Notes under the pieces: generated by a model | The model's input: the letters and a program-made list of their open reading frames with translations, nothing else | Told to the model about the DNA's origin: nothing | Database searches by the model: none | Made by a program: the position numbers and the translations under genes | Assembly (NCBI GenBank): GCA_951230915.1 | Contig: OX579638.1 | Span: 824,696-888,695 of the forward strand | DNA: 64,000 nucleotides | Source of the DNA: Antitrichia curtipendula | Lineage: Eukaryota; Streptophyta; Bryopsida; Hypnales; Leucodontaceae | Direction: 5' to 3' | Shown here: positions 1 through 64,000 of the stretch, piece by piece | Numbering within the stretch: position 1 is the stretch's first letter | How the letters are laid out: the number at the start of each line of letters is the position of its first letter

Positions 1-68
1 AGTGCTTTAGCAATTTCAGGTTGTTCAGGGGATGGTTACGGGATCACAGCGGGAGATCTGTTTATATT

Positions 69-275
69 AGGTGAAACTAGAATGAAGTTCAATGAGAGCT
101 ACGTATAGTAGGTGAAACTACAATGAAGTTCAGAGAGTACTACATACATTAGGTGAAACTACAATTCAGTTCAGTGAGTGCTGTGTGTAGTACGTGTCTA
201 CGTGACAATGCAATGAAGTTCATTGACAATTGCGAACAACAAGTGGAACTACAATGAATTTCATGGAACAGTGAC
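69..275. repeat. Degenerate 41-bp tandem repeat
   Basis: The phrase AGGTGAAACTACAATGAAGTTCA recurs in degenerate form with starts near 69, 110 and 151 (41-bp spacing), followed by two weaker copies (CAATGAAGTTCA at 211, CAATGAATTTCA at 252). It lies just upstream of the transposase-like gene and resembles the short promoter repeats seen ahead of other genes in this window. No coding function is seen. Confidence 0.7.
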
Positions 276-391
276 CAGGGCTTCACAATTTTGGTTCAAG
301 TTAGTACACTTTTGCGGTCACACATGGGAGTTCTGGAGCCACTGCCGGTTTAGGCGTGGGCAGATTCTAATTATGTGGTTGTACTGTGTAG

Positions 392-2317
392 ATGGCATTT
401 TTCTTGAGATTCCGCGCTTGCAACCCCATCATCATTATAGGTAAGAGGATGTTTGATTCCTTGAGGCCTTGGTATGTAAAAAGATTGAAGGAACGAAATG
501 TTTGTTGCTGCATTTATCATGTAGAGATGGACGAGCTGAGGCAGGGCTTCAACAATATGCGACTGAGGTCAGGTATGCACAACACTTTAATTTGCTTTTG
601 TTTTTGCGATGAGGTTTGCCGGCCTGAAGGAAACGACGACTGCCAATGCTGTAAAGGGTCACTGCTAACGTATGCTGGGACCACTGAATTACAAGAGGCT
701 ATATTATGCCCAAAGGATGAGTTCTGTGAGTGGCACAAGAGGGACTGTGTGTATGCTTAGTGTGATGCGTGCGGAATTGATTTGCTTCTACTGTGCCCCT
801 TGGAGGAAGAAGGGCTGCCCGAGAAAAGGATACAACGGAAGTGCTTCGAAATGGTGGATATAGTCACGAAGAAAGGAGAGCCCCGGAGGAAGCTACAACT
901 GGTATATAAAGATACTACTTTTGCTGAGTTTTTAGCTTACTTCAAGCCTAAGTTGCAATTTTTTGTGCAACACAGTTTTGTGGCAAGATGGGAGGATCGC
1001 CAATTTAGGCAATGTTTGGAAAATTTTCGAGAAGACACAATAGTATCTGTTGTAGATTTTGCTGAGAATTATTCGTTTCAGATACAAAACGAGGTTCAGT
1101 CTATGCACTGGCATAGTTACCAAGTCACAATTCTGGTGCACATCTCATTCATGAGGAATCCTAACCCTGACCCAAATGACGACAGTTCTAAGACATTGGT
1201 GAAGTATCATTTCTACCTTTCAGATGATAGAAAACACGACAGTTACTTTGTCCAGCATTGCCTAATGCTTCACTGGGATAGCTTGGAGGAAAGTGGTTTG
1301 AAGCCTAAGAATCACTGGATTTGGTCGGACGGGTGTACATCCCAATTCAAGTCCCGAATACCCTGGTATTTTGTAAGTCGCTATCCCGAGCTCACGGGTG
1401 GATGCAATTGTATTTGGAGTTTCTTTGGGTCAGGCCACGGTAAGGGACCACATGATGGGGCTGGTGCGGTTCTTAAGCGCTACATTCGGCAGGTAGAGCT
1501 GGATCCTCATGGTCCCCAGTTGCAGACTGTAGAAGATGTTGTGAGACTATTGCACGAAAAATTGAGTGGGCGTCCAGAGACCTCTTACTCCAAGGATAGG
1601 CGACCAGTGGACCGCAAATTCTGGCTCATTGGCATTGACGATGTTGATCGAGAACATCAGTTTGCTTGTGAAACAGTGAGCGGGACGCAGGATTTGCACT
1701 CTGTTCGATCTGTCTCAACCATGGATGTTCATAAATTACTTGTGAGGAGTCTAGCTTGTTTTCGCGATGCTTGTGTTGATGAAAATTGGGGTCATTGTAT
1801 AAATGTAGAATGGTGTAAGGAGTGGAGAGTAGAGATGCTAAGAATGGATAATGTAGGATATGTGCAAGCTAGTATGGAAGAAGCTTTTGTTCTTGAGTTG
1901 TGGGATGATTTTGGAACAGATGGAGAGAACTTGGCGTCATGTTTGAAGATTGGGGACAACTTTGCGACTGAGGTTGAGGAGGGCAATGAAGAAGGCATGG
2001 ACTTCTATCTGCTGGTTTGTTACTCGCAGCCATTTGTTGTACAGGAGTCTTTCACTTGCCCGTGGGGAGAGGAATTTTGTGTTGGACAATTGGCTGTTCG
2101 AGGACATTACTATCAGAAGTGGGGTACGGGGCCTCAGAATTATGTTTACAGGGCGAAGTCTCAAATTGCTTGTTGCCACGTAGAGGACATAAGGGCACTG
2201 AAGTTCCCCATGGTTCCGCAGACGCATAGGGTGCAGGGGAAAGATCCGGTGTATGCATTGGCAGTGGACGTAGAGAGTCGAATTAGACAAGCTATGCCAG
2301 GCGTTAGCGATTTGTAG
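392..2317 (+). pseudogene. DDE-type transposase-like protein with one in-frame stop
   Basis: One reading frame runs from ATG 392 to the stop at 2315-2317, broken only by TAG at 758-760. Before the stop lies a Cys/His-rich segment (PWYVKRLKERNVCCC, then LCPKDEF.EWHKRDC). After it the same segment continues as CDACGIDLLLLCP, so the two halves are one protein. Downstream come DFAENY (about residue 240), an aromatic SDGCTSQFKSR block, and FFGSGHGKGPHDGAGA, with spaced acidic residues like a DDE nuclease core. The last 100 residues (YLLVC, PWGEEF, GHYY) look like a separate beta-rich domain. The order matches a widespread uncharacterised eukaryotic transposase-like family that I know only by its motifs. 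ATG 392 is directly preceded by TAG, and AG dinucleotides at 390-391 and 439-440 could be splice acceptors, so the true N-terminus is uncertain. The TAG could come from CAG by one C-to-T change. Confidence 0.7.
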
Positions 2318-2320
2318 CGG

Positions 2321-2500
2321 TAGTTGAAACAATATTTGTGGATGCCACACTAGGGCATGCATTGTGAGTAGACTTAGAGCTAAATTTAAGTTAGGCAAGC
2401 TATAGGAAGCATGTATACCTTTTTTTTTAATTGAAACAGCATCTGCGGATGCTCATGTCATTCTTTTTTTTATAATTGAAACAGCATTTGTGGATGCTCA
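2321..2500. repeat. Short 3'-flank repeat around TTGAAACAGCAT
   Basis: The phrase TTGAAACAGCATTTGTGGATGCTC occurs in variant form near 2325, 2431 and 2476; the last two copies are 45 bp apart and separated by T-rich runs. It follows the stop codon of the transposase-like gene and may be part of its 3' UTR or element end. Confidence 0.5.
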
Positions 2501-2828
2501 ATGAATATATCTTGCCTTCTTTTCATGTCTGTGCACTTGCCCGAAATCAACAATTGCATTATACTTTGAATTCTCAGTTAAGGCAATCGCCCCTTACTAT
2601 AACTTAAGGAAAATCCATGAGTTCTGGTTCAAAAACCCTCCTCCAATGCAGTAATTACTCCTGCAGTGCTGCCAAGCTATAAGCTGTAAATCCGCCCTTC
2701 CCAAGAAATCGGAAGTAGGTGAATTCCCCGCCACAGGAAATTTAAACTCATTGAACTCCAGCCAGAAGGAATCTGAAGACAGGGAATCCCAAGTGACCGC
2801 AGTGAAGGCAATTTCTGTTTCAAGCTGT

Positions 2829-2850
2829 AGGTTTAGGGTTTAGGGTTTGG
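2829..2850. repeat. Short interstitial telomere-type repeat
   Basis: Two to three tandem copies of the plant telomere unit TTTAGGG are visible just upstream of the 118-bp tandem array. Confidence 0.75.
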
Positions 2851-2872
2851 AATTAGGTTCTATCTTTTAGGG

Positions 2873-3405
2873 TCTCCAAATTTAGTTTGGAAGTTAATTG
2901 ATTGATGTGCCATTTTATGAATTTAATCTTGAAGGGGATAATTCCATCTTTTTTTTTCATTTGCATATTTTTTTCCACAACATGGATGGGTTCCCAAATT
3001 GAGTTTGGAAGTTAATTGGGTGATGTGCCATTTTATGAATTTAATCTTGAAGGGGATAATTCCATCTTTTTTTTTCATTTGCATATTTCTTTCCACAACA
3101 TGGATGGGTTCCCAAATTGAGTTTGGGAGTTAATTGATTGATGTGCCATTTTATGAATTTAATCTTGAAGGGGATAATTCCATCTTTTTTTTTCATTTGC
3201 ATATTTCTTTCCACAACATGGATGGGTTCCCAAATTGAGTTTGGGAGTTAATTGGGTGATGTGCCATTTTATGAATTTAATCTTGAAGGGGATAATTCCA
3301 TCTTTTTTTTTCATTTGCATATTTCTTTCCACAACATGGATGGGTTCCCAAATTGAGTTTGGGAGTTAATTGGGTGATGTGCCATTTTATGAATTTAATC
3401 TTGAA
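2873..3405. repeat. 118-bp tandem repeat, about 4.5 copies
   Basis: The phrase GATGTGCCATTTTATGAATT recurs at 2904, 3022, 3140, 3258 and 3376, exactly 118 bp apart each time. Copies differ at few positions (for example TTGATTG versus TTGGGTG), so the array is young. Short ORFs inside it are by-products of the repeat. Confidence 0.95.
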
Positions 3406-4838
3406 ATGGAGACTGTGCCATAGATGTCCTACACTAGAGATGTTTACAACATAGAGTTGAAATTCATACACTTTTTTTATAGGCCTATTTTATTTCTTTT
3501 TCGGTACTTGTACAAAATATATTAGTAAGTCATGTCATTCTAGTACAAAATATATATATGTACATGAACACTATGGTGTCATCAGAACTCAATGATGTCA
3601 ACATGTAAAAACTACATGGCCAAATGGAAAGTGCCAATCACAATTAATTGGAATTACCCAGTTTCCACATGTCTTAGTAGTTGTAAGCCCTTACCAAGTC
3701 CATACTCTTATAGGAATCCATGTTGGCCCCACCAATCGTTATGGGATCAAAAAATAGTGAAGCTCTAAGAATGGGGAACTCAACGAAACTATGGGGTTCA
3801 AGGAATAAAATGTAATTTGCACAACATTTGAATTCAATGTAAATGTCGCATTCCCCCTCAATCTTTAGAAATCCATAAATTCAATTTCACAAAAAGGTTC
3901 CCAAAGACCAATGATCAGTTCCAACCACGGTTTAATCCCGGTTGGTACATCTCATTGGTCTTTGGGCATGCCTAAGCATCTTTTCAGGATATTTATATAG
4001 TAGCTCATTAAGCCTCCACCCAACATTATGGGACAAGCTTCATAGGGCAGGTTGTAGTCCTATGTACATGTGTATCCTTGACATATTTTCTAAAAATTCC
4101 CCACATGTTTATCCAGAAAATCTTATATTAATTTATATAATTCGGGAGACCAATGGTTGTGGGGCAGTTTACTAGTCCCCATTTTATACACTTAAGTTAA
4201 TTGGCTTCTAGAATAAGCTTTATTCACCTACTTTAAAATGTGATGAGGCATAGTTAGGTGGCTTTAAAAAAAAAATAGTTGATTGTAGACGTCTCATGCC
4301 ATTTAGGGTCTTGTCAGTTAAATAACTGAATTACATTTGAACATGAACCGAGGTGCCATTTCATAACATACCAAGGTTTGAAAAAATTATAGTCATGCTT
4401 CTGGACCCCTTCCAACTTTGAGTACCTGGTCAATTAAATGAGAGAATTACAGATGAACGAGGAAGTTCCATTACCAATTACTTGATTCAGAAATACTGAA
4501 GCGGGCATATTCACCATCTCATGACATTGAGTACAACGCAGTTATATTGTTCACAAATTCGCTTCACACAACGTTGGATCTGAGCACAACATTCAGTAGA
4601 ATGAATGCTTTCAAGTGCAAATGAGCTTCCAAACCGGACTCACAAACTGGGAGCAAATTCTGAATTCTTACATTAAAGTTCAGCTTCTTTACACAACATG
4701 CTCTCCGAGAAACAACACTAGGAATCCGCTTAGTAGATGGAACAAAAAAAAGGGGGAGTACTACCACGCTAGCTGCATCACACTATCAAGTATATCTCCA
4801 AAAACCTAAGCACTAAACAGTGCGTCATCATCCGTGAT
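3406..4838. other. Noncoding stretch, no gene recognised
   Basis: AT-rich sequence with only short ORFs lacking recognisable motifs. It ends at the 8-bp direct repeat that marks the left target-site duplication of the large hAT element. Confidence 0.6.
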
Positions 4839-4846
4839 ACTATACG
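4839..4846. repeat. Left target-site duplication (ACTATACG)
   Basis: These 8 bp precede the terminal CAGGGTTG. The sequence directly after the right terminus (27334-27341) is ATTATACG, identical at 7 of 8 positions with one C/T difference. Eight bp is the standard target duplication length of hAT transposons. Confidence 0.75.
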
Positions 4847-4865
4847 CAGGGTTGTTCTGCGCGAC
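4847..4865 (+). repeat. Left terminal inverted repeat of the large hAT element
   Basis: CAGGGTTGTTCTGCGCGAC pairs imperfectly with the complement of the right end at 27315-27333. The first nine positions differ only at position 5 (G versus A), and the match continues as TG..CG..AC. Confidence 0.75.
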
Positions 4866-5039
4866 CTGGCAACATCGCGACAGACAGACGTCACGCGACA
4901 TCCAAGAGACCCTCCGCGACGTCACATAAAGTCAAATTTACCTTTGACTTTTCAAAAAATTACCCCCCTTTTACCTAAGCTACGTGGATGCCATGTGGCG
5001 TCCGCGTGGCACATTTTAGGGGCGCATGCGGGTGTGACG

Positions 5040-5410
5040 TGGACGGGCGACTTCGGATACACAGCGACCGCGGGTAGGGGCGACTTCGTGTTAGGGCGAC
5101 CTCAAGTAGGGCAACCTCAAGTAGGGCAACCTCAAGTAGGGCGACTTTGTGTAAGGGCGACCGCGGCTAGGAGAACACGCATGGAGGTGACCTCGGGTAG
5201 GAAAACACAAGTATGGGAGAATGCGGGTAAGGGAGACCGCGGCTGAGGCAAACGCTCGGACCCGCGGTCGCCTCCTCTTGGACCCAAAGTCGCCCTATTC
5301 GACCTGAAGTCGCCCCTCCTGGACCCGCGGTCACCCATGTTGGACCCGAAGTCGCCCCCTCCTGGACCCGCGGTCTCCCAAGCTGGATCCGAAGTCGCCC
5401 AAAACACATG
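5040..5410. repeat. GTCGCC/GGCGAC motif array upstream of gene A
   Basis: Short phrases such as GGGCGACC, TCAAGTAGGGC and GACCCGCGGTCGCC recur every 12-25 bp, first in the GGCGAC orientation and then, from about 5260, in the GTCGCC orientation. The array ends about 30 bp before a TATA box. It sits 200-560 bp inside the left transposon terminus, so it may be both a promoter array and a subterminal transposase-binding region. Confidence 0.8.
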
Positions 5411-5440
5411 CTCAAAGAAGCATACCCGTGCTCGCCCACC

Positions 5441-5529
5441 TATATATCCATGCGCCCGTACGGTCTTCTTCACCTTCATTCTCCACTTTGGCTCTCTGTC
5501 TTGTATCCTTTATTGGCTGCATGCGTGAT
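5441..5529 (+). promoter_or_regulatory. Gene A core promoter: TATA box plus shared 5'-UTR module
   Basis: TATATAT starts at 5441, directly after the motif array. Fifty-five bp downstream is CTGTCTTGTATCC (5496-5508), followed by GGCTGCATGCGTG (5515-5527). The same two words occur at nearly the same distance from the TATA boxes of genes C and B. ATG follows at 5609. Confidence 0.65.
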
Positions 5530-5608
5530 CCCTATGTTGAATGTTTACTTCTTACTTTTCATTCATCCTAGCTTGTGTTATCGCAAGTTCTCGACGTACA
5601 GAGATCCC

Positions 5609-8083
5609 ATGGCTACCAGAGGCAACAGTGAGGGGTCACTTCCTCTCCTTCAGACAACGCGCACTCCTGGTTGCCTCAGCAAGGCTGCCAAAGACAGGAC
5701 TCGGAAGCGCAAGGGCACCATTCATAAGAAGCGGTTATATGTATTGAATAGTGAAAATCACATTGCTTTTAAAGGGTGGAACGAGGAGCCACAGCCATGG
5801 ACAATGCAGACCTGCGAAGACTACATCGAATGGTGTCACATCAGCAAGATGTTTCCGGCGTGGCGCCATTATCACAACCATCACACTAACAAGGCAAATC
5901 TGAAGCATTGTGAAAATGCAGACTTCACTCAAAGGTGTATAGAATTGTGGCAGGCTATTTATAAAAACCCCAACGTAGACAGGAATGAAGTACCTCTCTT
6001 CATCGCTAGAGGAGCATATGCTGAGGTGGCTCTACAAAAGGAGGTCGATTGGAGCACAGTCAAGGAAACTACATACGTGGCACGTCCAACAAGCGGATCA
6101 ATACCAAGAGGTGTTATGGCTTTTCCAGACGGGGGACTTGGGCCTACTCGAAGTGCTCCTAGAAACAAAATAGCTACTGAAGTTCACAGTGATGATTCCA
6201 ACGAAGATCCTGATTCTGACGGTACGCGGAAGCCAAAGATAGGACAAGACAAAGAAGACACTGTGGGCCCCGCCAAAGTTCAGATTGAAAATGACAAGGA
6301 TCGTTCAGCGTCACAAGGTGAAAGAGTGAAAAACCTCCCGAAGGTGCGACGTTCAACCACGCGAATTGGGCCATGATCAACTTCAGCAGCAGGTCCACAT
6401 CCACCGTTGCCAGCACAAGATGCCAACAACGTCTTTGAATTTGGTCCAAGCGATGACATGCCCATGGGAGCAGTTGTTCGTGCTTCCATCCCTCAATCTA
6501 GAGTGACTCGAACTGACAACGCTATGACTCTAGCTAAGGCTCTCGACCTCCTAAAGACCAAGGACATTAACATTGCTTTGCTACAAAGCAATGTCAGGAA
6601 GTTGCAATCTCAGTGTGCATACAAAAATCATCTCCTCTCTCAACAATCTATAGAACTGCAACGCCTCAGAGACAAAGTACAAGACACTTTTACTTTGTCG
6701 GACATGGATGACGCCTTTTTTGAGCCGGATTCACATCATTTGGACAAGGTTGTAGGCGACCTCACCGATGATTTGCTTCACCATTCTCCTATTGCCAAGC
6801 GTGCCAAGCATTCTTCAATGACTCCAAATGCGCTTCTTACGGCAATTCTGGAAGATACTACCACAAATGATCTCCAGGAGACCCAAGATTCACTCTCGTT
6901 TCCTGTGATTCCTCATTCCGTACAGTCGCAGTCGAGATTGGACCTCGAAAAAGAAAATAGAATGCTTCGAGATCGGTTGTCACAGTTGGGGGCCACATAC
7001 TATCATTGGAAGGTCGCGTGTATCCTCTCAGTGGACAGAGCACAACAAGTTGCAAAGGAATTGGAGAAAATTTCAAGAAACTTCGTTGCACAAGAGCCTA
7101 AACGAGAGTGCGGTCTCACGTCATGGGCATTGATGGAGGACATGTTCCCCACTAACATAGACTTGGCGGAAAAGACCGACACTGATTGGACAAAAAATGG
7201 TTGGGACCACAAAAAACAAATGTCCAGCCATATCGAAGTGGAGGAAAAAAAGCTACTGTGGCCACATCCTGCACCCTTTGTTTTGGACCACACCAAATGT
7301 CCCATATGTCTAGAGCAATTTGGTCCCGAAGGTGGCTGGGCACTTGGATCATGTACACATGTGTACCATCCTCAGTGTCTCATCACGCACTGTTTGATTA
7401 AACGTCGTTGCGTTTTGTGTTCAGCACCATTCCATGATCGTTTGTACACCATGTTCAATTTGACGACTTACATGCCTCTTTCTTGGGAACACAGCAGTGA
7501 TACCACAGAAGACACCAGAATGTGGGGACGAGACTTGCTCTGGAGCTGGAGACAAGGAAACCATGATTTGGAAAAGGGAGTTGCTAGTTCCCAATGGAAT
7601 TGGGAAACAGATCCGGAAGAAATTGCCAGAGTTGGAGTCAAGTTGATGGGAAAAGGGCCACAAGGCGAAGGGAGGAGGGCATTCTTCTACCAGTGCCTTG
7701 GTGGATATTTCAATAAGACCTCCGGAACCTTCAATTGGGGTCCTCATCCACAACGACACCGTTGGAATTTTCAAGGACTGAGGGTGGCCAATCAAGATGC
7801 AATGGCCTCCATAGATGAATTGGACAACATGTCTTACTTAGACTCTGTATACGGGCCTTATTACCAAACTCAAGCCCTCGACTATCTGTTGGAAGAACAC
7901 TCTCCAAAGACCACAAAGACCCTCAAAGCTCTAAAGAATTCCAAAGTCCTGGATTCCATTTTGAAGGCGGACGGACCAGCTTCACGAACTCATGCCAAGC
8001 GTAAGCTTGGTGTTGGGGAGTCATCCACCTACGAACGTGGCAAAGGAAGTGGTTCTCAAAACGACACAGATGTTATCATCTAA
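5609..8083 (+). pseudogene. Gene A: WCHI-domain, coiled-coil, RING-H2 protein with one in-frame stop
   Basis: I do not recognise this family. One frame runs from ATG 5609 to 8083 (825 codons), broken only by TGA at 6374-6376. After a basic N-terminus comes the WCHI domain (about residues 52-150): FKGW, EWCHISKMF, FTQRCIELW, AEVALQ, VDWSTVK. An acidic linker and a helical, probably coiled-coil stretch follow. At about 564-606 is a complete RING-H2 pattern: CPIC, 14 residues, C-T-H-V-Y-H-P-Q-C, then CVLC. RING-H2 domains usually act in E3 ubiquitin ligases, so ligase activity is an inference. The C-terminus is rich in Trp, Gly and Lys. A 72-nt in-frame segment from GT at 6318 to AG at 6389 could be a short intron removing the TGA; otherwise the stop is a CGA-to-TGA type mutation. 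It is the first gene of the large hAT element. Confidence 0.75.
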
Positions 8084-8850
8084 ACATTTTTGTTCTTTGT
8101 TTACGTGAACATCTTTTTGCATAATAGTATACGTGTTGTAAGGCCCCTAGCATATGGTCATACTATATCTACATTAGCAATGGCGAGCAATGTTTAGTAG
8201 TTTTGTTTTTCTTCTTCGATTCCACTTCTGTGGCTTCGTTTTATAATTTATACTTATGTAATGCAATTTTATATTGCTTTGGTTTTCAATATATACTACC
8301 TTGCCTTTCTTGTTTAAAAATGAGGCCATCCATACAAAATTTGGAAATCATCATCAATATTTAATTCTAAACCGATGCAACCCAAACTATTTTCTGCTTC
8401 ACTTATTCAAGTACATTGTTCAAAAATTTGTGATTCATCATTCTAGCCAATTGCCAGTTCAATGTGCCTAAAATTGAAATTGTACACTTCTCTACCTTGT
8501 ATTGATGGTGAAGTAATGCCGTCCAACATTTCTAGAAAAAAAAACTTACATCTTGTAACTTTTGCAATGAAATGAATAAGTAGGAAAACGGGTTCACAAT
8601 ACAACCCAAGAAATTGAACCACAGATCTCTTGCTAGAACAATCTCACCAATGAAATTATTATATTTCAATTCCATCTTAGAGCTTTTAACACATTAGTTC
8701 TTCCTTCAATCTTGAACTTACTTCTTCTTAACAGCTTCTTAACAAGTGAAAATGAAGTGTTTTTTTTTTTTTAATTTACTAAACTCTAAATTCAATTCTT
8801 CAACATAAAAAAATAGTAGATTCAAAATCAGTATTGCCCAAATTCTAAGT
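8084..8850. other. 3' flank of gene A, noncoding
   Basis: AT-rich sequence with no convincing ORF. A first copy of the dispersed phrase CTTGCTAGAACAATCTCACC lies at about 8629. Confidence 0.5.
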
Positions 8851-9960
8851 TACTCCCTAAAGTCCCATTGTCCCCTTGGGGGACAAATGGGATTTCGGGC
8901 AGGAACGTACAGGCTGAATTTTTGTTCTGATTTTTTTAAACTTTTTTTGAAGAAAGAAAAATTGATTATCTTCGTGGGAATATAATTTTTATTTCAATTG
9001 GTGCCCGGGAGCAAAAATTATACCACAAAAAGCCCCAAACCAAACTTGTCAGGCAGCACCAAAAAAATCACAGGAAGTCAAAAAAAAATTTAATTTTTTT
9101 TTTCTCTAAAATATTAAATTTCTATATACGTGTGAAGCTTTGATTCATTCTATTTGGACAAGTATTGAATTAGTTATGGACAATCCTGTTTTTTGGGCAA
9201 TCTAAGCATTTTCTTGGAAAAATAACTTTTAGGATTCATTTTTGAATGCAATTTTTAGAATTTTGAAAAAACAAACATTAGATAAGGTTGTTCTTTCTTG
9301 CTAGAACAATCTCACCGTTGGAATTATTGTGTTTCAATACAACCTTGGAGCTATTAATGATTTAGTTTTTTATTCAATCTTGGACCTACATCTACTTAAC
9401 AATTTTTAAAAGAATGAAAATCGAGTGTTTATTTTTTGAAATTTTTTTCATAAGTTGTGAACACAATTCTTCAATACAAAAATTTTAAACTTGGAGTCCA
9501 TAGAGTAAATTTTTGTTCCAAATGGCGACCAAAGTCAGCTGAAATTGGAAAAAAAGCATTCAAAAACACTACTTTCCAACTACAAAATGCTGATGTCTTC
9601 CAATCCGTACGGTCAAATTTGATGAAATTTTTATCACATGATCTTAGACAAATGAAGTACAAGATCCTACGGTTAAATTTTTTTTTTAATTTTTTTTTGG
9701 TTTCTTGGATGAACGCAGCAGAAATGACAGTTTTCAGTGGTTTAGGGCCAGAAAATAGCTTTGGGACTTTAGGGGTTAAGATGATTCAAAGCCAAAAAAT
9801 ATATTCAAGCAAGGTATAAAAAAAATCGCTTACTTCACTTTAAATGTAAATATCTTACAATGAACATGGTAAAATATTTTTCAATTTCTTCTACACATTT
9901 ATATACTAGTCTAGTAAAAGATCCTACGGTATGATTACTTAGATATGCCGGAACAAAAAA
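8850..9960 (+). repeat. Dispersed AT-rich repeat (CCCGGGCACC / CTAGAACAATCTCACC / GATCCTACGGT family), + orientation
   Basis: Landmarks in order: a hairpin-forming CCCATTGTCCCC...GGGGACAAATGGG (about 8864-8890), TTTCAATTGGTGCCCGGGAGC (about 8990), CTTGCTAGAACAATCTCACCG (about 9298) and AGATCCTACGGTTA (about 9661, again near 9911). The same landmarks recur near 13230-13720, 15940-16560, 21780-22600, 49290-49700, 52800-53770 and 56150-56970. It is noncoding in every copy, probably an old nonautonomous element or a noncoding part of the transposons. Confidence 0.65.
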
Positions 9961-11405
9961 TTAAAGTTGTCAACACCTTCGCCACCTTGCAATAGAAGTG
10001 ATACTTTTGAGTGGTCTTTTTGAAAATAAGGCCTTCGGACTTCAGCGGTTAACTTAAGTTTTCTAGCAATACTAAGTTATAAGGTTTGAATCCAAATAAT
10101 AAAGAACTGAATTTACAGCAACGTGTAGGAAAATGAAATTAATTTGTGCAATTTTTTTTTAATGCTCAAAATTATTTTAAAGTTGAAGTCCATACGAGCT
10201 TGAAATTTTTTTTAATACTTATATTAGCAAGATAGAATTAAAACTCACTAATTCCTAAGGTAGCAAGCCAAAAAATGATTGTCCAAAAACCAAGATCCTC
10301 CATATCTTTCACATCATTTAATATCAAAATAGAATTAATCAAAACTTTTCATGTAGCAAAGAATATAATTTATGAGAAAATCTATTTTAAACAAGAAAGA
10401 AAATTTAGGTCAATTATATCTATTATTCTATTAGTGTCTAGTCTCATTGGTTTTTAAACTCTTTGGCATAAGTCTTACTTCGTTAGGACTTATTCAAATT
10501 AAAAATATATATTCCTAAGAAAATGATATGTTCAGATATTCTTCAAGAAAGTTCCAAGATATATTTACAAAATTAAAGGCAAATGTATTTGGAGTTTTGC
10601 ACAGAATCCTTTTTATCCATCAAGAGACTAAACGTTCTTTTATGGGTTATCATTCTTTATTTTTTAATTTGGAAATTTTCAAATAAAAGAGCAAAAGACA
10701 AGTTAGACCAATTCATAAGCTTTTCCTTCCTTCAAAGTCCGCAAAATAAAACTCCTTATTTTAACTTTCATCGGTGTCATTTGGAATTCCGCAGTTCAAG
10801 TTTTCAGTAATCCGTACCAACTACCAAGCCATGAATGTAAACAATCTAAAAAAAATAATTAATTTTTTTTGGTAATTTTTTTATTCGCTCTCCAATTTCA
10901 CAACAAATCTTTGAAAATCTGCTCCAACGTCTACAATATTTTTGGAGACATGAAACAAGCTTTCACAACTACATTATGGGGGGTGCAGTGCCATCATTCC
11001 TATAATATTCATGCCAAAATTTCAAATTCTTGTATCAATGGAGCATGAAAGAATTATCAGAAATACCAAACTAAACTCCATAGTCCTTCAAGGATTACAA
11101 TTCATATCTATAAAAGTTATCTTCATTTTGTTATCAAAATTCTTTTTTAACACAAACATTACAACTCAAGTTTCATAGATCCTTTGAAATTTAGAGCTCT
11201 ACACTTCTCATAAAATGTCTTCACCCCCATATGGGGCAACATGCCAATTAAGAAGTTTTCATACACACGCCATAAAAAAGAAATATAAACACTTTTGAAT
11301 GAGAAAATATTATATTTATTTATTTACTCAAGGTAACTGATAGTCTAACATCCCAAACAAGGGTGGGCAAAATGTAAAATTCCCACTCTGCTCCTATGTG
11401 TACCA
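9960..11405. other. Noncoding stretch between genes A and B
   Basis: Very AT-rich, with no recognisable protein motif on either strand. Short ORFs at 10275-10457 and 10583-10810 have no supporting features. Confidence 0.5.
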
Positions 11406-12851
11406 CTAAGTGCTAAAAACAAAGTTGCTTTCAATGGAACCCGGCCCCATTGCGTCCACCTCTGCCTCTGTTTTTCCTATGGTACTCATCTGAAACTTCC
11501 ACCATTCTTTGTGAAAACGAAATTCAGATTTCAAATGGCGTAGCGATTCTTGTACCGCCATTGCATTCATGGAGTGTAGCTTCACCAATGAACGAAGCCT
11601 TGCCACTTCTTCAGCACTGGTACTTGGCTCATGTTCAACAGCGGCGATGCAATATTCTTTTTCTTTTTTCTTTATTGCTACATCGAGGTCTCGCCTTTCA
11701 TTCTCGTAAATCCAACGTTCACGTTCCAGGAGATCTCGCTTTGATTGCCATACCACATACTCGTCCATGTAGTGCACCCTTCCACTTTCACGCTGCCTAA
11801 AATAAAAATCGCGATTTTTTTTCAAATCCTTCAAGTACTTGTCGTTTTCTTGGATGCTTTTCGTTACTCCCTCCAACTGCTTCTTCAAATCATCCACAAC
11901 AACGGGACCCACTTGTACTGAGAGTTCATTCTCATTTAATTGACGGAGTTCGTTCATCTTCTCACGCAAAGCAGATCTTACACTTGCCGCCTTGACACTC
12001 AACAACTCTATGTCGTCTTCCGAATCGCTTCCATCAACACTGCGGTTCCGCTCTAGAACAACATGTTCCACTTCCATAGGCCCTGCATCTTCCATGCCTT
12101 GCACATCAACGTGGGATTCTGTGATGGGCTCGTCAACCTTCATTTTTCCCTTCCTATCCATTTCCAAACCCAAAGCCTTGTTTATGACTTCCATGAGAAG
12201 GTCGTCATCATCACTGTGGAAAGAATATCCATCGTATTCATGGGTGTGTTCATCTTCGCTAGAAGTCGCCGACCACACTACATTTTCATCAGAAATGAAA
12301 AACTTCCCAGGTTTTGCCGATGTCACCGATTCCTTCACATCCGGCGCTACATCTGCCCAAGGAATACTTGATTCTCCTGGATGGGTCCCGATCGGAAGAT
12401 CCTTAATGCTTGACCAATCCACCTCTTTCTTCAATACAACTTCAACATACACCATTCTTGCAAGAAAGAAAGAAAAATTGTCGTTTCGATACGTTTGTAG
12501 GCCTTTATAGAGTTCCTTCCACACCTCGCAGCATCTTTCTTGGAAGGCTCTGTTCTTGCAATATGCAAGATTTACCTTGTTCGACTTCAAGTGGAACTTG
12601 TGACGATACAACAGAAATAACTTGTCGATGTGGCACCAATCCACATATTTCTGAACCGTCTTATAAGTCCAAGGCGTGGGTTCATCTCTCCAACCCTTGA
12701 AAGCCTTAATCTTCGGATGGATCAAGATGGCCTTGCGCTTCTTGTGGATTTTTCTTTTCTTTTTTCGATCCTTGCCTCGAAGCGCCTTGGACTCTTTCCC
12801 ATCTTCTGATCTCGGTACAGCAGGTGGCGAAGGTTGGGCCTCCTCTTCCAT
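11406..12851 (-). CDS. Gene B: WCHI-domain coiled-coil protein, intact
   Basis: An uninterrupted ORF of 481 codons from the ATG at 12851 (MEEEAQ), chosen because it follows the TATA box and shared 5'-UTR module at a spacing like that of genes A and C. A lysine/arginine-rich N-terminus (KKKRKIHKKRK, a possible nuclear signal) leads into the WCHI domain: FKGWRDEPTPWT, DWCHIDKLF, ERCCEVWKELY, YVEVVLKKEVDWSSIK. An acidic Ser/Asp-rich linker follows, with runs such as SDDDDLL and GSDSEDDIELL. The C-terminal half is strongly charged and heptad-like (coiled coil). Unlike A there is no RING. B is the only member of the family in the window without an in-frame stop. The partner and function are unknown; by analogy the coiled coil suggests multimerisation with A or C. 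It is transcribed toward gene A. Confidence 0.8.
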   Translation of the reverse strand: MEEEAQPSPPAVPRSEDGKESKALRGKDRKKKRKIHKKRKAILIHPKIKAFKGWRDEPTPWTYKTVQKYVDWCHIDKLFLLYRHKFHLKSNKVNLAYCKNRAFQERCCEVWKELYKGLQTYRNDNFSFFLARMVYVEVVLKKEVDWSSIKDLPIGTHPGESSIPWADVAPDVKESVTSAKPGKFFISDENVVWSATSSEDEHTHEYDGYSFHSDDDDLLMEVINKALGLEMDRKGKMKVDEPITESHVDVQGMEDAGPMEVEHVVLERNRSVDGSDSEDDIELLSVKAASVRSALREKMNELRQLNENELSVQVGPVVVDDLKKQLEGVTKSIQENDKYLKDLKKNRDFYFRQRESGRVHYMDEYVVWQSKRDLLERERWIYENERRDLDVAIKKKEKEYCIAAVEHEPSTSAEEVARLRSLVKLHSMNAMAVQESLRHLKSEFRFHKEWWKFQMSTIGKTEAEVDAMGPGSIESNFVFST

Positions 12852-12928
12852 CGCAATACACAAGAATATTCCTTCCCCTGATGCCAAAATGATCAAAATA
12901 CGCCCTCCAAAACTCTGACCCCTAGCTC

Positions 12929-13019
12929 ACAAGCAAGCACTCAGCCACTTCAAGGCGGATGAGAGACACTGCGCAAAGCCAGGAGTGGAGAACGCGGGTG
13001 ATGGGCGACCTCTTATATA
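12929..13019 (-). promoter_or_regulatory. Gene B core promoter: TATA box plus shared 5'-UTR module
   Basis: On the minus strand TATATAA starts at 13019, followed 50 bp later by TGTCTCTCATCCGCC and then GGCTGAGTGCTTGC, ending near 12929. The same module precedes genes C and K1 and, more weakly, A. Confidence 0.7.
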
Positions 13020-13130
13020 CCCGATGTCGCCTGGGGCGCGTATGGAGGGCGACTACGGGTCCGAAGGCAGGGAAGGGCGACTGCGGGAACCAAGCGACCG
13101 CGTGTCCAGGGCGACCGCAGTGGCCCCTTG
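12985..13130. repeat. GTCGCC/GGCGAC motif array upstream of gene B
   Basis: Copies of GGGCGACC, GTCGCC and GCGACCGCG spaced 12-25 bp apart surround and precede the TATA box of gene B. Confidence 0.75.
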
Positions 13131-13229
13131 TTTAAGCTTAAAGTCTCAACAACTTTTTTCCATCAAAATTTGCTCGAAACTGCCATTTCTATTGCATTCA
13201 TTTAAGGAAGTAGGAAAAATATATCTTTT

Positions 13230-13720
13230 TAGAATCCAAACGTAGGATCTTCTACTAAACTTATTTCACATCATGTGGTAAAAATTTTGTGATTTTTGAA
13301 CTTACGGATTGAAGATTTGAAGGTTATTAGCATTGAAGGTCAAAGAAATTTTTTTTTTCAAGAAAATGCTTTCATTGTCTGGAAAAAAAAAGAATCTCCA
13401 GAACTTTCACATCAGTAATCTAAATGGAATGAATCAAAGATTTCCATTTAGACAAACATATAATGCATAAGAAAAAAAAAAAAATGATTTCAACTTTTTG
13501 TAGATTTTTGTGGGCTACTCGATCTTGCCCGATTTAAGGTTATTATAGCATAACTTTTGCTCCCGGGCACCGATTGAAGTAAAAATTATATTTCCATAGA
13601 GATAATAAGTTGCTCTATCTTATAAGACAATTTCAAAAAGTTTCACCAAAAATTGAGCTCATAGAAGCTTGCCCAAACTTTCAAGAGTCCCCCAAGGGGA
13701 CTTCCGAAACTTTAGGGGTC
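13230..13720 (-). repeat. Dispersed AT-rich repeat, minus orientation, partial
   Basis: Carries complements of the landmarks AGATCCTACG (about 13240), GGTGCCCGGGAGC (about 13560) and the CCCCTTGGGGG hairpin word (about 13690). The middle landmark CTAGAACAATCTCACC is missing. Confidence 0.55.
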
Positions 13721-14087
13721 ATAGGGTAAAGTTCGATTATTTATAAAAGACATTACGAGAAGGCATCTTTTGGATGAAAATCTTTTGAGCCTCAAATTTA
13801 GTTTCTGTTTCCTAAACTCTATGGCACAATAGTTTGGAAGCAAACGTGGCCAAGTACATCTGAACCAAAAATTCTATGAAGTTTGAACACCAAAATCCAA
13901 ATTCAACATTCAATATATGGAAGTAACGGAACGGGGTGGTCTGCATTCAACATACTTGTTTTTTTGGAAGACATTACGCATGGTATAAAAACTTTTTGTA
14001 TATTGACATTGCTATTACAAAATGAAAGGCGCACAATGTGGCCAACAATTTGAAGCCGACTTGATAACATCAGTTCCTATAGTCCTA

Positions 14088-15671
14088 CTACAAAATTGAG
14101 TCACGGAAAACTACTTCCGCGGGCTTCATGTACCACGGTTTATCCATGAGCAACTTTGTAACCTCAGTACATGTCGGTCTCTTCTTTGGATCAGGGTTAG
14201 TGAGTTCACCCAACTTGATGGCAAAGTACATGGATCCCTCGCGTCTCTTGAATAAGTCCGTATCGTATTCGACCATATTAAGAAGATTCATCCATTCAGT
14301 CAACTTTCCAATAGAATACGAGTCTGATTGCACTGTATATTTATATTGTGATTGCATAATCTCTAGGCTCGTACTGGAATTTCGTGGACCAAACGTATAA
14401 AACAACTTTGGAGCCACCCACCAACGGCTTCGTAAGGATTGCTGCTTCTTCTCCTCATAATCATATCCATAATGTGAAGGAACTCCTTCATCAAAACGAC
14501 TTGAAATTCCGAAATCACAAATCCCAATGTTGATTACTTCATCCGAATAATCGGGGAAATGCAGTAGTATGTTTTGAGGGTTTAGGTCAATGTGTAGCAC
14601 CAAAGACTCGTGCATGAGATGTGTCACGTACACTAAAGCCCACGCCAACTTCGCCTTGTGCCTTCGAAACAAGCTAAGATGTTTTTGATTGTCCTCTGTA
14701 AGTTTCCACACCCGCTTCATTTCATGCCAATCAACGCTCTCTGACACCTTCTCATCCAATCTTTGCATTTCAAGCCATATACCGCCATTCCACCACAATG
14801 TGTACGCTTCCATAGTTTTGGCGTGAATACCAAAAAACTTAATAATGCCAGGATGGTTTACGGGGCATGCCAAGGCCTCTACGGATCGTTGCTCCCTCGC
14901 TTCACGCATGTTCTTTGACTTTGGCACTTTCCCAGCAAAAGCAACGTATGGCGGGATTGTTTGCATCCCTTCAATGCGCACCTTGCGCACCATTCCATAC
15001 CCACCTTGACGGTCAAATCCAGTGAGGGCAATTACTTTTGCCTGAGGAGAGATCCATGTGACAGTGGAGCCAGCCTCTCGTGCAAAACCCGCCTTCAATG
15101 CGTCCGTTTTCCACTTCATACCCCTCACATGATTCTTCGAAAGTTTCTTCACAACTTCATGCCACCACGCCATCTTTTCACGGAATTCCTTGGCTTCATC
15201 ATCTCCTGCAAATCCCGGCACTTCCGGTCGCATCTGTAGCATTATTTCCTTGGTGTTGAATATGCATGTCTTTACAGTGTTCTCAATCCACAATTCGTAC
15301 TGGGAAAAGTACGTCTCCTCCACGTCTCCAAAATCTTGCGATGCTCTGCACTTGCTTAAAATTCTTGCCTCCAAATCAGCAGTCAATTTGAAGATGCCGT
15401 GGGATGGGTCCCTTAGGTAATTGGCCTCCAAGAACTGTGTAGTTTTTCCCGCATACTAGGACAGGCAACCCTCAAATGCATAGTTTGCATAATTGGAAGG
15501 AGGATAGGTTGAATCCTTGTCATGTGCCGTTATGATTTTCTTCTTCCTCTTCATTTGCCCTTCACTCCCTGTTGCCTCACTAACAGGTATCTGCAGAGCA
15601 AACAATGCCGCATCATCTAAATCAAAAATGGATTTCCGTATTGAGCTGCTGCCTTTCTATGGATTAGCCAT
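14088..15671 (-). pseudogene. K1: protein-kinase-like protein with two in-frame TAG stops
   Basis: One frame runs from the ATG at 15671 to 14088 (528 codons), with TAG at 15657-15659 (codon 5) and 15456-15458 (codon 72). The uninterrupted part encodes 447 residues. With stops counted as positions, the kinase fold shows a glycine loop GGYGMVRKV (about 223), the lysine of AGKV (248), a catalytic loop HIDLNPQN (360-367; Asp and Asn kept, Arg of HRD replaced by Ile) and an intact DFG (386-388). The key phosphotransfer residues are therefore present. An insertion with a WWNGG motif lies between the lysine and the catalytic loop and is shared with K2. The N-terminal 220 residues are family-specific. 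K1 shares its 5'-UTR module with WCHI genes B and C in the same transposon, which argues for joint expression. Substrate unknown; phosphorylating the WCHI proteins is only a guess. TTG at 15431 would open the uninterrupted ORF but is an unlikely start in a eukaryote. Confidence 0.75.
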
Positions 15672-15765
15672 TGTGGTCGGAAAAAATACTCACGTTGCTT
15701 TCTTCAAGTTCGTAGTTGAGAGAAGCAAAAACTCCCCCCCCCCGTACCAACTCACACCCCCTGGC

Positions 15766-15813
15766 CCACGAGCACGCATTCAGCCACTTCGAGGCGGATG
15801 AAAGGCAGTGCGC
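15766..15813 (-). promoter_or_regulatory. Shared 5'-UTR module upstream of K1
   Basis: On the minus strand this reads TGCGCACTGCCTTTCATCCG, then GGCTGAATGCGTGCTCGTG. It is the same module as at gene C (19285-19332) and gene B. The TATA box present at B is not visible at the matching place here. Confidence 0.7.
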
Positions 15814-15824
15814 AAGGCCGGAAG

Positions 15825-15915
15825 TGGAGAATGCGGGTTGGGGTGACTGCGGGTTCCAGAAAAGGGCGACCGCGGAACCTGGCCGACCGCGGGTCTTGGA
15901 CGACCGCGGGTTTTC
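15825..15915. repeat. GCGACCGCGG motif array upstream of K1
   Basis: Several spaced copies of GCGACCGCGG, CGACCGCGGGT and GACTGCGGGT lie directly 5' of the K1 UTR module. Confidence 0.7.
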
Positions 15916-15939
15916 TCCCCGTCTCGTTGTTTTGAATTA

Positions 15940-16560
15940 GTACTTAAGAAGTTATGGACAATCTTCCTATTTTGGTGAACTTCCACCATTCTTGAAAAAG
16001 AAACTAATTAAATTCATGTTTGAATGCAAAAATCACAATTTATACTAAAAAATATATAGACATAGTTCATGAATCTTGCTAGAACAATCTTGCAATTATT
16101 GTTTTCCATTTCCATCTTAGAACTCTTCAAATTTTAGTTTTGCCTTCCATCTTGACCCTACTTGTATGTAACAATTACTTTCGAAAAGTGAAAACCAAAT
16201 GTTTTTAAGTTGAATTTTAGTTCCTAAATTCTCAATCCACGACTTCATTATAAAAAATTTAGAAACAAAAATTGGTGGTGGCAAAATACTAAATTAAGAA
16301 GATTCAAACAAATGTAGTTAATGAAGATCCCCAAACAAATGATTTCTTCACTTCAGATTCAAATATCTTCCAATCTACGTGGTAAAGGGTTTAGAAATTT
16401 CTTCTACACATTATTATACTAGTCTATTACAATAGTCTACAGCCAAAAATGCCAGAAATTTCTAAAGTTTACAATTCATGGCTAAAAAATGGCATTCTTC
16501 ATGCTTCTTGAGGAAAAAATGGCCTTCGATCCTCCGGATTAAATTCAAATCCCATAGACT
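15940..16560 (+). repeat. Dispersed AT-rich repeat, plus orientation, partial
   Basis: CTTGCTAGAACAATCTTGC at about 16074 and TACTAGTCTATTAC near 16420 match the second half of the dispersed repeat. No gene is seen here. Confidence 0.5.
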
Positions 16561-17330
16561 TACATAAAATTGTATCAAAAAATATTGTCGTTGCAATATT
16601 TTAATTCGATTTCAAACATATGTACGGAATATGCATACGCACATCTTCCATATTAAAAAATGACTCCCTACAGTAACAATTATATGACATACAAAGGGTG
16701 CAATGTGAGGTGCCATATGACTAAACTTTGTGAAATACATATCTCTATGTTGATTAACTAGATTTTGCCAACATAAATCCATAATTGTATTGTCTTGTTG
16801 AAATTTATAAAATTATTTACCTTATGAGGGCCAAGTATAACAATCTTAGCATGATAAAGAAATACCTATTTTACAAACTTTGACATCACCCCTACCCCCC
16901 CAATATAGAAATCTTTGCATGAAGAGTTGTAAAACTTTCCAAGAACAGCAAGAAGTACTCATTGAGGGGAAGATATAAATCAAATGATTCCTACATATGT
17001 CCACAACCAAATTAAAATATTTCAACAACAATGACTTTATTATATTATAAATATAAATCCATGAGTATAAAATAAAAAATTTATAGAAAAGGCAATTTTA
17101 TTGTTGAAAACACAAATTTAGTATGTTACACACCAATTAGGAAAAATGCAATTTTATTTAGGCTTACTAAAAAATACCAATTATGATCCACCTTGCTACA
17201 AAATTCTTTGTATGGCTCAACGAGGTTGTTCATAGGATTACTGTATTTGATTGTGCATTTCTTCCATGTGTCACATATTCAGAAAATCTCTTTACTTGTT
17301 CCTAATCATCTCTTCCAAATTGAACTTCCG
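16560..17330. other. Noncoding stretch
   Basis: AT-rich, with only short unsupported ORFs on both strands. I see no repeat or gene here. Confidence 0.5.
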
Positions 17331-17945
17331 TTCCCTACCCGCGGTCAACCAAGACAAGGTCGCCCCAATCCCGCGGGCGCCCCAAACCCGAAGTCTCCTA
17401 CATTCCTTCATTTGTGCAGAAAGGGACTCTCCCTACTCAAGTTCTGCAATGATCCGAATTCTCCAATGATCCCCCATTTGGGAAGGAAGAAACGGTCTAT
17501 CCCCACCCGAGGTCACCCAAGACCCGAAGTCTCCTCCATTCATTCAATGGCTCCCACACCCACTCGAGCTCTTCCAAGACAAGAGGTCGCCCAAGGCAAG
17601 AGGTTGCCCTAAGAGGTCGCCCAAGACAAGAGGTCGCCCAGGACAAGAGGTCGCCCTCTACCTGCGGTCGCCTAGACCCGAAATCGCTCCTTGAACACAA
17701 CATTCGACCAATTTTGAGACATGAAGTAAACCCATACGCACCCGAGGTCGCCCAGGACAAGAGGTCGCCTTCTACCTGTGGTCGCCTAGACCCGAAATCG
17801 CTCATTCAACACAACATTCGACCAATTTTGAGACATGAAATAAACCTACATCCACCCGAGGTCGCCCAAGACAAGAGGTCGCCTACCTGCGATCACCTAG
17901 ATCCGAAATCGCTCATTCAACACAACATTCGACCAATTTTGAGAC
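17330..17945. repeat. Long GTCGCC array with a 111-114-bp higher-order repeat
   Basis: ACCCGAGGTCGCCC, GACAAGAGGTCGCC and GACCCGAAATCGCT recur throughout. From about 17640 a larger unit ending CGACCAATTTTGAGAC repeats with copies at 17705, 17819 and 17930. No gene follows directly, so this array may be a promoter remnant or expanded subterminal sequence. Confidence 0.8.
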
Positions 17946-18050
17946 CAAGACAAAAGAATGACTCAAGATTAAATATAAATCATAATAGCTCAAAGATGAA
18001 ATCAAAATACAATAATCCAATTGTAAAATAATTGTAACAACAAAATTAAA

Positions 18051-18203
18051 TCCTTTGACAAGTCGATTTGTTGAAATTGCATTCCAAAATGATAGCATCA
18101 ATCCTTTGACAAGTCGATTTGTTAAAATTGCATTCCAAAATGATAGCATGAATCCTTTGACAAGTTGATTTGTTGAAATTGCATTCCAAATTGATAGCAT
18201 AAA
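18051..18203. repeat. 51-bp tandem repeat, 3 copies
   Basis: TCCTTTGACAAGTCGATTTG starts at 18051, 18102 and 18153 with nearly identical units. Confidence 0.9.
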
Positions 18204-18326
18204 TCCCTAAAGGACAATTGTCCATTAAACACCTAATTGAAAGGGCTAAGGCATGTACAAGTGAATAGCAAAGTAATACAATGTCAATAGTGAATTATAA
18301 TTTGGTGCAATGTAAAAGGTCTTCTC

Positions 18327-18356
18327 AAACCCTAGACCCTAGACCCTAGACCCTAA
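18327..18356. repeat. Telomere-variant repeat (CCCTAGA)n
   Basis: About four tandem CCCTAGA units ending in CCCTAAT, a one-base variant of the plant telomere complement CCCTAAA. Confidence 0.75.
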
Positions 18357-18794
18357 TACCAAGTTTATTAATTTTGTATGCCATGCCTAGAGTTATGTAA
18401 TCCCACTTCTTTTGCTTCTATATGAAGAAGTCACCTAAATATATAGAAGTGACATCCATGTTTTATTTTTCATTGTGAATTTTTTCCAATTCAACGGCCT
18501 TTCCCTTTATATGTAATTTTGAATAAAATGAAGTAAATGGTACATGACTAAAATGAATGGTGGAGGAGAAAGTAATAAAATGGGGAATGGATTTACTAAA
18601 CCTCCATCCATTAGACCCCACATGGCCTATCTTCCACATTTTGGTGATGAAAAATCTTAGTGGTCTTGTAGAACCTTACTAAATTTTTAATTGTGGTAGT
18701 TGACATGTTTTTCTCAAAATTCATTTCAAAGTGTACCATGAGCTTCCAAAATTAGATTTAGGAAGTGAAAGATTTTGATCTCTCTACCCGTGGT

Positions 18795-19250
18795 CACCAT
18801 GCCTTGGATTCCATGAATTTCAAACTTGAATTTCCCTCCTTCTTGGACAAGAGGTCGCCCACCCGCGGTCGCCCCTGCCTTGGATTCCATGAATTTCAAA
18901 CTTGAATTTCCCTCCTTCTTGGACAAGAGGTCGCCCCACCCGCGGTCGCCCCCACCTTGGATTCTGGGAATTTGAAACTTGAATTTCCCTCCTTCCTGGA
19001 CCCGAGGTCGCCCTACCTGAGGTCGCCCCTAACTTGGATTCTGTGAATTTGAAACTTGAATTTTCCCTCCCTCCCGGACCCGCAGTCGCCCAGGCCTTGA
19101 AGTTCATGAAATTCAAAACTTGAATTTCTTCCCTCCTGAATCCGTGGTCGCCCTGAATCCACGGTCGCCCTGAACCCGCGGTCGCCTTGTCTTGCGTACG
19201 TGCCCGGATCCGTACTCACCCAGGGCAACTTCGGGTACATAAGAGGTCGC
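18795..19250. repeat. GTCGCC array upstream of gene C, built on a 77-bp tandem unit
   Basis: CTTGGATTC recurs at about 76-77-bp spacing (18803, 18879, 18956, 19033) with a shorter last step. Each unit holds one line of GAATTTCAAACTTGAATTTCCC and a pair of GTCGCC words (for example GACAAGAGGTCGCCC and ACCCGCGGTCGCCC). The array ends at a TATA-like TACATAA at 19236. Confidence 0.85.
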
Positions 19251-19332
19251 CCCCTCCCATTCTCGTCACTTTCGATTCCAGCGTTGCGCACTGTCTTTCA
19301 TCCGTCTCAGAGCGGCTGAATGCGTGCTTGTG
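19236..19332 (+). promoter_or_regulatory. Gene C core promoter and shared 5'-UTR module
   Basis: TACATAA (19236) is followed 55 bp later by CTGTCTTTCATCCG (19291) and GGCTGAATGCGTGCTTGTG (19314-19332). Spacing equals that in gene A. ATG follows at 19425. Confidence 0.65.
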
Positions 19333-19424
19333 TTCTGGGATTTTGGGGCTTGTAATTGCTACCAAATTTGCGTCACCGAACTATACTTTTTTTGGTGGAG
19401 TTCCCAAGGTTGAAATCATCCACG

Positions 19425-20948
19425 ATGGACGCTAACACGAAAAAGATTAAGAAGAAAGGAGATAGCCAACATAGAAACCGTCGCATCCTTCTTAATCTAG
19501 GGGCTGTGGCATTTCAAGGTTGGGATCGAATCAACAGAGATTGGACGATGGTGATTTGCAAGAAGTTTGTGGAGTGGTGCCATATTGACAAGCTATTCCC
19601 TTTTCATCGACACAAATTGCATCTAAAGATGAATGCTGCAAATCTACATTACTGCAAGGATGTCGCATTTGTGCAACGTTGTATCGAAGTGCATCGACAT
19701 TTGTACAACACACGAACAGTGGTCAGGAGCGAGGTCCCGTTGTTCATTTGTCAAATGGTGTATGCAGAGCTAGTCTTGGCGCGAACGGTAGATTGGACTA
19801 CCGTCAAGGCATCGAAGCTTATCACCATTCCAAGAGCCAAAGACATTCCGAGGGCGGGTCCCTCCGCTAATCCATGGGACGGGCTAGGAAAGAAGAAGTT
19901 GATCCAAACAGGGGCGGCGGATGAAGAATACGTGTGGTCAACTCATGCAAGTTCAGCTAGCGAAGAAAGCTCGGATGAAGAACTTACCTCGAGCGCTCCT
20001 ATGGATACAATGGAAGTAATCCCATTGGATGTTACCCCACTTCAGGTTCATCATCCCGAAAACGATGAAGTATTGCAACATGTGTTCGCATGCATCCAAA
20101 TAGAAGCACTTGATAGACTGGATGGAGAGATCGAAACAGAGGAGGAAGAGGTGGTGCCACCTTTGTTGGCATTGCCTTGGGTGGAAGAAGTACTAACAAT
20201 GGAAGAACACGTTGAAGGTTCCTATCGTCGAGATACCACGAAAGCCAAAAAACAGTTTTACAAAGAGAAACTTCATTAACTTCTTGAAGATTTGGCAAGG
20301 ACAGAGGAAGCATGTCAAAATTACAAAAAGAAGACTGTGGAAACTTTTGATGGTGAATATGTGTTCACCCTCCAAGCAAAAATTGAAAGTGGGCAAACCC
20401 GTTTGGCCGTGCAAGCTAGAGAGATAGCAAACCTGGAGGCATTTTATCGGGAATTTTCCGGTGGTCCAGACGGAGGGCCTAGCGCTGGCGGCAGTGAGGA
20501 AGCCAAGGCTCGGCTTTCCAAAATTATAGAAGATTGCAGGATGGAAGAAGATCGGTACATTACTGCAAAGAGAAGTGTGGAGGAAGGAAGGTCAAGGATA
20601 ATTCACCTGACCGAAATCGGGGATCGGGCCCCTCTTGATCGTGTCTCCGAATTCGATGCCCAAGATGTAGATAAACTATATGGGACACCGCAAGCAGAAG
20701 TAGCCGACTTGAAGAAGAAGTTAGCTACTTGTCTCTCGTTGGAAGAGAATTTGCAACGAAGCGTGCATCAGTTGAACCAACACATTGATTTGTCCAAATC
20801 GTGGAGAAAAGCTTGGAGGCAAGGTTACTTTAAGAGCTTCGGGCAATGTAACATCGCATATCTGAAGAGGGTAGAGAACAAGGTGATGGTCGAGCTGGAA
20901 TCCAAGAAAAAGAAAAGAGAAGAGAAGGACAAGAAGGATATTGCATGA
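19425..20948 (+). pseudogene. Gene C: WCHI-domain coiled-coil protein with one in-frame stop
   Basis: One frame runs from ATG 19425 (MDANTKK) to 20948 (508 codons), broken only by TAA at 20277-20279. The charged helical sequence flows across the stop (KEKLH then LLEDLARTEEACQN), so a CAA (Gln) codon probably stood there. A Lys-rich start is followed by the WCHI domain: FQGWDRINRDWT, EWCHIDKLFPFHRHK, FVQRCIEV, YAELVLARTVDWTTVK. An acidic Ser/Glu linker and a long coiled-coil region with a very basic end (KKKKREEKDKK) follow. No RING domain is present. The protein is closest in plan to gene B. It carries the shared 5'-UTR module and lies in the large hAT element. Confidence 0.75.
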
Positions 20949-21346
20949 TTTTGATTAGTTGCAATTGTTGTAGGACTATATGCTTTTGTAAACATGTATA
21001 TATACCCGCGGATTATGTATTTGATATTCATGGTTTTAATGCAAATTTGTCCATTTCAAATCTTGATTTTCTAATGTTGAGGGCTCTTGGATATAAGGCT
21101 CTAGGAAATAGGACTCTTGTACATTAGAGGTTGGAGAAAAATCACATCAGAATTTAAATTACAAAATTTGTGGACTACAATTTCATTTCACATAAATTGA
21201 TTGTAGTTCAACATATTATGCCATTTAAAACCGACCATCTTTAAAGAGGCCACTTCTTCAAGTAGAACACGGGAAAAAAAAATTAAAAGATATCAAATTG
21301 GTTTAAAATTTGAACATGGTTATGATCAAACATTGTAATCTTCCAA
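20949..21346. other. 3' flank of gene C
   Basis: AT-rich noncoding sequence ending where similarity to the second hAT copy begins. Confidence 0.5.
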
Positions 21347-21779
21347 CTCATAAGTGATGTTGTTATGTTTTGTTTTGCCCTTACAAGTGGAGCATGTGTC
21401 TTTCTTTTTAGAATTTGAAATTATTATGCATTTTTTAGGAAATAATGAAGAAAATTCCATATCTCATACAGAATATACTCAAAATATCTTACATTTTCAC
21501 CATAGAATTATATTATGATTAATAACATCATTATGTACACCGAAGTTGGCGTGCCATGCTAAAATGGGAGACATAACAAACCATACTTATAGGCCCAAAG
21601 TTCATATTGCTATAAAATAGTAAAAATTAGCATTATTTCAAATGTTCCAATTGGAATAAAAAATGTATGTAACAAGCGTGCCAAGCATTAGGTAGACTCA
21701 AGATCAAGAAATGCCATTTGAATTCATGAAATTCACAGCAGTAAAAAACTACAAGAAATGCCCAAAAATCACTTTAAGG

Positions 21780-22600
21780 GTGATTTGTGGATTAACCCCT
21801 AAAGCCTCGAGGTCTTTTTTCCATCAAAACACACTTAAAACTGCCACTTCTATTGCAAAGAGCAAAAAACTATAAAAATTGTTTTTTTTTGCATATCTAA
21901 CCGTAGGATCTTATACTAGACTAGTATAAGAATGTATGCAAGAAATTTCAGAAACTTTGACCACATAGATTGCAAGATATTTGCATTCAAAGTGAAGAAA
22001 ACAAGTTTTTTTGCAGCTTGCTTGACTAGATTTATGGGCTTTGAACCTATTTAACTTAAATTTTTTGTAATGCTGATTTTGATTTTCTAAGATTATATGT
22101 TGAATAATTCAGTTGAGAATCTAGGAAAAAAAATTCAAGAAAGAAACACTAAATTTTCACTCATTAAAAAATTGTTAAATAGAAGTAGGTTCAAGATTGA
22201 AGGAATAACTAAATCGTTAATAGCTCGAAGGCAAAATTGAAATACCATAATCCGAACGGTGAGATTGTTCTAGCAAGCAAATTCAACCTTGTCTAACATT
22301 TTTTTTCTGAAAATTGAAAAAAATTCCATTAAAAAATGAATCCTAAAAGTTATTTTTTCAAGAAGATGCTTAGATTGCCCGAAAAGCTAAGATTGTCCAT
22401 AACTTTTTCATTTTTAGTCCAAATAGAATGAATCAAAGCTTCAAATGTACACAAAAAGACATAGATTTTGGAAAAAATATTTAAGAAATTTATTTTGACT
22501 TTTTGTGATTTTTTTGTGTTGCCCGCCAAACTCTATTTTTGGCATAACTTTTTCTCCCGGGCACCATTTGAAATAAAAATTATATATCCACAAAGCTCCA
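21780..22600 (-). repeat. Dispersed AT-rich repeat, minus orientation, upstream of the hAT transposase
   Basis: Complements of GATCCTACGGTTA (about 21900), CTAGAACAATCTCACCG (about 22250) and GGTGCCCGGGAG (about 22555) occur in reversed order relative to the copy after gene A. Confidence 0.6.
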
Positions 22601-22659
22601 AAAGCGGCCCTAAAAAGGAAAAAAAAATTGCACACATGCTTACCCATGGACCATGGTCG

Positions 22660-22841
22660 CATTCTACTGGAGTCGCGGTCCCCCCAGAAAAGGACGTGCA
22701 GTCGCCTGGCGGGCACCCGAAGTCGCCCTTCATAGGACCCGCGGTCGCCCTACTAGACCCGCGGTCGCCCCCTCAGCATGTACCCGAGGTCGCCTCTGTA
22801 CCTGAGGTCGCCCTCACCCACAACCCCTCTTGGACTATAAA
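22660..22841. promoter_or_regulatory. GTCGCC array and TATA box of hAT copy 1
   Basis: Eight or so copies of phrases such as GACCCGCGGTCGCC and TACCCGAGGTCGCC precede TATAAA at 22836. The equivalent array in the second copy is 39 bp shorter. Confidence 0.7.
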
Positions 22842-23069
22842 GCCTGAAGGGCAGCCATTGCCTCTCATCTTGCTCCGGTGGTAAAGCTCTTGTCTTGAAT
22901 CCTCTAAAGAGGCTTCCTGCGGACGTTTAGGTTCTTCGGAGGGCAACAACCTAGCTTTGAGAGGTTCATAGGACCACTCTTGGCGGGTGGCTTTGTCATT
23001 ACTTCTTTTGATTGGTCCGGTTTTTTCGATAAAGTAATTTTTTCGTGAGACCCATTGCGGATCTGCAAG

Positions 23070-26000
23070 ATGGCTGGCCGAGGTGGTGGGAGGACAACGC
23101 CTGCTAACGATACACGTAGGGCCACAAAGGAGTGGGACCCTTGGCTCATAATGTGCACTGAAGGTGATGCCTCCTTGTATCCAAAGAAATGCAGATTCTA
23201 TGGGTGGAGTACAGTATTTGTACGGAAGAGGGCATTGATTCACTTTGGATTTGGCGCCACACGTAGACAGGATCTCTGTCAACGTATCCCTCCAAACGTA
23301 TTGGAAAAATTTAGGAACTATATGGGGGTTGTTCCAAAATTCATGAGCTACGAAGAAATGTACGATGCACCAATTGCACTCAATGCAGATGATGGTGTTG
23401 TTGGGCCCCTTGTTGGGCCTGAAGTGGAGGTGGATTTTGAAGGGTCCGGGGACCCTAGTCGTACGAATGAACCATCGACTCCTAATCCAGACTCAATAGA
23501 TTCTACTCCAGCGATAGTGGAGAGAAGGAGGAATGTGCCTTCCATTTCCCGTCAAAGAAGTATGGATGAAGCATTACAATTGGCCCTTCGACAGAAGTTA
23601 GATAAAATGTGGGCTTCCTTTTTTTATGAAGCCAACATAGCCTTTAACGTCGTGCGACATCCTGCGTTTATAAATGCAGTGAAGGAAACCGCTATAGCTG
23701 GATTTGTGTATCAACCGCCATCATACAATGCAGTGCGCATGAAAATGATAGATGTGAAAAAGGCAGCTGTAGAGAACATGGTCTCCCAGCGGACGAGGAA
23801 CTCTATTGACCAGTATGGAGCGACTATTTGTTCAGATGGATGGTCTAATACCAATACTCGTCCTTTGATGAATATGATGCTCGTATGTCCTGCTGGAGAT
23901 GTTTTTTTGGGCTCGGTGGATAGCACAGGGGTGAGGAAGGACATTGCCTACACCACGGATATTATGGCACAATACATAGACCAGGTTGGACCAGCAAACT
24001 TTGTTCAACTATGTACGGACAATGCCGCAGTAATGACAGAGGCCATGACAAGGTTGCAAGAAATGTACCCTCACATGTATAAACAAGGGTGTGCAACACA
24101 CATTTTGGATTTACTTTTGGAAGACTGGGGAAAGGAAAAGAAGGTGACTGAATTGGTGGAGGACTGTAGGAAAATTTGCACGTTCATCAAAAAATATCAG
24201 CTCACTTTGGCTCTGTTTCGGAAATATTCACCGAACAAGGTGTTGAGACTCCCTGCCTTAACGCGGTTTGCTTGCAACTTCCTCATGGTAGATCGTCTCG
24301 TGGATTGCAAGCAGGCGTTGCACAACGTGATTTTGGATGAGACGTATGCGCCTTTTGAGATGAGTTTGTTTCAGCGGAAGAATGGATACATAGTTCAAGG
24401 ACAAGCCGTGCGTGCAAGACAAAACATTCTTTCAAAAGCGTTCTAGGTGAAATGTGAGAATTTTCTGCACATGGTACAGCCTGTGCTCGTTGCTCTTCGA
24501 GTGTTTGATGGGAAGACCCCGGCAATGCCCAAAGCTTTGATGGTGATGCAGAGCTTGAAAGAGCACGTGTACTCTTTGAGGAATGAGCCTTTTTTTCTAG
24601 ACCCCGCGATTGCAGACAAGTACAAGAAGCAGTTTGACGCTCGTTGGAAATTGATGCTCACAGATTTGCACTATGCAGGTGCACTATTGAACCCATATTT
24701 GCTTGATATAGCAACCATTCAAAACAATGGCAAGGCCAAATCTGCCTTGAATCGAGTCATACGAAAACTCAGCGAGCCATTGGGAGTGTCACCCATGGAG
24801 GCAATGAGTGAGCTTGTGGAATTCAAAGAAAAGACAGGTCCATTTGACCCTTTGATGGAGGCTCCTGATATCACTCAAGGTACACTACTGCCCCATCAGT
24901 GGTGGAACCATGTGGGTGGTAATGCTCTCCCGAAAATTGCAAAGAGAATTCTATCTTTGACATGCTCAGCATCTTCATGCAAAAGGAATTGGAGCATGTA
25001 TTCGTTTGTACACAATAAAGTGCGAAATCGCCTGGCCACATCCAAGGTGGAGGCATTGGTGTATATTTACGCCAACAGCAAGCTCGAACGTGAGAAACGT
25101 GGACACAATCCTGCCCTTTTTTACGATAAGTACCTAATGGATGGAGATATTGAGGAAGAGAACGAGGAGGCATTGTCTTTGGGTGACAAAGATGACGTGG
25201 TTTCTAGAGTTGGTTGGGCTGCCGATAATCGTATGGAGGAAGAAGAGCGCTTGCATGAAAATCCTTGGGTTGGAATGATGCCTGCTGCTGTTGACCTCTC
25301 GCCAAGACGACGTTACGGCCACACTTTTACGGATGGTAATGATGAGAACAATTCTGGTGAAGAGGAGCCCCTACGTACACCAGAACGGAATCGCGTCTTT
25401 GCATGGGATGAAGCTCCAACCGCATATTCACCGCTACCGAGGGAAAGAACTTTTGATGACAACAACAAAGGCGTACAAAATCCAGTGCCTGCACCAGAAG
25501 AGCCTGCAAGATCTCCAGTACTAGCACATCCGTCTTCAAGCATGCCAATAAATCTCCGGAGCGCTGCACGAGTTATTGTGGAAAGTGAAAGAGAAGAAGA
25601 GGCAGTACACATTGATGAGGTTGTACGTGAGGGGTGCCCAATTCCTGTAGTAGTGAATGCGCGTACCACCCGAATAACAGAAACGGTGGAGTACGATTTA
25701 GATGTGCCTCTACAAGCTATTCTGAATTTGAATCGTAATGCACCCTTAAATCGAGGAGCAAGTCAGAGCGTGGCTACGGTCACAAGGTCTATTCCAACCC
25801 ATCTGCCAAGGCCGCCGGTGCATCGAGGTCCACCACGGACCATTGATGAGGAAGTCCATGCCTCAGCTCCGCAACCCACTCAACCTTCATCAACGTTAGC
25901 CCCAGGGGCATCATCATTGGGCACGCGTAGATACAACAGTGGAGGAAGGAAGCGTATTAGGAGGGTTCACGAGGTGGTCCATAGAAATCCTAAACGTCCA

Positions 26001-26345
26001 AATCAAGTTGTCCAACGGTTCAGCATGGGGGCGGAATGTTCCAATCAAAATGTCGGTCAATCAAGTGGAAGAGGGCGACACCGTACACCCAACACTGATG
26101 GAACCACGGACGTGTTGAGGCGCACGAAACGACTGGTGCAAACAAAGGGCGTTGCCGGTGTAGATATTGAAGTGCGGAATCTGAATTCAGAGGTAGAATG
26201 AGAGGTACGAAACATACCAGTGCCAAGAGAAGAAGACGAGAACGAGAGCTCGACCGACAACAAGAATAGGGACGAGTCGCATGAAGATACAGACCCCAAT
26301 GCCGATGAAGTGTCAAATGATGACGACTTTGATCCTAGTGAATAG
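23070..26345 (+). pseudogene. hAT transposase, copy 1 (two in-frame stops, damaged BED finger)
   Basis: The frame runs from ATG 23070 (MAGRGGGRT) to 26345 with TAG at 24444-24446 and TGA at 26199-26201. Homology to hAT transposases continues straight through the TAG (ILSKAF, then VKCENFLHMV, where relatives have a Trp after KSF), so TGG probably became TAG. Domains: N-terminal BED-like finger, DUF659 core with ICSDGWSN (first Asp) and LCTDNAA (second Asp), GCATHILDLL, and C-terminal hATC with QWWNHVGG and SSCKRNWS. Where most relatives have Glu in this last motif, here it is Lys. The BED finger reads CRFYGW, but CRFCGW in copy 2, so a zinc ligand is lost. The TGA at 26199 is CGA in copy 2 and removes the acidic tail. 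This copy is almost certainly not functional. It is the gene nearest the right terminus of the element. Confidence 0.9.
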
Positions 26346-26830
26346 ATGTGGAGATAGTATAGTACTATTGTAAGGATTCAACATACGTTTTTTTGTATCG
26401 GAAATTTGTAGATGAAGATTATAATAGATTAATAGTTTATGTGTGACTTTTTTGTACATCTTCATATTAAAGTATGTGAGGCTGAGAAACATATAGGAAG
26501 GTTTGAATTTTTTTGGAGTGTGTAGACTTTCACAAGCATTGGAATGGTGACCATAACAAAGTAGTAGGAAGTGCAATGCAATTACAACTTCATTTGTATA
26601 CCCCGGACCTAACCTATATATATATGAGTTATTAATATAATTATAATAATTATTGTGGACTTGTATTGGATTTTGTGCATTCGTTCAAATGAGAGGAATT
26701 GAATTCTACATTTCATGAGGTATATTAATCAAAATTGCAAATTGTATAAGCCGTTATGAATAAGCGGCCAATGTAATGCTTTTTAAGCATGTAGTTTTAA
26801 GAAGATTTTAATAGATGTCATGTTCAATTA
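26346..26830. other. 3' flank of hAT copy 1
   Basis: AT-rich noncoding sequence with TATATATATGAG and AATAAT runs. A poly(A) signal was not assigned. Confidence 0.5.
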
Positions 26831-26834
26831 CAAC

Positions 26835-27130
26835 AGAGGCCACCCGCGGTCGCCGCTTGAATCCCCCCCAACCGCTGTTGCCTTTGGACCCGCAGTCGCC
26901 CCACACACGCAGCCGCCCACACACTGGGTACCCGCAGTCGCCCAGACATTGGAAACCCGAAGTCGCCCAACCCATCCTCCACCCGCGGTCGCCCATAGAC
27001 ATTGGACCCGAAGTCGCCCATGCAGACCCGAAGTCGCCCCACTTATAGAAGCCGTAGTCGCCCTGGTTCTTGGACCCGCGGTCGCCCTACCCTGATCTGC
27101 ACTCGCCCTAACCCGCAGTCGCCCAAGCTG
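26835..27130. repeat. Right subterminal GTCGCC array
   Basis: ACCCGCGGTCGCC, GACCCGCAGTCGCCC and GACCCGAAGTCGCCC recur about fifteen times, 200 bp inside the right terminus. This mirrors the array 200 bp inside the left terminus and is duplicated at 61165-61460. Confidence 0.85.
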
Positions 27131-27314
27131 ACGTGGTTCTGTCTTTCCACGTCATTGCGGACAACCAGACACGTAGGACAAATCCATTTACCATGGGGTA
27201 AAAAACTTCCAAACCCTAAATTTTTTTGCGACGCATTTGTCGCCTATATTCGACACATGTCATACATGACACGCGACGCGACATGTCTAATACGTCACCG
27301 AAACTTGGAAACCC

Positions 27315-27341
27315 GTCCGACAAGACAATCCTGATTATACG
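27315..27341. repeat. Right terminal inverted repeat and right target-site duplication
   Basis: The terminus ends ...CAAGACAATCCTG at 27333; the following 8 bp (27334-27341) are ATTATACG, matching the left flank ACTATACG at 7 of 8 positions. Confidence 0.75.
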
Positions 27342-27361
27342 TGACAACCGCCCTGCCTGAC

Positions 27362-27872
27362 TCAGGGTGCGTATCGTTGCGCGGGCCGTTGTAGCTCCAC
27401 ATGATTCTCCAGCGCTTGGGTCGGGAATCCCACCTGATCCCCTCCATCTCGGTAGCAATCTGCATCGCTCCCCGCCTCCGCCGGGTTCTGGATTTCATTG
27501 TCAGACCAATACAAGTGTGTGTCGTTGAAGTCCTCGTTGTCGTCAAGCAATTCCTCATGTGGATCAATGCGCTGCACACTCCACTCGTCCGAGCCAACGC
27601 CCGCCAACCCCCCATACAACTTGATGATTGAGAACGAGTGAAACCCCACACCGCTACATAACTCCATCATTCGGAACTCCTCGTTGGCGTCCTTGGTCCA
27701 CTCCACGTTCTCCCTGCCACCTGCAAATACAAGCGTCCTCACTTTCTCAGTTTCAAAAAAAGGGAGCTTTCCCTTCTGAAAATCCACTTCCTGATTAACG
27801 CAGGTCAAGTACTGCGCGAGCTCCCGCTTTGTTTCAGGAAGGAAAGACATCGTGGGGCTACTAGGAAACAGT
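27362..27872 (-). CDS. Hypothetical protein exon (gene H)
   Basis: ATG (MSFLPETKRELAQYL) lies about 10 nt inside an exon that begins after a strong acceptor: a pyrimidine run ending CCTAG just above 27870 on the minus strand. The ORF runs about 165 codons to TGA at 27362. The composition is acidic (DDNEDFNDTHLYW, EIQNPAEAGSD) with Phe/Gly patches (GVGFHSFSIIKLYGGLAG). I do not recognise a family. It lies just outside the right end of the large hAT element and may be host sequence or the tail of another mobile element. Confidence 0.45.
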
Positions 27873-28147
27873 AAAGACAGCAGCTGAGCATACGCTAAGT
27901 TTGAGCAATGACCAAACAAAACACAGAGCAAAATGTGATTTAGGGTCTCCTCCAACGGCTTAAGAACACCCGCACCTAGCCTTGAGCATCATGATTGGAT
28001 TACAATCAATGTGATTAGACTTCCAAGAATGAATTTTCATAATACCAAAACGCATACAAACGTAAAACATCAAAAGCTTCATAATACCAGAATGTTACAC
28101 ATCAAACGTAAAACATCAGTCATCAAACGAAAAATCAACCTGCCGCT

Positions 28148-28291
28148 GCTGGTGATCACTTCGTGCTCTGTCTATGAGCTGAGCGAGTCACTTTTGCTTG
28201 TGATACACGTTCAGTGACTGCTGGTGATCACTTCATGCTTTGTCTTTGTGCTGAGCGAGTCACTTTTGCCTGTGATACATGTTCAGTGACT
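28148..28291. repeat. 72-bp tandem duplication at the 3' end of gene D
   Basis: GCTGGTGATCACTTC occurs at 28148 and 28220, 72 bp (24 codons) apart. The unit includes the stop codon, so the last residues of D and its stop are repeated downstream. Confidence 0.85.
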
Positions 28292-30836
28292 GGCACCTTC
28301 GGACCCTTCTCCACAGATCCTTTAACTTGCTCGGTCAATCCCTTCTTCTTCCCGCTTCCTGGCTTCGAGTGAGGGCTGGTCCTTCCTCCACGCCTATTTT
28401 TCTTCTTGGCTGGAGACTCCTTGGCTGCATCATCTTCTTGCATGTGATCTTCACTGGTCGTGCTGGGTCCCGAATTACCTTCCGCCTGATCTTCGTCATC
28501 CTCAAATTCAGCACCCCCTGCTGTCTGCATTTCCTCAAACACTTTAGGTACAGCCATGGCCGGGGATTTCTTTGCGCCTTTCTTCCTCTTACCGTTCAAT
28601 ACACTGTGTTTTTGTGGCATTTGTGGCATGCTTTGTTGTACTGGTGATGCCTCCTGCTCTCCAAGGGGCTCCTCAAGTACTGCGCAAACTACCTTCTTCT
28701 GAGGTAGCTCCAGCCGTGCTTGATGATTGAGTTTAATGCTCCCAACTGATGGGCTTAGGGTCCGAGATCGAGTAGGTTGCAAATGCCGCCTAGATTGAGT
28801 GGAGAAAGAAAGTGAAACCATCCCTAAATCTGCAAGTACGGAAGACCAATTCAACAAATACTTTTAAGCTCTTCCTATTGGAGACGCCATGAAGATGTAC
28901 ATGGAGAATCAAAGACACTATTGGAATACTATCAGAATTCTATGGACTATTAGAAACCCTATCATAGGTGAATGGACTATCACCAACCATGCATGGAGAT
29001 TCTTTGAATCCAAAGTGAACTAAAGTAATATAGAGTACTATTGAGGACACATTGAAGACCCTAGTGAACTCCACCAATACTTGTTGGAAATTCTAGAGCA
29101 CATTCACGTAATATAAGGAACCCCATTGACTCTCGCCCAAAACTTGAGGACACATCCACATAATACAAGGAAAATCACTGAATCTTACAATCTTGTAGAA
29201 TACAATGGAGTATTCTAATTGACATTTTATTGGTACTTCGAGAACTATCACTATGAACATAGGGACAAACAAGACATTTACTACAAACTATGAAGTATAA
29301 ACTACCTTTGCCTTGGACGTCATTCCGTTGGTCTTCACCATCCTCCCATACTGGTCCCTCCAAATCCGTGGTTTTCTGTGCATTCGGAATTCCAGCCAGT
29401 GCCCACCAGGCTTCGTGCATCTCCATACTGCAACTCTCTAGGCAACAATGTGACGAACTACTGAAGTGTGTCCAGGCGCACCACGAATGATAGCCATGCT
29501 TACAACTTGCAATCCTACAGTCCCAAGCTGGATCAAAACCACGCAAACAAAAAGGACACTCATGAACCTCAACTGTGGTGGTTGACACTACTCCTCCGTC
29601 TGAATTCAACATCACAAAAGATAAAGGAGCTGGGAAAAATCCGGGGCGTTGGAACCCTAATTGCATTTGCCGTAGCTGTCCTTGGAGCGCTAGCTTCTGA
29701 GTTTTCCAAACACTCAAGCTTCTCACGGCAGTCGCGCATGCTTCTACTGCCCTGTCGTACTCAAGAAGGATCGATGTGTGGTCACTAAGCCCTAAACCAC
29801 TCATCTTGGTCATCTTCAGAGATTCAATGACCTTCTTCTGCAAAACGACCTCGTTCTGCAATTCCTCCAAGGAGGCAGACTCTGCACACAATTTACTGCC
29901 TTCAAACGGGGCGCACGAGGATAATTCGGCTATACATTTCTCTTTACTCTCCACTAAATCTTGTAGCTCCCTGAGGTGACCTTCGGCTGTACTCACCATC
30001 ATAGCTCCGAAGTCAACCTGGCTCACAACTCGAACTTTCTCCATCGCCGCTTCGTCCTTCTTCCGCTCCAGATTATGGACCACTTCCTCCGATGCCAGCA
30101 AGCTCCTCTCCAAGCCAGAAATGAAATCTTGCCACTCCACGATGGATTTATTCTCTCAGAAGTCCGTGGTAAGCCGCCGATTGCTGCTTTCAGGCATTGT
30201 TGCCGTTAGGTCTCCAAAATCGCCAACTAGTCTCTTACGGTCGGAGACTGGGAAGCAATCCCCTTCGGACGTGTCTCGTGGAATCCCTTGTTTTGGTGAT
30301 GGGACCACGTCTTGAGCCTTGTCCTTGTTATCCTTCCTCCTGATCTCATTGCGACACGTCCACTCAGCAAAAGCACACCAATTGACCTTCTTCACCTTCA
30401 CCTTCTCGTAAGTAATGCCGCGCGCCTCAGCCTTGTTGATCAGCCTGTTGTTCGGGAGCACATTTTGTTGATGACAAATCATGTATTTCTCCTCACTCTC
30501 CCGAATCAACCACTCATTCTCAAGTCGATCATATCTGTAGCTATTTCTGTTGATGCAAGGGCCGAACAATGCTTCTACATTCTGCTCCTCGAGGTGCACC
30601 CCTATCTTAAGCTTTTTCGGGTTAGGACCTTCATTGCTAAGGCCATACGATTTTTGAAACTGACCCCGAGTTGGCGGCGTTACTCTATCGAAGATGAGGT
30701 CTACCTATGCCGCTAAAATGGAATCTACAAACGAGGACCTCTCTTCGCCACCTTCAGCCTTCACAGGCTTCAGGAAACTCCTCTCCTCACCGCCCTCAAG
30801 ACTACTTGTATTACTCACCCTAAGATTTGAAGCCAT
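28228..30836 (-). pseudogene. Gene D: divergent WCHI/RING relative, two exons, two in-frame stops
   Basis: Exon 1 runs from the ATG at 30836 (MASNLRVSNTSS) to 29306, followed by GT. Exon 2 starts after an AG at 28830-28831 (base 28829) in matching phase and ends at 28228. TAG at 30705-30707 and TGA at 30156-30158 interrupt exon 1 with no frame change. The N-terminal part keeps only the end of the WCHI domain (YEKVKVKKVNW, compare AEVALQKEVDW). A long coiled coil follows, then a RING-like CPFCLRGF...CKHGYHSWC...CCLESC, whose last metal pair has abnormal spacing. Exon 2 encodes a Lys/Glu-rich tail with KKKNRRGG, like a nuclear-targeting or DNA-binding tail. A host role is unknown. The gene is outside the large hAT element but next to its right border. 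Confidence 0.65.
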
Positions 30837-30854
30837 GGTCTCTCTACGCTGGCA

Positions 30855-30910
30855 CAATCTGTCCATGCAAAGCAATCAGTCCTACGCAAAGCAATCTGTC
30901 CTCGCAAAGC
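30855..30910. repeat. Three 18-19-bp tandem units upstream of gene D
   Basis: CAATCTGTCCATGCAAAG and two variants follow one another just 5' of the gene D start codon. This is another example of a gene-specific short repeat in promoter position. Confidence 0.7.
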
Positions 30911-31194
30911 ACTTAAGTGCCAAACCAGTGCAACACTCCGCAAGCGACACCTCCCGGCCAGGGACTGCCGCCGCTCGGGCATTGGGCATTTGGGCATCGG
31001 GCATCGGGCCGTAGATTGACCCCCCCGTTGAGATCCAACGACCCACAACTACGGACGCATCATATTCAAATTCTTTCTCCCGCCTTTGCAGGGCAGCGCG
31101 CTCCATCGTGGCAGCCAGCTTGGCCATTGCGGATGGACTTTCAAAGGACTTTCGTTGAGTCACCAAGTGCCGGTTTTGGTCCACTCAACCATGC

Positions 31195-31485
31195 ATCTAC
31201 TCCTACTTTTAACTCTAAATTTTTACTCCTAATATTTAACTCTGGATTTTTTACTCCTAAATTTAACTTTCAAATTTTTACCCCTAAATTTAACTCTAAA
31301 TTTTTACTCCTAAATTTAACTCTAAATTTTTACTTCTACTCTAAATTTTTACTCCTAATATTTAACTCTAAATTTTTACTCCTAATATTTAACTCTAAAT
31401 TTTTACTCCTAAACTTAACTCTAAATATTTACTCCTAAATTTAACTCTAAATTTGTACTCCTACTTTTAACTCTAAATTTTTATC
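31195..31485. repeat. 26-bp AT-rich tandem array (ACTCCTAAATTTAACTCTAAATTTTT)
   Basis: ACTCCTAAATTTAAC and CTCTAAATTTTT alternate about ten times with small length changes. Translations across it are repeat artefacts. Confidence 0.9.
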
Positions 31486-32220
31486 TTGATTTATTCTGGG
31501 TCACTATTCACTTGAACAGGCTAATTAAGGAAAAAAAAGAATCAACGCTAATAAGGAAAAAACACCGAGTTTTGATTCAAGGACTTACCTCGTCACTACC
31601 GGTGTCAGAAATGCACTCGTCCGCCTCCCATTTCCATACTCCATGGTGGTCCTTGGGTCGTGGGAATTTTTCCCTAAGTTTACCGCTTATGTTATAAAAA
31701 TTGTGGATCCCGTGTGATCTAACCTCTTTCTTTCCCTTCCTCCTTCTTTCCTTCTCCTTTTCTTTCCCTTTCTTTCTTTCTACACTAACACTATTCTACC
31801 TAAGCTTTGATGGGTGTCTTACAACTATAGATTCAAACCCCAAGAAGTTTTAATGTCCCTCCTAACCTCTTACACAACCTTGTCTTCGCGTCATCCTAAT
31901 CCTACCTCCTAATGGTCACTATGAATTCTCGAGATTTCCCTTCTAACACCTATTTAGCTAAGCCTAAGGTACTATTTATCGTCTCTCTCCCCCTTCTCCT
32001 ATTTAATTCTATGACTCACTAACCTCCCTCCATTGTGTGTAGGTGTGATTTTGGTGAGAGTTGAGAGTTGTTTGATGCAGGTATGGAGGTGCGACTTATC
32101 CTTTCTTTCTCCTTCCCTCTATTCCCCTTTCTTTTGTTTCTTTTTTATCCCTCGACTTCAACCCTTTAACCTCCCTCTAATCCCCACTAATTCCAACTTT
32201 GTTTCTCTCTCCCAAGTCTT
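31486..32220. other. Pyrimidine-rich noncoding stretch
   Basis: Long CTTTC/CCTTCC tracts on the plus strand (31720-31790 and 32095-32160). No gene seen. Confidence 0.5.
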
Positions 32221-32224
32221 CACC

Positions 32225-32427
32225 TAAGCCCTGGACTCCCTGGACCAACGCTGCTTCCGACCCCCTTGCGACCTGCCCGACCCCAGCGACTGCTTTCCGA
32301 CTCCCTAGCGACTCCCCCCGACTTTTTAGGGACTCACTCCGACTCCCCAGCGACTGCTTGACCCCTAGCAACCTGTCCCGACCCCTTAGCAACTGAATCC
32401 ATTTTTTTGGGTTCCTTAAGGGAACCC
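32225..32427. repeat. CCGACTCC/AGCGACTG array and adjoining inverted repeat
   Basis: About ten phrases like CCGACTCCCTAGCGACT or CCGACCCCTTAGCAACTG occur, followed by the near-palindrome GGGTTCCTTAAGGGAACCC at 32409-32427. The array resembles the other GC-rich motif arrays in style, but no gene follows. Confidence 0.65.
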
Positions 32428-32559
32428 ACCCAAGCAACTCTAAATCGGACTTTTGGTAAATTCTCTCCGATTTTTGGTGTAGTTTCTTGTTTTACGGACG
32501 CCGGCTAACAAGGGGTGGGGTGACTCTTCAACTTAGACTTAATTTCGGACGCTAAACCT

Positions 32560-33680
32560 TGGACTTTTCCGAGAACGTCTCGGACTCTAGACTTTGGAAC
32601 GAACGTACATAGGAGTTCAAAGCTTCGTCGTAGAATCGGTTTTAACACCAACTTTAGGACTTACGATACCCCTACATTCAAAGCTTCGCCGTCTACGGCT
32701 TGTTTTTAACACGTACTTTAGGACTGGGACTGGTCACAGGTTCAAAGCTTTGCCGTTCCCCGGGGGGGGCTTACTCACAACCAACAACGAAAAAGACAAC
32801 TCCGGTTAGGACTCAATACGAGGGCACATATGCACACAAGGTCAATGATCACAAGTAAAATATCATATACTAAAGGCCCCCCAAAGCGACATCGCCAAGG
32901 TACGGTGGGGGGTGACTTTAAGATTAGTACAAGGCATAAGAAGTCACACAAGTATAAGGAGACCCGTTCAACTCACAACAAGGATATAAGGTAAGGTAGA
33001 AGGACCCAAGAGGACCTTCAAAGGAAGCTTGAAATAGAGCAACAATGGGAGCCAAAAGTGCTCCAAAAACACCGTAGAGGTTTTTTGGCCTAGACGCCAA
33101 AAATTCCAAGATAACTTGGACCCACGGACCCAAAACAAGTATTGGGAGTGTTCAAGAAAGAAAAATGGGGACCTTAAATAGGTTTCCAAGGCCCCACCTC
33201 CCCCTCAAGAGCACTAAAGTAACCTTATCAACTTGGATTTTCATCCTCATCTTCAAAGATTTTCATCCTAATCCCTAAAAAACAACTTTTACTTATCTAC
33301 GTTGGACCAACCTCCTAACTTTTGGAGATTTACTCCAATCGTCAAACGGATTGCGCCATTGGCTCCAGATCACCGTATTTAGACCTAAACCCCCTTCACC
33401 CCCGTACCGAAGACAAAAAACCATCGTAGGCTAATTTATTTTTAAAAACTAAACCGTGGTAAAATCCTAGATATTGGGGGTCTCCTATTTTGAGAAATGT
33501 AAATAGCTTAGAGTCTCCAATAGGTGTGAGGGAGTCAGAAAAGACTCTTGGTTGACTTCGTTCCACCGTCGTATGGTCCTGGAATGCCGCGAAACTTCAC
33601 GGAACGCATTATTAACATAAAACAAGCTAGTCTAATTTTTAGTGAGATTTTCTGGCAACCTGGGTAATTTCCATGAAATT
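32560..33680 (+). repeat. LTR-like diverged direct repeat, left copy
   Basis: Shares ordered landmarks with 34680-36270: TTCAAAGCTTCGCCGT words, a TATA-like CTTAAATAGG or TTTTATAC box before CTCCCC, GATTGCGCCAT, CCCCGTACC, TCTAATTTTTAGTGAGATTTT and GGGTAATTTC. The offset between matching landmarks is about 2.5 kb. This could be an old LTR of a nonautonomous retroelement; no TG...CA ends or gag/pol motifs were found. Confidence 0.5.
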
Positions 33681-33689
33681 CCCGCTGGA

Positions 33690-34680
33690 GGTTACTACGA
33701 TTAAACCGCTGGAGGTTACTAAAGGTACTTCTGCAAGCCGGAAGATGACGGGATTTTTCACAGGACCTCTCATAGGGTCACATGAAAGATGTGCAGGTGC
33801 GTTTCCGTACCTGGCACAATTGGTCAGTGGAGATGAATTGGTCATCTCCTTGAGTTTATCGATGGTGTGGGAATCTTTTGCAGATAGAGGAATCTTGGCG
33901 AATCGATATCGTCGTTGGACTCCTGGCATGGGATTTACCCTAGGACACCATCCTTGGGCTATAGATTCCTCCACGGGCCTGGTCTTGCGTTAGTGGCTCC
34001 TGCATGCTAACAATCGGGGTTTGGGGGAATTTCTAAACCTAAATCTAGGACCCGACCTAGTGGCCTCGTTGTGGATCCCTCGGACCGACTTAGCCATAAA
34101 TTGCCACATTCATGGTGGGATTTAGCCCTTCTGGGCCTATGTGACTTGAACCCTACAAATTCAACCGTTTCGTTCTTTCTACCTATTTTTGGGCCCGGTT
34201 TGGTGGGATTCTAAGTCTAAATACAAATCTAGACCAAATACTATAATGGGTATGTTACAACCTTATTTTGGTTCTACACTCTTTTTATGGCTTTTTGTAT
34301 ATTTTTCTTAACTTTAAATTACAAATTCTCCAAAAAATAATTCTACGAGTCCCAAGTGACAAATTGGGAGCTCACACCAATTGAATTGGAAATGATAACA
34401 CTGGTATTGGAAGTAAATAACTGAAACTTTTTGGAATTGAAATTAAAGGCTTAACCTTTAATCAATTGGACCAAATCAAAATAAAGGATATAAGAAGGTT
34501 AGTAAGGTTAAACTAATCTTCTATGAATTTCAAGGACAATGATAAATTAATAAATCAAATTGACACAACAACACAATTGGTGGTTTTAGAAGCCAAATAC
34601 CTCCAACACATGCCAAAACAAAAGGAGGAGTTAATCAAAGAACTTTGGACTTAAATAAGGTTCGAAAGAATCTTATTTTA
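33690..34680. other. Spacer between the LTR-like repeats
   Basis: No retroviral protein motif is seen. The only ORF of note (33673-33993) has no recognisable domain. Confidence 0.4.
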
Positions 34681-36270
34681 TGATTTTAGTTCAAAGCTTC
34701 GCCGTATGAGATAAATCTAAGTTTTCAATGGCAAATCTTTGATTTTTACAAATCAAAGCTTCGCCGTGCGGGGCAACCCTAGGATAAACAGAGCTCTTAA
34801 GCTAATATAAGTATTTCGAAAGTTAGATTCTAAAGGAGGTACACATGACAGTGTTTAACCGAACATTAGAAACGAATCTTCCAAAATTTCAAGTCAAAGT
34901 CAATCAATTAACCGCTAAAGGAGGTACACATGAAAGTGTTTAACCGAACATTAGCAATTAAACCTCAAATTTCGTTATACAACCGAACTTTGAGTAGGAA
35001 ATTAGTCTAAAACACTTTTGGCAAAGTCAAGCTTCGCCGCTTTAAGTATTTTAGTACCAAATACAATTCACGTACCACAATGGATTAGTATTCAAGTAAT
35101 TTAAGTAAAGAATCAAGTTTTGGGATTTTCGACCTCCAAATTCAAACAAGAAGCTATAGGCTTTGAAGGGACCCTCTAGTCCTTCAAAACACAAGGGAAA
35201 TAGCGAAAAATGCAAAGAATTAGAAGGAATTAGCCAATTTTTGGCTTAAAAGTGCTCCAACAACATGTTGGTAGCACAGCAGAGTAACAATAAGGAATTG
35301 AAAATAAGAGTTGGTTTGACAACTTGTCAGTACCGAGAAAATGAGAGTGAGGGTTTGGATATAAGAATGAGGGTACCGACAATCTCGAGGGGAGGCCTTT
35401 TATACTCGAGCCAAGCCCTCCCCGGTAAGTTGTCGGTTAAAAAACGATTAACTAACTACCTAATTAAATTCTAAACTACTACGAGATATTTTGCATTTAA
35501 TCTTTGTTTAATAGGAAGGAAGGTCCTCAAGCAAGTTTCTTGGAGGCTTTAATAAGCCTTGAAATCTTGCCTAAATCAAATCCTTGATTTTCCCCAAAGA
35601 TTTTATGAAAATAACCCTAACTAACCTAGATATTTTGCAATTTAATCCTAGGTCAATTCCAAATATTCTTAGTTTAATCTAAATTGGCTTTTAAAGGAAA
35701 GATTTGACATCTTAATTAAATCCAATCTTCGATTTTCACCAAGATATTTTGTTAATTAACCTCGAATTACTACAAATTACTCTAAAAAAGTCAAACTAAG
35801 AGCTGGCCCTATCTATCTTTTAGGAAAAAACTCCAAATTGAAAACCGATTGCGCCATCGTGTTCAGAAGACCCTAATTAGTCTATGGAACCCCGTACCCC
35901 CTTCCCCCTTCTTCCGGGCTGTAAATATTCGTAAAAACCACTAACGGTAATTCTAGAGAAAAGTCAAAATCCCAACTAATGGAATTTGAGTTTCCCAAGA
36001 AAACTAACTGGCTAGGGTTGCTTGGAAGGTTCGTGAGAGTAAGAAAACATTCCTTGTTTGCGACATTCGGACACCGCTAGCTCCTGGCTTGCCGGTCAAC
36101 TCGCCGTCGTGTTGTAAATTCTTGTTAAATTTGATGTTGTTGCCGATTTGGGTACTTCTGACTATCAAAAAGTCTTCAAACTTAACAGGTCGCTTATCTA
36201 ATACATAAAACTCTAATCTAATTTTTAGTGAGATTTTACCGCACTCTGGGTAATTTCTAAGAAATTACCA
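34680..36270 (+). repeat. LTR-like diverged direct repeat, right copy
   Basis: Carries the same ordered landmarks as the left copy, including TTCAAAGCTTCGCCGT at about 34690 and a relative at 34758, GATTGCGCCAT at about 35847 and TCTAATTTTTAGTGAG at about 36217. Confidence 0.5.
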
Positions 36271-37190
36271 TCAGTTTCAAAGGCGATTGACTTTCCATGG
36301 AGTCATCGTGGAGTTTTGTAAAATCCCGAAACTTTTGGGCAATCTTTTGGGAAGTGTCCAAAGGCCAAGGGCAAAACCAAACCTCCAATAAGGATGCTAA
36401 TTTTAGCAATTCCTTAATAATTTCCGCCCGGGGGGGAAAATTATTCTGGTACCGGGGTTGTTGTGGATGATTAGCTCCGTTGTTGATCTCTTGGCATGCT
36501 TTTACCCTAAAAGCACCTTTCTGTAAGCTCCAATCACCTCGCCTTTCTTCTACTTTGCATTCTGATTCATATTCTTCAACATTAATAGGTCTTCATGTAA
36601 CTAATCCATATTCTACATGAATTGGATCGAGATACTTCTAAACCTTGATATAGACTCTTGCACTTTAGCCAGGATATCACATGTATTCACATGCCAAGTG
36701 TTACATGGACAAGACACTAGAACTGGCTAACTCTCACTTCATCACATCTCTCTAATACGTTAATATGGACTCTAAGACACTGAACTTAAGACATAAACAC
36801 AGAAAAGCATAGTATTTTGTGCTTTCCATGAATTTAGGAAGGTTCCTCACTAATCTGGTAGGGACTTCTACCAAACTCCTTTCAACTACTAATTCATGCT
36901 ATTTTGCGTGAATTAACACTAAAAACTAATAATAAATCGCGAAAAATAAATCCAGAGCTTCAAGTGCTAACTTGAAGGCTCACACTACCCTGCCAACCCT
37001 AGACATAGGATAGATAGTTAGGGATTTAGGATTTTACTATCAACCCCGGTCATTGCAGCTAGCCTGTTAGTTACCCATGTATCTCTAGTAGTTTCGCTGC
37101 CATTCATGACACTTAGGAGACGTTAGCAAAAAAGATCCATTGCTTGGAAGGCATAGTGGACCGCGCTCACAACACCCCCATATATTTAAA
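36271..37190. other. Noncoding stretch
   Basis: No gene or repeat recognised. Confidence 0.5.
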
Positions 37191-37192
37191 AA

Positions 37193-38149
37193 GTGGATAA
37201 AGGCATAGAACCTGATCGGTGTTCGCCTAATTACCAAGGGTGGGTAATCTTGCGCCCACAGGCGGTGAAGTTAATGTTTTTTAATTGTGGAGGACATATA
37301 CTTGCGGTCGCTCCGGATGGAAATGTAGGCAACGTGGAAGTGACATCACTATCAACGACACAACCAAGTGGAGTACATGGTGAGCGAGAGCATGATGCTT
37401 CAATTTCAGCAAATTATGGAGGGGAAAACATTGGAGGCCAAAGCTCGCAATTACGATCATTGGAGGCGCCCAATCCTAATTTGACCCACAGTCGGGTGAT
37501 GAGGCAATTATCTGTACAAGAAGGAATGAACACATCGAACAAGCAAGTACTAGACAAGAAGTGGGCTAAGTTTTTCTATGAAGCCAATATATCATTCAAT
37601 GTAGTGAGGCATCTTGCTTTTCTGGATGCAATGAAATCAACATGGGAATTGAGAGTCGGCTACAAACCTCCAACATACCATGCACTTCGTACAAAGCTCT
37701 TAAAATCCACAAAAGTTGAAGTAGCTGCAATGGTAGTAGAGAAGACAAGGGCACCAATCCACAAGTATGGCGTGACAATATGCTCTGATGGATGGGATAA
37801 TGTCACACATCGACCATAGATGAATGTTATGCTGGCATGTACAAGTGGAGAGGTATTTTTTGGATCAATAGATACAACAGGCGAATGTAAAGATGCTACT
37901 TTCGTGGCTAATTGCTTGGGTGATTACATTGACGAGGTAGGAGCGGAGAATGTAGTACAAGTTTGTACAGACAATGCAGCAAACATGTTGGCCATTGGCG
38001 CTTTGTTACTTTGTAGATTTCCACACATATATTTTCAAGGTTATTCAGCACATGCATTTGAAAGGCCATATTCATTAAAACGAGACAATGTGGATTCTCA
38101 TTATATTTATGATCCTAAATTTAGTATACAAAATAGTTCATTAAATTGA
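37193..38149 (+). pseudogene. Fragment of a second hAT transposase lineage
   Basis: The frame continues across TAG at 37817-37819. The part before the stop has KKWAKFFYEANISFNVVRH and ICSDGWDN (first catalytic Asp). The part after it has MNVMLACTSGEVFFGSID and VCTDNAANM (second Asp), then GYSAHAFE, where the family has a CATH motif. It ends soon after and lacks both the BED finger and the hATC domain. The stop sits where the other copies have Leu (RPLMN). Sequence identity to the 23070 gene is clearly lower, so this is a separate, older lineage. Confidence 0.8.
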
Positions 38150-38656
38150 GACTATTCATTAAATTGAAAGGGCAATTTGTCAAGAAAATTATGAATTTAT
38201 GCATGTATAAGAAATTGTTCAGCATTTTCTTAGGTAGGGACATTAAAATGACAGAGGGGTTTAAGATTGAAAAATGGACCATTCATAGTAAGTACTTAAT
38301 GGCTTAGTCTTCCAAAACGAACATGATGAAGAATGCAAATACAATGAAGAAGCTGCAACGCATATTACTATTAGACGTAATAAAATAAAGTAATAATAAA
38401 TATATTATATAATTGCAGAACATCCATAATACCCATTTTTTGAATCACGTAAAATAAATCGATGCAAAATCACTAAAACAAGTTGCAAACAAAATCTATT
38501 TCTTCCTACTTGTCTATTTTTTTTTTCTTAAACATTTTTGAATAACCACTATCAACTTCTACAACTTCTAACAATTTTTTTTTCATTTTTTTTAGGGTTT
38601 AGAAAAATTAAGCTATAAACTTCTAAAGCTTCTAATGACATATAAACTATTTGTCT
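38150..38656. other. AT-rich noncoding stretch
   Basis: No gene recognised; T-rich runs near 38520 and 38580 and one TTTAGGGTTTAG word at about 38594. Confidence 0.5.
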
Positions 38657-39767
38657 TCACTTGGAAGATGCATTGTTGCTTTCACCAGCCACATAAGCAT
38701 CTACTAATGCCTTGATGATAGCAATTTGATGTTTGGGAATTTTGATTCTTGGATCAATAGTCCCTGCTCTCACATGTGGCTTCCAAGCAGTCATAATGCA
38801 ATCTGTATGCGTCCAACTCGGGAGGATAGCCTTGTCTTCGCACCAGGAATTCCCTTGTCTTGTATCCCATGCTCCATATGAGTCCTCTGTAGTATATTGA
38901 AAAGATGTAGGCGTCCAATATTGCAATTGAATAGAATTGACATGCCCTGGATCCGGATTAGGATTTGTAAGTGCTCGAGTAAGCCAAAATGGACGGAGAT
39001 CTTCGTCAGCAGGTTGCACCACAACAAAGTATCTTGCATACATACACATCACGGCCAACACAAAATGAAGGAAGTGGACGATCACGCCTGCGACCAACAA
39101 AAGGTACATCTTCAGCGAACTCCTCACGCACTTGATTGTCGTCTAGGTATTGGTCTTCTACCTCCTTGTCAATTCGAGAATTCAGCCAAAATCCATTCCG
39201 CAAAGTCTCACGCCCCACAAGTGGTGCATTCAGAGCCTTTCTTACACCTTCCCAATATCTTTGCACTGGCTCGTTCTTCCTCCAAAACTCTCCAAACAAG
39301 TCCTGGTTAGCCATTGCACTCCACAATGCAATATATCCGTCTAAAGCCTTGCAAACCTCATCGAAGCAACGCATTTGTTGTGGTGCCAGAGGTCAAGGAC
39401 GGCCCGTTGGTACTTTAGGAGTCCCATCTAATTTGTCCTTCCACAAGTGAATCCCTCCGCCTTCCTTCGGCAACCAATCAACATCGGTACAAAGAATCTT
39501 GTATTTCATCAAGGGCCATCCATTAGAATCCTTGTAAAACTTGAATTGCTGCGTTTGAGAATGTCCTTATAGAGAATCGTCGCCTGTATGCAAGAACCCT
39601 TCAACAAAATGCTTGAAATCAGGAACCTCCTTGATGAGATGAGGAATAACGGGTTGCGTTTTGCAATCCATAAAAGACTTCATCAACCACGGAAGTGTGG
39701 GATAGTCATTCGTCTTCAATTTGGTGCTCCAACGACCGAATAGAGCATCAAATATGTCGCCTTGCAA
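38657..39767 (-). pseudogene. Decayed gene of unknown function, probably transposon-derived
   Basis: Read on the minus strand from about 39767. One frame carries GDIFDALFGRWSTKL, a stop (TAA, 39567-39569), FKFYKDSNGWPLMKYKIL..DVDWLPKEGG, a second stop (TGA, 39393-39395), then CKALDGYIALW, GEFWRKNEPVQRYW, VGRETLRNGFW and PFVGRRRDRPLPSF. Near 39040 the frame shifts, and the other frame continues with ARYFVVVQPADEDLRPFWLTRAL, QLQYWTPTS, AWDTRQGN and AWKPHVRAGT. The density of Trp, Tyr and Arg shows a real former protein. I recognise no named domain; the last part resembles the beta-rich tail of other transposon proteins. Confidence 0.55.
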
Positions 39768-39768
39768 G

Positions 39769-40852
39769 ACAACGAGGGCAAAATGCTGGACGTGACAGAC
39801 AAGGATGTGGCTACTTGGAGTCTGTTATGGGTTGAGGCAAACAAGAACTTCGAGAAGGAGCTTCAGAAAGAAGACACCTGGAAGCAATTCTCGGGAAAGA
39901 TGTTCTTTGTCTCGGACAGCAACCATCGGCTCGCGGCCTGGCTGCCAATAACTAACAGAGACCATGGAGACGACCCGTCATGGCATTATGCGGTTGAATC
40001 AATTGTTCTGGAGGTGGAAGGCCAGATTGGGCCACTCCTCACCGTGTTGCACCAAGTGAACTGGTAATCCACAAGTCAGAGTCCTTTTCTCTTACTGGTT
40101 TACTGTGAAGTATGTCTGTTCTTGTATTCTTACTCTGAATTGCTGAAACAGGAGAAACCAGACCTGCCATGTGAAATTAAACCTTGTACACAAACTCTAA
40201 CGGCTTCAGAGTATTGTTGGCCAACCTTTGTCCTATTACGAGAATCCAGTTACCAAAGAAGAGCTAGCTGACGCCAAAAAGAAGCAGAAGTCAAAGACTT
40301 GAACTTGGTACACATTGACGCTTGACGGGCTCATAAGCGTTCTCTATCAAGTACGGTCCAGTATCATGCTTGATGATTTGAAATATTATCGCTATTTGGT
40401 GACGTCTGTTGTTTGGTCTGAGAGTCTTAAAATGGAGTGCCGATATCGACACCCCTCTCAGTGGTTCAGTATGCTCAGCTGTCGGGGACACCACTGAAGG
40501 GGCTACCGATGTCGGCACTCCAAATCCAGTGCACTTACTTCCATCTGCTATGTACTTCCGCTACGATAGTCGAGTTTAGAATTTCATTGTTTTGCACCAT
40601 GATTCTTATATATTTCTCCAAAATTAACTCTTTCTGTCGCCTTGTCTATTGTCTTACAGCAAGAGTTGGGTGAGGCAGTAGCTTACGCCACCAGAAAATT
40701 CAAGAAGAAGTATCCGGAGAAATCAAGTGAATGGACTATGGGGAAGCTGTACGATGTCATTGGGAAGGCCGTGGATAAAGTGAAGAAGGATATGTCATCT
40801 GATGTGAAGAAACAACTCCCCATTGCTGACCCGATGTTGCAGCACAGGATAG
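39769..40852 (+). pseudogene. Three-exon gene with ParB-like SDxNHR motif, two in-frame stops
   Basis: Exon 1 runs about 39769-40063 (EGKMLDVTDKDVATWSLLW...FFVSDSNHRLAAW...LLTVLHQVN), followed by GT. Exon 2, 40152-40350, joins in phase (tg+g restores Trp) and reads WRNQTCHVKLNLVHKL, TAA (40198), then YYENPVTKEELADAKKKQKSKT, TGA (40300), then LDGLISVLYQ. Exon 3, 40660-40852, begins QELGEAVAYATRKFKKKY and ends MLQHRI before GT. SDSNHRLAAW resembles the DGxHR loop of ParB/sulfiredoxin-fold proteins, but this is only a motif resemblance. More exons probably follow. The first exon starts at TTGCAAG, immediately against the start of the oppositely oriented decayed gene. Confidence 0.6.
40434..40521. 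repeat. 32-bp-arm inverted repeat in intron 2 of the ParB-like gene
   Basis: Left arm 40434-40465 (GGAGTGCCGATATCG...CAGTGGT) and right arm 40490-40521 (ACCACTGAAGGGG...CGGCACTCC) are complementary apart from a few mismatches and small bulges, with a 24-nt loop. Confidence 0.85.
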
Positions 40853-42100
40853 GTAAATTCTCCATTATACTCACAAAAATCACCCTAGAGTATAACTAAG
40901 TGACTCTAAAGATCGAACCCACAAGATTCCGTGAAGTATCTAGCCCTATTAATCAACTAAGCAAATTCAGTAGTAAAATCCTTTCTTTCCGGTCCTCTTC
41001 CTAAAACCAAAAACACAAACACCAAGAAAACTAATGACCGGATTCCCTCTATCTTCCGATTCCAACTAGTCTTCCGGTTGTCAAATCCAACACAATCCCA
41101 GGATCATACCACTTCTGGTCCTGGTATCCGTTTAGACCAATCCGCTCTAAACAACTTACAAATATTGTCTCTCCTATCCGGTTTGGTTTTACCTCTGTTA
41201 GCCATTAGAGGGGTCGCCGCTTGCTTTTGAGAGTGGTAGACCCACCACACCTTCCGTAACTTATAGTGGCTGAAGACCCACTTTCCTAATCCCTACTCTT
41301 CTAGACTAATACAGATCCGGTTTGGTCCTTCACAGCAACTCAGATAGCAATCTGGTTTGTAGGTCACGCAAAGACCCCTCGTACGATCTTCTCAATACTA
41401 TAACGACTTTGATGCAATCATAATCCGTGCAAAGCTAAGTCGGGTACAAGTGCACCCGTCCGTTCCAACATCAACTAGAATTCTAAAATACAACCATGTT
41501 GTTGAATATTTTTTCAAGCATTTTATGAAAGTGTAGGGGACTTTTAAAAATTCATGGGTGTGACGAATTTGCTGTCAGCAAATTTTTCAAGGACTTTTTA
41601 AAGATGGTTTTGGTACTTAATATCATAGAAAGGACTATGATTGTAGTAGCTATTTGAGTAAATTTTTACTAAATTATAATCTTGTGGTGTAGATATGTAT
41701 TGAACACTTGCAAAAGACTTTTTAATGACTTTTCAAACACCAAATTTTATGAAGTCTTTCTTTCTTAGCCAATATTTTTTTTTTCAATTTTTTTTTTCTA
41801 AAGTATAATAAATTTTTAAGGTCTAGCGGCGCTCAAAAAGCTAAGTACTTTTTAAATTTTTTAAATTTTTTATTTGTAGAATTCACTCCCAAGCATTTCA
41901 ATCTCAAACATTTTACTCACAAAAAAGGACTTTTTGGACTTGGACTTTTGCCAAAAATGAGCCACTCAACCATGCATTCACCCTGCAGTATGTTTGCTCT
42001 ATCATCGGTGAATGCATTCAGATTATAATTTTCATGAATGCATGTTTTTTGAGTACATTTTTTTCATCTCTATGACGTGAAAAAATCCACGGTAGTTTCC
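40853..42100. other. Noncoding stretch
   Basis: No ORF with recognisable motifs. Confidence 0.5.
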
Positions 42101-42345
42101 ATTTTTTTCTTCAATTGTTGGAGACACACTCCCTAAACTGATTTCTACTTCAAAAGTGGAAATCCCAGAAAATACACAAATGTTGAAGCCTCCAAAGTGA
42201 TTGCTTGTTCCTAACTGGGAATCCAAAAAAATACACAATTGGTTAAGCCCGCAAAGTTATTTCTGTTTCAAAATTGGGAATCCAAAAAAATACACAGTTG
42301 TTGAAGCCCCCCTAAGTGGTTTCTGGTTCCAATATAGGTATCTAC
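42100..42345. repeat. 59-60-bp tandem repeat, about four copies
   Basis: AATACACA(A/G) followed by TTGNNNAAGCC recurs near 42172, 42231 and 42291, with an extra degenerate unit before. Confidence 0.85.
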
Positions 42346-42497
42346 AATAATTTCCAATTTCTCCTTCAACTATTGGAGACACTCATGATTGCAGTTTTTT
42401 AAGGAATATGAAATGTTCTATTTGTGTTAATGGTGTGATTATATCCAAAGGTACCTTACTTTATTTTAAGGAACTCTTCCCGTGGCCTCAAGGTAAC

Positions 42498-42590
42498 AAC
42501 GGCCATAGGATAACATCGGCCATTGGGTATTAATGGCCATAGGGTATCCACGGCCATAGGGTATCCACGGCCATAGGGCACCTACGCAAT
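42498..42590. repeat. 17-bp tandem repeat (ACGGCCATAGGGTATCC)
   Basis: Five to six copies, the last three nearly perfect. Confidence 0.9.
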
Positions 42591-42884
42591 TCAGAAAATG
42601 AATCGTCTTTGTTTACCATTTAATCACCCCGTGTTGCCTATTACCGTGGTCAATTGTTTCTCACATTCGACTAACCTCACGGCTATAGGGCCCTACTTTT
42701 GTACAATTATTTTTATTTTTACTTTATTTTTTGCTTAGATTCTATCTTCTACTTTTATAGAACATGCCCATTTTAGGGGTCCCTAGGCTTGCAAAACTAC
42801 GCTCACCGTTCTATGCTCACCGCACGCAAAATAGCATCGTCCAGTGGAGGACCAGGGAATAGGTGAGGCAATCTTGTTTGGGCG

Positions 42885-43060
42885 CGGACATCCTTATATA
42901 CTCCACTGGCGCAGGCAGCCTGTAGTGGTGCAGACGGTATGGGTGCGAACATTGTCGACGTCCAGCTGCAAATGAAGGGTATGAACGTGGATGCTACCGA
43001 CATCCAGGCACGGATGTCTAGTATGGGGGCAAAAACGCTGTCAACGTGCAGGCGACGACA
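42885..43060. repeat. GGGCGNGGACG-type array, first block
   Basis: Phrases such as GGGCGCGGACATCC, GGTGCAGACGG, GTGCGAACATTGTCGACG and GGCACGGATG recur at 20-30-bp spacing. The same motif style returns at 43820-43985. Confidence 0.6.
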
Positions 43061-43067
43061 GGTGGTT

Positions 43068-43800
43068 TGGGCCGAGGGATTAAAAGATTAAGCATTGAAG
43101 GAATAAAATATATAGTTCAAGTGAGTCCCCTCTAAATGATTGGTTTTACCATATTATCATTGAAATGGACCATGAAATTATAAAATAACCCATTTGCCCT
43201 TCTAGGAAAAAGAATATATAGTTGAAGTGAGTCCCATTTGAATTTTTATTCTTTTTTTTTTTTATATTTTTTTGAACCACATTAATGATTTCTATTGCTT
43301 GAATTATAAATGATTATTTTTTTCCATTTTTCTATGTAAGTGGGCCGAGGGATTAAAAGATTAAGCATTGAAGGAATAAAATATATAATTCAATTGAGTC
43401 CCCTCTAAATGATTGGTTTTACCATATTATCATTGAAATGGACCATGAAATTATAAGATAATCCATTTGCCCTTCTAGAAAGAAAAAAATATAGTTGAAG
43501 TGGATCCTATTTGAGTGTTTTTTTCTTAATTTTTTGAATTTTTTGAACCACATTAACAATTTCCATTTCTTGAATTATTAGGTTCTCTATTTTTCCATGT
43601 AAATGGGCCAAGCAATTAAAAAAATAAGCATTAGATACAGAAGTTTACCAAAATATAGAGTTGAAGTAAGCCTCGCAAATTTTTTGTTTCCACATGCAGA
43701 ATTTCTTTTTTATTCATGTGCTGAAGAGTTTAAATGGGCGTAGTAATTTAATGAAAAACACCAGAAGGATAAGAAAATATAGTTAAAGTGGATCCCCCTT
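43068..43800. repeat. About 270-bp tandem repeat, three copies
   Basis: TGGGCCGAGGGATTAAAAGA starts at 43068 and 43341, and a degenerate copy (TGGGCCAAGCAATTAAAA) starts at 43604. The first two units share long runs including GATTGGTTTTACCATATTAT. Confidence 0.85.
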
Positions 43801-43819
43801 GAATCAGTACTTTTTGGCA

Positions 43820-43993
43820 CAGACAAAGTCAATGATGCGCAGGCGTTGGGCGTGGACGTAAATGGCTGGGTATAGACAATACTGAACCCGAGCACGGATG
43901 TTACAGATCTGGGCGCAGACGCTATTGTACTTGGGCACGAACGTTGATGAGTATGGGCGTGGACGCTATCAATACTAGGCGCGGACTATATAA
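43820..43993. promoter_or_regulatory. GGGCGTGGACGCTAT array and TATA box upstream of M/E
   Basis: GGGCGTGGACG, GGGCGCAGACGCTAT, GGGCACGAACGTTG and GGGCGTGGACGCTAT recur at about 20-40-bp spacing, ending directly in TATATAA at 43987. The arrangement is the same as at genes A, B and C but with a different motif. Confidence 0.65.
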
Positions 43994-44164
43994 GGTCTCA
44001 GGATCCAACACTGACTCATTTGCCAAGTCCGCTTTCTAAGCTTCATGTGCTAGTTTCCTTTTGGGGCCTATGCTTTTTGAGTTGGATGGAAGTTTGGGCT
44101 TGGCCTAACAACATACCTGGGTTTTTTGAATTTTTTTTCAACGGACATTCAAAGGGATTGTCAC

Positions 44165-44946
44165 CCTAAAACAAGAGAATTTGGAAATAGCCGCCATAGG
44201 AAGTGGTTCCTCTAGGAAGCGCTTGATGTTTGTGGACTTCAATAGGGCGGTTGAAAAAGAAAAATCCTTCAACAGACACATCGATGGCTATAGATTCATC
44301 AAACCCTTCGTCATCAAATCGGAAGAAGTCAAAGAAGCCCCCAAACCCGAATTGACCCCCATAGGAGTACTTATAGGAATGTAGGGCCATAGGGATGGAG
44401 TTCTACAAGTAACGAAGTTTTGAAATGTTGAAGAGGGAGTACAAGGACCATGACATTGAAGGTTACCACAAGCCCACTCAAAATCTACGGAAGGAGTTGG
44501 AGGGGAAGTTGGAGGCATTTGAAAAATTCAACAATTATTCAGATTATTGGTTGCACTCTGAGTATCTCAATAACACGGTGGTTGCATTTACCACTAATGC
44601 TCAAGCAAGCTATTATTACACCATAAAGAAGAAAGAAGGTGACGAATTGGATGCTGCAGATAAAGAAGCACTTTCTAAATTACATATGAGTGAGAAGTGG
44701 TGTCAATCATTTTCAAGTAGCCGCTTGAAAGGGAAATCACCGTAGAAAGAAACCATGGAGAACCACATTGTATCTCAATGTGTGAGTGGAGTTGCAGATT
44801 GGCTTCCTCGTTGAGTGAAAGTGGTAGTAATGCCAGGACAAAAGCAGAAGGACACTTATGGTAAAGTGAGGAAGGTGCGCTTGACCAATCGGACGTTACA
44901 ACCGTTGCTTCATTGTGCTGGTTGCTCCTATACGGGTGGAGAGTGA
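44165..44946 (+). pseudogene. Gene M: decayed protein of unknown family
   Basis: Frame 1 part: RLMFVDFNRAVEKEKSFN, GYRFIKPFV, LTPIGVLIG, then DGVLQVTK. A one-base shift near 44418 moves to FEMLKREYKDHD, GYHKPTQNLRKELEG, FEKFNNYSDYWLHSEYL, TTNAQASYYYTIKKK, LHMSEKW. Beyond TAG (44743-44745) and TGA (44812-44814) the second frame still reads VVMPGQKQKDTYGKVRKVRLTN and LLHCAGCSY. Unlike most genes here it has a frameshift. The function is unknown. It lies between the TATA box at 43987 and gene E. Confidence 0.5.
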
Positions 44947-44981
44947 GGTCAATTATTTTTTGATATCACTTGTCGTCAGCC

Positions 44982-47900
44982 ATGACAACGGAAGGTACGA
45001 GCAAGGGTACTGTAGCGATGACTTCAAGAGGTGGCAAGAGCGCGAAGACAAAATCAAAGGGGACTGCCCACGAGCTTCACTGGGACATTTCAGATGATCC
45101 AAATATCAAAGCGGAGAGCGAATGGGAGAAGGAGGAAGAAACTTATTGGACCTCCAAAATCTGCAAAAGATATGTGAAAATGTATCACATCGACAAGTTG
45201 TGGCCTCGTGAGTTCCACATTATTCACACACGAGGGTTCTGTTGCAGGCCATCGAATTGCAAGGATGGACATTTTGTCCATCGATCACTTGAGGTTTGGC
45301 GGGCCCTCTTCGGGGACAAATCAATGAGTAAGGGTCTCATAAACTACAGCATGGCCTCTATGGTGTATGCTGAGCTCATATTGGCTCGGAAGGTGGACTA
45401 GAGCACATATCCAACGACAACTACGGCTCCGCTTTTGCTTAGAATAGGGCAAAAAGATATTCCGGATTTGTATGATCCAAAGGCAAGTCCAAGTGAGGCA
45501 CCAAAATCACAGAAGTGACAAAAACATACTTTAATGCAGGTTAAAAAAGAGATCATGGAAGGGGAAAATATTGGAGTACATTTGGATTCTACGGAGATTC
45601 CAACTACAATGTCAAATGCCACGGTGGAAGGTGTTGACGGAGAGGTGTTTTCAACTCCTCGGGCGGATTGGATATGCACACGCAATTTTACATCCGTGGA
45701 TGAACAAAGTGGTGCTTCAAGCATGTGGCCCGTGAAGGAGGAACCGGTGGCCCCGTCTGCACCACAAAAACATCGGGAAGAGGTTCGTCCCGAACAAATG
45801 GCAAGGGCCATTGCATCAATTGATAATATCATAGCGAGCGATGCTACGAATTTTATGACACAAGTACCTTGCAATCAAGACTTGCCAACCACACCGAGCC
45901 CCGTATTGAGTCCCGTATTGGGCCCCGTATCGAGCCCCGTACTGGACACCCTATTGGGCCCCGTATCGAGCCCTGTATTGGGCCCCGTATCGAGCCCCAT
46001 ATTGGGCCCCGTATCAAGCCCCATGTTGGGCCCCGTATCGAGCCCAAGAGTTGAAGGGCAGATGTTGCCAAAAAATGGAAAACAACTCGATGGCATGGCG
46101 CAAAATGTGTCCTTTGATGACAACCCATTGGATAAGAGCTATCCGCATTTGTCAACTCAAAATACGGCACAACTGGAGGATCTTTGTCATTTGCCAATGG
46201 CGAGGGAATTGGAAAGCTTGTTGGAAGCTTCTTATTTGTTTAGGGCACATCAACAAGACATCTCTCTTCAACCAAAGCAAGTAATCGAGACAAATGAGGC
46301 CGATCCTAGTAACCCCGCAAACAAGGTGGGCTTAACTGAAACCGCAAACGAGGCCGGACCAAGTAATCCCTTCGCCGAATACAGTGATCAATGGCCCAAT
46401 TTTGTGATCACCTCCAAAAGATTGTCGATTACAACTCAATTTGTAGCTAGCATTGCCCCCAAACTTATGGAAGTTGCTCAGATATTCACCAAATCCGGGC
46501 CCGAGTTGGTGGAAGGTGCCTTGTCGTTTTGGAATTTCGTCACGTCTATGAAACCATTATTGGAGGAGCAGGTCGAAAATAATCGCAAGCTGCTCATCTT
46601 CGCTGAAGAGAATGAGAAATACAAGGCCTTGAAGATAGAGCACGAGAAATTGAAAGAAGACTATAAGCAAATGAAGGATGCATTCAAAAGAGTGTGCGCT
46701 AATTATGAAAGATTTGCGAACGCACAGGATTCCCAATATGACACTCTAGTTGCTCAAAGGGAATTGATCAAGAAATTGGAGTATGAAATTGTAGCGCTCA
46801 AGCAAAAGAATTTGAAGGATGGAGAATATGTTCTTCCAAAGACCGGCGGAGCCGTGCGTATAGAAGCGGTTGAGGAAAACAACCAAAAGAAAGTAATATC
46901 CGAAACCGCCATGGATAATCCTCCTCCCACATTCCAAGACGCGTCCATGCAAACGGAAGGCCACGAGTTTGAAGAGGTGAAGCATGAACTAGAGTCGGTA
47001 ACTCAACAAAACGTCTATTTGGAGGCACAATATCAGAAAATGATGCAAGTAATGGAGCTAGATAAATGCTTGCCAAAGAGCAGTTCCGACACTCGTTGGT
47101 TGACGTGGATTCAAAAACTACAAGACAAACCGTCTGTAGTAACCCGAGCAATGAAGGGGCTTCTCAAATTAGCCATGAAGTCGAAGGAGCAATGCGATGC
47201 CATTTCCTCTGACCTCTTATCTATTAGAAGGATGTTTGAGGTACATCATTGGGGTTCAATTGACATCACATATTGGGGGAACATGTCGGCAATGTTTGAG
47301 CGATTGAATGACGTGCAGCAGATTGCGTCAAAGTCCATGAATTGGACCTTGGAAGTAGAAGAAGGTTGGGTCCCTTACAACACGCATTCAGCGCACATCA
47401 AAGAGGCGGACAAGATAGTAGTGCATGGTGAAAGTTCAAATACGGAACTATTGGAGGATAAATGCAGCCTTTTTCTAAATCATTTTGGTCCCGAGGGCGC
47501 CTTAATCATGGGCCAATGTCGCCACACTTACCATATCACGTGTATGGTGAAATCATCCCTTGTTCGTTCGGTTTGTCCCGAGTGTCGTTCTCCTTTGAGC
47601 CCTAGGTTTTACGAAATGGTTGGGCTCAAGGAGAGCATGCCCCCTAGCCACGAACACAATCGATGGACCCTTCCACTTGACCAAAAGCCATTTCTATTCC
47701 AAAATTACATTCATTGGGGGCGACTTCTAATTTGGAATGCGGAAAAACTCATGCATGATGTTTGTGAGAACTACAATGACGAATTGGATGACTTTGACTG
47801 GATGACGCGCAATAGAGAGGTGGAGTTGCGGGCCAGGGGTATTGAAGACTTGGAGGCTCGAGAATTGTTTTGAAGTAGCATGGGGGGACACTGGAGCATC

Positions 47901-48311
47901 TCACATCAAAAGTTCTTCCGATTTCCTGAAAAGGAAGTGCGGAAAGGAGAAGATGGCGTCTGGATAGAAGTGCAACCATCCCAAGAGTTCAATGAGCGGT
48001 ACGGAGCATACAATCACAGCTTAATAGGGAGGGCCCTCTTCTTATCAAAATTGGAAGAAGCTGCGCAAGTTCGTGCTGCTTTTAATGTAGATGGGCTATC
48101 AAGCACAGAACATGCACTTGTGGAGGTGACAAGTGCATTTGATAAGAGAATCACCGACATTATAACGACGTGGAGGACTTTTCTACATGGCACAGGGCAA
48201 GCGATCTTGTTGACCCCTCGAGATGATGACAAAGCGGTAAAACGGGCGGACGGTCCGACCGCCCATCGGACCATGGCAGTGCATGTTTTTTTCTCATTTA
48301 GTGTAGCATAG
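44982..48311 (+). pseudogene. Gene E: large WCHI, proline-repeat, coiled-coil, degenerate-RING protein, three in-frame stops
   Basis: One frame of 1,110 codons from ATG 44982 (MTTEGTSKG) to 48311, with TAG at 45399-45401, TGA at 45516-45518 and TGA at 47871-47873. The first stop replaces the Trp of the invariant VDW motif (VD*STY versus VDWSTV in gene A), so TGG became TAG. The WCHI domain reads YVKMYHIDKLW, FVHRSLEVW, YAELILARKVD. A Ser-Pro-Val-Leu-Gly-Pro-type repeat (45897-46045), a long coiled coil and a RING-like region (DKCSLF, CRHTYHITC, CPEC) follow; the second zinc Cys of the RING is Phe. The segment after the last stop (MGGHWSISHQKF) lines up with gene A (LGGYFNKTSGTF), showing that it belongs to the same protein. 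Function unknown. Confidence 0.75.
45897..46045 (+). repeat. In-frame 18-bp minisatellite in gene E
   Basis: GGCCCCGTATCGAGCCCC and close variants repeat about eight times, encoding a Ser-Pro-(V/I/M)-Leu-Gly-Pro-Val-Ser ladder. Confidence 0.9.
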
Positions 48312-48785
48312 GATTCCTGAAATGGCCAGGTCATCTCCAAAGAGTGTGCCTTCATGACAACAAGCATCCAATGTGAATACTTCAAAGACATTGAACTCCT
48401 CATGGCACCGACATCAAACTTCATTCTTCAATGTGCACATCATATTTTTAGGTGCAATCTTGAAATTAAACATCTCAATGATATTTTGAAATGACCATCT
48501 TGAAAGATCAAAATGAAATGCTACCTATAGTTCTAAATTTTTTTTCTAAATTTTTGATGATAGATCGTAGATTTAATTATATTCAAAAATTTATTTGGAT
48601 TTTAATCATATATTACTATATACTGTAAGACATCTCAATTTTAAAATAATTGTTTTTATAAAGAAATTTGTCGAAGTAAGCGAAACCCGACTTAATGTCA
48701 TGAAACTAAAAACAATTGCTATGTACTTATATAATACTATTGCATCAAAGTCAAGATCTTCTAAGATATTTGTATACAAAGTTCT
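48312..48785. other. 3' flank of gene E, noncoding
   Basis: AT-rich, with no supported ORF. Confidence 0.5.
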
Positions 48786-48787
48786 AA

Positions 48788-48817
48788 TATAGGATTTAGG
48801 ATTTAGGGTTTAGGGTT
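48788..48817. repeat. Interstitial telomere-type repeat
   Basis: ATTTAGGATTTAGGGTTTAGGGTTC: two perfect TTTAGGG units and two variants. Confidence 0.75.
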
Positions 48818-49289
48818 CATGTCATTCATATAAATGTTGTCCAAATTAGAAGTGTATTTTGAAAATGGATGTGTGATAATATTTTGATGTAATATTAAAA
48901 AATCATTTTGGTCATGATAGTATAGATTGATACCTAATTAGTAATTACCTACTTATAACAAATTGCCCCATTCAATGTCAAATAATGTTGTCAAAAATCA
49001 TTTCGAGTTATATAACTTATATGTTGCGGACTTGCGGTCTTGCGGAGTGCGGATCATGAAGTTAGAAAAAGCATATAGAGTTGTCTTATGTCTCTAGAAT
49101 TCAAAGTTCGCTATTCAAAATTGATATCAAAGAATATTAATTGTCTATTAGAATATTTTTTTCATTGGGATTAACAATTCTTCAATTCTTCCAAAAGTTA
49201 TTAGCGTATTATTTTTCATTTAATAGTGCATCAATTTCTACTTCACAAATTTTAAAAAATGAATTTATAGTTCTTTTGAGTTTAACCTC

Positions 49290-49700
49290 TAATTCTCTAA
49301 AGTCCCATTGTCCCATCGCCCATCGGGGGACAAAATGGATGTCAGATTTTTAGGCAGGCTCCCATGGCCTCAATATTTTTGTAATTTTCTGAGTTTTTTT
49401 GGTATCTTTTAGAATAAATAACTTGAAGTATTCATTTTTTAATTGAATTCTAAGAGTTAAAATCAAAAAAAAATTTCATGAGGTCTAGATTCCTTGCTAG
49501 AATAATCTCAGAGTGGAAATTAGTATATTTCAATTCTATCTTAATATCATAGAGCTATTAATGATTTAATTTTTCCTTTCATCTTGAATCTACTTCTACC
49601 TAACAATTTTTTAATGAGTGAAAACTAAGTGTTTCTTTTTCAAAATCTTTTTTTTAGATTCTCAACTCAATTGTTTATCATATAAAATTAGACATTCACC
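49290..49700 (+). repeat. Dispersed AT-rich repeat, plus orientation, partial
   Basis: CTAAAGTCCCATTGTCCC (about 49298) and CCTTGCTAGAATAATCTCAG (about 49491) match the copy after gene A. Confidence 0.55.
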
Positions 49701-50277
49701 ATCATTAGAGTAGCCTTTTTTAGTTAAAAAGGTTCATTGCAAAAAAATGTAGTTAAGCAAGGTGCCAAGGTGCCTAAAAAGTAGGGGTTAAACATTTCAC
49801 ATTTAATCATTTATTCATAACTCAATTGCCTAAATTTTGGCTAAAATGCACAAGGTGAAAGACGTACGTGAATATTCCTCAAAGGGTTGAATGACCAAAC
49901 ATCCCAATTTAGAAAAGCTAGAGAAGTAAACATTAAATTTTTAAATTCCATGCACAATTGCACATTGGTGAATTCTTTGAGGTATAAATTCATTCAACTA
50001 ATGTGGGACAATGGTGTTGATAAAGTTACATAAAAAGTCTATTGTTGAGTTTGTTTAACAAAATATATTCACATAAGAAATTAAAAAATTGACTTCAAAG
50101 CTTTATTTGCAAATTTGTGCGTGCTATGAATTCAAGAAACACCTAAACCCAATCAAGAATCCTCAAGTTAAGTTCTTAATTGAAGATGGTCCATATATTT
50201 CTTGAGGAACTTAATTTGCATTTGTTTTCATATTTTTAATTAGTTATGATTTTTTACATTTGTAACTTTAGAGTACA

Positions 50278-50350
50278 ATTTAGGATTTAGGTTTTAGGGT
50301 ATAGGGTTTAGGGTATAGAATTTAGGGTATAGGGTTTAGGATGTAGGACT
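50278..50350. repeat. Degenerate telomere-type repeat
   Basis: TTTAGGG and GTATAGGG/GTTTAGGG variants repeat about nine times. Confidence 0.75.
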
Positions 50351-50504
50351 TAGTGTATAAAATTGAAGATCTTTGCATTAAAAAAACGCAGGAGTTCTAT
50401 TTAATGATTCAAGTTCTTTAAGTAAGAAAGTGAATCTCGATGAGATTTTTGTCATTCCCATCCTTGTCATTATTTGCTGGTCGAGGTCGTTTTAGGAGTC
50501 AGAT

Positions 50505-50765
50505 GATGCAGCCGTCCGCCTGGTCGGACGACCTCGAAAAATCTCTCAATTTGATCTCCACTTGAGAGGGGCTGTCCGATCAGGCGAATTGCCCAGGTCG
50601 GACGGGAGCCGTCCGATACATCGGGGCCGTCCGATGAGTCGGACGGGTGGCGTCCGCCTGATTGGACGGTCCTGACGAGGCGAACAATGATCCGTCCGCC
50701 TCGTCGGGTCTGTTCGATCAGGCGGACGGTCGAGGCGTCCGCCTTGCATAAAAGAGTCGGACGGC
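50505..50765. promoter_or_regulatory. CGTCCG/CGGACG array upstream of K2
   Basis: CCGTCCGCC, GGTCGGACG, CCGTCCGAT and GGCGGACGG recur about fifteen times in both orientations, forming many small dyads. A TATA-like CATAAAAG lies at 50747 inside the last units. The same hexamer forms the array behind gene F at 55420-55706. Confidence 0.75.
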
Positions 50766-50992
50766 TCGTCCACTCCTCACTTTTATCTTCCCCCTTGTGT
50801 CATGCAAGAGAGAGCGGAGAGCTTGGTGGTTTATCCTCCATTGGCTCCTTTCTAAGGGAAGATAAGAGTGTGATTTCTAGGGGATACTTGTTGCTTTTCT
50901 TTTCTACATTTCGCGTATGATCATTTGGCAAATCATATATTGCCTTGTGGATTAGAAATTGCAAGTGCACTTCTAAACGTGATTTCATCACG

Positions 50993-52477
50993 ATGCCAAG
51001 ATCAAAGAAGGCTGCGAAGGACAAACGAGTGAAGTCGGACAGTGAGGCGAGTATAGACGCTCCTTCTCTCGCTTGCAAAGCATTTCTCATTGAGTGCATT
51101 GTCAAATTTTATGAGTCGGAAACCACTGCGTCATTGTATACCAAATATGCGAGGTATGAAGACGAGTGCCCAGCTAAATTCAAGGGAGATATGGCACAAA
51201 AGTTCACGGATGCTTTAAACGTACCCTACTGGATTCATGAAATGGAGAGTAAGGGCTTTCAACAATTTTTGAAGAACAAGGTCCATGATGCATTGTGGAA
51301 TGCAAAGGTGATCTTAGAGAAGTACGGGAAGCAACACCGCGTAGGTGATGGCGCTTTTGAACAGGTCATTTTGAGGGCAGACTTGTTTGTTCGCCAGTGC
51401 GCCCCTTTTGCAAAGAATCGAAATAGGCGAGGTTCAATGGGTTGGTGGAATAGTGATGAGGGAGTTGTGGAGTTGCAACGTGGGCGACGACATCTCTTAG
51501 CGCTTCCGGAAACAGCAAGGGTGATTCCACAAGATGATCAAATCCTGAGGGGTGGATACGCAACAATTCGGAGGGTCCGAATTGAAGGATGTCGTGAAAT
51601 ACCCACATTTTGGGAGTTCGCAGCGAAGGTATCTCATCAACAACGCATACGACCTCCGCTCGCAAGGTTGGAACACCAAAACGAGTCAATGGCAGTGAGA
51701 ATTCCACATGATGGAGTTATCCGGTTTTCTGCTATTCATGCAATGCAGAACGAAAGTTACTCGTATTGGTGGAATGGCGGAACATTGAGGCAAATGTTAA
51801 AATTGGATAAGGAATATCCCGATAACATTGGCATTCGGTTGGCTTATTCTCAACCGACCCCGGAAGAGGTGACCAAAGCTTTTTTTCTTGGTCGTTGGAG
51901 GAAGAAGCGCACGGAGCTTGCATGGGCATTGGTGCACTTCATGAATGTAGTGCACAGCGCTGGACATTTGCACAATGATCTTTCACTGGACAACATTATG
52001 TTTCACTTTCCCAATGATGAGTCACGTGTTTACATTGGAGTTTGCAATTGGGACATGATTACTTTACGTAATGGACCAATGAAGTCCTTGTACACGTTCA
52101 CCTCTCAGAGTGAGCGGACTGAGACCTTGAAAAAGAGGTGGTGGGTGGACCCTTCTATTGCATACTTGCATCGAAGAGATGCGGATGTGTCAATGATACC
52201 GGATTTATCACGTAAATCGGAGGAATCTGCGGTTGGTCGAATAGCTCAAGCCATCAACAATGGTTGCATGTCGACGGACTACATGAGCTTACATCGGGAA
52301 AATGAAGGACATACAAGATTTAGCCATGAGGATTTGGCAAGGATTTTTCACCTTTACTTGGAGCGCCTTTGTGAGTCGGTGATTGATTCTCGCGATAGCT
52401 TGTTTGAAATCATCCATCGATTTATCAATAATTACAACTGGCCTATTCCGGATGAACACTTCCGCCACTCATATTAG
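50993..52477 (+). CDS. K2: kinase-fold protein lacking the DFG motif (probable pseudokinase), intact ORF
   Basis: Uninterrupted 494-residue ORF from ATG 50993 (MPRSKKAAKDKR), the first ATG after the CGTCCG array. It aligns along its length with K1: glycine loop GGYATIRRVRIEG (about 187), lysine of FAAKV (212), the family motif YWWNGGT, ELAWALVHFMN and a catalytic loop HNDLSLDN (327-334) with Asp and Asn kept. The DFG position reads NWD (352-354), losing the metal-binding Asp in its normal place, so catalysis is doubtful and a scaffold or regulatory role is more likely. The basic N-terminus could be a nuclear signal. It faces WCHI gene F. Unlike K1 it has no in-frame stop, which suggests recent activity or selection on the ORF. 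Confidence 0.8.
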   Translation: MPRSKKAAKDKRVKSDSEASIDAPSLACKAFLIECIVKFYESETTASLYTKYARYEDECPAKFKGDMAQKFTDALNVPYWIHEMESKGFQQFLKNKVHDALWNAKVILEKYGKQHRVGDGAFEQVILRADLFVRQCAPFAKNRNRRGSMGWWNSDEGVVELQRGRRHLLALPETARVIPQDDQILRGGYATIRRVRIEGCREIPTFWEFAAKVSHQQRIRPPLARLEHQNESMAVRIPHDGVIRFSAIHAMQNESYSYWWNGGTLRQMLKLDKEYPDNIGIRLAYSQPTPEEVTKAFFLGRWRKKRTELAWALVHFMNVVHSAGHLHNDLSLDNIMFHFPNDESRVYIGVCNWDMITLRNGPMKSLYTFTSQSERTETLKKRWWVDPSIAYLHRRDADVSMIPDLSRKSEESAVGRIAQAINNGCMSTDYMSLHRENEGHTRFSHEDLARIFHLYLERLCESVIDSRDSLFEIIHRFINNYNWPIPDEHFRHSY

Positions 52478-52800
52478 TGTCTTTGGTGTTAGTGGACGAC
52501 ATAGAAGTGATAGAACTATAAAAGTATTAGGTAAATGTAGAGGCGAGTACATAAATTTGCGTGATTGTGTGCAAGGATTTTCTAGTATATATATGCACCA
52601 TCAATGTATGCCAATATATGTGCACCCTTATAATTCATATAAAGTTTTGAAATGTTTGTGTGTTTTGAAACTTCCAATGTCCAATGTCTACCATCTATTT
52701 ATGCATTCATCATATGTTTTGCTTGAAATCCTTGAATGAGAAGTGCAATGCAACAATTATTGTTGATGGATGTTAGCTTGGTCTGGTTGGGTTCAAAATT
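52478..52800. other. 3' flank of K2, noncoding
   Basis: No supported ORF. Confidence 0.5.
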
Positions 52801-53770
52801 GTATAATCAATGTTGAACACAAATAACCCCTAAAAGACCAAAGTGATTTTTTTGGCAACATAGCGATTTTGGGCAGCTCACTACAAATGAAATTTATATT
52901 TTTTTTCTTTGAAATTTTCATACAACACGTGCCCGAGGAGTAGCTTTAAGGCCCAACAATTTTCATACATTTAGACTACATGGTTAAAAAGTTATTGCAT
53001 GATATGTCATTTTCAGTCCTTGGCGGGCAGTACGGGCAGCGAAAAAAACTTCTTCCTAAATCACTTTTTAAGAAAATAAAAATTTGAAATTGGTTCTTTA
53101 GATTTATATGTACATGAGAAGCTTTGAATCATTCCATTTAGATCTATGAGTCAAAAGTTATGAGGATTCTTAGTGTAAGGGTAGTTATGGAATTTCAACT
53201 CTAAAATAAACTTTGAAGACTTGAAGTCTTTTATTTAACTCAATTTTCAATATTTTTGAAAAAAAATAAAAACATTGGGTGTAGATTGTTTATTACAACA
53301 TTACAACCGTTGGATTGGCATTTTTCAATTCCATAAATAAATTCTTCACAATTTAGTGTTTTGAATCATTCTCTACCTCTTCCTACTTACTATTTTTTTC
53401 CTATATGTTGTACAATTCCAAATGATCTGAAAATTTTCAAGCATGTAGCCAACTTGCCTTCAAGAACAAATCCAAAGAGTAACCACCATTTTGGACATTT
53501 TTTCATATGAATGTGACCTTGTGAAGGGCAGCTGCCCGTTTTTTCGCAGGGACAAAAAAAGGATTTTTGTCAATTCAAACACTATTATCTTGCAATCCAC
53601 ATGGTGGAAAATTCTGAAATTTTTTCCACATCTTCTTAAACAAGTTTACTACAAGATCCTATGGTTACATGTGTCCAAGAATGGTTTTTTTCTAAAATTT
53701 GACACTAATATTAGAAATGGCAGTTTTGGAATGTTTTTGGTGAAAACATAGTCAAAAACATTTAGGGGAT
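52800..53770 (+). repeat. Dispersed AT-rich repeat, plus orientation, diverged
   Basis: Weak matches to the landmarks GTGCCCGAGGAG (about 52929), CAACCGTTGGATT (about 53304) and CAAGATCCTATGGTTA (about 53652), in the same order as after gene A. Confidence 0.45.
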
Positions 53771-54050
53771 AATGATAATAGAATTTCATCGTACCCAAAT
53801 ATTTTTTATATTGAAAAGCAATACAGTTGATACTTAAACGATACCGCTATGATGATACCAAGTACCAACCTCCAAATACATTTTAATACAATATATTTAC
53901 ATCAAAATATTTTAGTACGTAAAATCGTAAATGCTATTCGCCGGGATGCCGATATTTTTGTACTATGATTGCCACACTCCATAATCCAATAACAAAAGAT
54001 TCCAAGGCCCACTCGATTGTGAGACAACGACTAAAATAGCTCTACCTACT

Positions 54051-55130
54051 TTACTCGGAATCTGAATGGATGTCATCTCTACGTTTTGGTGGTGTGGAAC
54101 CGGATCCATAAGTGCCAAGATATGGTCCTCCGCCCCAAGTGCATCCATAGTCGCTTGGCGTAGCTCCTTGATTGGGATTTCCATAGTAAGGACCTCCAAA
54201 AGTTGGAGGAGGAACTACATCACGGTGCTGAGACCTTCCTTGCCTTGGTTCGACATGACGAGAGCCTGTGTGACGCTCCTATGAACCACCCGTAGTAGAT
54301 CCGGACAAGTATTGGGAGCCTCCTTGGCTAGATCCAAAATCATGTGTGGTTCCATGGCTTCTTTCTGGGTTGTAATAAGTACCTCGGGGGTCGTTAGCGT
54401 AGTGTAAGACCCTTTGACCATCTTGTGAACCAGATGCAGTACGATCATGTTGGTAGGACCTATCATGCCCGTGTTGTTGACCCCGATCCTCCATGCTTCT
54501 ACGCATAGCTTCTTGCATTTGTTGATTGAACTCGATGTCTTCCCGAGCTTCTTGACGCTCATGTCCCACTGTAAATGTTACGGGTGCTGGATTGTCTTCT
54601 ACATCATCGTCGTCCGACCATTCATCCTCAGCATCCGGCAATACAACCGGCGGAAATCCAAACTGCCCTCGATTGGACCACATTTGCATACAATTGCTCG
54701 ATTGAGTCCAACTCGTATAAATAAGAACGTTAGTGCGCTTCATATTGTCAACATTTTTCCCGTAAATTGTGCGCCAGTCTACATCTTTGTGGAGTACAAT
54801 CTCTGCCCAAACCATGGCCATGTTGGAATAATTCATAACATTTGGTTTGGAGTTAGGCAGCTCAGCGCACCGCGTTACTTCCTCGTATCGGTGCACAAAG
54901 TGTTGGCTCTCGCATGTGGAAATTTGTCCTTCCCAGCGTCGAACTTGTTTGTCTGCTCTTTCTTATGACCACATTTTGGAGAGGTGCGTTCGCATTGTGC
55001 AGTCCCAAACCTTCTTGGACTCTTCTTCCCATCCAGGTTCAGCTACACACATTGGATTTGCCCAATCTCCCCAGTTCATGTCCTGGGATTTGCCTTTGTT
55101 ACTGGACCTTGAACTACTATTGCGAGGCAT
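54051..55130 (-). pseudogene. Gene F: divergent WCHI-domain protein with two in-frame stops
   Basis: One frame from the ATG at 55130 (MPRNSSSRSS) to TAA at 54051-54053 (360 codons), with TAA at 54963-54965 and TAG at 54279-54281. The WCHI domain is divergent but recognisable around the first stop: WDCTMRTHLSKMW, stop, ERADKQVRRW, QHFVHRYEEV, MAMVWAEIVLHKDVDWRTI. The rest is low-complexity: an acidic patch (DEWSDDDDVEDN), Gln/Arg/Ser/Gly-rich sequence with many Tyr, then GGPYYGNPNQG and PPKRRDDIHSDSE at the end. There is no RING and little coiled coil. It is convergent with kinase-like K2. Function unknown; the tail resembles disordered RNA- or DNA-binding tails only in composition. Confidence 0.65.
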
Positions 55131-55404
55131 GATAACCTTGATTAAAATGAAACGATTTGATGACAAAGTTCACATGAATCTTTAGAACAACTGAACAAAA
55201 TGTTTGACACTTGCCAATGAAACGAGGTGAAGTTGTTAACAAGGCCTTCAAAACCAAGTAATCACCAAAATAAATTGGTGCAATTCAGTATCCGAGCACA
55301 ATCATTCACGCACCAAAATGAAAGGGGCGCGCAGAGCCATTGAGAGGCACTGGATCACCCACTCCGCAAGGGAAACGATTGTGAGGAATGAGCCGTCCAC
55401 CGCG

Positions 55405-55706
55405 CTATATATGGCGTCCGAAGGCGGATCAGGCAATGCGAACGCGTAAGTGCGAATCGGACGGCCCAGAATTGGATGAGCAGATCTCGCGGACGTCTTG
55501 TCCGCACATGCCCGTCCGCGCGATCCCGTCCGCGCGATCTCGTCCGCTGGATCGCGTCCGTCCACCGTCCGCCCTGTCCGTCCGCGACCCTCCCGATCGC
55601 GCGGACGATCCGACCGATCGGACGGCCCGTCCAGGGATGTCTAAAGATGTCTGGGGGTCAGCGTCCACGTCCGCCGGACGTGGACGCGGACGTCCGGACG
55701 TCCTGT
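55405..55706. promoter_or_regulatory. CGTCCG array and TATA box upstream of gene F
   Basis: On the minus strand TATATAT lies at 55406-55412, preceded by some twenty GTCCGCG, CGTCCG and CGGACG words up to 55706, next to the terminal CAACCCTG. Confidence 0.7.
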
Positions 55707-55714
55707 CAACCCTG
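55707..55714. repeat. hAT-like terminus (CAACCCTG) at the junction with hAT copy 2
   Basis: Identical to the right terminus at 61655-61662. Sequence to its right is homologous to 21347 onward; sequence to its left is the CGTCCG array. It therefore marks either the end of another element or a duplicated target. Confidence 0.55.
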
Positions 55715-56149
55715 CTCATAAGTGATGTTGTTATGTTTTGTTTTGCCCTTACACGTGGAGCATGTGTCTTTCTTTTTAGAATTTGAAATTACTATGCATT
55801 TTTTAGGAAATAATGAAGAAATTCCATATGTCATACAGAATATACTCAAAATATCTTACATTTTCACCATAGAATTATATTATGATTAATAACATCATTA
55901 TGTACACCGAAGTTGACGTGCCATGCTAAAATGGGAGACATAACAAACCATACTTATAGGCCCAAAGTTCATATTGCTATAAAATAGTAAAAATTAGCAT
56001 TATTTCAAATATTCCAATTGGAATAAAAAATGTATGTAACAAGCGTGCCAAGCATTAGGTAGACTCAAGATCAAGAAATGCCATTTGAATTCATGAAATT
56101 CACAGCAGTAAAAAACTACAAGAAATGCCCAAAAATCACTTTAAGGGTG

Positions 56150-56970
56150 ATTTGTGGATTAACCCCTAAAGCCTCGAGGTCTTTTTTCCATCAAAACACA
56201 CTTAAAACTGCCACTTCTATTGCAAAGAGCAAAAAACTATAAAAATTGTTTTTTTTTGCATATCTAACCGTAGGATCTTATACTAGACTAGTATAAGAAT
56301 GTATGCAAGAAATTTCAGAAACTTTGACCACATAGATTGCAAGATATTTGCATTCAAAGTGAAGAAAACAAGTTTTTTTGCAGCTTGCTTGACTAGATTT
56401 ATGGGCTTTGAACCTATTTAACTTAAATTTTTTGTAATGCTGATTTTGATTTTCTAAGATTATATGTTGAATAATTCAGTTGAGAATCTAGGAAAAAAAA
56501 TTCAAGAAAGAAACACTAAATTTTCACTCATTAAAAAATTGTTAAATAGAAGTAGGTTCAAGATTGAAGGAATAACTAAATCGTTAATAGCTCGAAGGCA
56601 AAATTGAAATACCATAATCCGAACGGTGAGATTGTTCTAGCAAGCAAATTCAACCTTGTCTAACATTTTTTTTCTGAAAATTGAAAAAAATTCCATTAAA
56701 AAATGAATCCTAAAAGTTATTTTTTCAAGAAGATGCTTAGATTGCCCGAAAAGCTAAGATTGTCCATAATTTTTTCATTTTTAGTCCAAATAGAATGAAT
56801 CAAAGCTTCAAATGTACACAAAAAGACATAGATTTTGGAAAAAATGTTTAAGAAATTTATTTTGACTTTTTGTGATTTTTTTGTGTTGCCCGCCAAACTC
56901 TATTTTTGGCATAACTTTTTCTCCCGGGCACCATTTGAAATAAAAATTATATATCCACAAAGCTCCAAAA
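56150..56970 (-). repeat. Dispersed AT-rich repeat within hAT copy 2
   Basis: Copy of 21780-22600 by the same duplication. Confidence 0.6.
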
Positions 56971-57019
56971 GCGGCCCTAAAAAGGAAAAAAAAATTGCAC
57001 ACATGCTTACCCATGGACC

Positions 57020-57170
57020 ATGGTCGCATTCTACTGGAGTCGCGGTCCCCCCAGAAAAGGACGTGCAGTCGCCTGGCGGGCACCCGAAGTCGCCCTTCAT
57101 GGGACCCACGGTCGCCCCCTCAGCCTGTACTCGAGGTCGCCCTCACCCACAACCCCTCTTGGACTATAAA
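57020..57170. promoter_or_regulatory. GTCGCC array and TATA box of hAT copy 2
   Basis: Same layout as 22660-22841 but with about two motif units (39 bp) fewer; TATAAA at 57165. Confidence 0.7.
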
Positions 57171-57398
57171 GCCTGAAGGGCAGCCATTGCCTCTCATCTT
57201 GCTCCGGTGGTAAAGCTCTTGTCTTGAATCCTCTAAAGAGGCTTCCTGCGGACGTTTAGGTTCTTCGGAGGGCAACAACCTAGCTTTGAGAGGTTCATAG
57301 GACCACTCTTGGCGGGTGGCTTTGTCATTACTTCTTTTGATTGGTCCGGTTTTTTCGATAAAGTAATTTTTCCGTGAGACCCATTGCGGATCTGCAAG

Positions 57399-60300
57399 AT
57401 GGCTGGCCGAGGTGGTGGGAGGACAACGCCTGCTAACGATACACGTAGGGCCACAAAGGAGTGGGACCCTTGGCTCATAATGTGCACTGAAGGTGATGCC
57501 TCCTTGTATCCAAAGAAATGCAGATTCTGTGGGTGGAGCACAGTATTTGTACGGAAGAGGGCATTGATTCACTTTGGATTTGGCGCCACACGTAGACAGG
57601 ATCTCTGTCAACGTATCCCTCCAAACGTATTGGAAAAATTTAGGAACTATATGGGGGTTGTTCCAAAATTCATGAGCTACGAAGAAATGTACGATGCACC
57701 AATTGCACTCAATGCAGATGATGGTGTTGTTGGGCCCCTTGTTGGGCCTGAAGTGGAGGTGGATTTTGAAGGGTCCGGGGACCCTAGTCGTACGAATGAA
57801 CCATCGACTCCTAATCCAGACTCAATAGATTCTACTCCAGCGATAGTGGAGAGAAGGAGGAATGTGCCTTCCATTTCCCGTCAAAGAAGTATGGATGAAG
57901 CATTACAATTGGCCCTTCGACAGAAGTTAGATAAAATGTGGGCTTCCTTTTTTTATGAAGCCAACATAGCCTTTAACGTCGTGCGACATCCTGCGTTTAT
58001 AAATGCAGTGAAGGAAACCGCTATAGCTGGATTTGTGTATCAACCGCCATCATACAATGCAGTGCGCATGAAAATGATAGATGTGAAAAAGGCAGCTGTA
58101 GAGAACATGGTCTCCCAGCGGACGAGGAACTCTATTGACCAGTATGGAGCGACTATTTGTTCAGATGGATGGTCTAATACCAATACTCGTCCTTTGATGA
58201 ATATGATGCTCGTATGTCCTGCTGGAGATGTTTTTTTGGGCTCGGTGGATAGCACAGGGGTGAGGAAGGACATTGCCTACACCACGGATATTATGGCACA
58301 ATACATAGACCAGGTTGGACCAGCAAACTTTGTTCAACTATGTACGGACAATGCCGCAGTAATGACAGAGGCCATGACAAGGTTGCAAGAAATGTACCCT
58401 CACATGTATAAACAAGGGTGTGCAACACACATTTTGGATTTACTTTTGGAAGACTGGGGAAAGGAAAAGAAGGTGACTGAATTGGTGGAGGACTGTAGGA
58501 AAATTTGCACGTTCATCAAAAAATATCAGCTCACTTTGGCTCTGTTTCGGAAATATTCACCGAACAAGGTGTTGAGACTCCCTGCCTTAACGCGGTTTGC
58601 TTGCAACTTCCTCATGGTAGATCGTCTCGTGGATTGCAAGCAGGCGTTGCACAACGTGATTTTGGATGAGACGTATGCGCCTTTTGAGATGAGTTTGTTT
58701 CAGCGGAAGAATGGATACATAGTTCAAGGACAAGCCGTGCGTGCAAGACAAAACATTCTTTCAAAAGCGTTCTAGGTGAAATGTGAGAATTTTCTGCACA
58801 TGGTACAGCCTGTGCTCGTTGCTCTTCGAGTGTTTGATGGGAAGACCCCGGCAATGCCCAAAGCTTTGATGGTGATGCAGAGCTTGAAAGAGCACGTGTA
58901 CTCTTTGAGGAATGAGCCTTTTTTTCTAGACCCCGCGATTGCAGACAAGTACAAGAAGCAGTTTGACGCTCGTTGGAAATTGATGCTCACAGATTTGCAC
59001 TATGCAGGTGCACTATTGAACCCATATTTGCTTGATATAGCAACCATTCAAAACAATGGCAAGGCCAAATCTGCCTTGAATCGAGTCATACGAAAACTCA
59101 GCGAGCCATTGGGAGTGTCACCCATGGAGGCAATGAGTGAGCTTGTGGAATTCAAAGAAAAGACAGGTCCATTTGACCCTTTGATGGAGGCTCCTGATAT
59201 CACTCAAGGTACACTACTGCCCCATCAGTGGTGGAACCATGTGGGTGGTAATGCTCTCCCGAAAATTGCAAAGAGAATTCTATCTTTGACATGCTCAGCA
59301 TCTTCATGCAAAAGGAATTGGAGCATGTATTCGTTTGTACACAATAAAGTGCGAAATCGCCTGGCCACATCCAAGGTGGAGGCATTGGTGTATATTTACG
59401 CCAACAGCAAGCTCGAACGTGAGAAACGTGGACACAATCCTGCCCTTTTTTACGATAAGTACCTAATGGATGGAGATATTGAGGAAGAGAACGAGGAGGC
59501 ATTGTCTTTGGGTGACAAAGATGACGTGGTTTCTAGAGTTGGTTGGGCTGCCGATAATCGTATGGAGGAAGAAGAGCGCTTGCATGAAAATCCTTGGGTT
59601 GGAATGATGCCTGCTGCTGTTGACCTCTCGCCAAGACGACGTTACGGCCACACTTTTACGGATGGTAATGATGAGAACAATTCTGGTGAAGAGGAGCCCC
59701 TACGTACACCAGAACGGAATCGCGTCTTTGCATGGGATGAAGCTCCAACCGCATATTCACCGCTACCGAGGGAAAGAACTTTTGATGACAACAACAAAGG
59801 CGTACAAAATCCAGTGCCTGCACCAGAAGAGCCTGCAAGATCTCCAGTACTAGCACATCCGTCTTCAAGCATGCCAATAAATCTCCGGAGCGCTGCACGA
59901 GTTATTGTGGAAAGTGAAAGAGAAGAAGAGGCAGTACACATTGATGAGGTTGTACGTGAGGGGTGCCCAATTCCTGTAGTAGTGAATGCGCGTACCACCC
60001 GAATAACAGAAACGGTGGAGTACGATTTAGATGTGCCTCTACAAGCTATTCTGAATTTGAATCGTAATGCACCCTTAAATCGAGGAGCAAGTCAGAGCGT
60101 GGCTACGGTCACAAGGTCTATTCCAACCCATCTGCCAAGGCCGCCGGTGCATCGAGGTCCACCACGGACCATTGATGAGGAAGTCCATGCCTCAGCTCCG
60201 CAACCCACTCAACCTTCATCAACGTTAGCCCCAGGGGCATCATCATTGGGCACGCGTAGATACAACAGTGGAGGAAGGAAGCGTATTAGGAGGGTTCACG

Positions 60301-60674
60301 AGGTGGTCCATAGAAATCCTAAACGTCCAAATCAAGTTGTCCAACGGTTCAGCATGGGGGCGGAATGTTCCAATCAAAATGTCGGTCAATCAAGTGGAAG
60401 AGGGCGACACCGTACACCCAACACTGATGGAACCACGGACGTGTTGAGGCGCACGAAACGATTGGTGCAAACAAAGGGCGTTGCCGGTGTAGATATTGAA
60501 GTGCGGAATCTGAATTCAGAGGTAGAACGAGAGGTACGAAACATACCAGTGCCAAGAGAAGAAGACGAGAACGAGAGCTCGACCGACAACGAGAATAGGG
60601 ACGAGTCGCATGAAGATACAGACCCCAATGCCGATGAAGTGTCAAATGATGACGACTTTGATCCTAGTGAATAG
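57399..60674 (+). pseudogene. hAT transposase, copy 2 (one in-frame TAG)
   Basis: Frame from ATG 57399 to 60674 (1,092 codons) with a single TAG at 58773-58775 (codon 459), at the place of a family Trp. The BED-like finger is intact here (KKCRFCGW). ICSDGWSN (Asp about 256) and LCTDNAA (Asp about 317) keep the first two catalytic residues. The hATC region reads SSCKRNWS (Lys about 638), where most hAT proteins carry Glu. A long disordered, acidic C-terminus ends NDDDFDPSE. Upstream TATAAA and a GTCGCC array form the promoter. It is closer to the ancestral state than copy 1, but the shared TAG and Lys suggest that neither copy encodes an active enzyme without readthrough. Confidence 0.9.
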
Positions 60675-61160
60675 ATGTGGAGATAGTATAGTACTATTGT
60701 AAGGATTCAACATACGTTTTTTTGTATCGGAAATTTGTAGATGAAGATTATAATAGATTAATAGTTTATGTGTGACTTTTTTGTACATCTTCATATTAAA
60801 GTATGTGAGGCTGAGAAACATATAGGAAGGTTTGAATTTTTTTGGAGTGTGTAAACTTTCACAAGCATTGGAATGGTGACCATAACAAAGTAGTAGGAAG
60901 TGCAATGCAATTACAACTTCATTTGTATACCCCGGACCTAACCTATATATATATGAGTTATTAATATAATTATAATAATTATTGTGGACTTGTATTGGAT
61001 TTTGTGCATTCGTTCAAATGAGAGGAATTGAATTCTACATTTCATGAGGTATATTAATCAAAATTGCAAATTGTATAAGCCGTTATGAATAAGCGGCCAA
61101 TGTAATGCTTTTTAAGCATGTAGTTTTAAGAAGATTTTAATAGATGTCATGTTCAATTAC
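60675..61160. other. 3' flank of hAT copy 2
   Basis: AT-rich noncoding, same as 26346-26830. Confidence 0.5.
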
Positions 61161-61164
61161 AACA

Positions 61165-61465
61165 GAGGCCACCCGCGGTCGCCGCTTGAATCCCCCCCAA
61201 CCGCTGTTGCCTTTGGACCCGCAGTCGCCCCACACACGCAGCCGCCCACACACTGGGTACCCGCAGTCGCCCAGACATTGGAAACCCGAAGTCGCCCAAC
61301 CCATCCTCCACCCGCGGTCGCCCATAGACATTGGACCCGAAGTCGCCCATGCAGACCCGAAGTCGCCCCACTTATAGAAGCCGTAGTCGCCCTGGTTCTT
61401 GGACCCGCGGTCGCCCTACCCTGATCTGCACTCGCCCTAACCCGCAGTCGCCCAAGCTGACGTGG
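61165..61465. repeat. Right subterminal GTCGCC array, copy 2
   Basis: Same array as 26835-27130, about 200 bp inside the terminus at 61662. Confidence 0.85.
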
Positions 61466-61662
61466 TTCTATCTTTCCACGTCATTGCGGACAACCAGACA
61501 CGTAGGACAAATCCATTTACCATGGGGTAAAAAACTTCCAAACCCTAAATTTTTTTGCGACGCATTTGTCGCCTATATTCGACACATGTCATACATGACA
61601 CGCGACGCGACACGTCTAATACGTCACCGAAACCCGGAAACCCGTCCGACAAGACAACCCTG

Positions 61663-61760
61663 GGTGGAAGTTGGCGGCCAAGCATTTGCCGAAGGAGACG
61701 TTTCGTGAGCTGCGCACCGGATTTGTTGTGGCGAAAGTGTGCGCGAACTTGACTCCAGAG
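61663..61760 (+). CDS. Exon fragment cut by the hAT insertion
   Basis: Directly after the transposon terminus an open, protein-like frame reads WKLAAKHLPKETF, RELRTGFVVAKVC and ANLTPE, then GTGAGT as a consensus donor at 61761. A phase-compatible next exon after CAG at 61823-61825 would begin TGFIFRGRELPIQV. The 5' part is missing, so the element seems to have landed inside this exon. It could also be a 5' exon of the gene starting at 62323. Family unknown. Confidence 0.45.
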
Positions 61761-62322
61761 GTGAGTTTCCGACACATTCTTCCGCCGACGTTTATTTTTT
61801 GAGTTTTTTATTTCCATTTGCACAGACTGGCTTCATTTTTAGAGGGAGAGAACTACCGATTCAAGTGCGCGGCGTTAGACAGTCTTCATAATTATACTCG
61901 AGCTCCTAATTATCCTTTCCACTTTCTAGCTTGCATCCCTTCCCGACTGAAATCCCCCATTTACATTATTACTTTGAATGTTCTCAGTTCTCGAATGATG
62001 CATGTAGTAAGACAGTCATGGCATTGCTTGTTTTGAAATTGATACTAGGCATGTTCAGCATTAATTTCCTAGTATCGTGACTTTTTGGTTTCAATTGGCC
62101 TGAATGTGTCGTCGTTTAAGGTTGCAATTTCTAGTTTTGTGCTGAATGTGATCTGGCTTGAATGGCAGTAAGATAGTCCAATGCATCTGGGAAATATTGT
62201 TTTGCTGTCAAAACTAGTCTTCACATTCTGTTGTACTGATTGGATCGTATGACTTTTTTTTGGCATCCGTCGATTTTTGTACAGTTGTATTGCATTCCGG
62301 ACTCGGGCAAGCTGTCGGTACG
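61761..62322. other. Probable intron/5' region of the terminal gene
   Basis: T-rich sequence without motifs on either strand, lying between the exon fragment and ATG 62323. Confidence 0.4.
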
Positions 62323-64000
62323 ATGGCAGGGACTTCAGCTCTGCGTACAGGAGGTCAAGTAGATTGGAACGCCCCGTAAGTTTCTAAATGCAACCCTCAT
62401 TTCCTTTTTGTGCATGCAATGCGAAGCTTTAGAACAGTGCAATTAAAACTAGACTGAAGGCTGTTGTTGCTATCCAGTGATTTAGGGTACTTTGCACTCT
62501 CTTTACACTTTGTTACAAATCCTGTTGAGAATTATGGTAGTGCAAATCAGTAGAACAATACACGATAATAAGTATCCCACCTTATTACCATGCTTTGAAC
62601 CCCTAAACCCGTGCATCGTGGGATCCCACGATGCGCCATTTCTTAGTCAGTTGGCACTGAAAATCATCGTGAGATATCACAATAGGTTACAATTTCAAGT
62701 ATTAGAGGACTGACCATCGTGGGATCCCCCGATTAAGGCTCATGGAAGAGCCTAATTATGTTCCGAGGACCGTTCTCGCTGGAGTAGAACACGCCACATC
62801 GTGGGATCTCCCGATGAAATGTCGTAGAGACTCCAAGGAAATGCGAACCAAACTTCAAGTGCAAATGAGGAAGGATCAAAATCCAACGTCGTGGGACATC
62901 ACGATGCATCATTGTGTGCCGCCTCATCGAACACAGACGAACAGGTGAATAGGTCTCAAAGATTACTCATTGTGGGATCTCATGATCGATGTAGACAATA
63001 CCCTGTAAAAATCATTAATAGAAGGCGGCCGTAAACTATCCCGAAAGCATGACCGACATACTTCAGAGGTCATCGTGATTTCCTACGATGTCTATGCCAT
63101 CGTGATATCCTACGATCTAGAAGCTGTCGTAATAGCCCTACACTCCACCGTCCAGTTAGTTAGGCGATATCCCGTTCTATTTTGTCCCAAAACAAGGAGT
63201 AGGCCTCATAACGATTGCTAAGTAGAATGAATCACAGATGTCTTACATCTCAAGGAATTGTCATAAAATCAACAATCGTGATATCTTATGATCGTGCTTG
63301 TAATACAAGCATATAGAGAGAATTAGAATTGCAAGACTATTGATTTTCCATCTTCCTCACTAACATCACTGTCTACAATGCTACAGAGAACATCAATTCG
63401 ATGACGGTCCGAAAGAGTGTTCACCGAGGAAGTTTTGTCACTTTGTCGATTTCTGGATCCGCGACTTCAAGTACAAGGGTCCACATAAACTTGGAGCTAT
63501 ATTCGGATGCGACCAAAGCGTTACGGAATGGGGCCTGGTCTGGAAGGTTGAAAGTGACGGATCAGCTTTGATTCTTCCCTCTATCCTGAACAACGACAAG
63601 GGACATGGAACAGGCGGTCTCAAGGTCGTGGAAGTGCAAGGACTTGACAACAAAACAGCGCTTCTTGTCATAGAAGAGAAGGTACTCCTATCCATTGAGT
63701 CCATTACCTACGGTTTCATCCTGGACTACGAGACGATGAACATGGGACTCTGTGAGACCATGACAACCAAGGCGCATTTGATGTGCAAGGACCCCGCGAA
63801 GCCTTCTTGGAAGCCTCAAGAAATGAAGAACCAATGGGATATCATTCAGGAAGATTTGGCTGAATTGAGTGCTGCCTCCAAGGCAGTCGAAGAGGATGCT
63901 CCCACATCGTCACCGGCCAAGAAGACCAAGAAGAGGAAGTCAGTGGTTGGAGCTCCAGGCGATGACGATGATGTCAGACAGGGTTCAGCCGGGAAGAGGA
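62323..64000 (+). CDS. Gene G: two-exon hypothetical protein, truncated by the window end
   Basis: Exon 1 is 62323-62375 (MAGTSALRTGGQVDWNA) followed by GTAAGT. Exon 2 starts at 63387 after CTACAG; the phase fits (CC + A = Pro) and reads EHQFDDGPKECSPRKFCHFVDFW, GAIFGCDQSVTEWGLVWKV, VVEVQGLDNKTALLVIEEKV, YGFILDYETMNMG, then an acidic and Lys-rich tail (PAKKTKKRKS, GDDDDV), open to the window end. No in-frame stop is seen. I do not recognise the family; the alternating beta-type sequence followed by a basic tail is all that can be said. The intron carries the palindromic repeats described separately. Confidence 0.6.
62613..63295. repeat. Interspersed palindromic motif array (ATCGTGGGATCCCACGAT type) in gene G intron
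   Basis: About ten copies of a dyad word spaced 25-150 bp apart. The first is a perfect 22-bp palindrome (62613-62634). Others are near 62665, 62717, 62798, 62889, 62970, 63073, 63100 and 63275, with a decayed one near 63127. Spacers are unrelated to each other, so this is not a tandem repeat. Confidence 0.85.

Follow-up and report, generated by a model that had tools for sequence, protein, structure and literature searches.

A giant hAT transposon family in Antitrichia curtipendula carries a recurrent cargo of WCHI, RING and kinase genes

Elements of the hAT superfamily are among the best studied transposons. They have CAGGG-type ends and make 8-bp target-site duplications, and the usual ones are small, a few kb in length and with no more than one or two genes. 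A 64,000-nucleotide stretch of Antitrichia curtipendula DNA (contig OX579638.1, 824,696 to 888,695; called the window below) holds something of the same kind that is 22.5 kb long and has four extra genes inside. This raises the question of whether the two ends belong to one mobile element and, if so, whether the genes inside are its cargo and what they do there. The termini, the flanks with seven of eight bases alike, the hAT transposase and the four extra genes listed in a preliminary description of the locus are all present where it placed them (Table 1).

Table 1. Features of the window element, its neighbors and its diverged relatives. Positions are in window numbering, negative numbers lying to the left of the window.
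Feature	Position	Strand	Remarks
Left target-site duplication	4839..4846		ACTATACG
Left terminus	4847..4866	+	CAGGGTTGTTCTGCGCGACC; all 20 bases shared by 12 of 17 sibling pairs (by eye)
GTCGCC/GGCGAC array, 10 sites	5046..5394		Left terminus, upstream of gene A
Gene A	5408..8083	+	WCHI domain (ORF 5408-6376) and RING-bearing part (ORF 6407-8083), same frame
Gene B	11406..12896	-	WCHI domain and long helices, 496 aa
Motif array, 5 sites	13004..13110		Upstream of gene B
Gene C	14088..15431	-	Protein kinase (PF00069)
Motif array, 11 sites	17359..17878		C/D intergenic, some 2 kb upstream of the kinase ORF
Motif array, 11 sites	18854..19246		Upstream of gene D
Gene D	19356..20948	+	WCHI domain (ORF 19356-20279) and following ORF (20292-20948)
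Motif array, 6 sites	22701..22807		Upstream of transposase
hAT transposase	23055..26201	+	DUF659 and Dimer_Tnp_hAT; in-frame stop 24444-24446
Motif array, 11 sites	26849..27239		Right terminus
Right terminus	27314..27333	-	CAGGATTGTCTTGTCGGACG, read inward
Right target-site duplication	27334..27341		ATTATACG; 7/8 match to left flank
Partial copy of element 2	44889..55714	+	End at 55714 abuts the partial second copy; WCHI/RING gene 44982-47873, kinase 50945-52477
Partial second copy (right part of window element)	55715..61662	+	Right flank GGTGGAAG
Element 2, 15,666 bp	-47634 to -31969		ACTAGCAA on both sides
16.2-kb element, 16,244 bp	C1		Perfect duplication, CTACTGGA twice
18.6-kb element, 18,606 bp	C1		Perfect duplication, CTCCCTTG twice

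The element spans 4847 to 27333, begins with CAGGGTTGT and ends with ACAATCCTG; its short terminal inverted repeats agree in eight of nine bases. By arithmetic, a random pair of 8-bp flanks would agree at seven or more positions with a probability of 25/65536 (about 4e-4). Both the mismatch in the flanks and the mismatch in the right terminus consist of a T on the right and a C in the partner. A near-identical right part at 55715-61662 terminates in ACAACCCTG, and comparison with it revealed four T-for-C changes within the final 50 bases of the window copy. Given this right-side pattern, a single decayed base is a fair reading of the imperfect duplication.

We searched the genome (400,189,583 bases in 303 contigs) with both ends, the right-end query being 200 bp long. 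Since only the best 40 of 313 first-look candidates for the right end and the best 40 of 379 for the left end were scored, all counts of end pairs are lower bounds. Among these, at least 17 left/right pairs lie within 100 kb on one strand outside the window, all in the expected order and none reversed; pairs on opposite strands numbered two among the best 40 matches per end, both involving one rearranged place on C3. The two ends are CAGGGTTGT and ACAACCCTG in 14 of the 17 sibling pairs, as judged by eye. Identical 8-bp flanks were observed for 12 of the pairs, with lengths of 9,032, 22,750, 23,458, 23,637, 24,041, 24,428, 24,894, 40,694, 42,421, 42,837, 44,359 and 47,704 bp. One further pair agrees at seven of eight bases (41,369 bp), and the 24.5-kb pair at C3:5194251 matches at all eight if its left tip lost one base (by eye). 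A direct duplication is absent in the remaining three: a 23,113-bp pair has none, while the 39,522- and 53,445-bp pairs on C3 have swapped-looking flanks that, by eye, match each other's in reverse complement (8/8 and 7/8). These last two, at C3:20593220-20632741 and C3:20510815-20564259, are oppositely oriented copies that look as though an inversion had exchanged their ends. As a control, mismatched combinations of flanks gave no identical match in 272 and only two that were one base off.

Six of these copies, on C2, C3, C4 and C8, are 40.7-47.7 kb long, with the same two ends and matching duplications (five 8/8 and one 7/8); they possibly represent nested insertions or a longer subfamily. 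In addition, a 9.0-kb pair found separately on C1 shares both ends and has a 7/8 duplication, and no cargo or transposase proteins were detected in it.

These pairs bear on the possibility that the left and right ends come from different elements and lie 22.5 kb apart by chance. Nested and partial copies abound near the window, and CAGGGTTGT alone is frequent in the genome (4,229 occurrences versus 2,081 for the reversed control), both of which would favor such a composite. However, seven other copies of 22.8-24.9 kb join the same two end families and have duplications (in one case allowing for the one-base shift), and a sibling is collinear with the window element in the five segments read, so that a composite origin is scarcely credible. 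The preliminary description had taken the two ends to define one element, and the 17 pairs elsewhere, 12 of them with identical flanks, together with the collinear sibling, bear this out.

To either side of the window, 100 kb less 10 kb was read. Element 2, on the left, is inserted within another copy of the window element's left part, and positions 7581-7588 of the window represent its uninterrupted target site. Its own transposase, with a broken frame, is also of the hAT kind and shares 34.6 and 38.3% identity with the halves of the window transposase; a WCHI/RING gene, a kinase and another WCHI-like ORF accompany it. The partial copy of element 2 inside the window keeps the WCHI/RING gene and the kinase and is without the middle part that holds the transposase. 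The partial second copy of the window element differs from 21347-27333 by 23 substitutions and three indels, and its left part was not found within 100 kb.

Several observations in this neighborhood stand by themselves. Between 21347-27333 and 55715-61662, no substitutions fall within 23210-26133 (about 2.9 kb of transposase sequence) and all 23 fall across the other 3 kb, a contrast that gene conversion or unequal mutation rates could explain. Adjoining the window element are a RING-like ORF and another diverged piece of DUF659 sequence (27362-30140 and 37193-38062), possibly the remains of more giant hAT families. At 110889-111199 in window numbering (L023 6889-7199) lies a 311-bp MITE-like element with an exact 8-bp duplication, TAAGAAAC; its CAGGGTTGTCCCC ends are similar to those of the 16.2-kb element on C1.

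Segmental duplication or recombination, rather than transposition, might also have been the main route by which this region multiplied. The partial second right part inside the window and the two C3 copies whose ends were seemingly swapped by inversion are what such a history would produce. Against it stand 12 different perfect 8-bp duplications at 12 sites and the uninterrupted target site of element 2, and we regard this alternative as very improbable. Chance pairing, segmental duplication and composite origin were accordingly rejected on the sibling data, and movement of the element as a unit is well supported.

We next consider what moves with the ends. Genes A, B and D each encode a WCHI domain, with 36-43% mutual identity over 176-191 aa. 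In gene A, a short interruption that leaves the frame unchanged separates the WCHI domain from the part with a RING-like finger, which scored 26.4-26.6 bits, slightly below the Pfam cut-offs of 27-27.3; in the 16.2-kb relative, both parts lie in a single 810-aa ORF. Gene B has metagenome homologues at 43-49% identity and a predicted structure with long helices behind the WCHI domain (mean pLDDT 58, pTM 0.33). Its family gave no sequence match in the PDB, and comparison of the model with the PDB gave weak, mostly coiled-coil matches, none at E 0.001 or better. The WCHI proteins scanned had no Pfam match for the WCHI domain; its alignment matches 11 database proteins (E 0.001 or better; 7,993 candidates scored). 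Gene C is a protein kinase (Pfam Pkinase, 46.8 bits against a cut-off of 31.7) and matches 36 database proteins (E 1e-5). For two pairs of WCHI and kinase database matches the longest contigs are of equal length (6460 bases for both P0018 and P0028, 2045 for both P0021 and P0035), which hints at linkage on the same contigs. The Rfam scan of the window at gathering thresholds gave no match.

The transposase has matches to DUF659 (PF04937, E 4e-33, 114.6 bits against a cut-off of 34.7) and to the C-terminal dimerization domain Dimer_Tnp_hAT (PF05699, 29.8 bits against 21.4). It ends 48 aa before that of the second copy at 55715-61662, and its in-frame stop is common to both window copies, neither of which therefore has the intact transposase of an autonomous copy. 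Since its own frame is interrupted, the window copy probably moved in trans.

The preliminary description had proposed that the genes move as cargo and had suggested looking for elements that share these ends and the order of the genes. Such a search supports the proposal. In the five 1.4-kb stretches read from the 22,750-bp copy on C2, genes A, B, C and D and the transposase keep the order of the window element, are displaced relative to it by no more than about 240 bases and show 97.6-98.5% identity. Two more copies, on C9 and C8, in which only genes B and C were read, have these two in the same order without frameshifts; internal stops in gene B affect two of the three siblings (one stop in C9, two in C8).

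Comparison with the C2 sibling revealed constraint on part of the cargo. For genes B, C and D pooled, 39 differences fell in the 2751 nonsynonymous sites and 32 in the 717 synonymous ones (Fisher p 4e-6). For the RING part and the transposase taken together, the corresponding counts were 34 in 2190 and nine in 603 (p 1.0), indicating no constraint, with dN/dS of 1.1 and about 0.9, respectively. In gene B (p 0.001, 8e-5 and 0.035 against C2, C9 and C8) and the kinase (p 0.006, 0.11 and 0.004), amino-acid-changing differences per site were fewer than silent ones, significantly so in five of six copy comparisons.

Similar cargo also recurs in diverged hAT families, which goes beyond the preliminary description, as do the motif arrays described below. 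Ten pairs of ends 9-30 kb apart on C1 were chosen from the first 100 CAGGGTTGT places listed. A duplication was found in three of these ten (9.0 kb, 16,244 bp and 18,606 bp) and was absent from the other seven (four to eight mismatches). The 16.2- and 18.6-kb elements each contain a WCHI/RING gene and a kinase along with a hAT transposase, so that all three diverged elements (15.7, 16.2 and 18.6 kb) combine perfect duplications with these three genes. Note that the 18.6-kb element has a 200-N gap close to its WCHI part. Its transposase is uninterrupted (963 codons), while that of the 16.2-kb element has two in-frame stops and the frames are interrupted in the window element and element 2 as well. 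The transposases of the four families are 35-44% identical. When the window element was aligned with the 18.6-, 16.2- and 15.7-kb families, in that order, the transposase scored 1436, 1109 and 808 and the RING gene followed the same order (784, 415 and 212); the kinase scored about equally against the first two (588 and 601) and then 357 or 243, depending on the copy. With the same genes in a sister copy and a similar core in three relatives, the cargo looks like standard equipment, not an accident.

Repeated motifs occur near the ends of Ac, and each of the elements studied here has its own arrays, the motifs having been picked by enrichment within the same elements. In the window element, GTCGCC occurs at 59 sites, of which three are in coding sequence, although coding sequence makes up 46% of the element; the kinase ORF has a single site within 900 bp upstream. 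In element 2, CGTCCG occurs at 44 sites (one coding), located at both ends, where its two WCHI ORFs start, with four sites upstream and six downstream of the transposase and none near the kinase. The 16.2-kb element has 82 CCGTCC sites (three coding), which mark its two ends and precede each of its three genes; none lies within 900 bp downstream of the genes. In the 18.6-kb element the arrangement is less pronounced. The motif first chosen, GCGCCC, was weak (18 sites); the 15 sites of GTCCGCG occupy both ends, four positions within 7384-8378 and two upstream of the transposase, and no motif was found near the kinase and the WCHI/RING gene except one CGTCCG site at 13102. Because a gene that starts beside an end has the terminal array upstream, only internal arrays are independent. 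Gene A, the two WCHI ORFs of element 2 and the 16.2-kb transposase are so placed that a terminal array serves as their upstream array. The independent arrays precede genes B and D and the transposase in the window element, the transposase in element 2 and, in the 16.2-kb element, both the kinase and the WCHI/RING gene. The pattern is thus one of family-specific arrays at both ends and upstream of many, but not all, genes.

Could the cargo simply be passengers, host genes or pieces of them that a hAT element picked up and that have no role in it? Pack-TYPE elements are non-autonomous, hold host gene fragments and are without transposase sequence; the window element has transposase sequence and long cargo ORFs. 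The core set recurs in four families whose transposases are only 35-44% identical, so passive capture would need repeated events with the same genes; the arrays upstream of many cargo genes and the pooled constraint on genes B, C and D also speak against it. On the other side, the RING part and the transposase are unconstrained between two recent copies, and capture of genes by plant DNA transposons is described in two reports (PMC8903248, PMC13317346). On balance, we consider passive carriage unlikely.

A second alternative is that the cargo serves the host, for instance in defense or signaling, as has been proposed for Starship cargo. Kinase and RING genes are of the signaling type, and most comparisons revealed constraint on genes B and C. 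Yet the motif of the transposon ends is also found at several cargo genes, and the recurrence of a similar set with diverged transposases fits a function for the element better; we think a host role quite improbable.

Taken together, the paired ends, their duplications, the collinear cargo of the sibling, the recurrence in diverged families and the arrays make it highly probable that the interval 4847-27333 is a member of a giant, multicopy hAT family, mobile as a unit, that retains an accessory cargo set. The element and its cargo are well supported. Judged from anatomy, and mainly from the placement of the arrays, the cargo would function in regulation or anti-silencing of the element itself. 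We hypothesize that the hAT transposase acts on the ends, probably being supplied in trans for the window copy, that one or more WCHI proteins may read the family-specific arrays and act on the promoters and ends of the element (by activation or anti-silencing), and that the RING protein and the kinase may serve the same purpose by modifying transposase or host proteins.

The 8-bp duplications, the short CAGGG...CCCTG inverted termini and the DUF659/Dimer_Tnp_hAT transposase place these elements in the hAT superfamily (Ac/Tam3/Tol2 type), from whose usual members they differ by a length of 15.7-24.9 kb and a recurrent cargo set. Among other large elements, the 14-kb ToxTA (formerly ToxhAT) similarly bears cargo and was once filed as hAT, but it is reported to have TA duplications and 74-bp TIRs and is judged Tc1/mariner-like and non-autonomous (PMC12506042). 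The fungal Starship giant transposons resemble our elements in large size and cargo and have a tyrosine recombinase captain (PMC12506042); no such DUF3435 recombinase was found among the Pfam matches of 20 window ORFs.

Closer in logic are elements with accessory genes that act on epigenetic control. VANC of the Arabidopsis VANDAL elements is a transposon-encoded accessory protein that recognizes short motifs in the non-coding parts of its own family and counters silencing (PMC10398659, PMC5735166, PMC13317346). The elements described here likewise combine family-specific motifs with accessory proteins, although VANDALs are MULEs, our WCHI proteins are without a Pfam WCHI-domain match, and WCHI binding is predicted from motif placement. 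Diverged lineages of TET/JBP-encoding fungal DNA transposons (hAT7 and others) share an accessory gene that acts on an epigenetic mark (PMC12730594); they differ in being fungal, in having one accessory enzyme and in the 7-bp duplications of hAT7. A giant hAT family with kinase and RING cargo was not found in the portions seen of the literature searched, subscription papers and preprints being outside its scope.

A broader reading, which we put forward tentatively and rate at somewhat below even, is that these families form a giant multigene hAT lineage in which a module of WCHI DNA-reading, WCHI-RING and kinase proteins may have traveled with the transposase through deep divergence, each family acquiring its own arrays at ends and promoters, in an arms race with VANC-like logic and more components. 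Such a module would amount to a cut-and-paste transposon with genes for its own regulation. In annotation, the cargo genes could easily be mistaken for host kinase and RING gene families. A large, multicopy hAT lineage with recurrent multigene cargo would mean that a regulatory module can be kept by cut-and-paste elements and evolve together with them, and the families, with different motifs and related proteins, would provide a natural series for comparing DNA recognition and anti-silencing.
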